Assembly (NCBI RefSeq): GCF_949628265.1
Contig: NC_088787.1
Coordinates: 2,718,501-2,782,500 of the forward strand
Direction of reading: 5' to 3'
DNA from: Cloeon dipterum
Lineage: Eukaryota > Arthropoda > Insecta > Ephemeroptera > Baetidae
DNA length: 64,000 nucleotides
Shown: piece by piece, positions 1 to 64,000 of the stretch
Layout of the letters: each line of letters begins with the position of its first letter
Numbering within the stretch: position 1 is the stretch's first letter
Made by a program: the position numbers and the translations under genes
Notes under the pieces: generated by a model
Databases searched by the model: none
The model's input: the letters and a program-made list of their open reading frames with translations, nothing else
Told to the model about the DNA's origin: nothing

Positions 1-1461
1 GAATATTTTATTTGTCACCCGGGATATCGATATTAGGAACGGAAATATCACACCACTTAACGCAAAGGAAGAAGATAAGATTGTTTCAAGCTTAGCTCTG
101 ATTGTATCTGTATTATAATTAACTGTGCGCGCGTAAATCAATGTTGATTTCCTTCATCACGAGCTCTTGCTACGCAGGCTCGAAATATCATCAAATTCTA
201 TACAGATTTGTTTAAAACTCATTGTAAAAACAATGGTTTTCTATTTTCTAGTCTACAAAAATCAAGCCGATATTTTGGAAGTATGCAACCGGCTCAATGC
301 AAGCTGTACACAGGTTGCATACATCATCAAAAAGAAAAAATTTCAAGGTTTCGTTACGTCGTTCAAATTAAATTTTAGTCCTAGACAAGTGATTTAAAAA
401 ATAAGCACCAGAGGCTGTTTTTTAAACAAGCTAAGCGCTCGAGAATTTTTCGCACAGACGGCCGCATATAGAGGGCGGGAGCCATAAATTTTGTTTTGCC
501 TTTAGTCTCCCCTCCACCAGCAGACAGCGGACGAGCGGACATTCTCTGCCGTAAAACCGCCTTACAAAAAGGAGATCAGCTCACTCCTAAGTCCTAACAA
601 TAAGCGCAAACGGAAATAATCAATTTACAGGCCTTCCTGTAAATACTGATTGCGATAAAAAAGCCATAAAAATTAGAGGTCTCAGCCAGCCGCTCTAGCC
701 GGCAAATTTTGGGTTCCTTGGGCAGCCGTCAGCCACCGTGTTTCGGGCTAAGCCGCGCCAGCCGCCGTAGAAAGGGTCAAAATTTTAAATTGCAGGAGAA
801 AAAAAGTCATCCGGATTTTTGGGACGTTAGGAACAATCAAAATTCACGTTTTAAATTTTGTCAGCCGCGCCAAACGCCGCCGCTGGGCAATATCTCGCTG
901 CTGTGACCATTAATAAATATAAAAATTTATTATTGTAAACAGCATTGGAAGTCTTGAAGGTGAAGGTTAAACAGTGTTTCTCATTATTTGTAATGTAATA
1001 ACTTTAAATTGCTCTTATTCAATTGCAAACAAAATTAAGTATAAATTTAACGAATATATCTTTCTTTTGTGTCAAATAAAAACACGTCAAACACAGTGTA
1101 GAATTTCTGCTTGTTCTTAAAAGAAACACATCAAATAATTTATTTTATAAATAAAATTTTATTTAATTAATTAAATAAAATTACATTATTACTTTTCCAC
1201 CACAAAATATCAAGCAGCTGACGCAAAGCGCAGTGGCGTTCAACTTTATCAACAGGAAATCAGATAAAATGCTAAAAGCAAGGAATAAATCCATTCCATT
1301 TCATATGCAATAACAGTATTAATTATTAATTACCTTATGGTTAAACATATAAAGCCACACTTGAATAAATTGATTAATAAAATATTCAACAATTATTTTT
1401 TATTAACAGCAATCAACTAACTTGTTTAGAAGTAATGAGGAGTAATGCAAACGTTGTAGAT
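1..1461. repeat. Intergenic segment, left copy of a duplicated block (no gene seen)
   Basis: No coding region is supported here. The segment is closely similar to 6,367-7,825 along almost its whole length, with scattered substitutions and small indels, and its part around 670-900 is also similar to about 10,040-10,340. In the second copy the block lies directly upstream of the start of Y2 and downstream of Y3, so the left edge of the window probably cuts a duplication unit. The part around 670-760 (GCCAGCCGCTCTAGCCGGC) recurs at about 7,040 and 10,060 and looks like a small dispersed repeat. Short reading frames here are not conserved between the copies. Confidence 0.75.
1399..1404 (-). promoter_or_regulatory. 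Poly(A) signal of Y1
   Basis: AATAAA on the minus strand, 58 nt past the Y1 stop codon. Y3 and Y4 have the same hexamer at the same distance. Confidence 0.55.
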
Positions 1462-3350
1462 TTAATAGTGAATTTGAGCAACTGTGGTGTTCGCGGAAGT
1501 GGAAGGCACGGGTCCGACCTCTTCGTAAATCGGCTCGGAAGTTTCTCTCTCGCGGTTGATTGGCGTATCAGCACACATCTGCTCGTACTCCTTGTTTTTG
1601 GCGATGCGACGTTGCATTTGTTTAATTTTTCGAAACCAAAGAATCTGGGATGCGATCGAGAAGAGGCAGAAAATGTTCCAGCAGGAAAAAATTGTGTTCA
1701 AGATGAGCAGGCCTTTATATTTGGCGTCGTTCTCGCATGTTCTCATTCCCGTATCTGTGAATAAAATAATGTATGTATTTTTTGGCATGAAACTTGTGTT
1801 TCTTTTATTAGCTACTCTTGTGAACATTATTTGTATAAATTTCAATAAAACCAACTTAATTACTATGACAAAAATCTTCTACGATACCAAAATTACGAAA
1901 ATTACCTTTAGCAATCAGTAATTTTAGTTTCGAATTATTTTTGAGTGAATGCTCCAATATCCATAGATTCCCGGAGGTGTCCAAAGTAATACTCAAGTTG
2001 TTTCTCACCGTCTTCCCAAAAAATATCAAGCATAGATAATTATAAAAACATGTACCCCTGAAGACTCTGGCAATCGATTTCTGCGGGTTGAAATATTAAG
2101 ATTGACTGCCAAGGGTGATTTGGCTGTCTAACCTAATTCAACCCTGAGCAATCGATTGGCACTGGCACAAAGGGTGCTTTAATTTTCTACACCCATTACC
2201 GAATAAACCTGTTGCTCCTTAAAGGATGATCTTGTGTTCCACTTGGCAACAGAACGAGTGCTTGGAAGATTGAAATAAAGAACGCCTTGCTCGTCCATGA
2301 CCATCTTGTCGCATTTAGCGGACATGTTTCCTATCAATGTGAGCGTCATTTTCTTCTTTCCTGATCGAAGATCGGACACTGGCATGGAGAATATATTTTT
2401 GGATGAGTGGGATACGATGATGTAAAGCAATTCTCTCGCTCCCATCGGAGAAAGTGCAAGGGCTCCAACTAATTTATTCCCGATATCAACTGTCCATGAT
2501 TGATTTTTCCTTAAGCTGAAAACCACCAGAATTTTTGAGTTGGATTCAGAGATGTATGCAAACCAGTCATCGTTTGATTCATCAAGAACCAAGTCGTGAA
2601 GCCACCTTCCGCCGGAGGTATGATTGACGACCGCTTCCGGAAAGTCATGAGCGTGCACGATTTTATTGTTGTTGGTTAGGTTGAAGATTAAAAGTTTGGG
2701 TGGGCAGGTTGTTTCACCATTGTCGAGAGCCCAAAGGCGACCAGATGAGTCGACTGCAATTCCTCTCGCACTCTGCACGGCGCTACAATCGCTTGCACTC
2801 TAGAAAGATTAATATCAAATTATTCCTACTTGCTGCTGATTTCTAATATAGCTCTTTGATCGCCGGTAGAAAATACAAAGTTTAAACGATTTGGATAGAG
2901 TAATAAAGGTTCCGGATTTTTTCTTTTTAGAGTCATATCTTTTCTTGAGATAATAATATGTGTCAATTTTTCATGCGACTTTTGCATCGCTATCAAATTG
3001 AATTTTAATCATATTACCAGGCGATCGATACATAATGATTTCAAATTAATAAAAAATAAGAAAATAAAATTCCATCTTGAACTAACCTGTACTGGCGACG
3101 GAAACGGCTTCAGCTGTGGCGGTTTTTCTGTTGCGTTGATATCCAGCCACGCAAGAGTCGAGATAATGTTCGGCTCATGTTTATAAAGGCTGAGGAAGAG
3201 TTTTTCTTTGTACAAGGCGATGTACTTTGGCTCCACTTTGCTGGTCTTGTAGTCACCGGAATAGCCTATCCGATCGAGGACGGAAGAGAAATTCAGGGCA
3301 GAGGCCGCGGAGAGGCCGAGCAGCAGTGCCAACACACAGAACGGAGCCAT
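1462..3350 (-). CDS. Y1: membrane-anchored Yellow/MRJP-like protein (4 exons, 420 aa)
   Basis: Exons on the minus strand: 3350-3087, 2799-2200, 2011-1906, 1754-1462. Introns follow GT-AG in phases 0, 0 and 1 and join to 421 codons including the stop. Residues 1-18 are a signal peptide (MAPFCVLALLLGLSAASA). The Yellow domain is recognised from KLFLSLY..STLAWL, then S-D-C-S, A-R-G-I-x-V-D, G-R-L-W-A-L-D-N-G, T-C-P-P-K-L-L-I-F-N-L, W-F-A-Y-I and A-L-S-P-M. Exon 4 adds a transmembrane helix at about 338-364, then R-K and a 56-residue cytoplasmic tail with P-I-Y-E-E-V (Tyr400) and P-S-T-S-A. Yellow proteins are usually secreted, so the anchor and tail are unusual. Exon 2 appears mosaic between Y3 and Y4. 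Substrate or ligand is unknown. Family assignment is firm; exon edges are inferred. Confidence 0.85.
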
Positions 3351-4511
3351 GGCAAAACGCCGTCTGAACGAGCGATTGAAATTGTTTTCTCTCGGTTTTT
3401 TTTACACTATTTCTGATAAGTTATATAGCATAGTTCTAATTTTAATTGGAATGTAGGCGGAAATTCCGGGCACGGTTTCCTTTGATAAGTTGCAGACATT
3501 TTCACATGCGAGCCCGCAGTTGACTACTTTGGAGACAAATCCTAAATAATGAGACTTTCAACACGTGATAGGTGATAATAGCTATAGACAGTATTAGATA
3601 GTGCACTCCGTGTTTACACGAGACAAATTAATGGGCTCCTTTACAGGTATTTGTGAAAATAGCAAAATAAGTGTTCACTCTAACTTTTTGTATACTAGTA
3701 CGTTTTCAGTATAACTTTGCTTATTGTGTATACGAGTGCGTGGATATTTTATCGCCTATATTTCTGTGGTTTGATTGCCACTGGGGCGTTATCACAACTT
3801 AGCATAGCCGTGTGTGCGTCATAAATAAAAGCTTGGTTCGAATTTCGAGCCATATATGGTCATAAATTCCTATTTCCTACCATATATATAAAAACTGAGG
3901 CTATAAAATAATAATAATAAAGCTACTGTTTTTGTCTTAATTGAGATCATTAATTGTTCGGTAAAAAGGTCTATCATTGAGAATCAACAAAATATTTTTC
4001 AGCAGCGTCTAACGCTAGAAAGAAAATCCCTTTATCCCCACTGATTAAATTATTGGGTACATTTAATTAATTAAAAAACCACAAAACTTTCTTTATTTTA
4101 ATGCATGAATTTTATTGAGAGTCAAAAATTCACATTCAAGCCATATATAGTTCAATGAAGTGGATATCTTGCTGCTGCAGGACGATTCGCATATGTTTAT
4201 ATTTTAATTTGGCACTTAATTTTCTGCGCAAGTCATACGGTACTTAACGTGATCGCTGAACGGGAAGGCAGATAAAATATTTTACTAAACACTATAGAGT
4301 ATTATTAAAAATGAATAGTAAATCTGTGGCGAGGAAGTATATAGCAATTGTACATATAGATAACAACATATTGTATGAGGTTACTCATCTACAAGCATTT
4401 TAAATAAAAAAATTGTTAATTTCCGTAAATGTCAACAGAATAAAATATTTTTAAATACATAAACCACCTTCAGTGCACACTGTGAAGTTAAGAGGAATAT
4501 TGCTATGAAAA
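3351..4511. other. Intergenic, Y1 upstream region
   Basis: No gene is supported. A TATATAA on the minus strand at 3,427-3,421, about 75 nt upstream of the Y1 start codon, is a candidate TATA box. The part around 3,745-3,900 resembles 13,105-13,240 upstream of Y4 (shared TTTGATTGCCACT and TTTCGAGCCATATATGGTCA), so the upstream regions of Y1 and Y4 descend from one duplicated segment. The remainder, to the Y2 stop codon, is AT-rich with nothing recognisable. Confidence 0.5.
3421..3427 (-). promoter_or_regulatory. Candidate TATA box of Y1
   Basis: TATATAA on the minus strand, about 71-77 nt upstream of the Y1 start codon. A start of transcription about 30 nt further down would leave a short 5' untranslated region. 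No initiator element is clear, so the call is tentative. Confidence 0.3.
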
Positions 4512-6255
4512 TTACGAGTTGATTTCATCATCTGTGATGTAATCAAGTTCAATTTCTTCATAGATCTGATCGGATAGTTCACTGTACTGCACGATCATCG
4601 AATCATGCGTTGATGCGTACAATTCTTCGCGCTCTATCGTCATTTTTATATTCCAATACCAAATAATTAGGAATACCGCAGTCAAGAGGAGGTTGAACAG
4701 GTTCCAGCAGGACAAAACAATGTTCATCACAAGCAAGCTTTGTTGTTTATTGATGTCGCATGTTCCATTTCTGACCAAAAAGTATCCGGACGGAAATATT
4801 TTGGAAATGATTCGGTCTGATGGTGATTTGAATGATTTTGAGGCCTTTCCCTGATGGATTGACCCGAAAAGGCCATCATTCGAGACTGTTATAACAGATT
4901 GAAAGAAAAATAAATTAACACGAGTATTTGACTGACCATTCTTCTTGCTTTCATTGGAAACCATATTGCTAGAGATAATTAAAAAGATATTCGAATTACC
5001 TGTCACGTTTTTATACAGGTATGATCTTGTGCCGACTGCAGCCTTCAGTATTCTCATTTGCGGTTTTTGAATGGAATTATATCGAACAAAAAGCCACATA
5101 TCTCCAGACGCGTCTATGGTAAAAGAAAATGGCCAGGAATTCCTCGCCACCTCCACTCCTTCATCCTAAAACAAAAACCAATAGTCATTTCCATGGGTAA
5201 GTGCTATAAATAATCTTTAATTTCAAGTACCTGAAAAATATACTCTTCCTTCAAGGGTAAATTCGTGTCATACATTGCTATGGACTTCTTGGCCGGAAGG
5301 TCGTAGTACAGCACGCCCTTTTCGTCCATGATCATCCTGTTTGACTCGGCTGTCTTCATTGCCACTATTGTGGGCGTCACTATCTTCGCTCGTTTTCTTA
5401 GGTCTGATACGGAAATTGAGAGTATATTCTTGGAGAAGGCTTCAGTGAGGTAAAGCTGCTGTCTCATTTTCAACGGAGAGAGAGCGAGTGCTGAAATGTA
5501 AAAATCTTCGACTTCCACGCGCCATGATTTTTTCTCCTTCAAACTAAACCCCACCAGATGCTTAGAATGATAATCCACGATGTAAGCAAAGCAATCATTC
5601 TCTGATTGATCTAAAACCATTTCTTGCAGCCATCGTTTGCCGTGGAAATGCGAGACAACTGTGTCCGGAAATACGTGTACGTGTTTTATAGCGTTATTGT
5701 CAGCTAGGTTAAATATTAAAAGTTTTGCTGGACAGAACCATCTGCCATTGTCTACAACCCACAGTTGGTCGAATGGATCTACTTCTATTCCTTGGGCGTC
5801 CTGCACGGTGATGCAATTATATCTGTCCATCTGAAAAACCGTGTAAATTTGCTGCGATAGGTATATTTACTTTTACTTAGATTTTAAAAATAATGAAACA
5901 GCAAAAGAAAAAGCACAGTTTTTGAGAATGTATAGAAACGACTTTTTTAATTTCCATACTTGTATAAAAATGTTCATACCTGTTTTTGCAATGACTGGAA
6001 AGAATACAGTCTTGGAGACTTAGTTGGTGCATCAGTTTGAAGCCAAGCGAGGGTTGAAGGATAGGAAGAACCAAAATGACTTTTCAGGCTGAGAATCATC
6101 TTGTTTTTGTAGACCGCGATGTACCGAGGAATTACTGCGCTGAACTTGTAGTCGCCTTCAAACTGGCCATTCCACTCGTAAACGGTAGAGAAGTTGAGGC
6201 AATAGGCTGCCGCAAAGAGGCCGAGCAGCGCAACCAGTTTGGAGTGCGAAAACAT
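4512..6255 (-). CDS. Y2: membrane-anchored Yellow/MRJP-like protein (4 exons, 471 aa)
   Basis: Exons: 6255-5980, 5830-5231, 5165-5000, 4885-4512, phases 0, 0, 1, joining to 472 codons including the stop. It starts with a signal peptide (MFSHSKLVALLGLFAAAYC). The Yellow domain carries Q-G-I-E-V-D, Q-L-W-V-V-D-N-G, C-P-A-K-L-L-I-F-N-L and C-F-A-Y-I, and exon 3 adds F-T-I-D-A-S-G-D-M-W. A transmembrane helix lies at about 398-424. The tail is short and acidic, with YSEL (Tyr448), YEEI (Tyr456) and YITD (Tyr463), and lacks the PSTSA motif of its neighbours. The helix keeps L-S-C-W-N but not the I-L-W-F-R-K end, so Y2 is the most diverged short-tailed member. It lies between the duplicated Y1 and Y3 blocks. 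A readable frame runs through intron 3, so an unspliced isoform cannot be excluded. Confidence 0.83.
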
Positions 6256-7825
6256 TGCTCAACTCAATTATGCAACCTTATTTTCCACAGTTTCAGTAAG
6301 TAATTCCTGCACAAAAAACGAAACCTCGTTTCAATTCTTGCACTCCTCTTCGACAACTGGCAAGGAGAATATTTTATTTGTCACCCGGGATATCGATACT
6401 AGGAACGGAAATAGAACACCACTGAACGCAAAGGAAGAAGATAAGATTGTTTAAAGCTTATATCTGATAATTAACTGTGCGCGCGTAAATCAATGTTGAT
6501 TTCCTTTATCACGAGCTCTTGCTACGCAGCCTGGAAATATCATAAAATTCTATACAGATTTGTTTAAAACTCATTGTAAAAACAATGGTTTTCTATTTTC
6601 TAGTCTACAAAAATCAAGCCGATATTTTGGAAGTATGCAACCGGCTCAATGCAAGCTGTACACAGGTTGCATACATCAACAAAAAGAGAGAATTTCAAGG
6701 TTTCGTTACGTCGTTCAAATTAAATTTTAACTTCATTCATTTTTTGCTTTTTAGTCCTAGACAAGTGATTTAAAAAATAAGCACCAGAGGCTGTTTTTTA
6801 AACAAGCTAAGCGCTCGAGAATTTTTCGCACAGACGGCCGCATAGAGGCAGCCGTAAATTTTGTTTTGCCTTTAGTCTCCCCTCCACCAGCAGACAGCGG
6901 ACATTCTCCGCAGTAAAACCACCTTACAAAAAGCAGATCAGCCCACTCCTAATTCCTAACCGCAAACGGAAATAATCAATTTACAGGCCTTCCTGTAAAT
7001 ACTGATTGCGATGGAAAAAAGCCATAAAAATTAGAGGTCTCAGCCAGCCGCTCTAGCCGGCAAATTTTGGGTTCCTTGGGCAGCCGTCAGCCACCGTGAT
7101 GCTGGCTGATCCACGCCAGCCGCAGTAGAAAGGGTCAAAATTTTAAATTGCAGGAGAAAAAAAGTCATCCGGATTTTTGGGACGTTGAGAAAATCAAAAT
7201 TCACGTTTTAAATTTTGTTATCCGCGCCAAACGCCGCCGCCGGGCAATATCTCGCGGCTGTGACCTCTAATAAATAACAAAAATTTAATATTGTAACTAA
7301 TATTGCATTGGAAGTCTTGAAGGTGAAGCTTAAACTGTGTTTCTCATCATTTGTAATGTAATAACTTAAAATTGCTCTAATTCAATTGCAAACAAAATTA
7401 AGTATAAATTTAACGAATATCTCTTTCTTTTGTTTCAAATAAAAACACGTTAAACACAGTGTAGAATTTCTGCTTGTTTATAAAATAAACACATGAATAG
7501 TTTTATTTTATAAATAAAATTTTATTAAATTAAATAAATAAAATTACATTTCTTGCTTTTCGACCACAAAATATCAAGCAGCTGACGCAAAGCGCAATGG
7601 CGTTCAACTTTATCAACAGGAAATCAGATAAAATGCTAAAAGCAAGGAATAAATCCATTCCATTTCATATGCAATAACGGTATTAATTATTAATTACCTT
7701 ATGGTGAAACATATAAAGCCACACTTGAATAAATTGATTAATAAAATATACAAAAATTATTTTTTATTAACAGCAATCTACCAACTTCTTTGGAAGTACT
7801 GAGGAGTAATGCAAACGTTATAGAT
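6256..7825. repeat. Second copy of the duplicated intergenic block
   Basis: From about 6,367 onward this matches 1-1,461 closely and ends at the stop codon of Y3 as the first copy ends at the stop of Y1. The first 110 bases are the Y2 upstream region. No gene is supported. The block is direct evidence that the Y1 and Y3 regions arose by a segmental duplication of about 6.4 kb. Confidence 0.75.
7763..7768 (-). promoter_or_regulatory. Poly(A) signal of Y3
   Basis: AATAAA on the minus strand, 58 nt past the Y3 stop codon, at the same place as in Y1. Confidence 0.5.
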
Positions 7826-9705
7826 TTAGTAGTGAATTTGAGCAACTGTGGTGTTCGCGGAAGTGGAAGGCACGGGTCCGACCTCTTCGTAAATCGACTC
7901 GGAAGTTTCTCTCTCGCGGTTGATTGGCGTATCAGCACACATCTGCTCGTACTCCTTGGTTTTGGTGATGCGACGTTGCATTTGCTTAATTTTTCGGAAC
8001 CAAAGAATCTGGGAAGCGATCGAGAAGAGGCAGAAAATGTTCCAGCAGGACAAAACTGTGTTCAAAATGAGCAGGCTTTTATTTTTGACGTCGCATTCAC
8101 ATTGTTTGATTCCCGTGTCTGTGAACAGAAATGTATATTTTGGCATGAAACTTGTGTTTCTTTTATTAGTTACTCTTGTGAACATTATTTGTATAAATTT
8201 AAATAAAACCAACTTAATTACTATAACAAAAATCTTCTACGATAGCAAAATTACGGAAATTATACCTTTAGCAATCAGTAATTTTAGTTTCGAATTATTT
8301 TTGAGTGAATGCTCCAATATCCATAGATTCCCGGAGGTGTCCAAAGTAATACTCAAGTTGTTTCTCACCGTCTTCCCAAAAAATATCAAGCATAGATACT
8401 TATAATAAAATGTACCCCTGAAGACTCTGGCAATCGATTTCTGCGGGTTGAATTATTAAGATTGACTGCCAAGGGTGATTCGGCTGTCTAACCTTAATTC
8501 AACCCTCATCAATCGATTGGCACTGGCACAAGGGGTGCTTTAATTTTCTACACCCATTACCGAATAAACCTGTTGCTCCTTAAAGGATGATCTTGTGTTC
8601 CACTTGGCAACAGAACGAGTGCTTGGAAGATTGAAGTAAAGAACGCCTTGCTCGTCCATGACCATCTTGTCGCATTTAGCGGACATGTTTCCTATCAATG
8701 TGAGCGTCATTTTCTTCTTTCCTGATCGAAGATCGGACACTGGCATGGAGAATATATTTTTGGATGAGTGGGATACGATGATGTAAAGCAATTCTCTCGC
8801 TCCCATCGGAGAAAGTGCAAGGGCTCCAACTAATTTATTCCCGATATCAACTGTCCATGATTGATTTTTCCTTAAGCTGAAAACCACCAGAATTTTTGAG
8901 TTGGATTCAGAGATGTATGCAAACCAGTCATCGTTTGATTCATCAAGAACCAAGTCGTGAAGCCACCTTCCGTTGGTCGACCGATTGACGACCGCTTCCG
9001 GAAAGTCATGAACGTGCACGATTTCATTGTTGTTGGTTAGGTTAAAGATTAAAAGTTTGGGTGGGCAGGTTAACTCGCCATTGTCGAGAGCCCAAAGGCG
9101 ACCAGTTGAGTCGACTTCAATTCCTCTCGCACTCTGCACGGCTGTACAATCGCTTGCACTCTAGATAGATTATTAAAGATCTAAATATATTCTACTTGTT
9201 GCTAATTCAAAATAGTTCTTTGAACACTGGTAGCAAATAAAATGTTTAAATGATTTGAACTGCAGCAAAAAACGTTTCTCTCCTAAAAATTTATTTGTGT
9301 TGGAAAATAATAAAGTTTTATTTTTATATGACTATACTTATTTCTGCATCGTTATCTAAATCAGAACCATAGGCGATCCATAAATGAAGATAAATTAATA
9401 AATAATCAGAAAATTCTCTCTTGAACTAACCTTTACTGGCGACGGGAACGGCATCAGCTGTGGCGGCTTTGCTGTTGCGTCGATATCCAGCCACGCGAGT
9501 GTCGAGATAATGTTCAGCTCGTGTTTATAAAGGCTGAGGAAGAGTTTTTGTACTCCTATCCAGGTACCGTGTATAACTGTGCTGGAATTAAATAAGACGC
9601 CATCAAAACCACTCGTAAAGGGAAGTGAAATTCAGCTATAGAGCGTTGGCCAAAGCCGCGCGGTAAGGCCGAACAGCTGCAGCCCAACAAATAAAACGGA
9701 GCCAG
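7826..9705 (-). pseudogene. Y3: Yellow/MRJP-like gene with destroyed first exon
   Basis: Exons 2-4 are intact and in frame: 9160-8561, 8371-8266 and 8118-7826, with the same phases and lengths as in Y1 (600, 106 and 293 nt). They encode the propeller, a transmembrane helix (LLILNTVLSCWN..ILWFRK) and a tail with S-I-Y-E-E-V and P-S-T-S-A. Exon 1 (about 9705-9431) is broken: the initiator ATG of Y1 and Y4 is CTG here (9705-9703), the signal-peptide region is scrambled by indels, and a TAG interrupts the frame. The donor at its end is kept. Either this is a young pseudogene or a different first exon is used. The open downstream exons argue that loss is recent or that gene conversion maintains them. 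No other ATG plus signal peptide was found just upstream. Confidence 0.75.
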
Positions 9706-10818
9706 TGAGAAAAATCGAGATTGGAGTTCGTGGAGAAGGTAGTTCAGTGATGATAATGCTTTTCCCCTTGTGAGAGGTTATAATGTAGTGAAAAATTCAC
9801 AACCAAGGAGCCGTGTCACAGTTATTTTATTTTTGATGCAAAATATAGAGTAATTAATTTTTTTTATTTATTTTATTTGCTTAAAATATTAATTAAAGAG
9901 GAAATAATCGCTGTTCACGCATAGGGGGAGATTAAATTTATAAAAATTCCTATAAAATAAAAATTAAAGAGAATGTGGTGGAGCATAAGCATTGGAGTCG
10001 ATAAAGAACCAGGCCTTCCTATTCATACTGATTGTGTTGTTAAAGATTAGAGGTCTCATTGTCAGCCAGCCGCGCTAGCCGACAAATTTTGGGTCCCGTG
10101 GGCAGCCATCAGACGCCGTGATTCTGGCTAAGCGGCACCAGCCACGTCAGCCGCAAGTAAAAAAGGTCAAACATTGAAAAGTGCAGAAGAAAAAAAAACT
10201 CATATGGATTTTTGGCCGTTAAGAACAATCAAAATTCACGTTAAAAATGTTATCAGCCGCTCCGGATGCCGCCGCCGGGCAAAAAAATCGGTTAAACCCG
10301 TCCAGCCAGACGCCGCCTAAATCTCGCGGCTGTGACCTCTAATAAATATAAAAATGTTATGATATGACCAGCATTGGAAATCATGAAGGTGAATTTGTAA
10401 TGTAAAACTGCTCTTATTTAATTACCAACAAAATTTTGTTTAAATTTAACGAATATTATCTCATTTTTGGGTTACAAAAAACCTTAAACATAATGTAGAA
10501 TTTTTGGTTGTTCTTAAAAGATATACATAAAAAAATATTTTATTTATTTAATATGATTTTATTTCCACCATAAAATATCAAGCAGCTGACGTAAAGCGCT
10601 ATGACGTTCAACTTTATCAACAGGAAATCAGATAAATGCTAAGCAGGGAACAAATCCATTTCATTTTACAAACAAGAATTAATTACTAATTACATTGTTG
10701 TTAAACATACAAATACAGCCAAAGTTGAATAAATTATTAGAACAATATTCAAAAATTAATTTTTATTTACAGCACTCAACTCTTGGAAGTACTGAGGAGT
10801 AATAAAAGCGTTATAAAT
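9706..10818. repeat. Intergenic, third, shorter and more diverged copy of the duplicated block
   Basis: The part around 10,000-10,810 is a diverged copy of 620-1,460 and 6,990-7,825 (shared TTAGAGGTCTCA, CAGCCAGCCGC, and ATCAAGCAGCTGACG near 10,575). About 9,706-9,990 is AT-rich with nothing recognised. No gene is supported. Confidence 0.6.
10762..10767 (-). promoter_or_regulatory. Poly(A) signal of Y4
   Basis: AATAAA on the minus strand, 52 nt past the Y4 stop codon. Confidence 0.5.
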
Positions 10819-12770
10819 TTAATTGTGAATATCAGCGACTGTAACATGTTCAATGTTCGCGGAAGTGGAAGGCACGGGTCCGACCTCTTCGTAAATCGGC
10901 TCGGAAGTGTCTCTCTCGCGGTTGAATGCCGTATCAGCACACATCTGCTCGTACTCCTTGGTTTTGGCGATGCGACGTTGCATTTGCTTAATTTTTCGGA
11001 ACCAAAGAATCTGGGAAGCGATCGAGAAGAGACAGAAAATGTTCCAGCAGGACAAAATTGTGTTCAAGATGAGCAGGCTTTTATATTTGGTGTCGTTCTC
11101 GCATGTTGGTATTCCCGTACCTGTGAACAGAAGGTATTTTTTTGGCATGAAACTATAGTGTTTATTTTTATCAAGCTCTTGTAGAAAATATTTCGTGATA
11201 GCAATAAAACCAACTTAATATTATAACAATAAAACAAAAATCCTTCACGAAAAGAAAGTTATATGAAAATCACCTTCAGCCTTCAGTAATTTTAATTTTG
11301 GTGTATAATTGAGTGACTGCTCCAATATCCACAGATTTCCCGAGATGTCCAAAGTAACACTCAAGTTGTTTCTCACCGTCTTCTCAAAAAAAAAAAAAAA
11401 AAACATATAAACCACATAGATATTAACAATAAAATGTACCCCTGAAGACTGTGGCAATCGATTTCCGAGGGTTGAAATATTAAGATAGACTGCCAAGGAT
11501 GATTCGGCTGTCTAACCTATTTCAACCCTCAGCAATCGATTGGCACTGGCACAGGGGGTGCTTTTATTTTCTACACCCATTACCGAATAGACCTGTTCCT
11601 CTTTAAAGGATGATTTTGTGTTCCACTTGGCCACAGAATGATTGCTTGGAATGTTGAAATAGAAAATGCCTTGCTCGTCCATGGCCATCTTTTCGCATGT
11701 AGCGGACATGTTTCCTATCGATGTGAGCGTCACTTTCTCCTTTTCTGATCGAAGATCAGACACTGACAAAGAGAATATTTCCTTGAAGCCGTACTCCATG
11801 ATATAGAGGAATTCTCTCATTCCCATCGGAGAAAGTGCAAGTGCTGAAACTAATTTACTCCCGATTTCTACTCTCCATGATTGATTTTTCATCAAACTGA
11901 AAACCACCAGATTTTTTGAGTGGAATTCAGAGATGTATGCAAACCAGTCATCATTTGATTGATCAAGAACCAAGTCGAGAAGCCACCTTCCGCCGGAGGT
12001 ATGATTGACGACCGGATCCGCAAAGTTATGAACATGCACGATTTTATTGTTGCTGTTCAGGTTGAAGATTGAAAGTTTGGGAGGGCAGGTTGTTTCGCCA
12101 TTGTCGAGAGCCCAAAGGCGACCAGATGAGTCGACTGCAATTCCTCTCGCACTCTGCACGGCGCTACAATCGCTTGCACTCTAGAAAGATTATTATCAAA
12201 TTATTCTACTTTTGCTGCTGATTTCTAATATAGCTCTTTGATCGCTGGTAGAAAATATAAAGTTTAAATGATATAAATCGCGGCAAAAAAAGTTAGTAAA
12301 ATATTTATTTTTTTGAAAATGATGTCTCCTAAAAATTAAATTTGTGGGGATGCGAAAGTAGAGAAATAATAAAATTTTATTTATCATATGAATACTTTCT
12401 GCATCGTTATGTACATTGGATTTAAATCAGAACCACGGTTGATCAATGATGAAGATAAATTATAATAAATAATCAGAAAATTCCGTCTTGAACTAACCTG
12501 TACTGGCGACGGGAACGGTTTTAGTTGTGGCGGCTTTGCTGTTGCGTTGATATCCAGCCACGCGAGAGTAGAGCTTATGTTCGGCTCATGTTTATAAAGG
12601 CTGAGGAAGAGTTTTTCTTTGTACAGGGCAATGTACTTTGGCTCCACTTTGCTGGTCTTGTAGAAGTCTCCAAACTTGTTTTCGTCATTCCACACGTTGA
12701 TGGTAGAGAAATTGAGGGCGGAGGCCGCGGAGAGGTCGAGCAGCAGCGCAAACACACAGAACGGAGCCAT
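10819..12770 (-). CDS. Y4: membrane-anchored Yellow/MRJP-like protein (4 exons, 425 aa)
   Basis: Exons: 12770-12498, 12180-11584, 11379-11274, 11120-10819, phases 0, 0, 1, joining to 426 codons including the stop. The third exon could start three bases earlier (11382), because two AG dinucleotides follow the poly-T tract, adding one lysine. Signal peptide MAPFCVFALLLDLSAASA, then the Yellow domain (A-R-G-I-A-V-D, G-R-L-W-A-L-D-N-G, C-P-P-K-L, W-F-A-Y-I). Exon 4 encodes a transmembrane helix (LLILNTILSCWN..ILWFRK) and a tail with P-I-Y-E-E-V (Tyr402), P-S-T-S-A and a C-terminal V-A-D-I-H-N that is shared with Y7. Y4 is close to Y1 in exon 1, in the 5' part of exon 2 and in intron 1. Its 17-base poly-T tract before exon 3 may make splicing or copy number unstable. 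Confidence 0.85.
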
Positions 12771-14139
12771 GTCAAAAGCCGACTTTCTCTCTGCTTTTTA
12801 CACTATTCGTAATAAGCAGTAGCTCCGAGTGGAATGTAGATGGAATTTCCGGGTCGTGGTTTCCTGTGATAAAAACTCCAGAATTTTTATGTAGCGGCCA
12901 CCATACGGATAGTAGAGAGCGTATGCCGTTTAAAAACATCCTCTTTACAGACATCCTTAATGACGTGTCATGACAGAGGAAACACAAATTTAAACGTCAT
13001 GTTGGAAGTTCGTGGCACCTGGGGTGAAAAAATCTTTTTTTTATATTAGTGAGTGTTTCTTGGCGCAACCAACCCTTTTTTGTTTAGTGCGCAGTTATTT
13101 TATCGCTTATATAACTGTGGTTTGATTGCCACTCGGGCGTTATCAAAACTTCAAGATTATTAACACATGCCGTGTGTGTTTCACCCATATACAACATAAC
13201 TCGCTGCTATGTGTTTAAAATTTCGAGCCATATATGGTCAAGAAATCCAACGTCCGACCATTAAGTTTAAATAAATAATTATTAAAACTGCTATATTTCT
13301 TACGTCACGGGAAGAGGAAGCTGAAAATTTTTAATTTATTGTTAATTCGAATAATTTCATCAAAAATCTGGATTCACGCGACGCGCAGATCATTTACGGC
13401 GGGAAAGTTGAATATATTTGTTGTTATTTCTTTGCTAACAGCTGATTATTTAGTCCAGTAATTGGCAAATCGACCGTTAGATGGCACGTCAGGCTAACGG
13501 AAATATAACAAAATACGCGGGAATTAAATTATCAGGCTGGCACGCCTCTTTTTTGACGCTTCTGATTGGCCGCTGGACTGCCTCCTGATTAGCCTCCATT
13601 ATTTCAACGCCATATTGAATTCTAACCGGCGGGAAAACCAACACAGATCGCAACCCGGTCCCCGGTGGGAATTACGACTGCGCAGAAGGTTTTAAATTGG
13701 GTCACTCATGCGCAGTGATGAGTTTCAGCCTCCCTGTGAGATTAAGAAGCGATCTGAACATACTGCGCATGTTTAAGATGCGCACAAGTTTACTGCGCAG
13801 CTTCAAAATGGGTGAATATTCAAACAATGATAGATTTCGACGCTATATATTGACTTCTGACCGGCGGTCAACACAGATCGCAAACTTGACCCCGGTGGCA
13901 AAAATGTAGACTAATATGTTGTCCTTAAGAGAGTTGCCCTGTCAGCCCATAATAAACTTAATTTTGAAACTAATCAATTGAATAATATGCAGCGAGGATA
14001 ATTACTAATTATGTGTAGCAATAAAAATTGAATTTTCAATTGCATATAATATATTTTATTAGTCATTTTAGAATTCGAGTAACATTTAACGAGTCTTCAC
14101 ACAGCAAGGAAATAGTAGATATGCATTATTCTTGATTAA
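12771..14139. other. Intergenic between Y4 and T5, with a mobile-element copy
   Basis: The Y4 upstream region (to about 13,260) resembles that of Y1. A short non-autonomous element lies at about 13,371-13,905 and is listed separately. The remainder to the T5 stop codon is AT-rich, with AATAAA-like sequences but no gene. Confidence 0.5.
13371..13905 (+). mobile_element. Non-autonomous element, copy 1 (inverted relative to copy 2)
   Basis: This segment and 26,818-27,343 are similar over about 530 bp in opposite orientation. Both contain an internal copy of AACACAGATCGCAA near the middle and another near one end, and the same TACTGCGCATGTTTAAGATG stretch. No transposase frame is present. The left end of this copy is degraded compared with the other one, whose terminal inverted repeats are clear. 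It most resembles a MITE-like derivative of a DNA transposon; the superfamily is not identified. Confidence 0.6.
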
Positions 14140-15263
14140 TTAAAGCTGAGTTTCCTCAAGGCTAGATGGCACTACTTCAGAATCCGTGGCGGGAGGTTTT
14201 GGATCGGCCTCTACCCCCTCCACGGCCAAATCTGGAGCAGGAGTTTCGGCAGGCGGAGTAATGGCAATGGAAGGAGTGGCAGCGACGGCATTGGTGGCGG
14301 TGGTGGTGGTGGTGGTGGGGGCCTCAGCATCATCGAGGAGAAGTTTTGTTTCCGGGGCAGTTACGTCATCATCCCTTTCCGCATGCGCAGGAGTCGGCAA
14401 GGAGGGAAGATCGACTTCTTCCTTATTGTCGAGGCCTGGAGAGGGGGCCTTGAAAGTGACGTAACTGCACGACTCCTGCTGGGTGGGAGACGCGGAGTCG
14501 GTATCCACGTCCAGCGTAAGAAAAAAGGGGTCGTGTTTGACGTCACTGATCGACGGATTATCGGTCTGGATTTCGTGGTATTCACCAATCTCTTCGGGAC
14601 ATCCGGCCATTTCCTCGATGTCGTCTCCCGACTTCAACTTTTTCAGCTTGGCGACGAGCCAATAAATGACGGATCCCATGAAAAGGAAGATGAACACCAT
14701 GATGAAAATGAGAACGCCGTTCGCGGAGTTGCCTCCTTGGCAGTCTGCTGCAAGGCTTGCATTTTTTCCTACGCCGCCGTAACTGGCTCCCAGCACTAAT
14801 CCGGTCGTTGTCGATCTTGTTCCGGCTCGGATCGAGGAAGTGTTGTTACCGTTATCGTAGGCACGGTAGGGCGTTGTCGGCTCTGCTGTGACCGGAAGTG
14901 GAGCAGTCCAAGGTTCAGTTTCGGTTGAGACGACAGTGGTTGATGTCCCATTTTCATATGAAGTGTCAACGTTTCCCTCGGTTGGGGTAGTAGCCCCAGT
15001 TGGTGGATCTGGGTGGACTCCTGGTGGAGTCCCGGTGGATTCAGTGTTATTTCCCTCTATGCCTTGGGGAGGGTTTGTCTCTAAAGAGGTAGACGGTGGT
15101 GTAGTCGTTTCATTGCCAGGTGCAACGGATTTAACTTCCGTGGACCCTCCATTGTCAGTTGAATCGGTCAGGGTTGCATTATTCTCCATCTGCTCACTCG
15201 GCAAATTAGGGTCGGCACAAGCCAATAACGTGGAATTAACACTTACTTTTTTATGTCGACCAG
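14140..15263 (-). CDS. T5: mucin-like single-pass membrane protein or terminal exon (about 374 aa)
   Basis: One long open frame ends at 14140. The first in-frame ATG is at 15189 (349 aa) but gives no signal peptide, so the frame is more likely a terminal exon. A possible acceptor (GCTCTAG) would start it at 15263 in phase 1, the same phase as the last exon of the Yellow-like genes. Numbering from there, residues 1-180 are rich in Thr, Ser, Pro, Asn and Gly with many N-x-[ST] sites, a mucin-like stalk; about 183-205 is a transmembrane helix; then L-K-K-L-K-S and a long acidic tail with EYHEI (Tyr229) and SYVTF (Tyr268). The tail shares L-[KR]-K-[LM]-[KR]-S...E-E-M and the Y-V-x-T...P-S-P-G-L arrangement with Y9. 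No Yellow exons were found between it and Y6. Gene content upstream is unresolved. Confidence 0.6.
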
Positions 15264-16143
15264 CTAGAGCCGCAATCAGAACATGTTGCTTACGCAAGTT
15301 TCGCCTTCTAAATCAGCGTGCACACGGAAATTAGTTTTCGTTATTTCGCTTTTGATAAATTATTATTTATAAATAGAAAGAAGTGTGTATAAGTCCCGTA
15401 TCGACTGCGATATAAAGCTCACGCAATTCGAACCAGACTCCAAAGAGGGATACTGATAAATTTTGTATCAAGGGGTCTCAGCCGCGTGAGTTAAGGCGGG
15501 GGCTGGCACGGCTGAAATATTTTAAACAGGAGGTTTGATAGAGCTGAACACGGCACAAAGGGCCGGAAGACCCTTTTTTACCGACTGGCGGCTGCACACG
15601 TAACCCAAAATTTGCCGGCTGAGGATTTTTTAATGTTAGAAATCATTGAAAAATACTTGATTTGTGGCGCTCGCGCGGAGAAAGAAATTGCGCCTTAATT
15701 TCGACCAGGAAATTTTTCCCTATGTTAATATCCGGTGCTTTTGATTGCATACCAGCCGCCAGACCTTTCAAACAGAGCTTTATCGGCCCAATACGTCACA
15801 GAAAGGAAATTCAAGTGGGCAATAATAAAAAAAAATCCAATTTAATTTAGAAATTTGGGAAGCGTCATGCTTCTATACTCATTCTTGTACTTTTCGACCT
15901 CCTCTTTTAGGTAGTTTAAATGTAATTATTTTTTCGATAAAGAAAACAGCTTGATTGGAGTAGGTAATGAGCAATAATTTGTTTATTTAGATAAATTATA
16001 GTTGTACACACGTTTTATATTGTTAACTGAGGCTTTTTAAAACCCACAAAATTTTTAATTATTTAACAGCACACAACACACGACTTTAATTAACATCTTG
16101 GTTCTAGACCGGATGTAATGAAAGAAAAATCAATAAACAGCCT
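15264..16143. other. Intergenic between T5 and Y6
   Basis: About 15,660-15,960 resembles 20,120-20,420 on the same strand (shared GAAAGAAATTGCG and ACGTCACAGAAAGGAAAT). These are the downstream flanks of Y6 and Y7, so each gene was duplicated together with its 3' region. Around 15,408-15,416 the minus strand has CTTTATATC, a weak TATA-like site for T5. An AAAAAAGTAAGTG at about 15,243-15,255 looks like a 5' splice site and could belong to an untranslated leader of T5. Confidence 0.4.
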
Positions 16144-16144
16144 T

Positions 16145-16243
16145 TTAAACATGAAAAGCAGCGACCGTGCACGGCGCGGAAGTGGACGGCTGCGGCTCCA
16201 CTTCTTCATAAACCGGCTCGGAAGTGTCTGGTTTACTATCGCT
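16145..16243 (-). pseudogene. Cut-off cytoplasmic tail of Y6, in frame beyond its stop codon
   Basis: After the TAA at 16246-16244 the same frame stays open for 32 codons to a second TAA (16147-16145). Those codons align with the Y7 tail: P-D-T-S-E-P-V-Y-E-E-V, P-S-T-S-A and a terminal T-V-A-x-x-H. The Y-E-E-V motif is intact. This is the tail that the premature stop removes from Y6, unless the stop is read through. Confidence 0.7.
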
Positions 16244-18417
16244 TTAGATTATCGGAGCAGCACGCAATTGTTCGCGCTCCTTCTTGGTCTTTTTGATCGA
16301 GTCTTGCACCTGTTTCATCTTTCGGAACCAAAGGATCTGGGATGCGATAAAGTAGATGCTGAAAATGTTCAAGCAGGACAAAAGTGTGACCAAAATGAGC
16401 AGGCCTATGTAGATGGCGTCGTCGTCGCAAGTAATGGTTCCTTTGCCTTTTTGATTTTCAACTGGAGCAGGCGTCGTTAGAGTCGTAGTTTCCGCTTTAC
16501 TTTTCGGCGAGGACGTTGTGGTTGATGAAATTTTTCTATTACAATTTTTTGCTGTCAATTTTGAACGTATGGAAGACGCACGCGTTACCTTGGACGAATT
16601 TGTACTGCGCCATGAGATTTTGCCAAGGTAGATTGTGAGTTATTTTTAGAAGTGTTGTTTTCAGTGGATTGGCAAGTACTTTTTTCTCCGCAGGCTGCAA
16701 TTTTTAACAAGATAAGTTTAAATAACTAAAAATAATGATTTTTCTAAATTACGCACTCTAGAAAATACTGATTTAATCTAATTTAAGAAAAACGTGGTAT
16801 TTAGAGTAATAAAACTCACCATATTGGCTTTTGTACAGATAAGAGGAAGCTCCAACTCGGATCTTTAATAACTTGTATTCTCCATATTTGTAGATCATCA
16901 TCCACATACAGCCACACGTATCCGCGACAAATGTAATAGGCTTCTTATCACGTGGATTATCAAGGTCCTAAAGCATTTTTTGATATCAATATCCACGCTT
17001 AAACTGCGAGGGAAAAATCTTCATGTGAATTTTAAAAAGGAAGTAAAATATTAACAAAGTATATCAAAATAAATATCTTTAATTATTATGTCGGTGCCAT
17101 TTTTCTTGAGGGGAAATCAATTGTTTATTAGTTGAATATTAGAAAACACTTAAAAGATCATGCGATATTTATAATTTTAATTTATTTTGGAAATTTCTTT
17201 ATTTGATATGTATTAAATTTCTTCTACTTACCTTAAAAAAGCATTTTGGCTTGAGATCAGAGAACACAGTTACGTCATCAGCGACCACGTAGTCAACAAA
17301 GCCCTGACGGCTCTTAGGAAGAAATGCAGCATAGAGAACTCCAGCACTGTCAAATTGCATTCTAGTGCAATAATCATCAGACCAGGAGCCGATTCGTTTC
17401 CAATTCTTATTTTGACTTTCATCCCTTAAGTGAACCACAGGAATCACATAAAGTTCTTTGGTTTCGTATAGGCTGAGGTACAGTTCTTGTTTTTTGGGGT
17501 TAAGGGCAAGGGCTCTAAATTTTTTCCCCGGGAATTGCAAGGTCCAAGATTTGTCCTTGTTCAGATCAAACACAATAAGGTGATCAGAAACGAAGTTCGT
17601 GATGTACGCAAACCAGTTATCCCGCGTCTTGTCCAATACCAAATCACTCAGCTCCTTTTTATTCCTAGAGAAGACCGTGTCAGGGAACTGATGTACTTTA
17701 ATGGCCTCGTCGTTGTTGGCGAGATTGCAAATCCAGAGCTTGGCCAGACATTTCTCATTCCCTTTGTCTAGCACCCAGATGCGGCCGAGTGGATCGACTT
17801 CCAAGCCCCTGGGGCTCGAAATGGTGTTACACTCTCCCTGATTCAGCAAAAAATGTGACGCTTTTTATGATAGGAATACTAAACATCCAAATTCAATTAG
17901 AAATATGTATCGATTGAAAAGAATAAAGAAAATAAATGTCTTTGAATTTGCCATTTAAAATAAATTTTCGCCTCATGCCACAAAAAAAAAGATTTAGGAA
18001 ACTATTCATAATCATGCACGAACTATAATTCCTTTTAGTATTAATAAGACTTACGAAAGAGTTCTTGGGCTGAAACGGTACAAGTTTTGGCGGTGGAGAC
18101 GACTTATGTTCAGTGCTGATTGGCAGCCAAACTAAGGTCGAGGTTCCAGGAGGAAGTTCTAGGCTGATGAAGAGTCTCTGACCGTAGATTGCCAGGTACT
18201 GAGCTTGAACTTTCTCAGATTTGTATTCGCCCTTCAACGCTCTTGCACTGCTTCCCGCCTCCGACAAACTTAGCTCAAAATTTTTCCACTTGTAGACGAC
18301 AGTTACGTTGACAGAGTCCGATGAATGCGTGCAATGGCTGCTCCGTATTGAAACTGCACTTCCAATCATTGCACCCGACAGGCAAAGCAGCAAAGTCAGC
18401 CAAAACCACGCAGCCAT
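16244..18417 (-). CDS. Y6: membrane-anchored Yellow/MRJP-like protein, tail truncated (5 exons, 504 aa)
   Basis: Exons: 18417-18055, 17837-17232, 16967-16820, 16694-16589, 16535-16244, phases 0, 0, 1, 2, giving 505 codons with the stop. Start chosen at MAAWFWLTLLLCLSG, a clear signal peptide; upstream is an untranslated exon. The Yellow domain has V-Y-K-W-K, R-L-F-I-S-L, E-C-N, R-G-L-E-V-D, G-R-I-W-V-L-D-K-G and W-F-A-Y-I. Compared with Y1 there is an extra small exon (16694-16589) coding a Ser/Thr/Asn-rich stalk, and exon 5 begins with another Ser/Thr stretch, so the domain stands further from the membrane. The helix is followed by I-L-W-F-R-K. The frame stops at TAA 16246-16244, before the tyrosine motif that remains in frame downstream. 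Y6 and Y7 are a duplicate pair with the same structure. Confidence 0.82.
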
Positions 18418-18527
18418 CGTTAAAGAAGGCTGAAATAAAAGCAAAAAAAGCTATCGTCTGAGTGCGAATGGGCGGAAATTAACGCTCTTAGAAAATCATA
18501 AAATAAATATCAAACCAGACAACATAC
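18418..18527 (-). other. 5' untranslated intron and leader of Y6
   Basis: On the minus strand a donor AAAG|GTATGT ends a leader exon at 18528 and an acceptor TTTATTTCAG lies at 18432-18430 region, followed by 12 nt of leader before the Y6 ATG. Y7 has the matching donor (exon end 23116) and acceptor (23003-23001). A conserved, spliced 5' leader is the simplest reading. Confidence 0.55.
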
Positions 18528-20572
18528 CTTTCGGAAACAACTGAGAGACACGATCAAGAGGTTGTGTTCTTCTGATTCTGCACTTAATCCAGTCTCGCCT
18601 TTAACTCAGCTCACGCGGAAAACTTTGTCAGCTATTTACTGATAAGAAACAGCGCCACACAGCGAGCGAGAAGCTTGTTTTACTATATATTTTATGGAAC
18701 TATATGTGCCTCCGCGGAAAACAAGGAAAATCTCGATATTTTATCAAAATTTTCTTTATTAATTTAAATTATTTTGAAATTGAAACTGCGCACCTTGGAC
18801 AAATGTGTCGCGTTTTAATGACTTCGTTACAAGGAGGCGAAAAGATGGCTTGAAGTTATGTATTTGAATGTTATAGCAGGTACATATGGCGGCTTAAAAC
18901 AGCAACTTCCTTATATGTTATAGCCTTGACGTATATCGATTTTTAATTTAATCCTGAAGCTTATCAAACAAAAACAGGCCTACGTGCGAGATCAAAAAAT
19001 TCCTGGTTGAGAGCTATAAATTTGAATACACGCCGCAGCCAACAAAACAGCTAGGCTGTATATAAAATTAATATTAAAAATAAATTGCACCCCTTGGGGC
19101 CTCCAGATTCCAGACGGCGTTACGCGCCTGCTCTTTGAGCAACACTGTATACGTCTATGCGGCGAAACATTAACCAAAAGACTCAAATATAAGCGACGGC
19201 GCTGGCAACACCGCAAAAAACAGCCCGGAGCCCGAGGTCAGGTCACGTGCGACCTGAGGAAGGTTGGTGAAAGGAAAGGGTCTCAAATCGTCACCGAGCG
19301 CATCACCAAATGTGCTCGAATTAATTATAAACCAGCCTTTGAGTGGATCTCAGGTTGCGGGGTACCCTGAAAAACGGTTTTAAGGTACCACAGATCAAAG
19401 AACTGACCGAGACCTGTCCGATGAGGGGTCGTGGTCGATGATTGGCCAAACGGCTGAATTTTAATAAAAACAAAACCATTCTCACCTTTGCACATTGTAC
19501 GCCGTTTTGCGCAAAGAAAAAACAGAAAAAAAATTAATTTAATTTTTCAATGAGTGCGAAAAAAGTGAAAGGTTTTTTCCAGACTAGTGGAGAGCTTTTG
19601 CATGAGATGGAGTAGGTGAAAGATAGATTAGCGTCAACTGCGGAGCCATTTTTTTCGAATTTTTTCCCTGGACCAGAGATTGACCGGCGGAAGTCACAGA
19701 AAATTTCGTATAAATTCGAAAAATGGTCTGATTTTGGAAAATTGCACATGAGCAAACGCGCCTCACCAAGGGGCGTCGATTGATGAAAGAATTGGCACCG
19801 TCCGTCCCATAGGGCCCCGCCTGGGCCCCGAAAACCATAGTTGGAAAGTGTCACAAATCGCGTTGTTTCGACTTTAAAACTAATAATTCGACTCCAATGA
19901 GTCTTAAAGAATCAATTGGGGTCAAAAGAATTAGTAAACTGGTAGATTCGCGATTGACCAGGTTGAAAATCCGGAAAACCACTTTCAAACCCCAGAGGCT
20001 ACATATTTTTGCGTATTTTTATTACAATTTTTCTATTAGTGGTTGTTTGTATTCACTGATATGCAGTCTTTGGTATGAATTGAGATTTTAAATATTGGAA
20101 TTCACTGAAAAATACATGAATTTGGATTGTGTTGCACGCAGAGAAAGAAATTGCGTCTTAATTTCAACCCGGACATTTTTTCCTTATATTAATATCTGGT
20201 GCTTGTGATTGTACCAGCCACAAGGCCTTTGAAACAAGCAGCTTTATCGGCTGAATACGTCACAGAAAGGAAATACAAGTGGGCAATAATCCTAAAAAAA
20301 TCCAATAAAATTTTGGAACTTGGCTTATAGCTTCATGCTTTCGATCTCCTTGTCGAGATGATTAAAATTAATTTGTTATTTACGATAAAGAAAACAGCTG
20401 GATTGGAATAGGTAATAAGCAGTAATTTATTTTTTTTAGATAAATTATAATTACAAACACGCATTTATTTATTTTCTTAAACTGAGGATTTTCATAATAA
20501 ACTAAATTAATAATTTTAACAGCACACAACACGTACACGCCGGATGTAGTGAAAACAAAAATCAAAAAAACT
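18528..20572. other. Intergenic between Y6 and Y7
   Basis: The Y6 upstream region (about 18,530-18,660) is conserved with that of Y7 at about 23,115-23,260, including the stretch complementary to TTTTCCGCGTGAGCTGAG. About 19,230-19,870 is a dispersed repeat, listed separately. From about 20,120 to 20,420 is the duplicated 3' flank also seen downstream of Y6. No gene is supported; the reading frames at 19,534-19,854 lie inside the repeat. Confidence 0.5.
19230..19870. repeat. Dispersed repeat X, copy 1
   Basis: The core at 19,344-19,442 (GATCTCAGGT, TACCCTGAAAA, CTGTCCGATGA.GGGTCGTGGTC) recurs at 23,641-23,740, 30,249-30,344 and 34,563-34,658 in the same orientation. Similarity extends on both sides for several hundred bases. 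No coding frame is shared among copies. Confidence 0.65.
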
Positions 20573-22988
20573 CTAATTATGAATATCAGCGACCGTGTAT
20601 GACGCGGAAGTGGACGGCAGCGGCTCCACTTCTTCATAAATCGGCCCGATTTCTTCATACACCGGCTCGGAAGTGTCTGGTTCTGGTTCGCTTCCGCGGT
20701 TGGTTATCGGAGCAGCGCACATTTGTTCGCGCTCGTTCTTAATTCTGGTGATCGAGTCTTGCCTCCGTTTCATCTTTCGGAACCAACGGATCTGGGATGC
20801 GATGGAAAAGAGGCAGAAAATATTCCAGCAGGACAAAACGGTGTTCAAAACGAGCAGACTTTGGTCGCAAGTACGGATTTCTTTGCCAGGCGTCGTCGGA
20901 ATCGTAGTTTCCGCTTTACTTTTCGGCGAGGACGTTACGGCTGATGAAATTTTGCTACAAAAATTGTTTGCTGTAAATACTGCACGTATAGCAGACACAC
21001 GCGTTACCTTAGAGGACTTGTTACTGCGCCATGAGAGTTTGTCAAGGTGGATTGTAAGTTATTTTTAAAGGTGCGGTTTTGAGTAGATTGACACGTACTA
21101 TTTTCTCCGCACGCTGCAATCATTTTTTTAAAGGTTAGTCACCTCTATAGCCACCAATATAAAGCGTTTATAATAAATTAAGGTTGCTATGCTATAGCTT
21201 TTTTGATTTGCAAAAGGCCATTTTAAGTGAACAAGTACATATATGATGAGTTCAATTTACAACAATTTTCAAGGGCACTCTATACAAGAATTACAATTCC
21301 CACCTAATTTTTGAAAAGAAAATAATGGGTTGCTTACAATTAGTCATCTAACTCTGTAAAACTCACCATATTGGCTTTCGTGCGGATACGAAGAAGCTCC
21401 AATGCTGATCTTTAGTAACTTGTATTCGTTGATTTTGTAGATCATCATCCACATACAGCCACACGCATCCACGACAAATGTAATAGGCTTCTTATCTCTC
21501 GGATTATCAGGGTCCTGAAGCATTTTTTGATTTCAAAATTCACGCTTTGACTGAGAGAAAAAATCTTTATATCCATTTAAAAAAGGTAGTAAAATATTTA
21601 CTATGATGTTTATTAAAATACAAATCTTTAATCTTTATTTGGGTGCCTTTTGTCATGAAGGGGAAATCAATTGTTTAATATAGTTGAATACCTATACATG
21701 CATCAGAAAACACTTAAAAGCTAATGCAACATTAGTGATTTTCATTCATATTGGAAATTCGTTGATTTGAAATGTTTTAAATTTCTTATACTTACCTTAA
21801 AAAAGCATTTTTGCTTCAGATCAGAGCCTACAATTACGTCATCAGCGATGGCGTACTCGACAAAGCCCTGACGGCTCTTAGGAAGAAAGGCAGCATAGAG
21901 AACTCCAGCACTGTCAAATTGCATTTTAGTGCAAGAATTATCAGGCCAGGAGCCGATTCGTTTCCAATTCTTATTTTGACTTCCATCCCTTAAGTCAACC
22001 ACAGGAATCGCATAAAGTTCTTGGGAGTCGTGCTGGCTGAGGTACAGTTGTTCATTTTTGGGGTTAATGGCAAGGACTCCAACTTTTTTCCACGGGAATT
22101 GCACGGTCCAAAAATTGTTCATGTTCAGATCAAACAGGATAAGGTGCTTAGAATCTTTGTTCGTGATGTACGCAAACCAATTATCCTGCGTCTTGTCCAA
22201 TACCACCTCACCCAGCTCCTTTTTATTGCTAGAGAAGACCGTGTCAGGGAACTGATGTACTTTAATGGTCTCGTCGCTGTTGGCGAGATTGCAAATCCAG
22301 AGCTTTGCCGGACAATCCTTATTACCGTTGTCTAGCACCCAGATGCGGCCGAGTGGATCGACTTCCAAGCCCCTGGGGCTCGAAATGGTGTTACACTCGC
22401 CCATGTCCTGATTAAAAGGAAAATGTGACACTTTTTATGTTACTCAACATTCATATTCAACTGGAAATATATCGATTGAAAAGAATAATAAATGAATTTC
22501 TTCTATTTGCCATTATTTAAAAGAAATTGTCACCTCATGGCAAGAAAAATAAACGACTATTTTGGAAACTACTCATAATCATGCACGAATTATTGTACTT
22601 AATTTAGTATTAATATATGACTTACGATAGAATTCTTCGGCTGAAACGGTACAAGTTTTGGCGGTGGAGACGACTTGTGTTCAGTGCTGATTGGCAGCCA
22701 AACTAAGGTCGAGGCTCCAGTACGCAGTTCTAGACTGATGAAGAGTCTCTGACCGTAGATTGCCAGGTACTGAGCTTGAACATTCTTTGAATCGTATTTA
22801 CTTTTCAACGCTCTTGCACTGCTTCCCGCCTCCGATAAATTTAGCTCAAAATTTTTCCACTTGTAGACGACAGTTACGTTGACAGAGTCCGATGAATGCG
22901 TGCAATTGCTGCTCCGTGTTGAAACCGCACTCCCAATCATTGCTCCCGACAGGCAAAGCAGCAAAGTCAGCCAAAACCACGCAGCCAT
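20573..22988 (-). CDS. Y7: membrane-anchored Yellow/MRJP-like protein with doubled tyrosine motif (5 exons, 536 aa)
   Basis: Exons: 22988-22626, 22407-21796, 21514-21367, 21113-21008, 20954-20573, phases 0, 0, 1, 2, giving 537 codons with the stop. Signal peptide MAAWFWLTLLLCLSGAMIG. The Yellow domain matches Y6 closely (R-G-L-E-V-D, G-R-I-W-V-L-D-N-G, C-P-A-K-L-W-I-C-N-L, W-F-A-Y-I). Exon 4 is a small stalk exon starting A-C-G-E. The helix is at about 443-468 and is followed by R-K. The tail carries two motifs seven residues apart, V-Y-E-E-I (Tyr509) and I-Y-E-E-V (Tyr516), then P-S-T-S-A and V-A-D-I-H-N. Y7 is the intact partner of Y6 and shows what Y6 has lost. The doubled motif seems to be an in-frame duplication within the tail. 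Confidence 0.85.
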
Positions 22989-25149
22989 CGTTAAAGAAGG
23001 CTGAAATGAAAGCAAAAAATACTATCTTCTTTGGTGGCATTATGTTAACATAAAAATTATCGCTCTTAGAAAATCAATTAATATTTCAATATATGAATAA
23101 AACAAGACAACAGACCTTTCAAGAACCGTAGATAAAACGGAGTCAAAATCAAGCGGTTGAATTATTTTGACACTGTAGTCAACCAAGTCTCGCCTTTCAC
23201 TCAGCTCACGCGGAAAACTTTTTCAGCTATTTGCTGATAAAAAAAACAGCGCCACGCAGATTGCGAGAAGCTTGGTTTACCACATATGGGAATTTGAGAA
23301 TTGATTTTGTCGCCTAAGGAACTGCGACTTCCTTGCACATGTTTGCTTTGACGTTTGTCGAGTTTTAATTGGATTATGACGCTTATATCATACAAAAACA
23401 AGAGATAATAAAACTTGCTGGTGTCTCTATACAATTATACATGCCGCAGCCAACAAAACAGGCCGTATAGAAAATAAATTGTAATAATTACCGACGGCGC
23501 TGGGTAGCCACAAAAAACAGTCCGGCGCCTGATGTCAGGTCGCGTGACCTGAGGAAGGTCAGTGACAGGAAGGGGTGAAAAATCGGCGCCAAATGTGCTC
23601 AAAATGAGTGAAATTACAGCATTTAAATCCGATCTCGGAGCAGATCTCAGGTCATGGTACCCTGAAAAGGTCGTTTAGGTACTCCAGGTCGAAAAGCCGC
23701 GCGATACCTGTCCGATGAGGGGTCGTGGTCAATGATCAAACGGGTGGTTGAATTTTAATAATAATAAAAAAACAATTTCGCATTTACGCATTATGCGCCG
23801 CGTTGTGTGCAAATAAGGGAAAATACCCGAAAAAACATTAAATTTAATTTTTCTTTGGGCTCAAATAATGGGAAAATTGGTTTGCAGACCTGCGGTGGTC
23901 TTTTGCGTGAGATGGAGTCTTAAAATCTCTTCAAGTTTCCTCCATTCGGAAAAAGCGAATTTTTATTTCCCATGTTTTCCTTAGGGAGAAATTGCAAAAT
24001 TTATGTTTTTGAATATTAAAAATTATTTCCTCGTAGAATTTTGATCGGATCGGCTCGTATTTTGTCTTAAAATGTCAACTTTATCGAATTTTTTGTCCTC
24101 AACTGGAGCTATGACTGGCAAAAGTCATTAAAATTTTGCCTTTTTCGACAATTGGGTCGAAAAAAATTCTTAAAAAAAAAATTAAAAAAATGGTTCAATG
24201 TTAGAAACCACACTCAGGCGAAAGCACCTCACAAAGGGCCCCTCCTGGACCCCGAAAACCACAATTGGCAAGTGTAACAATTAAATCGCGTTTTTCGTCT
24301 TTAAAAATTAATAACTCTGTTCCTTTATAGAAAACAAAGGTTCTTCTGACTTGTCGTAAAATTCTGCGTCATTTAGGCCTTAATTGCCATCGTCAACACC
24401 CTAAAATCTTCGTTATTTTTTTAAAAAAATATTTATTATTTATTTAAATTTATACCGATGGGTTGGATTCAATTTTTACGCCAAAATTCCGATTGTTTTT
24501 GTCTCGAAATTGCGCACGTTTCCGGTTTAGCTAATTAGCTAGTCCTCCATTTACGACAACGTAGATTTTTGCCAGTTCTGGAGGGCCAACGTCATCATAC
24601 TCTGCTTATGAACGAGAGGCGGTGTGTTACCCTTCCCAATTTGTCAGAAAATTCCGATTTTTAAGAAACTGGGCTCAATTTTCATCTGGCAGCCCAGTCT
24701 CGTCTTGTAAATCAGCTTACCCGGAACTTTTTGCTGTTTATTTTTCTCTCAACTTTGTTCCGATAGTTCAAATAGCTTAAAAATATTGCAAGAGCTTTTC
24801 TAGCACGAGGTTCTAAAAGAATAGATTCTGATTTATCATTGAACAAAATTCTGTATAGATTCAGCCCTAGAAATTTTGTTAGTTTTAAATTATTGCGTTA
24901 AAGACAGCTCATCTGTGGTTAAAAAACAATGCTCTTTTATTTACTGCTTTTCTTGTTCTTTTATTTCCTTGTTTTGGGCAGTTTACAGGCACACGTTTAT
25001 TTTATCACCGCAACAAAGAAGTTGATATACAACCGACTCGACAAGAGAGGAAATCAGGTTGCATAAATTCACAAGCGATATTAATTTATTTTTAAGATGC
25101 TATTAATCATCATGTTACACAGATAGTCAATCGTTTGAGGATTAAAATT
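22989..25149. other. Intergenic between Y7 and Y8
   Basis: 23,001-23,116 is the intron in the Y7 leader; 23,117-23,260 its upstream region. 23,510-24,310 is a copy of repeat X, listed separately. About 24,690-24,750 resembles the Y6/Y7 upstream region once more, although no gene follows it. The rest is AT-rich without recognisable features. Confidence 0.45.
23510..24310. repeat. Dispersed repeat X, copy 2
   Basis: Core at 23,641-23,740 aligned with the copy at 19,344-19,442; both lie upstream of a Yellow-like gene of the Y6/Y7 type, so this copy may have been carried along in the gene duplication. Similarity to copy 1 continues to the AACCACAATTGGCAAGTGT stretch near 24,255. Confidence 0.6.
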
Positions 25150-26719
25150 TTAATATCTGGTCTCGCAAAGCGCAGAAGTGGAAGGAAAAGACTCGATTTC
25201 TTCATAGATCGGATCTGGAGAGTCTGTTGATGCGCGGTTTGTTGCATCACGACGCTCTGCTTTCTTGATTTCGGCGATCGAGTCTTGCGTCTTTTTAATC
25301 TTCCGGAACCAAAGAATCTGCGATGCGATTGAAAAGAGGCTGAAAACGTTCCAGCAGGACAAAACGATGTTCAAAAAGAGCAGAGGCTTGTTGTCACAAT
25401 AAGTGTCGTTTACACCGTGTGCTGACAATTCGGGGTTTTTATCTGTTCCAAAAATTGTGGTTCGTGCAGGAGCGGTTGGAATTGTAGGTGAAACGCAAAT
25501 TCCGCCGTTTCTGCAAACTAGAGTTAAAGAATTATTAATTGATAAAATATAGTCTGAGAAGCTCACCTTGTGAGGCGTTTGTCGAAAAAGAATTGTCGCC
25601 GATTGGAATTCTGAGCAGTTTGTGTCTTGATGGCTTCCATGTCTTATAAACCATGATCCACATAATTCCAGATGTATCCAGGGCAAAAGTGAACGGTGTC
25701 CTAGCCAAATAATCACCGCCATTCTGAAAATTTATTATATAAATTTGCTGAAAAAAAAACACATAATAACTCTACCAGAAAGAATCGATTCTTATTAAGT
25801 TTTTGAGCATTCCAGGTTTCGATGTATGTTTGTTTCAAAAAGGCAGCATACAGAACTCCACTATTGTCGAATAGCATTCTATAGCAGTTTACTGCCTGCC
25901 AGGAAACAATCCGGTTAGGGTGTTTAATTGAAGATGTAGTTTTCAATATCTCAGTGGAAATCGAATAAAGTTCCTTGGAGTCGAACTGGCTAAAGAACAG
26001 CTTTTTCTCCAAAGAGGAAAATGCGATTGCTTTAAATTTCTTCCACTCGGAACATACAGTCTTCGAACGTCTATTATTCAGGCTGAAAACTATGAGGCAT
26101 TTAGATTCAGATTCATGTGTGATATATGCAAGCCAGTCGTCCTCTTGTGTCTTTTCCAGAGCAATATCGTACAGTTCCAAGGATTGATTAAACTGGTAGG
26201 AAAGTTCAATACTGTCGCCATGGACCAGGTTGAAAATCCAGATTTTAGACGGACAATTAAAGCCACTGTCAAGCACCCAGAGGCGGCCAAGAGCGTCCAC
26301 TTGCAGACCCTGGGCCCACTGAATGACTCTGCAGTTGCCTTTTTCCTGTTAATTAAGATAAATATTTTTATACGATTCATTATGAAAAATTATTGTCTTA
26401 GAAAGCTAACGTTCATTTCCAAGGATGGATATGGTGTGAGCTTTGGAGGCGCCGGACCAGACGTAATGGCGGTTGGAAAACTGACCAGGGTCGAGGGAGC
26501 AGACCATCTTTGATAGAGACTTAGGAAAATCCTCTCTTCATACACCGCTAGGAAATTGGGCCTTAGATCGTCAGGCTCGAATTTTCCTCCTCCTTTAAAA
26601 TATTTTTGCTTGCTCTGCTCAGAGGGCCAATTAAAATCGAATTCATCCCATTCATAAATGGTAGAAGTGTGAGCGAAGGGCAGGCTGAGCAAAAGGGTCG
26701 TAAGGAGGAATCGGTCCAT
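25150..26719 (-). CDS. Y8: membrane-anchored Yellow/MRJP-like protein (4 exons, 467 aa)
   Basis: Exons: 26719-26411, 26345-25776, 25723-25567, 25517-25150, phases 0, 0, 1, joining to 468 codons with the stop. Introns 1 and 2 are only 65 and 52 nt. Signal peptide MDRFLLTTLLLSLPFAHTS is followed by I-Y-E-W-D-E-F and R-I-F-L-S-L-Y..P-S-T-L, the closest match here to the canonical Yellow N-terminus. Then L-Q-V-D, G-R-L-W-V-L-D-S-G, C-P-S-K-I-W-I-F-N-L and W-L-A-Y-I. Exon 4 opens with a short Cys loop (CRNGGIC), then a Thr/Pro stalk, a helix at about 391-416 (L-S-C-W-N..I-L-W-F-R-K) and a tail with D-P-I-Y-E-E-I (Tyr450) and P-S-T-S-A. The tail ends C-E-T-R-Y, unlike the V-A-D-I-H-N of Y4 and Y7. 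Confidence 0.84.
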
Positions 26720-27757
26720 ACTCCTAATTTTATGAGTCTAGCTGTAACGAATTAAAAAATCAAATTATTATCAGTATAATTATAAAATTAGTTTTTAAGT
26801 TGTAGTTTTATTTATTTCACCAGGGTCCGGATTGCGATCTGTGTTGGTTCCCGCCGGTCGGAAGTCAATATGGCGTCGAAATTTATAGTTATTTGAATAT
26901 TCACCCATTTCGAAGCTGCGCAGTAAACTTGTGCGCATCTTAAACATGCGCAGTAAGCTTAGATCGCTTCTTAAACTCACAGGGAGGCTGAAACTCATCA
27001 CTGCGCACGCGTGACCCAAATTGAAACCTTCTGCGCATCCAAAATTCCCACCTGGGGCTGGGTTGCGATCTGTGTTTTGGTTCATAATTTTGGAAATAAT
27101 GGCGGCCAATCAGGAGACAGTCCAGCGGCCAATCAGAAGCGTCGAAAAATAGGCGTGCCGGCCTAATAATTTCATTCCCGCCTATTTTGTTACATTTCCA
27201 TCGGCCTGATGTGTCATTGAACGGTCAATTCACCAATTACTAAAGAAATAACAACACAAATATTCATTCGTGGTTTGTAATTTTCCCGCCGTACACTCTA
27301 CCAGACGCCATAAGTGACCGTCGCGTGAATCCGGACCCCGGTGATTTGTTTAATATAATAATTATGGGCACTACTCACCGTCTGAATAATGTGTAAGTTT
27401 TGATTAAATTGCAGCAAAATGAAAATTTCACCATAGAGTCGGCGGCTGAATGCTTGAACCGGAGGCACGAACTGGATACCGTCGACTGCGGTGGAGAGTG
27501 TATGTGTAAAAACAGACAGGCCAGCGCTTAATGCCAAAACAAAATACCGCAATGATAACGTACGCTTTCCTGTTTTGACGCGAATAAAGAGCCGGCCGGA
27601 CGCTCTACTCTCGTCGTGCATCCGCTCTCACAAAAGACTTCTTATTTTTATGCTGCTAATTTCATTGATTTTTGCTGATAAATGTATTTTAATACATTTT
27701 TAAAATTAAAATCATGAATAGACAAGATAAATTTTAATTTATTGTTAACAACAAAGT
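26720..27757. other. Intergenic between Y8 and Y9, with a mobile-element copy
   Basis: 26,818-27,343 is the second copy of the MITE-like element. 27,344-27,757 is the 3' flank of Y9, AT-rich at its right end, with no gene recognised. Confidence 0.5.
26818..27343 (-). mobile_element. Non-autonomous element, copy 2, with terminal inverted repeats
   Basis: The ends are CACCAGGGTCCGGATT (26,818-26,833) and AATCCGGACCCCGGTG (27,328-27,343), an imperfect 16-bp inverted repeat with one mismatch. The interior matches 13,371-13,905 in reverse orientation. No transposase is encoded. Two CCAAT boxes occur in its part around 27,110-27,135. A clear target-site duplication was not seen. Confidence 0.65.
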
Positions 27758-29408
27758 TTATGCCAAGACTTGAAGGTATAGCGCCTGTTCGGAAAATTCT
27801 GGTGCAACGTTTTCGTAATTATTTTCCAGTTCTGGACCTTCGATGGAAGTTTGCGGCCCAGATCCACTACTCAAATGCATTAGGGGTTCCTCGTACAGCC
27901 CCGGAGAGGGAGGTCCGGTGGTGACGACGTAATCGTAGTGCATGATTTCATCGTCCCGCTCGAGAGCAAGCAGTGAATCAGACTCAGGTCTGACGTCATC
28001 ATAGAGAGGAGATTCTTGCCGGAAGATCGTCATTTCCTCGGTCTCGCTTTGACTCCGCATCTTTTTTCTTAGATGACAGCATACAATAAGTAATGCAGTC
28101 ATCGTTACAAGGGTGATGATATTCGTGAAAGCTAAGGCGATGACCAGAACGGAACCTGAATTGCTGCTGACTTGTGGACCGCCTGAGGTGGGGTCAATGA
28201 TACTATTCTTTCCTTTTCTTGTTGAACCTTCCCGGAAAGATATATATTTTTACTATTATAAGAAATAATAACATTCACAGCAAATCGCACCTGTAGAGTA
28301 CAAGTAGGAACCATTGCTGACTCGAGCCTTGAGTAATTTTAATTTCGGCTTCTGCTCGGAACTCTCCATTACCCAGAAATTGCCTGATGCGTCCACGGTA
28401 AAGCTTGTTAAGTTGTTTTTTACACTTTCAACCTGGAAATAGACAAATTAAACACGAAGTATTTTTTCCTCCTTGAATATTATATACCATGTAAAGCTGT
28501 TCCTCCTTAAAGGGTGCGTTTGTGTCCCACTTGAACACAGAATGCTTGTTCAGATTAAAGTAAAGATTGCCCTTCTCGTCCATGGTCATCACAGTAGCTG
28601 ACCAATAAGTAGAAGTGGATTGGCTGCCTTTCAAAGTGAGCGACGCATTTTTCACTCCAGCTCGAAGGTCGGCCACTGGCAAAGAGAATATTTCCTTGGA
28701 GTCCCATTCACTGATGTAAAGAAGTTGTCTCGTCCTCATTGGAGAAAGCGCAATTGCTCCGATTTGTTTATTCTCGATTTTGACTCGCCATGAATAGTTT
28801 CTCTCAAAGCTGAAAACCACTAAATGTCTTCCAAAGCTTTCCGCGATGTACGCAAACCAGCCATTTTCTGACTGGTCCAGAACCAGGTTGAGCAGCCACC
28901 TTTTGCCGTTGGTATTAGACACCACTTCATCCGCAAAGTCATGGATTTGCACGATTGTATTGTTGTTGGTCAGATCAAAAATCAAGAGTCTTGGAGGACA
29001 GGTATATCCGCCGTTGTCGAGAGCCCACAGGCGACCAATCGTGTCAACTTCAATCCCTCTCGCACTCCGCACCCGCACGGTGCTGCAATCTGTCGTGCTC
29101 TAACAAAAATATCAGCATTTAAACTTGAATTAAAAATGTCTATGTCTGACCTGGATTGTCGATGGAAAAGGTTGAAGCGTCGGCGATGTTGCGTTGATGT
29201 GCAGCCAGGCGAGAGAGTATTGAACGCCCTCAAAACCGTAAAGACTCAGGAACAGTTTTTCTTCGTACACCGCCAGGAACCGTGGGTCAACTTTGCTGCT
29301 GGACTTGTAGTGGACACCGAAATCGTCACTCCACTCGAGGACGGAAGTGAAGTTCAGGGCGTTGGCACAGCCCGCAAACACCAATATCAGCAGACAGGAT
29401 GGAGTCAT
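27758..29408 (-). CDS. Y9: membrane-anchored Yellow/MRJP-like protein with long multi-tyrosine tail (4 exons, 493 aa)
   Basis: Exons: 29408-29151, 29099-28488, 28432-28291, 28227-27758, phases 0, 0, 1, joining to 494 codons with the stop. The acceptor of exon 4 (GGGAAG) has a weak pyrimidine tract but is the one that keeps the frame. Signal peptide MTPSCLLILVFAGCANA, then V-L-E-W, K-L-F-L-S-L-Y, R-G-I-E-V-D, G-R-L-W-A-L-D-N-G, T-C-P-P-R-L-L-I-F-D-L and W-F-A-Y-I. The helix is at about 363-388, followed by L-R-K-K. The 100-residue tail is unrelated to the short tails of Y1-Y8 and has five tyrosine motifs: YDDV (413), YDYV (435), YEEP (449), YENV (475) and YLQV (488). YENV fits the Grb2-type pYxN pattern; the YxxV motifs also fit AP-2 sorting signals. 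The tail shares motifs with T5. Confidence 0.84.
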
Positions 29409-29880
29409 GGTCCTTGTAAGAATCTCTTAACTCTTCAATTAGGATTTATAACAAACTATAAGTTCCCGAAAGAAGTATGTGAACCTTCCTACTCCGCTGC
29501 ACTTGATTAAGTGACAGTGAGTTGAAGTGCAGAGTTTTTAAATGAGACGTAATTATACCGCAGCATTGACGCGAAGGGAAATATATCATTGTACAAAAAC
29601 TGAAAGTGAATCATCCAGTTCAAGGAAAAATAAATTTAAAATTGCAAAATTCTTACGGAAATTTAAGCAATGAGTAAGCGCCGAGTTTTCAGATGAGAGT
29701 TACCGCAGCATTGACGCAAAAAGAAAAAAAATAACTGATACAGAAATTGAAAGTGAATAATCCAGTTCAAGGAAAAAGTAAATTTAAAATGACTATTCTT
29801 ACGAAGGTTTGAGCAAGGATACATCATCAATATACAGACATTGCGCTTCACGTATGGGAAGGGTGGATTTGAACGGTAAA
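29409..29880. repeat. Y9 upstream region with a local duplication
   Basis: TATAAAT on the minus strand at 29,450-29,444 is a possible TATA box, though very close to the Y9 ATG at 29408. About 29,555-29,660 and 29,700-29,810 are tandem diverged copies (shared TACCGCAGCATTGACGC and AATCCAGTTCAAGGAAAA). No gene is supported. Confidence 0.5.
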
Positions 29881-30248
29881 AGGTTCCTCTGGAACCGATC
29901 TCAGGGTGGGGTACCCTGAAAAAGGTCGTCACTTTAGTTCAGCTTGTAGGGCATGCAGAGACGATTCATATAAGGCTTTGTGACTTTGAATCCATCAACC
30001 CGTTGAATTATTAGAAAATTAAAACCGCGTCGCACCCTCCGAGCGTGGTATAATTGAAGAATGCGCCTTGTGCGCGTCAGAATAGCTGCCGGCGTAGAAA
30101 AATTTGCAATAAGTTGGCAAAAAGAAGCGACGGCGTCGTTAAAAGTCAAAACCACCAAAAAACAAGCTTCAGCTCGTACAACCTGACAGGTGGGGGTGAA
30201 AAATCGGAAAAATCGGCTCAAAATAGCATTGCAAACCGGCCGCGGACA

Positions 30249-30344
30249 GGATCTCAGGTCGGGCTACCCTGAAAAAGGTAATTTAGGTCACGCAGGTCAA
30301 AGCCCAGTCCGAGACGTGTCCGATGATGGGTCGTGGTCGACGAT
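30249..30344. repeat. Dispersed repeat X core, copy 3
   Basis: Matches the cores at 19,344, 23,641 and 34,563 (TACCCTGAAAAAGGTAATT and GTCCGATGATGGGTCGTGG here). A shorter piece with the same TACCCTGAAAAAGGTCGTCAC lies at about 29,900-29,935, at the very start of the unit. Confidence 0.6.
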
Positions 30345-31889
30345 GCAACGAGCGGTCGAATTTTAACCAAAAATCAAGAGAGGTGGTGTGCCTGCGCGCC
30401 TGCCGCCTTCTTAATAGAATTAAAATTGCATTTCTATCCTCCGCGTGTGCAAATCCACCTAAAATTAATTTTGGTACAGAACCAATGATAAAAATCGATA
30501 TTTGAGTTTGTTTCAACTGCTAAAATGGAAGGTCGGCGGTGCCCATGTGCCCATTTATGGTGCTTAGACTGCTTAGTGACGTTGAGAGTGAAAAAAAAAC
30601 TTGCAAAAATTACCGTAATTCGCCAATGGGCAGGGAACACCTTGAAATCTGAGAAGGTTGCATGGGTAAAAAAAAATCCTCCACATAATCTTAGAACAGG
30701 CCGTATTAAATTGTGATAAAAAGCAATTGCCGCACCTGGGTCCTGGCGCCGCGCTCACTGTTGCATTTTTAAAGCTGTATGGCAACTTAGGGGTGGGGGT
30801 AAAACAGCCCTTGATCCTTTAGCTACTCAGAACTACTTAAGAAGAGTGAAACGGTGGGTAGTTTTAGTAATTGAGATGCTTAGAACCCGAGATATAGAGT
30901 TGCAAACTTTCGAAAAACGCGAAATAAACACGATTTTTTTTCACTTTTCGTCATTTTCTCACATCCTAATCTCGGGTTATAACAGTCAGAATTGCCAAAA
31001 ATACCCGACGTTAGTTTCTTTTCGACCTCTTCTCAGGCGCAGAAGGGGTTTTGACGTGATAAATATTTGAGTTTTAATAATTTGGAGCCTTCAAAATCAA
31101 GAAAAACGCAAGCGGCGTTAATTAGCCGCGTAAAAAAGTGAACTGATCCTGTATTATTCAAGCCTTGTCAGGGTTTTACAAAACGATTTTCACAGACAAA
31201 AATAAATAGGTTTTTAACTTGAGTTTGAATTCCTGACGAAATTAATTTATTTCCTGATTAGAAAATCGCACGATTGGTTTGAAAAATTGGAATTAGAGGT
31301 ATGCAACTGACTCGACAACTGAGCCTAGCACGGTGCATTAATGTACATTCAATTTTTAAATGCTATACGGCTCTATTTTTGAAATTTGTTTTCAGTTCAG
31401 CACATGCAACTAGGACTTTAAATTTTTGGTTATATTAAAGAGCTTGTACTAGTTAGCAGGTGCAACGAATTTAATTTAATTTGAAATTAGGTAACTGTGA
31501 TTTCTGGGATATATATTGAATTCCTGGATGTTTTTTAATTAATTTTTAGCTTATTTTTGTTCATTTTTCTTTCAGAACGGGAATGCACATGATTTACAAT
31601 CTATCGGGTTTGATAAAGATGAACTTTTAATTTTATTTAGAGAAGAAGAGAAAACAGGAATTATAAAACGCTTAGTGAAAATAAATTGAAATTGATAACA
31701 TTGGACAATATTAATTTCAGAAAAAAATTATTGATTTGAATATTAACATGAAGAAATAATTAAATCCAGTTTAAATAACGATAAATACATTTTTACTATT
31801 AAATAAAAAGTTTGCTACTCAAGGCCTCGCGCACATGCATCAATTTCCATTTTTTTGTTCAGTTACACAAATTCAGCATTTTTTGCCAT

Positions 31890-32430
31890 GAACACTCTCC
31901 TTGTCACCCTAATTTTGGAATTCGATTCAGAATGAAAATCATCGTCCTCGTTGCTCTCTTGCTCATCAAATTTCTCCAGTTGAACCCAGCACTGTTCCAC
32001 CATTCCATCTACGGCAGCAAAGTGGAAAACTCAGATATTTACGATTATTTTACATGTACATACTGGAATTTACCAAAATAATATTTTCGCAGCTCTTTTG
32101 CCGCATCGTCCAATAATCCAAGTCCTTAGGCCACCAGCAATTAGCCTCAAATTCCGAGTCGTGTTTTGCCAGAAACCTTTTATAATAGAAAAAATATGGT
32201 GAAGTCTATCTTAATCTAATTTTATAATTTAAATTAACTTACTCGGCATGCCAAATGCAGAAATAACAAATAAGGTCTTTATCTTCGATTTCGTCGGCAA
32301 ATTCATGTCCGCAAATGTTCAGCAACCAAGTCTGCAGCTTCTCCTTGTCCACGTGGACAGCCTGGACAGCGCCGTCCGCAGTCGGACAAAACGCAGAGTG
32401 GCTTCGCAGCAGACATTTCCGAACGACGCC
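31890..32430 (-). pseudogene. Remains of a zinc-finger gene, copy 1 (N-terminal exon kept)
   Basis: On the minus strand 32,420-32,245 reads as an exon with a Cys-rich pattern (KCLL...C near its start, then W-L-L-N-I-C and D-L-I-C-Y-F-C-I-W-H-A) ending in a strong donor GA|GTAAGT. It resembles the N-terminal zinc-binding (ZAD-like) domain that precedes C2H2 fingers in insect proteins; this is a tentative match. The next exon-like piece, about 32,185-31,935, carries F-L-A-K-H-D-S-E and W-W-P-K-D-L, then a frameshift compared with copy 2. The finger-coding part is missing. Confidence 0.45.
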
Positions 32431-32865
32431 CTTCCAAAAAGTGACGAGTTAGGCGAAGTGGCCCCTCTAGTGGCGATTCCCTTCCACCTTTTTTGCTCAT
32501 GCGCATTGATGCATCTGTTTTATTTGTTATTACGTGATTCAGATCTTTCATGATTCTGCGGGATTTTTCACCTTTAAGGAAAAGTAATGAAACTGTTGAC
32601 GAGAGCGCGGGAGTAACCGTCATGCATGACAGATCGGCTCTCTGGTCCCAACCAGGGACAACGGCCCAAAACAAGCTGACACAAGCGAAAATACACAATT
32701 TTCTGTCTTTTTAACAAACGAGCATATATACTGAAGGATGATGTTCAGCATCCTCTGCCGGCTTCGCGGGCGTAACAGTCAAAATTCTCCGATACGGCCT
32801 CTGATTGGCTGAAAGAAGCGACCGAACTGCCACCTTTTTCAGTAGCTTGTTCACAGACGCTCCGT

Positions 32866-32899
32866 ATGAGTGAGCAGGGGCCAATCCCTGTTCACTCAT
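32866..32899. repeat. Hairpin with a CCAAT box in its loop
   Basis: ATGAGTGAGCAGGG and CCCTGTTCACTCAT pair over 14 bp with one mismatch around the 6-base loop GCCAAT. The same hairpin is present in the second unit at 37,625-37,658. Confidence 0.6.
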
Positions 32900-32902
32900 A
32901 AG

Positions 32903-33133
32903 CCACGTAAATGCGCCAGCAAAGAAATTCTGCAGCACCACACAGGTGGCAGGTCCATAGTTTTTTCAGCCAATCAGAGACGGCCTGTGAGTTTGTTAAC
33001 TGATACGGCACGTCGTGCAGAAGGGAGGGGAAGAGAAGCGTGTGTGCGGGGTTTTCTGATTGGCTGAATGAGCTATCGACCTGCCACCTGTGTGTGGTTG
33101 CATTGCTTCTAAACTGGCGCATTTACGCGCCAT
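32903..33133. repeat. Long inverted repeat element with CCAAT boxes, copy 1
   Basis: Left arm about 32,903-32,979 and right arm about 33,056-33,133 are imperfect reverse complements (GCGCCAG, ACACAGGTGGCAGGTC and CAGCCAATCAG in both), with a spacer of about 75 bp. A further partial arm (CTGATTGGCTGAAAGAAGCG) lies upstream at 32,801. The structure suits a foldback or MITE-like element. The second unit has it at about 37,663-37,890. Confidence 0.6.
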
Positions 33134-34090
33134 AAGAGTCACAGTTACTTGCGACGCTGCTGCCACCAAACATCGATAGTAGGAAGAGAAGTTAAGGCAC
33201 TGTGGCCTGCCGCTTAACCTCGCGAAGTACTTCACTAGGATGACTCGAACTCGCAGCTACACACTCCCCCCACACGTGACAGAGCGGCCCCCTATTATAA
33301 CTTCAGTAGCGTGGGTTGTTCCGTGGTGAGGTGACACGATGGATTTTCAGTGCAACGGAAAAATTGGAATTAAGGTAGGATTTTATAGATTTTTGTCAGA
33401 AATATGCTGTTATTCATAAGAGGAATGTTCCAAGAATAGTATTTCCTAAGATATATTCAATTCAAACCGAGGATGGCGCGGATATTTTGAGAATAGAATA
33501 GTCCGTTGGCTCGCATACCAGCCCGTTGGCTCGCATTGTTAAGCGGCATTCTCAGGAGTGTCAAAGCAATGTAAGGTATTTGAGCAGTTCGGAGATCTAA
33601 TACTGGCTACCCAATGTCAGAAATGGCAAAAAGTGGTTAGTTTAGTGACTCGAAATGCTCAAAATTGCTCAACGGGCTGGGAGGCGCACCGGCGCCGACT
33701 CGCTACGCGGCTGCTTTGCACCTTTCCAGCGTGCGTGATTTGGCTTCACTGGACGAATGTCTAGCGTTTCAATGCAGTCCTCGGTGCGAAGGCAAGTGGC
33801 CCTTGAGTGGACTGGGTCCCTGTGCGGCCCGGTGCGCCCATGTTATCCGTTCGCGGTGTTATTGGGACCCGGGTTTCAGCATTCGTGCTAGTGCAGTGCG
33901 CGCCCTTCCCGGTCCTCCGGTCCTCGGACAAGGATAAAACGATTAAAAAAAAAGAAAAATCAGTCAGTTGCCGCCGTTGCCGGTCATGCCAGATCCTATT
34001 AGGGGGTACAAGTACCACCACACCAGCAATCCGAAATGCATAACATAAAAATTATAACCCGACAGCTGGTTCAATGAAATATTTTCATCC

Positions 34091-34165
34091 CATCCGCTTG
34101 GTTAAAATCGTAAAAGCAACTTTTGTAGGACTCTTTTGACCACACTGAGTTAATTTAATTGCATT
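34091..34165. repeat. Single diverged monomer of the 152-bp satellite
   Basis: CATCCGCTTGGTTAAAATCG, then AAAAGCAACTTTTGTAGGAC and TTTAATTGCATTTTTTGG align with the monomer of the array at 39,400-49,545 (CATCCGCTTGGAAAAAA, AAAAGAAACTTTTTTGG, TTTAATTGCGTTTTATG). Here it occurs once, at the end of unit copy 1. Confidence 0.65.
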
Positions 34166-36054
34166 TTTTGGGGCGTGATATTTGAAATATCGATTTTTTT
34201 GTGTTGCTCTGGAACCGAACTCAGGGTGGTGTACCCTGAAAAAGGTCGTCACGGTAGTTCAGGTTGTATAGGGCTCGCAGAACCGGTTCATATAAGGCTT
34301 TGTGACTTTGAATCCATCAACCCGTTGAATTATTAGAAAATTAAACCCATGTCGCACCCTCCGAGTATGGTATAATCGTAGAATGCGCCTTGTGCGCGTC
34401 AGAATAGCTGCCGGCGTTGGAAAATTCGCGTTAAGTTGGCATAAATAAGCAACGGCGTCGTCAAAACTATCAAAAAACAAGCTTCAGCTCGTGCAACCTG
34501 ACAGGTGAGGGTGAAAAATCGGCGAATGAGCTGAAAATAGCATAACAAACCGGCCGCGGACAGGATCTCAGGTCGGGCTACCCTGAAAAAGGTAATTTGG
34601 GTCACGCAGGTCAAAGCCCAGTCCAAGACGTGTCCGATGATGGGTCGTGGTCGACGATGCAACGAGCGGTCGAATTTTAACCAAAAATCAAGAGTGGCGG
34701 TGTGCCTGCGCGCCTTCCGCCTTCCTAAAAGAATTAAAATTGCATTTCTTTCCTCCGCGTGTGCAAATCCACTTAAAATTAATTTCGGCAGAGACCCAAT
34801 GATAAAAATCGATATTTGAGTTTGTTTCAACTGCCAAAATGGAAGGTTGGCGGTGCCCATGTGCCCATTTATGCTGCTCAGTGGCGTTGAGAGTGAAAAA
34901 TAAAACTTTTGCAAAAATTACCGTAATTCGCCAGTGGGCATGGAACACCTTGAAACCTGAGAAGGTTGCATGGGTAAAATAAATCTTAGAACAGGCCGCA
35001 TTAAATTGTGATAAAAAGCAATTGCCGCACCTGGGTCCTGGCGCCGCGCTCACTGTTGCATCTTTAAAGCTGTATGGCAACTTAGGGGGGGGGGTAAAAC
35101 ACCCCTTGATCCTTTAGCTACTCAGAGCTAGTTAAGACGAGTGAAACGGTGGGTAGTTTTAGTAATTGAGATGCTTAGAGCCCGAGATATAGAGTTGCAA
35201 ACTTTCGAAAAACGCGAAATAAACATGATTTTTTTTCACTTTTCGTCATTTTCTCACATCCTAATCTCGGGTTATAACAGTCAGAATTGCCAAAAATACC
35301 CAACGTTAGGTTCTTTTCGACCTCTTCTCAGGCGCAGAAGGGGTTTTAACGTGATAAAAATTCGAGTTTTAATAATTTGGAGCCTTCAAAATCAAGAAAA
35401 ACGCAAGCGGCGTTAATTAGCCGCGTAAAAAGTGAACTGATCCTGTATTATTCAAGCCTTTTCAGGGTTTTACCAAACGATTTTCACAGACAAAAATAAA
35501 TGGTTTTTAACTTGAGTTTGAATTCCTGACGAAATTAATTTATTTCCTGATTAGAAAATCGCACGATTGGTTTGAAAATTTGGAATTAGAGGTATGCAAC
35601 AGACTCGACGAATGAGCCTAGCACGTTGCATAACTTACATTCAATTTTTAAATGCTACGGCTCTATTTTTAAAATTTGTTTTCAGTTCAGCACATGCAAC
35701 TAGGACTTTAAATGTTTGGTTATATTAAAGAGCTTGTACTAGTTAGCAGGTGCAGCGAATTTAATTTAATTTGAAATTAGATAACTGTGATTTCTGGGGT
35801 ATATATTGAATTCCTGGATGTTTTTTAATTAATTTTTAGCTTATTTTTGTTTATTTTTCTTTCAGAACGGGAATACACATGATTCACAATCTATCGGGTT
35901 TTAAATTTATTGATTTGAATATTGACATAATGAAATAATTAAATCCAGTTTTAAATAACGAAAAATACATTTTAGTATTAAATAAAAAGTTTGCTACTCA
36001 AGGCCACGCGCACATGCATCAATTTCCATTTTTTTTGTTCAATTACAAAAATTA

Positions 36055-37440
36055 TCAGCATTTGCCATGAACACTGAAAAGGTGTTGTTTCATCCACGAA
36101 GTGCTCAATACTTTGCCGCAAATTGCACACTTTTCACGGGCAATCTGCAAGTGAAAATGTTCGATATGCTTTGAAAGATCGGATTTCAGGTAACATTTCC
36201 TCCTGCAAAAATTACATTCAAATGGCTTTTCAATCAATTTGTGTTTGATCGTCAGGTGGTTTTTCAACGAATAGATATAAGAAAAGCTTTTGGTACCATG
36301 TGCACAATACTTCAAACTGGCGTAACTGTGCAAATTGTTCAAATGGTTCTTCAAGTTTGTTGCACTTTTTAAGTACTTCTTGCACGGCTGGCATTTGAAC
36401 CCAAGATTTTTGTGTTAAAATCCACGCCAAGAATTGATTCCGTGTTTTCTCTTCTCGTGGTAACTTAACAATGCGATAATTGCGAATGTCTTTTGGCACT
36501 TGCTACATTTGAACAGAGTTTCTTTGCAAATATTCAAGTGAGTTTGAAGGAATCCTGATCATTCAAATTGGTTTTTGCAGCGCTGGCATTTCTGAAAAAT
36601 TAGATGTCGACAGTAACTTTGCCATCACAAATCGAGCAAATTTTGAATTTATGGAGTGTCAAGTCATGACTATGAAGCAGCTTCGCCGTCGAAAACCATT
36701 TATCGCACTTGTCACACTTGATTGTCTTTCGAATATGCTTCGCAGCGGTATGTCTTTCCAAACTATTTTTGTTTCTTTGTTTTATAGCTACAGTAATTGC
36801 ATTCGTAGACTATGCCATCGTATAGTTTCCTCTGAGCCAAATCAAAGTGTCTTCATTTCGGTTTCAGATTTGAAATATAAAAGGCAGCCATAGAATGCGC
36901 ATTTCACCGGATATTCAGTGTGGATATGTCGAACATGCTGGCGGTACTTATGATTTCCCTGGAAATCCTTTTCACAAAAGCAGCACTGAAAATTTTTTCG
37001 AACTTTCGGCGTCTGGTGGAAATTCTTGACGTGATCTTCTTTTTCCTCAGTTGTATGGAAGTAGGTGGAGCATTTTTTTTGTCACACCTGATGGCATTTT
37101 TGTGGGCGTACTTCACGTGGCTTGTCAATTTGTTGTATGATTTAACACAGTAGACACATGTCCTCTTTTTCACCCTAATTTTGGAATTCGATTGAGAATG
37201 AAAATAATCGTCCTCGTCACTCTCTTGCTCATCAAATTTCTCCAGTTGAACCCAGCACTGTTCCACCATTCCATCTACGGCAGCAAAGTGGAAAATTCAG
37301 ATATCTATGATTCTTTTACATGTACTGAAAATTACCAAAATACTTTTTCCGCAGCTCTTTTGCCTCATCGTCCAAATATTCCAAGTCCTTAGGCCACCAC
37401 CAATTAGCTTCACATTCCGAGTCGTGTTTTGCCAGAAACC
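36055..37440 (-). pseudogene. C2H2 zinc-finger gene, broken by frameshifts and stops
   Basis: Reading the minus strand from right to left gives an acidic leader (F-L-A-K-H-D-S-E-C, W-W-P-K-D-L-E-Y, then D-E-Q-E-S-D-E-D-D-Y), followed by at least seven C2H2-like fingers spread over several frames: C-V-Y-C..H-V-K-Y-A-H, C-C-F-C-E-K-D-F..H-V-R-H-I-H, K-C-D-K-C..H-S-H-D-L-T-L-H, K-C-S-K-C-Q-K-T-F..H-E-K-R-K-H, C-N-F-C..H-I-E-H-F-H and C-A-I-C-G-K-V..H-L-F-S-V-H. The frame changes at an A8 run near 37,074 and at several later points, with stops between. Finger spacing is otherwise well kept, so inactivation is not ancient. The family (insect multi-finger DNA-binding protein) is clear; the orthologue is not known. 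Confidence 0.7.
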
Positions 37441-37624
37441 TTTTATAAAAGAAAAAAAATTGAATTATTTTTAACAAACGATCACATACTGAAGGATGAG
37501 GTTTGGCATCCTCTGAAGGGTTCGCGGGCGAAACAGGCAAAATTCTCCGATACGGCCTCTGATTGGCTGAAAGAAGCGACCGAACTGCCACCTTTTTCAG
37601 TAGCTTGCTCACAGACGCTCCGTA

Positions 37625-37890
37625 TGAGTGAGCAGGGGCCAATCCCTGTTCACTCATAAGCCGCGTATATGCGCCAGCAAATAAATTCTGCAGCACCACA
37701 CAGGTGGCAGGTCCATAGTTTTTTCAGCCAATCAGAGACAGGTCTGTGAGTTTGTTGACTGTTATGGCACGTCGTGCAGAAGGGAGGGGAAGAGAAGCGT
37801 TTGTGCGATTTCTGATTGGCTGAATGATCTATCGACCTGCCACCTGTGTGTGGTTGCATTGCTTCTAAACTGGCGCATTTACGCGCCATA
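37625..37890. repeat. CCAAT hairpin and long inverted repeat element, copy 2
   Basis: Second-unit counterpart of 32,866-33,133: the hairpin at 37,625-37,658 and arms at about 37,663-37,740 and 37,813-37,890. Both copies keep the arms and the CCAAT boxes. Confidence 0.55.
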
Positions 37891-38935
37891 AGAGTCACAG
37901 TTAATTGCGACGCTGCTGCCACCAAACATCGATAGTAGGAAGAGAAGTTAAGGCACTGTGGCCTGCCGCTTAACCTCGCGAAGTACTTCACTAGGATGAC
38001 TCGAACTCGCAGCTACACACTCCCCTCACACGTCACAGTGAGGCCCCCTATTATAACTTCAGTAGCGTGGGTTGTTCCGTGGTGAGGTGACACGATTTTT
38101 TTTCAGTGCAACGGAAAAATTGGATTTAAGGTAGGAATTTAAAGATTTTTGTCAGAAATATGCTGTTATTCATAAGAGGAATGTTCCAAGAATAGTATTT
38201 ACTAAGATATATGCATTTCAAACAGAGGATGACGCGGATATTTTGAGAATAGAATAGTCCATTGGCTCGCATACCAGCCCGTTGGCTCGCATTGTTAAGC
38301 GGCATTCTCAGGAGTGTCAAAGCAATGTAAGGTATTTGAGCCGTTCGGAGATCTAATACTGGCTACCCAATGTCAGAAATGGCAAAAAAGTGGTTAGTTT
38401 AGTGACTCGAAATGCTAAAATTGCTCAACGGGCTGGGAGGCGCACCGGCGCCGACTCGCTACTTGCTGGTTTGCACCTTTCCAGCATGCGTGATTTGGCT
38501 TCACGGGACAAATGTCTAGCGTTTCAATGCAGTCCTCGGTGCGGAGGCAAGTGGCCCTTGAGTGCAGGGCTGGGTCCCTGTGCGGCCCGGTGCGCCCATG
38601 TTATCCGTTCGCGGTGTTATTGGGACCCGGGTTTCAGCATTCGTGCCAGTGCAGTGCGCGCCATTCCCGGTCCTCCGGTCCTCAGACAGGGATAAAACGA
38701 TTAAAAAAAAAGAAAAATCAGTCAGTTGCCGCTGTTGCCGGTCCGGCCAGATCCTATATGGGGGTACAAGTACCACCACACCAGCAACCCGAAATGCATA
38801 ACATAAAAATTATAACCCGACAGCTGGTTCAATTAAATATTTTCATCCCATCCGCTTGGTTAAAAACGTAAAAGCAACTTTTGTAGGACTCTTTTAACCA
38901 CACCGAGTATATTTAATTGCATTTTTTGGAGACTT

Positions 38936-39400
38936 TAAAGTATGTTGCAACTTTTCAAGTTATTTGCCGTGATCAGCAATTCGAAATATTGATCTTCATT
39001 AAAACCGCCTCGTTAAAATCGTAAAAGCAACTCTTTTAGGACCCTTTTAACCACACCGAGTATATTAACTTGCGTTTTTTGGGCCTATTAATAATTTTTC
39101 AAGTTTTCAAGTTATTTGCCGTTATCAGCAATTCGAAATATTGATCTTCATTAAAACCACCTCGTTAAAATCGTAAAAGCAACTCTTTCATGACACTTTT
39201 AACCACACCGAGTATATTAACTTGCGTTTTTTGGGCCTTTTAATAATTTTTCAAGTTATTTGCCGTGATCAGCAATTCGAAATATATATCTTCGTGTCAT
39301 CCGCTTTGAAAATAAGGTAAAAGAAACTTTTTTGGAACCTTTTTAACAACAGTAAGTAAATTTAATTGCGTTTTTTGTGGCCTTTTAATTACTCTGCAAT
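38936..39400. repeat. Transitional, diverged satellite monomers
   Basis: Three diverged units (CTCGTTAAAATCGTAAAAGC, then ACTTGCGTTTTTTGGGCC, then GCAATTCGAAATATTGATCT) link unit copy 2 to the homogeneous array. They resemble the seed monomer more than the later ones. Confidence 0.65.
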
Positions 39401-42400
39401 CCTTTGATGCATTTTCAGGTGATTTTCATTTTAAAACATTGTTCTTCGCGTCATCTGCTTGGAAAAAAGGTAAAAGACACATTTTTGGAACTCTTTTACC
39501 AACAGTGAGTAAATTTAATTGCGTTTTATGTTTCCTTTTAATTACTTTGCAATCGTTTGAAGCATTTTCAGGTGATTTTCATTTTAAAACTTTGTTCTTC
39601 GCGTCATCTGCTTGGAAAAAAGGTAAAAGACACATTTTTGGAACTCTTTTACGAACAGTGAGTAAATTTAATTGCGTTTTATGTTTCCTTTTAATTACTT
39701 TGCAATCCTTTCAAGCATTTTCAGGTGATTTTCATTTTAAAACTTTGTTCTTCGCGTCATCTGCTTGAAAAAAAGGTAAAAGACACTTTTTTGGAACTCT
39801 TTTACCAACAGTGAGTAAATTTATTTGCGTTTTATGTTTCCTCTTAATTACTTTGCAATCCTTTCAAGCATTTTCAGGTGATCTTCATTTTAAAACTTTG
39901 TTCTTCGAGTCTGCTTGAAAAAAAGGTAAAAGACACTTTTTTGGAACTCTTTACCAACAGTGAGTAAATTTAATTGCGTTTTATGTTTCCTTTTTAATAA
40001 CTTTGCAATCCTTTCAAGCATTTTCAGGTGATTTTCATTTTAAAACTTTGTTCTTCGCGTCATCTGATTGAAAAAAAGGTAAAAGACACATTTTTGGAAC
40101 TCTTTTACCAACAGTGAGTAAATTTAATTGCGTTTTATGTTTCCTTTTAATTACTTTGCAATCCTTTCAAGCATTTTCAGGTGATCTTCATTTGTAAACT
40201 TGGTTCTTCGTGACATCCGCTTTGAAAAAATAGTAAAACGAACTTTTTTGGAACCTCTTTAACAACAGTGAGTAAATTTAATTGCGTTTTATGTTTCCTT
40301 TTAATTACTTTGCAATCCTTTCAAGCATTTTCAGGTGATTTTCATTTTAAAACTTTGTTCTTCGCGTCATCTGCTTGAAAAAAAGGTAAAAGACACTTTT
40401 TTGGAACTCTTTACCAACAGTGAGTAAATTTAATTGCGTTTTATGTTTCCTTTTTAATAACTTTGCAATCCTTTCAAGCATTTTCAGGTGATTTTCATTT
40501 TAAAACTTTGTTCTTCGCGTCATCTGATTGAAAAAAAGGTAAAAGACACATTTTTGGAACTCTTTTACCAACAGTGAGTAAATTTAATTGCGTTTTATGT
40601 TTCCTTTTAATTACTTTGCAATCCTTTCAAGCATTTTCAGGTGATTTTCATTTTAAAACTTTGTTATTCGTGTCATCTGCTTTGAAAAAAAGGTAAAAGA
40701 AACTTTTTCGGTACTCTTTTAACAACAGTGAGTAATTTAATTGCGTTTTATATTTCTTTTTAATTACTTTGCAATCCTTTCAAGCATTTTCAGGTGATCT
40801 TCAATTTAAAACTTTGTTCTTCGTGTCATCCGCTTGGAAAAAAGTAAAACAAACTTTTTTGGTACTCTTTTAACAACAGTGAGTAAATTTAGTTGCGTTT
40901 TATGTTTCCTTTTAATTACTTTGCAATCCTTTCAAGCATTTTCAGGTGATCTTCAATTTAAAACTTTGTTCTTCGTGTCATCCGCTTGGAAAAAAGTAAA
41001 ACAAACTTTTTTGGAACCTTTTTAACAACAGTGAGTAAATTTAATTGCGTTTTATGTTTCCTTTTAATTACTTTGCAATCCTTTCAAGCATTTTCAGGTG
41101 ATCTTCAATTTAAAACTTTGTTCTTCGTGTCATCCGCTTGGAAAAAAGTAAAACAAACTTTTTTGGTACTCTTTTAACAACAGTGAGTAAATTTAGTTGC
41201 GTTTTATGTTTCCTTTTAATTACTTTGCAATCCTTTCAAGCATTTTCAGGTGATTTTCAATTTAAAACTTTGATCTTCGTGTCATCCGCTTGGAAAAAAA
41301 GGTAAAAGAAACTTTTTTGGTACTATTTTAACAACAGTGAGTAATTTAATTGCGTTTTATGTTTCTTTTTAATTACTTTGCAATCCTTTCAAGCATTTTC
41401 AGGTGATTTTCAATTTAAAACTTTGATCTTCGTGTCATCCGCTTGGAAAAAAAGTAAAACAAACTTTTTTGGTACTCTTTTAACAACAGTGAGTAAATTT
41501 AATTGCGTTTTATGTTTCCTTTTAATTACTTTGCAATCCTTTCAAGCATTTTCAGGTGATTTTCATTTTAAAACTTTGATCTTCGTGTCATCTGCTTTGA
41601 AAAAAAGGTAAAAGAAACTTTTTCGGTACTCTTTTAACAACAGTGAGTAATTTAATTGCGTTTTATGTTTCTTTTTAATTACTTTGCAATCCTTTCAAGC
41701 ATTTTCAGGTGATTTTCATTTTAAAACTTTGTTATTCGTGTCATCTGCTTTGAAAAAAAGGTAAAAGAAACTTTTTCGGTACTCTTTTAACAACAGTGAG
41801 TAATTTAATTGCGTTTTATGTTTCTTTTTAATAACTTTGCAATCCTTTCAAGCATTTTCAGGTGATTTTCATTTTAAAACTTTGTTCTTCGCGTCATCTG
41901 ATTGAAAAAAAGGTAAAAGACACATTTTTGGAACTCTTTTACCAACAGTGAGTAAATTTAATTGCGTTTTATGTTTCCTTTTAATTACTTTGCAATCCTT
42001 TCAAGCATTTTCAGGTGATTTTCATTTTAAAACTTTGTTATTCGTGTCATCTGCTTTGAAAAAAAGGTAAAAGAAACTTTTTCGGTACTCTTTTAACAAC
42101 AGTGAGTAATTTAATTGCGTTTTATGTTTCTTTTTAATAACTTTGCAATCCTTTCAAGCATTTTCAGGTGATTTTCATTTTAAAACTTTGATCTTCGTGT
42201 CATCTGCTTTGAAAAAAAGGTAAAAGAAACTTTTTCGGTACTCTTTTAACAACAGTGAGTAATTTAATTGCGTTTTATGTTTCTTTTTAATTACTTTGCA
42301 ATCCTTTCAAGCATTTTCAGGTGATTTTCATTTTAAAACTTTGATCTTCGTGTCATCTGCTTTGAAAAAAAGGTAAAAGAAACTTTTTCGGTACTCTTTT

Positions 42401-45400
42401 AACAACAGTGAGTAATTTAATTGCGTTTTATGTTTCTTTTTAATTACTTTGCAATCCTTTCAAGCATTTTCAGGTGATTTTCATTTTAAAACTTTGTTAT
42501 TCGTGTCATCTGCTTTGAAAAAAAGGTAAAAGAAACTTTTTCGGTACTCTTTTAACAACAGTGAGTAATTTAATTGCGTTTTATGTTTCTTTTTAATAAC
42601 TTTGCAATCCTTTCAAGCATTTTCAGGTGATTTTCATTTTAAAACTTTGTTCTTCGCGTCATCTGATTGAAAAAAAGGTAAAAGACACATTTTTGGAACT
42701 CTTTTACCAACAGTGAGTAAATTTAATTGCGTTTTATGTTTCCTTTTAATTACTTTGCAATCCTTTCAAGCATTTTCAGGTGATTTTCATTTTAAAACTT
42801 TGTTCTTCGCGTCATCTGCTTGAAAAAAAGGTAAAAGACACTTTTTTGGAACTCTTTTAACAACAGTGAGTAATTTAATTGCGTTTTATATTTCTTTTTA
42901 ATTACTTTGCAATCCTTTCAAGCATTTTCAGGTGATCTTCAATTTAAAACTTTGTTCTTCGTGTCATCCGCTTGGAAAAAAGTAAAACAAACTTTTTTGG
43001 TACTCTTTTAACAACAGTGAGTAAATTTAGTTGCGTTTTATGTTTCCTTTTAATTACTTTGCAATCCTTTCAAGCATTTTCAGGTGATTTTCATTTTAAA
43101 ACTTTGTTATTCGTGTCATCTGCTTTGAAAAAAAGGTAAAAGAAACTTTTTCGGTACTCTTTTAACAACAGTGAGTAATTTAATTGCGTTTTATATTTCT
43201 TTTTAATTACTTTGCAATCCTTTCAAGCATTTTCAGGTGATCTTCAATTTAAAACTTTGTTCTTCGTGTCATCCGCTTGGAAAAAAGTAAAACAAACTTT
43301 TTTGGTACTCTTTTAACAACAGTGAGTAAATTTAGTTGCGTTTTATGTTTCCTTTTAATTACTTTGCAATCCTTTCAAGCATTTTCAGGTGATTTTCATT
43401 TTAAAACTTTGTTATTCGTGTCATCTGCTTTGAAAAAAAGGTAAAAGAAACTTTTTCGGTACTCTTTTAACAACAGTGAGTAATTTAATTGCGTTTTATA
43501 TTTCTTTTTAATTACTTTGCAATCCTTTCAAGCATTTTCAGGTGATCTTCAATTTAAAACTTTGTTCTTCGTGTCATCCGCTTGGAAAAAAGTAAAACAA
43601 ACTTTTTTGGTACTCTTTTAACAACAGTGAGTAAATTTAGTTGCGTTTTATGTTTCCTTTTAATTACTTTGCAATCCATTCAAGCATTTTCAGGTGATCT
43701 TCAATTTAAAACTTTGTTCTTCGTGTCATCCGCTTGGAAAAAAGTAAAACAAACTTTTTTGGTACTCTTTTAACAACAGTGAGTAAATTTAATTGCGTTT
43801 TATGTTTCCTTTTAATTACTTTGCAATCCTTTCAAGCATTTTCAGGTGATCTTCAATTTAAAACTTTGTTCTTCGTGTCATCCGCTTGGAAAAAAGTAAA
43901 ACAAACTTTTTTGGTACTCTTTTAACAACAGTGAGTAAATTTAGTTGCGTTTTATGTTTCCTTTTAATTACTTTGCAATCCTTTCAAGCATTTTCAGGTG
44001 ATTTTCAATTTAAAACTTTGATCTTCGTGTCATCCGCTTGGAAAAAAAGGTAAAAGAAACTTTTTTGGTACTATTTTAACAACAGTGAGTAATTTAATTG
44101 CGTTTTATGTTTCTTTTTAATTACTTTGCAATCCTTTCAAGCATTTTCAGGTGATTTTCAATTTAAAACTTTGATCTTCGTGTCATCCGCTTGGAAAAAA
44201 AGTAAAACAAACTTTTTTGGTACTCTTTTAACAACAGTGAGTAAATTTAATTGCGTTTTATGTTTCCTTTTAATTACTTTGCAATCCTTTCAAGCATTTT
44301 CAGGTGATTTTCATTTTAAAACTTTGATCTTCGTGTCATCTGCTTTGAAAAAAAGGTAAAAGAAACTTTTTCGGTACTCTTTTAACAACAGTGAGTAATT
44401 TAATTGCGTTTTATGTTTCTTTTTAATTACTTTGCAATCCTTTCAAGCATTTTCAGGTGATTTTCATTTTAAAACTTTGTTATTCGTGTCATCTGCTTTG
44501 AAAAAAAGGTAAAAGAAACTTTTTCGGTACTCTTTTAACAACAGTGAGTAATTTAATTGCGTTTTATGTTTCTTTTTAATAACTTTGCAATCCTTTCAAG
44601 CATTTTCAGGTGATTTTCATTTTAAAACTTTGTTCTTCGCGTCATCTGATTGAAAAAAAGGTAAAAGACACATTTTTGGAACTCTTTTACCAACAGTGAG
44701 TAAATTTAATTGCGTTTTATGTTTCCTTTTAATTACTTTGCAATCCTTTCAAGCATTTTCAGGTGATTTTCATTTTAAAACTTTGTTATTCGTGTCATCT
44801 GCTTTGAAAAAAAGGTAAAAGAAACTTTTTCGGTACTCTTTTAACAACAGTGAGTAATTTAATTGCGTTTTATATTTCTTTTTAATTACTTTGCAATCCT
44901 TTCAAGCATTTTCAGGTGATCTTCAATTTAAAACTTTGTTCTTCGTGTCATCCGCTTGGAAAAAAGTAAAACAAACTTTTTTGGTACTCTTTTAACAACA
45001 GTGAGTAAATTTAGTTGCGTTTTATGTTTCCTTTTAATTACTTTGCAATCCTTTCAAGCATTTTCAGGTGATCTTCAATTTAAAACTTTGTTCTTCGTGT
45101 CATCCGCTTGGAAAAAAGTAAAACAAACTTTTTTGGAACCTTTTTAACAACAGTGAGTAAATTTAATTGCGTTTTATGTTTCCTTTTAATTACTTTGCAA
45201 TCCTTTCAAGCATTTTCAGGTGATCTTCAATTTAAAACTTTGTTCTTCGTGTCATCCGCTTGGAAAAAAGTAAAACAAACTTTTTTGGTACTCTTTTAAC
45301 AACAGTGAGTAAATTTAGTTGCGTTTTATGTTTCCTTTTAATTACTTTGCAATCCTTTCAAGCATTTTCAGGTGATTTTCAATTTAAAACTTTGATCTTC

Positions 45401-48400
45401 GTGTCATCCGCTTGGAAAAAAAGGTAAAAGAAACTTTTTTGGTACTATTTTAACAACAGTGAGTAATTTAATTGCGTTTTATGTTTCTTTTTAATTACTT
45501 TGCAATCCTTTCAAGCATTTTCAGGTGATTTTCAATTTAAAACTTTGATCTTCGTGTCATCCGCTTGGAAAAAAAGTAAAACAAACTTTTTTGGTACTCT
45601 TTTAACAACAGTGAGTAAATTTAATTGCGTTTTATGTTTCCTTTTAATTACTTTGCAATCCTTTCAAGCATTTTCAGGTGATTTTCATTTTAAAACTTTG
45701 ATCTTCGTGTCATCTGCTTTGAAAAAAAGGTAAAAGAAACTTTTTCGGTACTCTTTTAACAACAGTGAGTAATTTAATTGCGTTTTATGTTTCTTTTTAA
45801 TTACTTTGCAATCCTTTCAAGCATTTACAGGTGATTTTCATTTTAAAACTTTGATCTCCGTGTCATCCCCTTGGAAAAAAAGGTAAAACAAACTTTTTTG
45901 GTACTCTTTTAACAACAGTGAGTAAATTTAATTGCGTTTTATGTTTCTTTTTAATTACTTTGCAATCCTTTCAAGCATTTTCAGGTGATTTTCATTTTAA
46001 AACTTTGATCTTCGTGTCATCCGCTTGGAAAAAAAGTAAAACAAACTTTTTTGGTACTCTTTTAACAACAGTGAGTAAATTTAATTGCGTTTTATGTTTC
46101 TTTTTAATTACTTTGCAATCCTTTCAAGCATTTTCAGATGATTTTCATTTTAAAACTTTGATCTTCGTGTCATCCGCTTGGAAAAAAAGTAAAACAAACT
46201 TTTTTGGTACTCTTTTAACAACAGTGAGTAAATTTAATTGCGTTTTATGTTTCTTTTTAATTACTTTGCAATCCTTTCAAGCATTTTCAGGTGATTTTCA
46301 TTTTAAAACTTTGATCTCCGTGTCATCCCCTTGGAAAAAAAGTAAAACAAACTTTTTTGGTACTCTTTTAACAACAGTGAGTAAATTTAATTGCGTTTTA
46401 TGTTTCTTTTTAATTACTTTGCAATCCTTTCAAGCATTTTCAGGTGATTTTCATTTTAAAACTTTGATCTCCGTGTCATCCCCTTGGAAAAAAAGGTAAA
46501 ACAAACTTTTTTGGTACTCTTTTAACAACAGTGAGTAAATTTAATTGCGTTTTATGTTTCTTTTTAATTACTTTGCAATCCTTTCAAGCATTTTCAGGTG
46601 ATTTTCATTTTAAAACTTTGATCTCCGTGTCATCCCCTTGGAAAAAAAGGTAAAAGAAACTTTTTCGGTACTCTTTTAACAACAGTGAGTAATTTAATTG
46701 CGTTTTATGTTTCTTTTTAATTACTTTGCAATCCTTTTAAGCATTTTCAGGCGATCTTCATTTTAAAACTTTGTTATTCGTGTCATCTGCTTTGAAAAAA
46801 AGGTAAAAGAAACCTTTTTGGAACTCTTTCAACAACAGTGAGGAAATTTAATTGCGTTTTATGTTTCTTTTTAATTACTTTGCAATCCTTTCAAGCATTT
46901 TCAGGCGATCTTCATTTTAAAACTTTGTTATTCGTGTCATCTGCTTTGAAAAAAAGGTAAAAGAAACTTTTTCGGTACTCTTTTAACAACAGTGAGTAAT
47001 TTAATTGCGTTTTATGTTTCTTTTTAATTACTTTGCAATCCTTTCAAGCATTTTCAGGTGATTTTCAATTTAAAACTTTGATCTTCGTGTCATCCGCTTG
47101 GAAAAAAAGGTAAAACAAACTTTTTTGGTACTCTTTTAACAACAGTGAGTAAATTTAATTGCGTTTTATGTTTCTTTTTAATTACTTTGCAATCCTTTCA
47201 AGCATTTTCAGGTGATTTTCATTTTAAAACTTTGATCTTCGTGTCATCCCCTTGGAAAAAAAGGTAAAAGAAACTTTTTCGGTACTCTTTTAACAACAGT
47301 GAGTAAATTTAATTGCGTTTAATGTTTACTTTTAATTACTTTGCAATCCTTTCAAGCATTTTCAGTTGATTTTCATTTTAAAACTTTGTTATTCGTGTCA
47401 TCTGCTTTGAAAAAAAGGTAAAAGAAACTTTTTCGGTACTCTTTTAACAACAGTGAGTAATTTAATTGCGTTTTATGTTTCTTTTTAATTACTTTGCAAT
47501 CCTTTCAAGCATTTTCAGGTGATTTTCAATTTAAAACTTTGATCTTCGTGTCATCCGCTTGGAAAAAAAGGTAAAACAAACTTTTTTGGTACTCTTTTAA
47601 CAACAGTGAGTAAATTTAATTGCGTTTTATGTTTCTTTTTAATTACTTTGCAATCCTTTCAAGCATTTTCAGGTGATTTTCAATTTAAAACTTTGATCTT
47701 CGTGTAATCCGCTTGGAAAAAAAGGTAAAACAAACTTTTTTGGTACTCTTTTAACAACAGTGAGTAAATTTAATTGCGTTTTATGTTTCTTTTTAATTAC
47801 TTTGCAATCCTTTCAAGCATTTTCAGGTGATTTTCAATTTAAAACTTTGATCTTCGTGTCATCCCCTTGGAAAAAAGTAAAACAAACTTTTTTGGTACTC
47901 TTTTAACAACAGTGAGTAAATTTAATTGCGTTTTATGTTTCTTTTTAATTACTTTGCAATCCTTTCAAGCATTTTCAGGTGATTTTCATTTTAAAACTTT
48001 ATTGATCTTCGTGTCATCCCCTTGGAAAAAAAGGTAAAACAAACTTTTTCGGTGCTCTTTTAACAACAGTGAGTAATTTAATTGCGTTTTATGTTTCTTT
48101 TTAATTACTTTGCAATCCTTTCAAGCATTTTCAGGTGATTTTCATTTTAAAACTTTGATCTTCGTGTCATCCGCTTGGAAAAAAAGGTAAAAGAAACTTT
48201 TTTGGTACTCTTTTAACAACAGTGAGTAAATTTAATTGCGTTTTATGTTTACTTTTAATTACTTTGCAATCCTTTCAAGCATTTTCAGTTGATTTTCAAT
48301 TTAAAACTTTGATCTTCGTGTCATCCCCTTGGAAAAAAGTAAAACAAACTTTTTTGGTACTCTTTTAACAACAGTGAGTAAATTTAATTGCGTTTTATGT

Positions 48401-49545
48401 TTCTTTTTAATTACTTTGCAATCCTTTCAAGCATTTTCAGGTGATTTTCATTTTAAAACTTTGATCTTCGTGTCATCCCCTTGGAAAAAAGTAAAACAAA
48501 CTTTTTTGGTACTCTTTTAACAACAGTGAGTAAATTTAATTGCGTTTTATGTTTCTTTTTAATTACTTTGCAATCCTTTCAAGCATTTTCAGGTGATCTT
48601 CAATTTAAAACTTTGTTCTTCGTGTCATCCGCTTTGAAAAAAGGTCAAAGAAACTTTTTTGGAACCTTTTTAACAACAGTGAGTAAATTTAATTGCGTTT
48701 TATGTTTCCTTTTAATTACTTTGCAATCCTTTCAAGCATTTTCAGGTGATCTTCAATTTAAAACTTTGTTCTTCGTGTCATCCGCTTTGAAAAAAGGTCA
48801 AAGAAACTTTTTTGGAACCTTTTTAACAACAGTGAGTAAATTTAATTGCGTTTTATGTTTCCTTTTAATTACTTTGCAATCCTTTCAAGCATTTTCAGGT
48901 GATTTTCATTTTAAAACTTTGATCTACGTGTCATCCCCTTGGAAAAAAAGTAAAACAAACTTTTTCGGTACTCTTTTAACAACAGTGAGGAAATTTAATT
49001 GAGTTTTATGTTTCTTTTTAATAACTTTGCAATCCTTTCAAGCATTTTCAGGTGATGTTCTTCGTGTCGTCTGCTTTGAAGAAAAGTAAAACAAACTTTT
49101 TCGGTACTCTTTTAACAACAGCGAGTAAATTTAATTGCGTTTTATGTTTCCTTTTAATTAAGTTTGCAATCCTTTCAAGCATTTTCAGGTGATTTTCATT
49201 TTAAAACTTTGATCTTCGTGTCATCCGCTTGGAAAAAAGTAAAACAAACTTTTTTGGTACTATTTTAACAACAGTGAGTAATTTAATTGCGTTTTATGTT
49301 ATTTTTTAATTACTTTGCAATCCTTTCAAGCATTTTCAGGCGATCTTCATTTTAAAACTTTGTTCTTCGTGTCATCTTCTTTGAAGAAAAGTAAAACAAA
49401 CTTTTTCGGTACTCTTTTAACAACAGTGAGTAAATTTAATTTCGTTTTATGTTTTCTTTTAATTAAGTTTGCAATCCTTTCAAGCATTTTCAGGTGATGT
49501 TCTTCGTGTCATCTGCTTTGAAGAAAAGTAAAAGAACAAACAAAA
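39400..49545. repeat. Satellite array 1, 152-bp monomer, about 66 copies
   Basis: Successive monomers are about 152 bp (sometimes 149-153, mainly from the length of an A-run) and differ by few bases. Each contains AACAGTGAGTAAATTT, then TTGCGTTTTATGTTTC, TTACTTTGCAATCCTTTCAA and GCATTTTCAGGTGAT, and CGTGTCATC.GCTTGGAAAA. Larger blocks repeat at 1,374 bp (43,582/44,956, 43,734/45,108, 44,126/45,500) and at 2,748 bp (40,834/43,582), which shows higher-order organisation. Monomers at the right end (from about 49,030) are shorter and diverged. The open frames that cross monomers arise where an extra A makes the unit 153 bp; they are not genes. Confidence 0.95.
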
Positions 49546-52250
49546 GGTGGAAACACGGTAAATATACGAGACAAATGACGACTGTTAATACGCTTGGTAT
49601 GGTCAGTCTCAAAGGCATACGAGATAATGGTGTGGTAAAGTAAACGCAGGGGAAGCTTTTGGCGATGATGACACCGAGACGTGTTTTACGTTCTCGAATG
49701 CTCTGAGCCTATAAAAGAAAAGCTTCTTGAGTGATCGGGAATGAAGAGGAGGCGTCAGAGAGGGCGTTCTCAGTCCCTAAGCACTGCGGGAACTTGAGCA
49801 CCCATACTATCTCTATCTCAACCGTGCCGTGAATTGGGCATTCCATTTAAATTGATGATATGGAAAATGACGGAAAATTAGAAAGATCTAATTGAGCCAG
49901 AGAGCCAAAGATTGAAACATAGAAAGAAAGAGATTTTGATAAGGTAAAACAACACCAAGAGAAGCACTGAAAAACAAAGAACGAAAGAAAGAAAGAAAAA
50001 ACAAAGAAAGAAAGAAAGAGGAAAAAATAGAGTTAAACAGATTCTGTATTCAATAAGGAATGAAGATCATATTCCTTATTATAAGCTCGTATAACAAATG
50101 AAAGTTAGAAATACAGTGACTTTACGAAATAAATATCGTCTGCTAATACGCGTGGTATTGTCAATTTCAAAGGTATACAAGGTTATGGTAGTGTAAAAAT
50201 AAAGCGGGGGGGATATCGTTTTTTTAAGACCACCGTGTATGATGTATGATGATACTTTGGGGGTAAAAATGAGTTGTTTTGCATCATGTTTGTATTGTTT
50301 AGTGCAAGTGCTAACGGAAATTGTTTATTTCGATTGATTATAACTTCAAAGTGACTCGTCCGATCGGATTGTTTTCCAAAATCATTCCGTTCACCATGCT
50401 ATGCTTAAATTTAAGTAATTGATCGTAACGAGTAATATTGTAATCACTCGTTGAATTTTTTGTATGAATGTTATGTATCGCCATCTAATGGATATATTTT
50501 GAAATATTTGTTATTCGCTATTGAGAATGTTTGTGAGCCGGCAAGAGCGAATGCTCAAGCCTGGTATAAGGAGTGCGTGTCTGGCCGAGTGCAGCACGTA
50601 GCTCGTTGAAGGTAGAATTGCCACCACGGGCCATGTCCACGAGTGACGCACGCTCTGATGCGGATCTGTGTACTTTGTAAAATGAACTGATGTTCAAATT
50701 AATTTTTTGTGAGTATATTCTTCATGTGAATTTGTTTCCAAACCATTGTTATTCCTTTTGTGAATTGTATATTTATTTTGGCGAAATGTATGTTTATCAA
50801 CCTGACCGATAGGCTGTAAAGTGGACACGGACCAGCTACTAAACTTATAATTGAAGGACGAACCAATAGGATAGGTAAATGCTCGAGTCGGATTTGTACG
50901 AAGATGAGATGAAATCCATTGAAGATCGTCGATTGAACGAGTGAAGACTGATTTGTATATTTGTTGAGTATGCATTTAAATGACTAACCATTAACCAAAT
51001 TATATTATTTAATTGCCATTCATCAATAAGAATAAAGTTCACGGATTTTAATTGATTTTGAACAAAAAAATTGTTTCTCCTCTCATTCCAAATAAACATC
51101 TATTCGTGACGATACTAAGATAATTAAAGAGATGAAGATTTTAAAATTGAATGAAGATTAGATTCCTTATAATTTTCTCTAGAACAGACAAAGGTGGAAA
51201 CTCGGTAACTATACGAGGCAAATGTTGACTGTTAATACGCGTGGTGAGACGTGTTTGATGATACCTTGGGGGTAAGAATGAGTTGTTCAGTTCCATGTTT
51301 GTTTGTATTGTTGAGTGTTATTGCTAAAGGAAAATGTTTACTTCGATTGTGCAGTGCTTCTAACAATAAGTGTCTTGTGGTATAGCAATGTTTTCTTAAA
51401 CCATTCAGTTCAACATACGATGCTTTAGTACATGTATTAGGCATTGGTCTAAAAATTGCATATTTAGTTAATGCAATTTTTAGAAGCATGCCATTTCGAT
51501 TGATGAAATGGAAATTTACGGAAAATTAGAGAGATTAAAGGTAGACAGAATGTCAAAAAGAAAAATGTAGAAAGAGAGAGATGCAGATAAAGTATAATAA
51601 CAATCAAAGAATATAACAGAGATAGAGAGAATATAAGATCGAAAGAAAAATAAAGAGATGAAGTTATCAAAAAGGAATTAAAATTAGATTCCTTTTAATT
51701 TTCTTTAAAACATTTTGAAAGGTGGAAAACACATCGGCTTTACGTGACAAATGACGCCTACAAATGTGCTTGATTTGGTCAGTTACGAAGATAAACAAAG
51801 TTAATAGTACAGTTAAAAGAAATTGATTCTTCCGATCGTTTTTTAGGGTGCTTGCAGCAACTCTGGCTAACAGCTGTAACATGACCCTTGGAGGAATTAC
51901 GATTGACAATGAATGCAACCACTTCTGCGACGAGTCTAACGAAAGGGCAGTTTTTGTAATTGAAATTTTTAAAACCCGAGGCATAAAATTGTAAATTTTC
52001 GAAATACGCGAAATAAAGGCAGCTGTTTCCAATTTTCATGTTTTTCTCGAATCCAAATGTCGGGCTTTTTTAAAAAAATTTATGAACAGTTTTTTTAACA
52101 ATTGCCATCGATTTTCGAATTAAAATTTCATTAGAATATGTAAAATATACTCAAATTAAAAAGAATCGATTAATTAACTTCATATTTTAATCGAGTTTTG
52201 GCTCTTGCATTAGTTTTAAAAAGCTACACTTGTAAAGTTTTAATTAAATT
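49546..52250. other. Non-coding AT-rich region with low-copy repeats and a GAAA microsatellite
   Basis: A segment with ACGGTAAATATACGAG and TTAATACGC.TGGTATGGTCA recurs at about 49,545-49,645, 50,108-50,200, 51,190-51,245 and, diverged, 51,718-51,790. A GAAA tract lies at 49,981-50,030 and another purine-rich stretch near 51,550-51,660. About 51,950-52,070 is a diverged copy of 30,885-30,985 and 35,170-35,280 (shared TTTTCGAA.TACGCGAAATAAA pattern). No gene is recognised; the open frames at 51,667-52,039 match nothing known. Confidence 0.6.
49981..50030. repeat. GAAA microsatellite
   Basis: Runs of GAAA interrupted by AAAAAAC, about 50 bp. Confidence 0.85.
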
Positions 52251-52259
52251 GACTCTTGG

Positions 52260-52678
52260 AAACGCAGAAAGCTGACTTCGCGGGCAAAACGCCAAGCGCG
52301 GTGCATGCGAAGAAGGAGGCGGAGCCAGACTGCGATAAAATATAATTCCTTGACAGTTTACACAATTGCGCATGCGCGAATGGCAGCTGTTTATGGCATT
52401 TAAGGAGAAGCAGCCAGAGTCACGAACAGAGGGGAAGGAGTGGGGAGCGAACAAGCAGCAAACAAGCGATGATCGCCCCCCACTCCTTCCTCTCTCTTGG
52501 TGTCTAACTGCTGCTTCGCTTCTCCTACGATTAGTCTCTAACTGGCAGTGACGGGAAGAGGACGTGCGCGGTGCTGGTCTGCAGCCGCGCTTGATGACTG
52601 AGGGGCCAGCGACCACCAGACGGACATCGTGGACAGCGTAGACCTCGGCTAACCCCTGACTGACGGCCACACCTACGG
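52260..52678 (+). promoter_or_regulatory. CpG-rich promoter-like segment and possible first exon, copy 1
   Basis: This GC-rich segment contrasts with its AT-rich surroundings. It contains the palindrome TGCGCATGCGCG (52,367-52,378), which matches the NRF-1/Erect-wing binding site, then a hairpin, then GACGTGCGCGGTGC, and ends at a strong 5' splice site ACGG|GTGAGTAC (exon end 52,678). A similar segment with the same order of elements is at 53,185-53,538. The reading is two alternative promoters with untranslated first exons of a plus-strand gene; the rest of that gene is not in the window. No conserved coding frame links the two. Confidence 0.45.
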
Positions 52679-53184
52679 GTGAGTACAATCATTTCATTAT
52701 TTATTTCCTCTTGGGGGGCTAACGGTTTTTTCGCGTTTTTGTTACACAATCGCGGATCACTGTGAACTAAAATACTGAAATCGTACCTTGATAGCGGAAA
52801 ATTGCGCATACCGGTCAAAATTCTTTTGATTTAAAAACAAATCAATAATTTATTATAACTTGTAAAATATACCGCAAATTAAATTTCAAACAAGAATCGA
52901 AAAATTGACTAAATTATAGTAAAGGTTTAAAAAAAACTTAACTTGTAAAAATCAAATTAAATTGACTTAGAAAAAGTAAGTTTGAATCGCGGAGAGCGCG
53001 TATGCGGGAAAGCTGAATTCGCGGGTAAAACGCTAATGACTACATAACTAGGACTGGCAGACCTCGCCATATTTACATACAGGGCCATCTTCCCCTCTCT
53101 CAGCTACACGCGAAAGCAGTATAGCTGAGAGTGGGGAAGAAATAAATATTTCCGTTTGTAAATATGGCAACGTCTGTCATTCAT

Positions 53185-53538
53185 AGTTATACCAAAACGC
53201 CAAACATGGTGCGTGTGAAAAAGGGGGCGGAGCCAGACGGTACAAGTGCGCATGCGCGGTCGGCAACTGGCGTTGGCTCTTGCAGTGGGAGGAGCGAAGA
53301 GTCAACAAAAGAGGGGAAGGAGTGGGGAGCGAACAAGAGACGATTGCCCCCACTCCTTCCCCTCTTTTGATGTCTGGCTGCTGCTTCGCTTCTCCTACTC
53401 TCGCTCTCATTAGTCTCTAACTGGCAGCGACGGGAGGATGACGTGCGCGGTGCCGGTCTGCAGCCGTGAGTGTCGATTGAGGGGCCAGCGACGGCAGCGA
53501 CCACCAGGTGACCATCGAGGACCACGCCCAAACTTCTG
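53185..53538 (+). promoter_or_regulatory. CpG-rich promoter-like segment and possible first exon, copy 2
   Basis: Counterpart of 52,260-52,678, offset by 860 bp at the splice site. NRF-1-type palindrome TGCGCATGCGCG at 53,247-53,258, perfect 22-bp hairpin at 53,306-53,369, GACGTGCGCGGTGC, then donor TCTG|GTGAGTCG (exon end 53,538). The palindromic satellite begins 25 bases downstream, so it would lie within the first intron. Confidence 0.45.
53306..53369. repeat. Perfect 22-bp hairpin
   Basis: Arms 53,306-53,327 and 53,348-53,369 are exact reverse complements (core AGGGGAAGGAGTGGGG) around a 20-base loop. The first copy, 52,428-52,445 with 52,478-52,495, has the same stem with one mismatch and a loop of 32 bases. 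Confidence 0.8.
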
Positions 53539-53562
53539 GTGAGTCGAATTCATTTTTTCTTC

Positions 53563-56500
53563 TCAGCAGAGTTCAACGCCCCCCGGCGTCCTTGGCGCAG
53601 GCGGGCGTTAACTCTGCTGTTTTTTCCTTTAAATTTACTTTTTTCATTAAATTATCAGCAGAGTTGAACGCGTAAACTCTGCTCTTTTCCATTTTAAATT
53701 TCCCTTTTTTATTTAAATTCTCAACAGAGTTCAATGCCCCCCGACGTCTTTGGCGTAGGCGGGTGAAAACTCTGCTGATTTTCTTTTAAATTTCCCTTTT
53801 TTATTAAATTCACAGCAGAGTTGAACGCGTAAACTCTGCTATTTTCCTTTTTTAATTTCCCTTTTTTTATTTAAATTCTCAGCAGAGTTGAACGCGTAAA
53901 CTCTGCTCTTTTCCCTTTTAAATTTCCCTTTTTTTATTTAAATTCACAGCAGAGTGGAACGCCCCCCGACGTCTTTGGCGTAGGCGGGTGAAAACTCTGC
54001 TGATTTTCTTTTTAATTTTCCTTTTTTAATTTAAATTCACAGCAGAGTTGAACGCGTAAACTCTGCTTTTTTCCATTTTAACTTTTCCTTTTTTAATTTA
54101 AATTCACAGCAGAGTTGAACGCGTAAACTCTGCTTTTTTCCATTTTAAATTTCCTTTTTTATTTTAAATTCACAGCAGAGTTGAACGCGTAAACTCTGCT
54201 TTTTTCCATTTTAAATTTCCTAATTTATTTTAAATTCACAGCAGAGTTGAACGCGTAAACTCTGCTATTTTCCCTTTTTAATTTCCCTTTTTAATTTCCC
54301 TTTTTTAATTTCCCTTTTTTAATTTAAATTCTCAGCAGAGTGGAACGCCCCCCGACGTCTTTGGCGTAGGCGGGTGAAAACTCTGCTGATTTTCTTTTTA
54401 ATTTTCCTTTTTTAATTTAAATTCACAGCAGAGTTGAACGCGTAAACTCTGCTTTTTTCCATTTTAAATTTCCCTATTTATTTTAAATTCTCAGCAGAGT
54501 TGAACGCGTAAACTCTGCTATTTTCCCTTTTTAATTTCCCTTTTTAATTTCCCTTTTTTAATTTCCCTTTTTTAATTTAAATTCTCAGCAGAGTGGAACG
54601 CCCCCCGACGTCTTTGGCGTAGGCGGGTGAAAACTCTGCTGATTTTCTTTTTAATTTTCCTTTTTTAATTTAAATTCACAGCAGAGTTGAACGCGTAAAC
54701 TCTGCTTTTTTCCCTTTTTAAATTTCCCTTTTTATTTTAAATTCACAGCAGAGTTGAACGCGTAAACTCTGCTATTTTCCCTTTTTAATTTCCCTTTTTT
54801 AATTTCCCTTTTTTAATTTAAATTCTCAGCAGAGTGGAACGCCCCCCGACGTCTTTGGCGTAGGCGGGTGAAAACTCTGCTGATTTTCTTTTAACTTTCC
54901 TTTTTTAATTTAAATTCACAGCAGAGTTGAACGCGTAAACTCTGCTTTTTTCCATTTTAAATTTCCCTTTTTATTTTAAATTCACAGCAGAGTTGAACGC
55001 GTAAACTCTGCTATTTTCCCTTTTTAATTTCCCTTTTTAATTTCCCTTTTTTAATTTCCCTTTTTTAATTTAAATTCTCAGCAGAGTGGAACGCCCCCCG
55101 ACGTCTTTGGCGTAGGCGGGTGAAAACTCTGCTGATTTTCTTTTTAATTTTCCCTTTTTATTTTAAATTCACAGCAGAGTTGAACGCGTAAACTCTGCTA
55201 TTTTCCCTTTTTAAATTTCCCTTTTTATTTTAAATTCACAGCAGAGTTGAACGCGTAAACTCTGCTATTTTCCCTTTTTAATTTCCCTTTTTTAATTTCC
55301 CTTTTTTAATTTAAATTCTCAGCAGAGTGGAACGCCCCCCGACGTCTTTGGCGTAGGCGGGTGAAAACTCTGCTGATTTTCTTTTAACTTTCCTTTTTTA
55401 ATTTAAATTCACAGCAGAGTTGAACGCGTAAACTCTGCTTTTTTCCATTTTAAATTTCCCTTTTTATTTTAAATTCACAGCAGAGTTGAACGCGTGAACT
55501 CGGCTATTTTCCCTTTTTAATTTCCCTTTTTAATTTCCCTTTTTTAATTTAAATTCTCAGCAGAGTGGAACACCCCCCGACGTCTTTGGCGTAGGCGGGT
55601 GAAAACTCTGCTGATTTTCTTTTAACTTTCCCTTTTTATTTAAATTCTCAGCAGAGTTGAACGCGTAAACTCTGCTATTTTCCCTTTTTAATTTCCCTTT
55701 TTTAATTTCCCTTTTTTAATTTAAATTCTCAGCAGAGTGGAACGCCCCCCGACGTCTTTGGCGTAGGCGGGTGAAAACTCTGCTGATTTTCTTTTAACTT
55801 TCCCTTTTTATTTAAATTCTCAGCAGAGTTGAACGCGTAAACTCTGCTATTTTCCCTTTTTAAATTTCCCTTTTTATTTTAAATTCACAGCAGAGTTGAA
55901 CGCGTAAACTCTGCTATTTTCCCTTTTTAATTTCCCTTTTTTAATTTCCCTTTTTTAATTTAAATTCTCAGCAGAGTGGAGCGCCCCCCGACGTCTTTGG
56001 CGTAGGCGGGTGAAAACTCTGCTGATTTTCTTTTAAATTTCCCTTTTTAATTTCCCTTTTTATTTAAATTCTCAGCTGAGTTGAACGCGTAAACTCTGCT
56101 CTTTTCCCTTTTAAATTTCCCTTTTTGTATTAAATTCTCAGCAGAGTGGAGCGCCCCCCGACGTCTTTGGCGTAGGCGGGTGAAAACTCTGCTGATTTTC
56201 TTTTAAATTTCCCTTTTTTATAAAATTCACAGCAGAGTTGATCGCGCGAACTCTGCTCTTTTCCCTTTTTAATTTCCTTTTTTAATTTAAATTCTCAGCA
56301 GAGTTGAACGCGTAAACTCTGCTCTTTTCCCTTTTAAATTTCCCTTTTTGTATTAAATTCTCAGCAGAGTGGAGCGCCCCCCGACGTCTTTGGCGTAGGC
56401 GGGTGAAAACTCTGCTGATTTTCTTTTAAATTTCCCTTTTTTATAAAATTCACAGCAGAGTTGATCGCGCGAACTCTGCTCTTTTCCCTTTTTAATTTCC

Positions 56501-59500
56501 TTTTTTAATTTAAATTCTCAGCAGAGTTGAACGCGTAAACTCTGCTCTTTTCCCTTTTAAATTTCCCTTTTTGTATTAAATTCTCAGCAGAGTGGAGCGC
56601 CCCCCGACGTCTTTGGCGTAGGCGGGTGAAAACTCTGCTGATTTTCTTTTAAATTTCCCTTTTTTATAAAATTCACAGCAGAGTTGATCGCGCGAACTCT
56701 GCTCTTTTCCCTTTTTAATTTCCTTTTTTAATTTAAATTCTCAGCAGAGTTGAACGCGTAAACTCTGCTCTTTTCCCTTTTAAATTTCCCTTTTTGTATT
56801 AAATTCTCAGCAGAGTGGAGCGCCCCCCGACGTCTTTGGCGTAGGCGGGTGAAAACTCTGCTGATTTTCTTTTAAATTTCCCTTTTTTATAAAATTCACA
56901 GCAGAGTTGATCGCGCGAACTCTGCTCTTTTCCCTTTTTAATTTCCTTTTTTAATTTAAATTCTCAGCAGAGTTGAACGCGTAAACTCTGCTCTTTTCCC
57001 TTTTAAATTTCCCTTTTTGTATTAAATTCTCAGCAGAGTGGAGCGCCCCCCGACGTCTTTGGCGTAGGCGGGTGAAAACTCTGCTGATTTTCTTTTAAAT
57101 TTCCCTTTTTTATAAAATTCACAGCAGAGTTGATCGCGCGAACTCTGCTCTTTTCCCTTTTTAATTTCCTTTTTTAATTTAAATTCTCAGCAGAGTTGAA
57201 CGCGTAAACTCTGCTCTTTTCCCTTTTAAATTTCCCTTTTTGTATTAAATTCTCAGCAGAGTGGAGCGCCCCCCGACGTCTTTGGCGTAGGCGGGTGAAA
57301 ACTCTGCTGATTTTCTTTTAAATTTCCCTTTTTTATAAAATTCACAGCAGAGTTGATCGCGCGAACTCTGCTCTTTTCCCTTTTTAATTTCCTTTTTTAA
57401 TTTAAATTCTCAGCAGAGTTGAACGCGTAAACTCTGCTCTTTTCCCTTTTAAATTTCCCTTTTTGTATTAAATTCTCAGCAGAGTGGAGCGCCCCCCGAC
57501 GTCTTTGGCGTAGGCGGGTGAAAACTCTGCTGATTTTCTTTTAAATTTCCCTTTTTTATAAAATTCACAGCAGAGTTGATCGCGCGAACTCTGCTCTTTT
57601 CCCTTTTTAATTTCCTTTTTTAATTTAAATTCTCAGCAGAGTTGAACGCGTAAACTCTGCTCTTTTCCCTTTTAAATTTCCCTTTTTGTATTAAATTCTC
57701 AGCAGAGTGGAGCGCCCCCCGACGTCTTTGGCGTAGGCGGGTGAAAACTCTGCTGATTTTCTTTTAAATTTCCCTTTTTTATAAAATTCACAGCAGAGTT
57801 GATCGCGCGAACTCTGCTCTTTTCCCTTTTTAATTTCCTTTTTTAATTTAAATTCTCAGCAGAGTTGAACGCGTAAACTCTGCTCTTTTCCCTTTTAAAT
57901 TTCCCTTTTTGTATTAAATTCTCAGCAGAGTGGAGCGCCCCCCGACGTCTTTGGCGTAGGCGGGTGAAAACTCTGCTGATTTTCTTTTAAATTTCCCTTT
58001 TTTATAAAATTCACAGCAGAGTTGATCGCGCGAACTCTGCTCTTTTCCCTTTTTAATTTCCTTTTTTAATTTAAATTCTCAGCAGAGTTGAACGCGTAAA
58101 CTCTGCTCTTTTCCCTTTTAAATTTCCCTTTTTGTATTAAATTCTCAGCAGAGTGGAGCGCCCCCCGACGTCTTTGGCGTAGGCGGGTGAAAACTCTGCT
58201 GATTTTCTTTTAAATTTCCCTTTTTTATAAAATTCACAGCAGAGTTGATCGCGCGAACTCTGCTCTTTTCCCTTTTTAATTTCCTTTTTTAATTTAAATT
58301 CTCAGCAGAGTTGAACGCGTAAACTCTGCTCTTTTCCCTTTTAAATTTCCCTTTTTGTATTAAATTCTCAGCAGAGTGGAGCGCCCCCCGACGTCTTTGG
58401 CGTAGGCGGGTGAAAACTCTGCTGATTTTCTTTTAAATTTCCCTTTTTTATAAAATTCACAGCAGAGTTGATCGCGCGAACTCTGCTCTTTTCCCTTTTT
58501 AATTTCCTTTTTTAATTTAAATTCTCAGCAGAGTTGAACGCGTAAACTCTGCTCTTTTCCCTTTTAAATTTCCCTTTTTGTATTAAATTCTCAGCAGAGT
58601 GGAGCGCCCCCCGACGTCTTTGGCGTAGGCGGGTGAAAACTCTGCTGATTTTCTTTTAAATTTCCCTTTTTTATAAAATTCACAGCAGAGTTGATCGCGC
58701 GAACTCTGCTCTTTTCCCTTTTTAATTTCCTTTTTTAATTTAAATTCTCAGCAGAGTTGAACGCGTAAACTCTGCTCTTTTCCCTTTTAAATTTCCCTTT
58801 TTGTATTAAATTCTCAGCAGAGTGGAGCGCCCCCCGACGTCTTTGGCGTAGGCGGGTGAAAACTCTGCTGATTTTCTTTTAAATTTCCCTTTTTTATAAA
58901 ATTCACAGCAGAGTTGATCGCGCGAACTCTGCTCTTTTCCCTTTTTAATTTCCTTTTTTAATTTAAATTCTCAGCAGAGTTGAACGCGTAAACTCTGCTC
59001 TTTTCCCTTTTAAATTTCCCTTTTTGTATTAAATTCTCAGCAGAGTGGAGCGCCCCCCGACGTCTTTGGCGTAGGCGGGTGAAAACTCTGCTGATTTTCT
59101 TTTAAATTTCCCTTTTTTATAAAATTCACAGCAGAGTTGATCGCGTGAACTCTGCTCTTTTCCCTTTTTAATTTCCTTTTTTAATTTAAATTCTCAGCAG
59201 AGTTGAACGCGTAAACTCTGCTCTTTTCCCTTTTAAATTTCCCTTTTTGTATTAAATTCTCAGCAGAGTGGAGCGCCCCCCGACGTCTTTGGCGTAGGCG
59301 GGTGAAAACTCTGCTGATTTTCTTTTAAATTTCCCTTTTTTATTAAATTCACAGCAGAGTTGAACGCGTGAACTCTGCTTTTTTCCATTTTAACTTTCCC
59401 TTTTTATTTAAATTCACAGCAGAGTTGAACGCGTAAACTCTGCTATTTTCCCTTTTTAATTTCCCTTTTTAATTTCCCTTTTTTAATTTCCCTTTTTATT

Positions 59501-62500
59501 TAAATTCTCAGCAGAGTTGAACGCGTAAACTCTGCTATTTTCCCTTTTTAATTTCCCTTTTTTAATTTCCCTTTTTTAATTTAAATTCTCAGCAGAGTGG
59601 AACGCCCCCCGACGTCTTTGGCGTAGGCGGGTGAAAACTCTGCTGATTTTCTTTTAACTTTCCCTTTTTATTTAAATTCTCAGCAGAGTTGAACGCGTAA
59701 ACTCTGCTATTTTCCCTTTTTAAATTTCCCTTTTTATTTTAAATTCACAGCAGAGTTGAACGCGTAAACTCTGCTATTTTCCCTTTTTAATTTCCCTTTT
59801 TTAATTTCCCTTTTTTAATTTAAATTCTCAGCAGAGTGGAACGCCCCCCGACGTCTTTGGCGTAGGCGGGTGAAAACTCTGCTGATTTTCTTTTAAATTT
59901 CCCTTTTTTATTAAATTCACAGCAGAGTTGAACGCGTGAACTCTGCTTTTTTCCATTTTAAATTTCCCTTTTTAATTTCCCTTTTTATTTAAATTCTCAG
60001 CTGAGTTGAATGCGTAAACTCTGCTCTTTTCCCTTTTAAATTTCCCTTTTTGTATTAAATTCTCAGCAGAGTGGAGCGCCCCCCGACGTCTTTGGCGTAG
60101 GCGGGTGAAAACTCTGCTGATTTTCTTTTAAATTTCCCTTTTTTATAAAATTCACAGCAGAGTTGATCGCGCGAACTCTGCTCTTTTCCCTTTTTAATTT
60201 CCTTTTTTAATTTAAATTCTCAGCAGAGTTGAACGCGTAAACTCTGCTCTTTTCCCTTTTAAATTTCCCTTTTTGTATTAAATTCTCAGCAGAGTGGAGC
60301 GCCCCCCGACGTCTTTGGCGTAGGCGGGTGAAAACTCTGCTGATTTTCTTTTAAATTTCCCTTTTTTATTAAATTCACAGCAGAGTTGAACGCGTGAACT
60401 CTGCTTTTTTCCATTTTTAATTTCCCTTTTTAATTTCCCTTTTTTAATTTCCCTTTTTTAATTTAAATTCTCAGCAGAGTGGAACGCCCCCCGACGTCTT
60501 TGGCGTAGGCGGGTGAAAACTCTGCTGATTTTCTTTTAAATTTCCCTTTTTTATTAAATTCACAGCAGAGTTGAACGCGTGAACTCTGCTTTTTTCCATT
60601 TTTAATTTCCCTTTTTAATTTCCCTTTTTTAATTTCCCTTTTTTAATTTAAATTCTCAGCAGAGTGGAGCGCCCCCCGACGTCTTTGGCGTAGGCGGCTG
60701 AAAACTGCTGATTTTCTTTTAACTTTCCCTTTTTATTTAAATTCTCAGCAGAGTTGAACGCGTAAACTCTGCTATTTTCCCTTTTTAAATTTCCCTTTTT
60801 ATTTTAAATTCACAGCAGAGTTGAACGCGTAAACTCTGCTATTTTCCCTTTTTAATTTCCCTTTTTTATTTCCCTTTTTTAATTTACCTTTTTTAATTTA
60901 AATTCTCAGCAGAGTGGAACGCCCCCCGACGTCTTTGGCGTAGGCGGGTGAAAACTCTGCTGATTTTCTTTTAAATTTCCCTTTTTTATTAAATTCACAG
61001 CAGAGTTGAACGCGTAAACTCTGCTATTTTCCTTTTTTAATTTCCCTTTTTTTATTTAAATTCACAGCAGAGTGGAACGCCCCCCGACGTCTTTGGCGTA
61101 GGCGGGTGAAAACTCTGCTGATTTTCTTTTAACTTTCCCTTTTTATTTAAATTCTCAGCAGAGTTGAACGCGTAAACTCTGCTCTTTTCCCTTTTAAATT
61201 TCCCTTTTTTTATTTAAATTCACAGCAGAGTGGAACGCCCCCAAACGTCTTTGGCGTAGGCGGGTGAAAACTCTGCTTTTTTCCATTTTAAATTTCCTTT
61301 TTTATTTTAAATTCACAGCAGAGTTGAACGCGTAAACTCTGCTATTTTCCCTTTTTAATTTCCCTTTTTAATTTCCCTTTTTTAATTTCCCTTTTTTAAT
61401 TTAAATTCTCAGCAGAGTGGAACGCCCCCCGACGTCTTTGGCGTAGGCGGGTGAAAACTCTGCTGATTTTCTTTTTAATTTTCCTTTTTTAATTTAAATT
61501 CACAGCAGAGTTGAACGCGTAAACTCTGCTTTTTTCCCTTTTTAAATTTCCCTTTTTATTTTAAATTCACAGCAGAGTTGAACGCGTAAACTCTGCTATT
61601 TTCCCTTTTTAATTTCCCTTTTTTAATTTCCCTTTTTTAATTTAAATTCTCAGCAGAGTGGAACGCCCCCCGACGTCTTTGGCGTAGGCGGGTGAAAACT
61701 CTGCTGATTTTCTTTTAACTTTCCTCTTTTAATTTAAATTCACAGCAGAGTTGAACGCGTAAACTCTGCTTTTTTCCATTTTAAATTTCCCTTTTTATTT
61801 TAAATTCACAGCAGAGTTGAACGCGTGAACTCGGCTATTTTCCCTTTTTAATTTCCCTTTTTAATTTCCCTTTTTAATTTCCCTTTTTAATTTCCCTTTT
61901 TTAATTTAAATTCTCAGCAGAGTGGAACGCCCCCCGACGTCTTTGGCGTAGGCTGGTGAAAACTCTGCTGATTTTCTTTTAACTTTCCCATTTTTATTTA
62001 AATTCTCAGCAGAGTTGAACGCGTAAACTCTGCTTTTTTCCATTTTAAATTTCCCTTTTTATTTTAAATTCACAGCAGAGTTGAACGCGTGAACTCTGCT
62101 TTTTTCCATTTTAACTTTCCCTTTTTATTTAAATTCTCAGCAGAGTTGAACGCGTAAACTCTGCTTTTTTCCATTTTAAATTTCTATTTTTAATTTAAAT
62201 TCTCAGCAGAGTTGAACGCGTAAACTCTGCTCTATTCCTTTTTTAATTTCCCTTTTTTAATTTAAATTCTCAGCAGAGTGGAGCGCCCCCCGACGTCTTT
62301 GGCGTAGGCGGGTGAAAACTCTGCTGATTTTCTTTTAAATTTCCCTTTTTTATAAAATTCACAGCAGAGTTGATCGCGCGAACTCTGCTCTTTTCCCTTT
62401 TTAATTTCCTTTTTTAATTTAAATTCTCAGCAGAGTGGAGCGCCCCCCGACGTCTTTGGCGTAGGCGGGTGAAAACTCTGCTGATTTTCTTTTAAATTTC

Positions 62501-64000
62501 CCTTTTTTATTAAATTCACAGCAGAGTTGAACGCGTGAACTCTGCTTTTTTCCATTTTAAATTTCCCTTTTTTAATTTCCCTTTTTTAATTTAAATTCTC
62601 AGCAGAGTGGAGCGCCCCCCGACGTCTTTGGCGTAGGCGGGTGAAAACTCTGCTGATTTTCTTTTAAATTTCCCTTTTTTATAAAATTCACAGCAGAGTT
62701 GATCGCGCGAACTCTGCTCTTTTCCCTTTTTAATTTCCTTTTTTAATTTAAATTCTCAGCAGAGTTGAACGCGTAAACTCTGCTCTTTTCCCTTTTAAAT
62801 TTCCCTTTTTGTATTAAATTCTCAGCAGAGTGGAGCGCCCCCCGACGTCTTTGGCGTAGGCGGGTGAAAACTCTGCTGATTTTCTTTTAAATTTCCCTTT
62901 TTTATAAAATTCACAGCAGAGTTGAACGCGTGAACTCTGCTTTTTTCCATTTTAACTTTCCCTTTTTATTTAAATTCACAGCAGAGTTGAACGCGTAAAC
63001 TCTGCTATTTTCCCTTTTTAATTTCCCTTTTTAATTTCCCTTTTTTAATTTCCCTTTTTTAATTTAAATTCTCAGCAGAGTGGAACGCCCCCCGACGTCT
63101 TTGGCGTAGGCGGCTGAAAACTGCTGATTTTCTTTTAACTTTCCCTTTTTATTTAAATTCTCAGCAGAGTTGAACGCGTAAACTCTGCTATTTTCCCTTT
63201 TTAAATTTCCCTTTTTATTTTAAATTCACAGCAGAGTTGAACGCGTAAACTCTGCTATTTTCCCTTTTTAATTTCCCTTTTTTAATTTCCCTTTTTTAAT
63301 TTAAATTCTCAGCAGAGTGGAACGCCCCCCGACGTCTTTGGCGTAGGCGGGTGAAAACTCTGCTGATTTTCTTTTAACTTTCCCTTTTTATTTAAATTCT
63401 CAGCAGAGTTGAACGCGTAAACTCTGCTATTTTCCCTTTTTAAATTTCCCTTTTTATTTTAAATTCACAGCAGAGTTGAACGCGTAAACTCTGCTATTTT
63501 CCCTTTTTAATTTCCCTTTTTTAATTTCCCTTTTTTAATTTAAATTCTCAGCAGAGTGGAGCGCCCCCCGACGTCTTTGGCGTAGGCGGGTGAAAACTCT
63601 GCTGATTTTCTTTTAAATTTCCCTTTTTTATTAAATTCACAGCAGAGTTGAACGCGTGAACTCTGCTTTTTTCCATTTTAAATTTCCCTTTTTAATTTCC
63701 CTTTTTATTTAAATTCTCAGCTGAGTTGAACGCGTAAACTCTGCTCTTTTCCCTTTTAAATTTCCCTTTTTGTATTAAATTCTCAGCAGAGTGGAGCGCC
63801 CCCCGACGTCTTTGGCGTAGGCGGGTGAAAACTCTGCTGATTTTCTTTTAAATTTCCCTTTTTTATAAAATTCACAGCAGAGTTGATCGCGCGAACTCTG
63901 CTCTTTTCCCTTTTTAATTTCCTTTTTTAATTTAAATTCTCAGCAGAGTTGAACGCGTAAACTCTGCTTTTTTCCATTTTAAATTTCCCTTTTTATTTTA
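53563..64000. repeat. Satellite array 2: palindromic AGCAGAGT...ACTCTGCT units in pyrimidine-rich spacers
   Basis: Three unit types recur. The short type is AGCAGAGTTGAACGCGTAA followed by ACTCTGCT; the second has TTGATCGCGCGAACTCTGCT; the long type carries GGAACGCCCCCCGACGTC, TTTGGCGTAGGCGGG and then AAAACTCTGCT. Every unit starts and ends with the same inverted 8-9 bp arms, so each can fold as a hairpin. Spacers are mixtures of TTTTCCCTTTTTAATTTCCC and TTTAAATTC(A/T)CAG. From 56,127 to 59,249 a three-unit block (one of each type) repeats with an exact 223-bp period. Outside that core the order varies. The array runs off the right edge. No coding content. Confidence 0.95.
56127..59249. repeat. 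Homogeneous core of satellite 2, exact 223-bp higher-order repeat
   Basis: The anchor GTATTAAATTCTCAGCAG occurs at 56,127 and then every 223 bases to 59,249: 15 anchors, 14 full periods with no indel. Sequence differences are nearly absent; one is a GCGCGAA to GCGTGAA change near 59,147 in the last copy. Confidence 0.9.

What the first reader, a model, noticed from the sequence alone, without database searches (positions are those of the whole stretch)
1462..29408. Cluster of membrane-anchored Yellow/MRJP-like proteins with tyrosine-motif tails
Seen: seven intact genes and one broken one encode a signal peptide, the Yellow domain, one transmembrane helix and a cytoplasmic tail. The short tails share P-[IV]-Y-E-E-[VI] and P-S-T-S-A (Y1, Y4, Y7, Y8; similar in Y3). 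Established: Yellow/MRJP proteins are normally secreted, without a membrane anchor; phosphorylated Y-E-E-I is the preferred ligand of Src-family SH2 domains, and YxxPhi is an AP-2 endocytic signal. Inference: the family may act as cell-surface receptors or scavenger-type uptake receptors rather than secreted pigment or jelly proteins. I know of no description of such a family, but could not search.
Basis: partly seen in the sequence, partly recalled or inferred. Interest (0 to 1): 0.9.

Follow-up and report, generated by a model that had tools for sequence, protein, structure and literature searches.

The report
Large family of membrane-anchored Yellow proteins
An insect genome holds a large family of Yellow/royal-jelly-type genes, many of which have an extra exon that appears to anchor the protein in the cell membrane and give it an inner tail rich in tyrosine docking motifs, which looks like an undescribed family of cell-surface receptors.

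Summary
Window genes encode signal peptide, Yellow/MRJP propeller, one transmembrane helix and a tyrosine-motif tail, typically on four exons. Six read open (Y1, Y2, Y4, Y6, Y7, Y8); Y3 is broken in exon 1, Y5 has a stop before its YEEV, 14140-15312 is an orphan tail exon. The genome holds at least 278 near-full-length propeller exons of this kind, 275 without an in-frame stop, 238 in a 5-Mb block, and 104 tail loci, all found on the window's chromosome. Long tails reach 154 residues and six Yxx[VIL] motifs, far above shuffles. Tail exons seem exchanged between paralogues: Y1 and Y8 share 57% of the ectodomain, 22% of the tail. Best reading: phosphotyrosine-signalling surface receptors, possibly immune. 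Against: only 9-11 of 22 sampled array genes have a detectable membrane exon, 0 of 5 on C1, and 25 of 116 tail matches carry stops. Expression, phosphorylation and ligand are untested. Ten searches of one open-access library listed no description.

The parts
1462..3350 (-). Y1: 4 exons (3087-3350, 2200-2799, 1906-2011, 1462-1754), 420 aa; tail SEPIYEEVGPVPSTSA
   Evidence: spliced model, GT-AG, phases 0,0,1; Pfam MRJP E 3.3e-26
4512..6255 (-). Y2: open model (about 5980-6255, 5231-5830, 5017-5150, 4512-4770); tail SDQIYEEIELDYITDDEINS; exon 3/4 borders uncertain
   Evidence: MRJP E 1.5e-21
7826..9549 (-). Y3: exons 2-4 open (8561-9160, 8266-8371, 7826-8118); exon 1 remnant 9357-9549 without frame or ATG
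   Evidence: MRJP E 2.5e-26
10819..12770 (-). Y4: 4 exons (12498-12770, 11584-12180, 11274-11379, 10819-11120), 425 aa; tail SEPIYEEVGPVPSTSA
   Evidence: propeller exon 79% identical to Y1's
14140..15312 (-). orphan tail-type exon: Ser/Thr-rich stalk, TM helix, long tail with EYHEI and SYVTF; no propeller exons found upstream
   Evidence: no Pfam match
16244..18417 (-). Y5: propeller and TM exons present; in-frame stop in the tail before its YEEV; exon borders approximate
   Evidence: MRJP E 6.1e-17
20573..22988 (-). Y6: exons 22626-22988, 21796-22407, 21367-21514, about 20573-20940; tail SEPVYEEIGPIYEEVEPLPSTSA
   Evidence: (borders read by eye)
25150..26719 (-). Y7: about 26411-26719, 25771-26345, 25567-25700, 25150-25421 (exon 2/3 borders uncertain); tail DPIYEEIESFPSTSA
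27758..29408 (-). Y8: 4 exons (29151-29408, 28488-29099, 28273-28432, 27758-28170), 480 aa; long tail with YDDV, YDYV, YEEP, YENV, YLQV

Best explanation
The window is part of a tandem-expanded Yellow/MRJP family in which many members are type I membrane proteins: a signal peptide, a Yellow-type beta-propeller outside the cell, one transmembrane helix, and in most anchored members seen a cytoplasmic tail with one to six tyrosine motifs (Y[DE][DE]V/I, YxxV/I/L). The most likely mechanism is a receptor. The diversified propellers bind ligands outside; clustering lets Src-family kinases phosphorylate the tail; SH2 proteins (Src-family, Shark/Syk-type, adaptors) dock on the single or paired YxxV sites. 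Swapping of last exons joins similar ectodomains to different tails (long multi-tyrosine, short single YEEV, tyrosine-poor or truncated), which would give sensors of similar specificity different outputs, as in paired-receptor systems; members without the membrane exon would be soluble counterparts. Shown by sequence: architecture, copy number, open frames, tail motifs, incongruence of ectodomain and tail. Inferred: membrane insertion, phosphorylation, SH2 partners, ligand binding, solubility of the rest, and a role in recognition (most likely immune).
For: Four-exon models with GT-AG introns, phases 0,0,1 in 10 of 11. Topology in 12 proteins chosen because they have the last exon: a single C-terminal TM helix, two to four K/R just after it, 3-9 N-glycosylation sequons before it against 0-2 after it. 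Propeller profile: MRJP1 5yyl E 3.4e-34, dopachrome conversion enzyme 9w1k E 3.1e-24. Copy number: 278 near-full-length propeller exons, 3 with an in-frame stop. Tail exon lies downstream on the same strand: of 251 propeller exons on C2, 70 have a tail hit within 1.5 kb downstream, 5 upstream on the same strand, 2 on the opposite strand. Motifs: 68 Yxx[VIL] in 22 tails against 29.5 in shuffles forced to hold one per tail; YxxV-x6-8-YxxV pairs 13 against 0.5, maximum 3 of 500; Y[ED][ED][VI] in 20 of 22 tails. Purifying selection: dN/dS 0.33-0.58 in ectodomains and 0.28-0.89 in tails over 21 gene pairs. Exon exchange or conversion: tail dS below ectodomain dS in 20 of 21 pairs; Y1-Y8, Y1-Y7 and L041a-L041b are incongruent.
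Against: No transcript, protein or binding data. Anchoring is not universal: of 22 assessable propeller exons in L026-L041, 9 have a last exon found by homology (11 with two helices seen only by eye), and 0 of 5 on C1. Of 12 membrane exons seen in those loci, four (L034, L035, L036, L038) have tails without Yxx[VIL]. In-frame stops lie in 23 of 99 and 2 of 17 tail matches, far more often than in propeller exons. No strict ITAM (L/I at both +3 positions) in 22 tails; 9 of 22 match the loose ITIM pattern, so the sign of signalling is open. Some tail pairs are weakly constrained (dN/dS up to 0.89). Paralogues are not independent in the shuffle test; with one tail per class (six) it gives 18 motifs against 4.7 (0 of 5000) and 4 pairs against 0.24 (2 of 5000), without correction for the selection of tails. 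An immune role is an analogy.
Confidence: 0.57

Rival explanations
1. Scavenger/endocytic receptors: the tails' YxxPhi motifs recruit AP-2 and the propellers capture cargo, for example in gut or haemolymph; phosphorylation is incidental.
For: Tails hold one to six Yxx[VIL] (most were collected by that motif); expansion fits cargo diversity.
Against: Acidic +1/+2 residues and V at +3 are typical of SH2 ligands rather than of AP-2 signals (recalled); up to six motifs, most of them 30-150 residues from the membrane; one acidic dileucine and no NPxY in 22 tails.
Confidence: 0.17
2. Secreted and membrane-tethered enzymes or binding proteins of the Yellow type (dopachrome conversion, amine or lipid binding) at the cuticle or gut surface; where present, the tail only sorts or anchors them.
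For: Ectodomain matches dopachrome conversion enzyme and MRJP1; about half or more of the sampled array genes have no detectable membrane exon; a relative at one place on C3 (L004), read to its stop, ends in what looks like a GPI signal.
Against: An anchor alone would not need multi-tyrosine tails or several tail types on similar ectodomains; about 280 paralogues exceed what one enzyme activity would need.
Confidence: 0.15
3. A largely silent tandem array that grows by unequal crossing-over, with few expressed genes.
For: Y3, Y5 and the orphan tail exon are broken; 25 of 116 tail matches carry stops.
Against: 275 of 278 propeller exons lack in-frame stops; dN/dS below 1 in both halves; splice sites kept in the models.
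Confidence: 0.06

Closest known systems
Yellow / MRJP family (Pfam PF03022; MRJP1 5yyl, dopachrome conversion enzyme 9w1k, LJM11 3q6k)
   Same: Ectodomain belongs to this family by profile across most of the propeller; a signal peptide is present.
   Different: Characterised members are secreted and have no TM helix or cytoplasmic tail (recalled); insects usually have about ten to a few tens of genes (recalled). Here at least 278 propeller exons were found.
Paired/ITAM-ITIM receptor arrays of vertebrates (KIR, Siglec, LILR type; recalled)
   Same: Tandem arrays, single TM, tyrosine tails, similar ectodomains joined to different tails, exchange between paralogues.
   Different: Propeller instead of Ig or lectin domain; +3 residue mostly V; no strict ITAM and no ITSM in 22 tails.
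Draper / CED-1 / MEGF10 phagocytic receptors of animals (recalled)
   Same: Invertebrate single-pass receptor with a YxxI/L-type tail read by Src42A and Shark (recalled).
   Different: EGF-like ectodomain, NPxY motif (absent from 22 tails), one gene rather than an array (recalled).
Expanded insect surface-recognition sets such as Dscam1 and FREPs (recalled)
   Same: Large diversity of extracellular recognition domains.
   Different: Diversity here lies in hundreds of genes with apparently exchanged tail exons, not in alternative splicing or secreted lectins.

Membership tests
Yellow/MRJP | MRJP domain above Pfam cut-off | tested here: met
   PF03022: Y1 92.7 bits, L039 protein 78.3 bits, cut-off 19.8; 4 of 4 window propeller exons scanned
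Yellow/MRJP | homology along most of the propeller (the fold itself was not predicted) | tested here: met
   profile positions 24-305 to MRJP1, and 4-201 plus 208-343 to 9w1k; structure prediction never ran
Yellow/MRJP | secreted, no membrane anchor (usual for the family, recalled) | tested here: not met
   one C-terminal TM helix with K/R after it in 12 of 12 proteins chosen because they have the last exon; but 11-13 of 22 sampled array genes showed no membrane exon, so the expansion as a whole is mixed
Yellow/MRJP | ligand/active-site residues of LJM11 and Yellow | not tested
ITAM receptor | YxxL/I-x6-12-YxxL/I | tested here: not met
   0 of 22 tails; with V allowed at +3, 11 of 22
ITIM receptor | [SIVL]xYxx[ILV] | tested here: inconclusive
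   9 of 22 tails; no control for chance was run on this pattern
Src-family SH2 ligand | Y[ED][ED][VI] | tested here: met
   20 of 22 tails; binding itself is not testable here
Draper/CED-1 | NPxY and EGF repeats | tested here: not met
   NPxY 0 of 22 tails; Pfam lists no EGF domain in Y1 or L039

The most novel reading that the evidence does not exclude
An insect lineage has turned the Yellow propeller into a diversified recognition system: hundreds of tandem genes whose variable ectodomains are shuffled onto activating-like, short and tyrosine-less tails, with soluble forms beside them. It would be an insect counterpart of vertebrate paired immune receptors, signalling through Src-family and Shark kinases.
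Probability: 0.37. Interest if true: 0.95.

Novelty: new variant of a known kind. Interest (0 to 1): 0.84.

Why it matters
Insects are thought to rely on few germline recognition genes plus Dscam splicing (recalled). Some 280 mostly open Yellow propeller genes in one genome, with about a hundred tail loci carrying tyrosine motifs in exchangeable last exons, would be among the largest receptor-like families of an insect and a new use of a fold known for pigment, saliva and royal jelly. It makes specific, cheap tests possible: expression by tissue and infection, tail phosphorylation, SH2 pull-down, and ectodomain polymorphism.

Tried and rejected
Intron-1 'exon' LNFVFSTGDQRAILEIS in Y1 and Y4: not taken as an exon, because in Y1 no AG lies directly before it and exons 1 and 2 join in phase without it. 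Prediction of the propeller exon alone from eight window exons (alignment A3): never ran, machine busy each time. Mapping of LJM11 ligand residues: the needed alignment was not printed. Species identification: a TTAGG/TTAGGG search gave one 15-base hit, no more than its reversed control; 5 matches to 7tm_6 receptors say insect; genome size resembles Cloeon dipterum (180 Mb in PMC7250882, passages read), but one OBP match against the 191 reported there speaks against it; left open. COX1 search gave one weak fragment, Rfam nothing in the window or in 11 loci. Literature: ten searches listed no paper whose title or shown abstract describes a membrane-anchored Yellow family; PMC6678240 was read in passages and section 14, PMC7250882 and PMC11597413 in found passages only; the rest were seen as search listings. 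Subscription journals are mostly not held.
Full report
OBSERVATION. All genes lie on the minus strand, heads to the right, from 29408 down to 1462. I modelled them with a spliced protein-to-DNA alignment that scores GT-AG sites and read Y1 and Y6 by eye. The typical gene has four exons: signal peptide and first strands; a 190-205 codon propeller exon; a short exon with the last strands; and a last exon with stalk, transmembrane helix and tail. Y1, Y4 and Y8 and eight models from elsewhere in the genome have GT-AG introns, and 10 of these 11 have phases 0, 0, 1. In 12 translated proteins that have the last exon, the strongly hydrophobic stretches are the N-terminus (above threshold in 10 of 12) and one C-terminal helix; the 15 residues after the helix hold two to four K/R, and N-glycosylation sequons number 3-9 before it and 0-2 after it.

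STATE OF THE WINDOW GENES. Y1, Y2, Y4, Y6, Y7 and Y8 read open. Y3 matches Y1 closely (its propeller exon is 95% identical), but its first exon has no open frame or ATG. Y5 keeps the helix and meets a stop before its YEEV. The ORF 14140-15312 is a tail-type exon (Ser/Thr-rich stalk, helix, EYHEI) for which I found no propeller exons. Exon borders of Y2, Y5, Y6 (last exon) and Y7 are approximate.

WHAT THE ECTODOMAIN IS. Pfam MRJP is far above its cut-off. A profile of ten full-length family proteins (A2) finds MRJP1 (5yyl, E 3.4e-34), an insect dopachrome conversion enzyme (9w1k, E 3.1e-24) and the salivary protein 3q6k (E 1.2e-9), over most of the propeller in the first two.

THE FAMILY IN THE GENOME. 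The window is C2:2718501-2782500 of a 190.1-Mb genome with five contigs of 33-43 Mb and five under 1 Mb. Searches with two propeller exons scored 150 candidates each out of 376 and 374. Joining the 150 rows with 148 of the 150 rows listed (two partial rows left out; two more matches were not listed) gives 278 distinct exons: 251 on C2, 238 of these between 0.344 and 5.351 Mb with a median gap of 5.2 kb, plus 15 on C1, 9 on C5, 2 on C3, 1 on C4. Three of 278 carry an in-frame stop. In one search identity to the query is 57-72% apart from the query itself, so these rows are not assembly duplicates of it. The numbers are lower bounds, since fewer candidates were scored than found.

THE TAIL EXON. 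A 185-residue last-exon piece from L039 finds 99 matches and the short Y1 last exon 17; they merge into 104 loci, all on C2. In-frame stops lie in 23 of the 99 and 2 of the 17 matches, against 3 of 278 propeller exons, so tails decay or are cut short far more often than propellers. Of 251 C2 propeller exons, 70 have a tail hit within 1.5 kb downstream on the same strand, 5 upstream, 2 on the opposite strand. Not every propeller gene has a detected tail. Loci L026-L041 (C2 0.38-1.46 Mb) were chosen only by their propeller match; they hold 27 propeller exons, 22 of them with at least 1.5 kb downstream or a next gene, and 9 of these 22 have a last exon by homology; helices seen only by eye in L035 and L038 make 11; L041b, among the five set aside as cut, also has one. 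On C1, 0 of 6 (5 assessable) have one. Of the 12 membrane exons seen in these loci, eight hold a Yxx[VIL] tail (L026, L027, L031, L032, L039, L040, L041a, L041b) and four do not (L034, L035, L036, L038). L043-L045 were fetched because they had tail hits, and L020 because it adjoins the window; they are not in this count.

TAIL MOTIFS. The long tail reads, with variation, EYDDVGP..VPLYEEVK...PPSPGLYEPPI.LSPRSARRVKAMPERPRTFEEFGEAP...EYDYV...EPLYDEVAPEPS...SAQYLKVLP. Over 22 tails, 68 of 99 tyrosines with three residues after them are Yxx[VIL]; free shuffles give 16.8 on average and at most 31 in 2000; pairs YxxV-x6-8-YxxV number 13 against 0.3. Most of these tails were gathered with a filter for one Yxx[VIL], so I repeated the test with shuffles forced to keep at least one: 68 against 29.5 (maximum 37 of 500) and 13 pairs against 0.5 (maximum 3). 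Adding the four motif-less tails of L034, L035, L036 and L038, with free shuffles: 68 against 17.0. With one tail per class (six): 18 motifs against 4.7 (0 of 5000) and 4 pairs at spacing 6-12 against 0.24 (2 of 5000), without that correction. Among eight long tails 4 of 6 tyrosine columns are invariant, against 41 of 110 other columns. Y[ED][ED][VI] is in 20 of 22 tails. Strict ITAM, ITSM and NPxY are absent from the 22; the loose ITIM pattern is in 9.

SELECTION AND EXON EXCHANGE. For seven long-tailed genes (21 pairs) dN/dS is 0.33-0.58 in the ectodomain and 0.28-0.89 in the tail; tail dS is below ectodomain dS in 20 of 21 pairs, as expected if tail exons are homogenised or exchanged. An eighth gene, L041b, was left out of these ranges because its tail is barely alignable with the others. 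For Y1-Y4 the ratios are 0.46 and 0.53. Direct incongruence: Y1 and Y8 are 57% identical in the ectodomain but 22% in the tail; Y1 and Y7 are 33% and 43%; neighbours L041a and L041b are 61% and 27%; L039 and L043a are 55% and 83%.

A POSSIBLE FOUNDER. L004, a place on C3, has a family-like propeller exon; its last exon, read to the stop, ends in DATSNSLAIATLLFSVLTTVSSF, which looks like a GPI-anchor signal. A route from secreted Yellow to GPI-anchored to transmembrane form is possible. This is inference from one locus.

HOW IT MOST LIKELY WORKS. Established knowledge (recalled): phosphorylated YEEI-type sites are preferred by Src-family SH2 domains; insects have Src42A, Src64B and the two-SH2 kinase Shark, which reads Draper's tail. 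The tails here offer such sites singly or in pairs at ITAM-like distance. With many diverse ectodomains and several exchangeable tails, the simplest mechanism is ligand-triggered phosphotyrosine signalling, with tail-less and apparently soluble members beside it. Uptake through AP-2, tethered or secreted enzyme activity and a mostly silent array remain possible and are listed as rivals.

NOVELTY. Ten searches of an open-access library listed no description of membrane-anchored Yellow proteins. PMC6678240 (passages and section 14 read) describes Yellow/DCE genes in molluscs, brachiopods, rotifers, copepods and lancelets; the passages read mention no anchored form, and its two uses of 'transmembrane' are a reference title and a figure legend. 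The mayfly genome paper PMC7250882 contains neither 'yellow' nor 'royal jelly' in its main text. Subscription literature could not be searched, and no other insect genome was available here, so how widely the family is spread is unknown.

Noticed in passing
window 38852-49502: Tandem satellite of about 153 bp, some 67 copies in its main part, beside the gene cluster.
   Followed up: no
window 53560-64000: Second satellite field (about 66 and 223 bp units built on AAACTCTGCT...AGCAGAGTT), strongly pyrimidine-biased on the + strand.
   Followed up: no
window 14140-15312 (-): Orphan 390-codon tail-type exon with a Ser/Thr-rich stalk and few tail tyrosines; no propeller exons found for it.
   Followed up: partly
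L004 (C3:14510456-14514085): Family-like propeller gene that, read to its stop, ends in a GPI-signal-like C-terminus instead of a TM helix and tail.
   Followed up: partly
L034, L035, L038: Family genes whose last exon keeps a hydrophobic helix but ends in a short tail without Yxx[VIL]; could be tail-less partners or decayed genes.
   Followed up: partly
G000:C2 tail matches: 25 of 116 tail matches carry in-frame stops against 3 of 278 propeller exons: tails seem to be lost while propellers stay open.
   Followed up: no
G000:C1:18.954-18.990 Mb: Cluster of more typical Yellow exons in which matches recur with the same score about 10.37 kb apart, a very recent duplication or an assembly duplicate.
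   Followed up: no
L011, L012, L014 (chromosome ends): The C1, C2 and C5 starts look AT-rich and repetitive; one TTAGG x3 match was found in the whole genome.
   Followed up: partly
window 2829-3008 and 12199-12426 (-): Intron 1 of Y1 and Y4 keeps a similar short open stretch (LNF[VI]FST.DQRAILEISSK); in Y1 no AG lies directly before it.
   Followed up: partly
long tails, e.g. L039, L043, L044: Conserved basic/proline stretch LSPRSARRVKAMPERPRTFEEFGEAP between the two tyrosine blocks; no known motif assigned.
   Followed up: no
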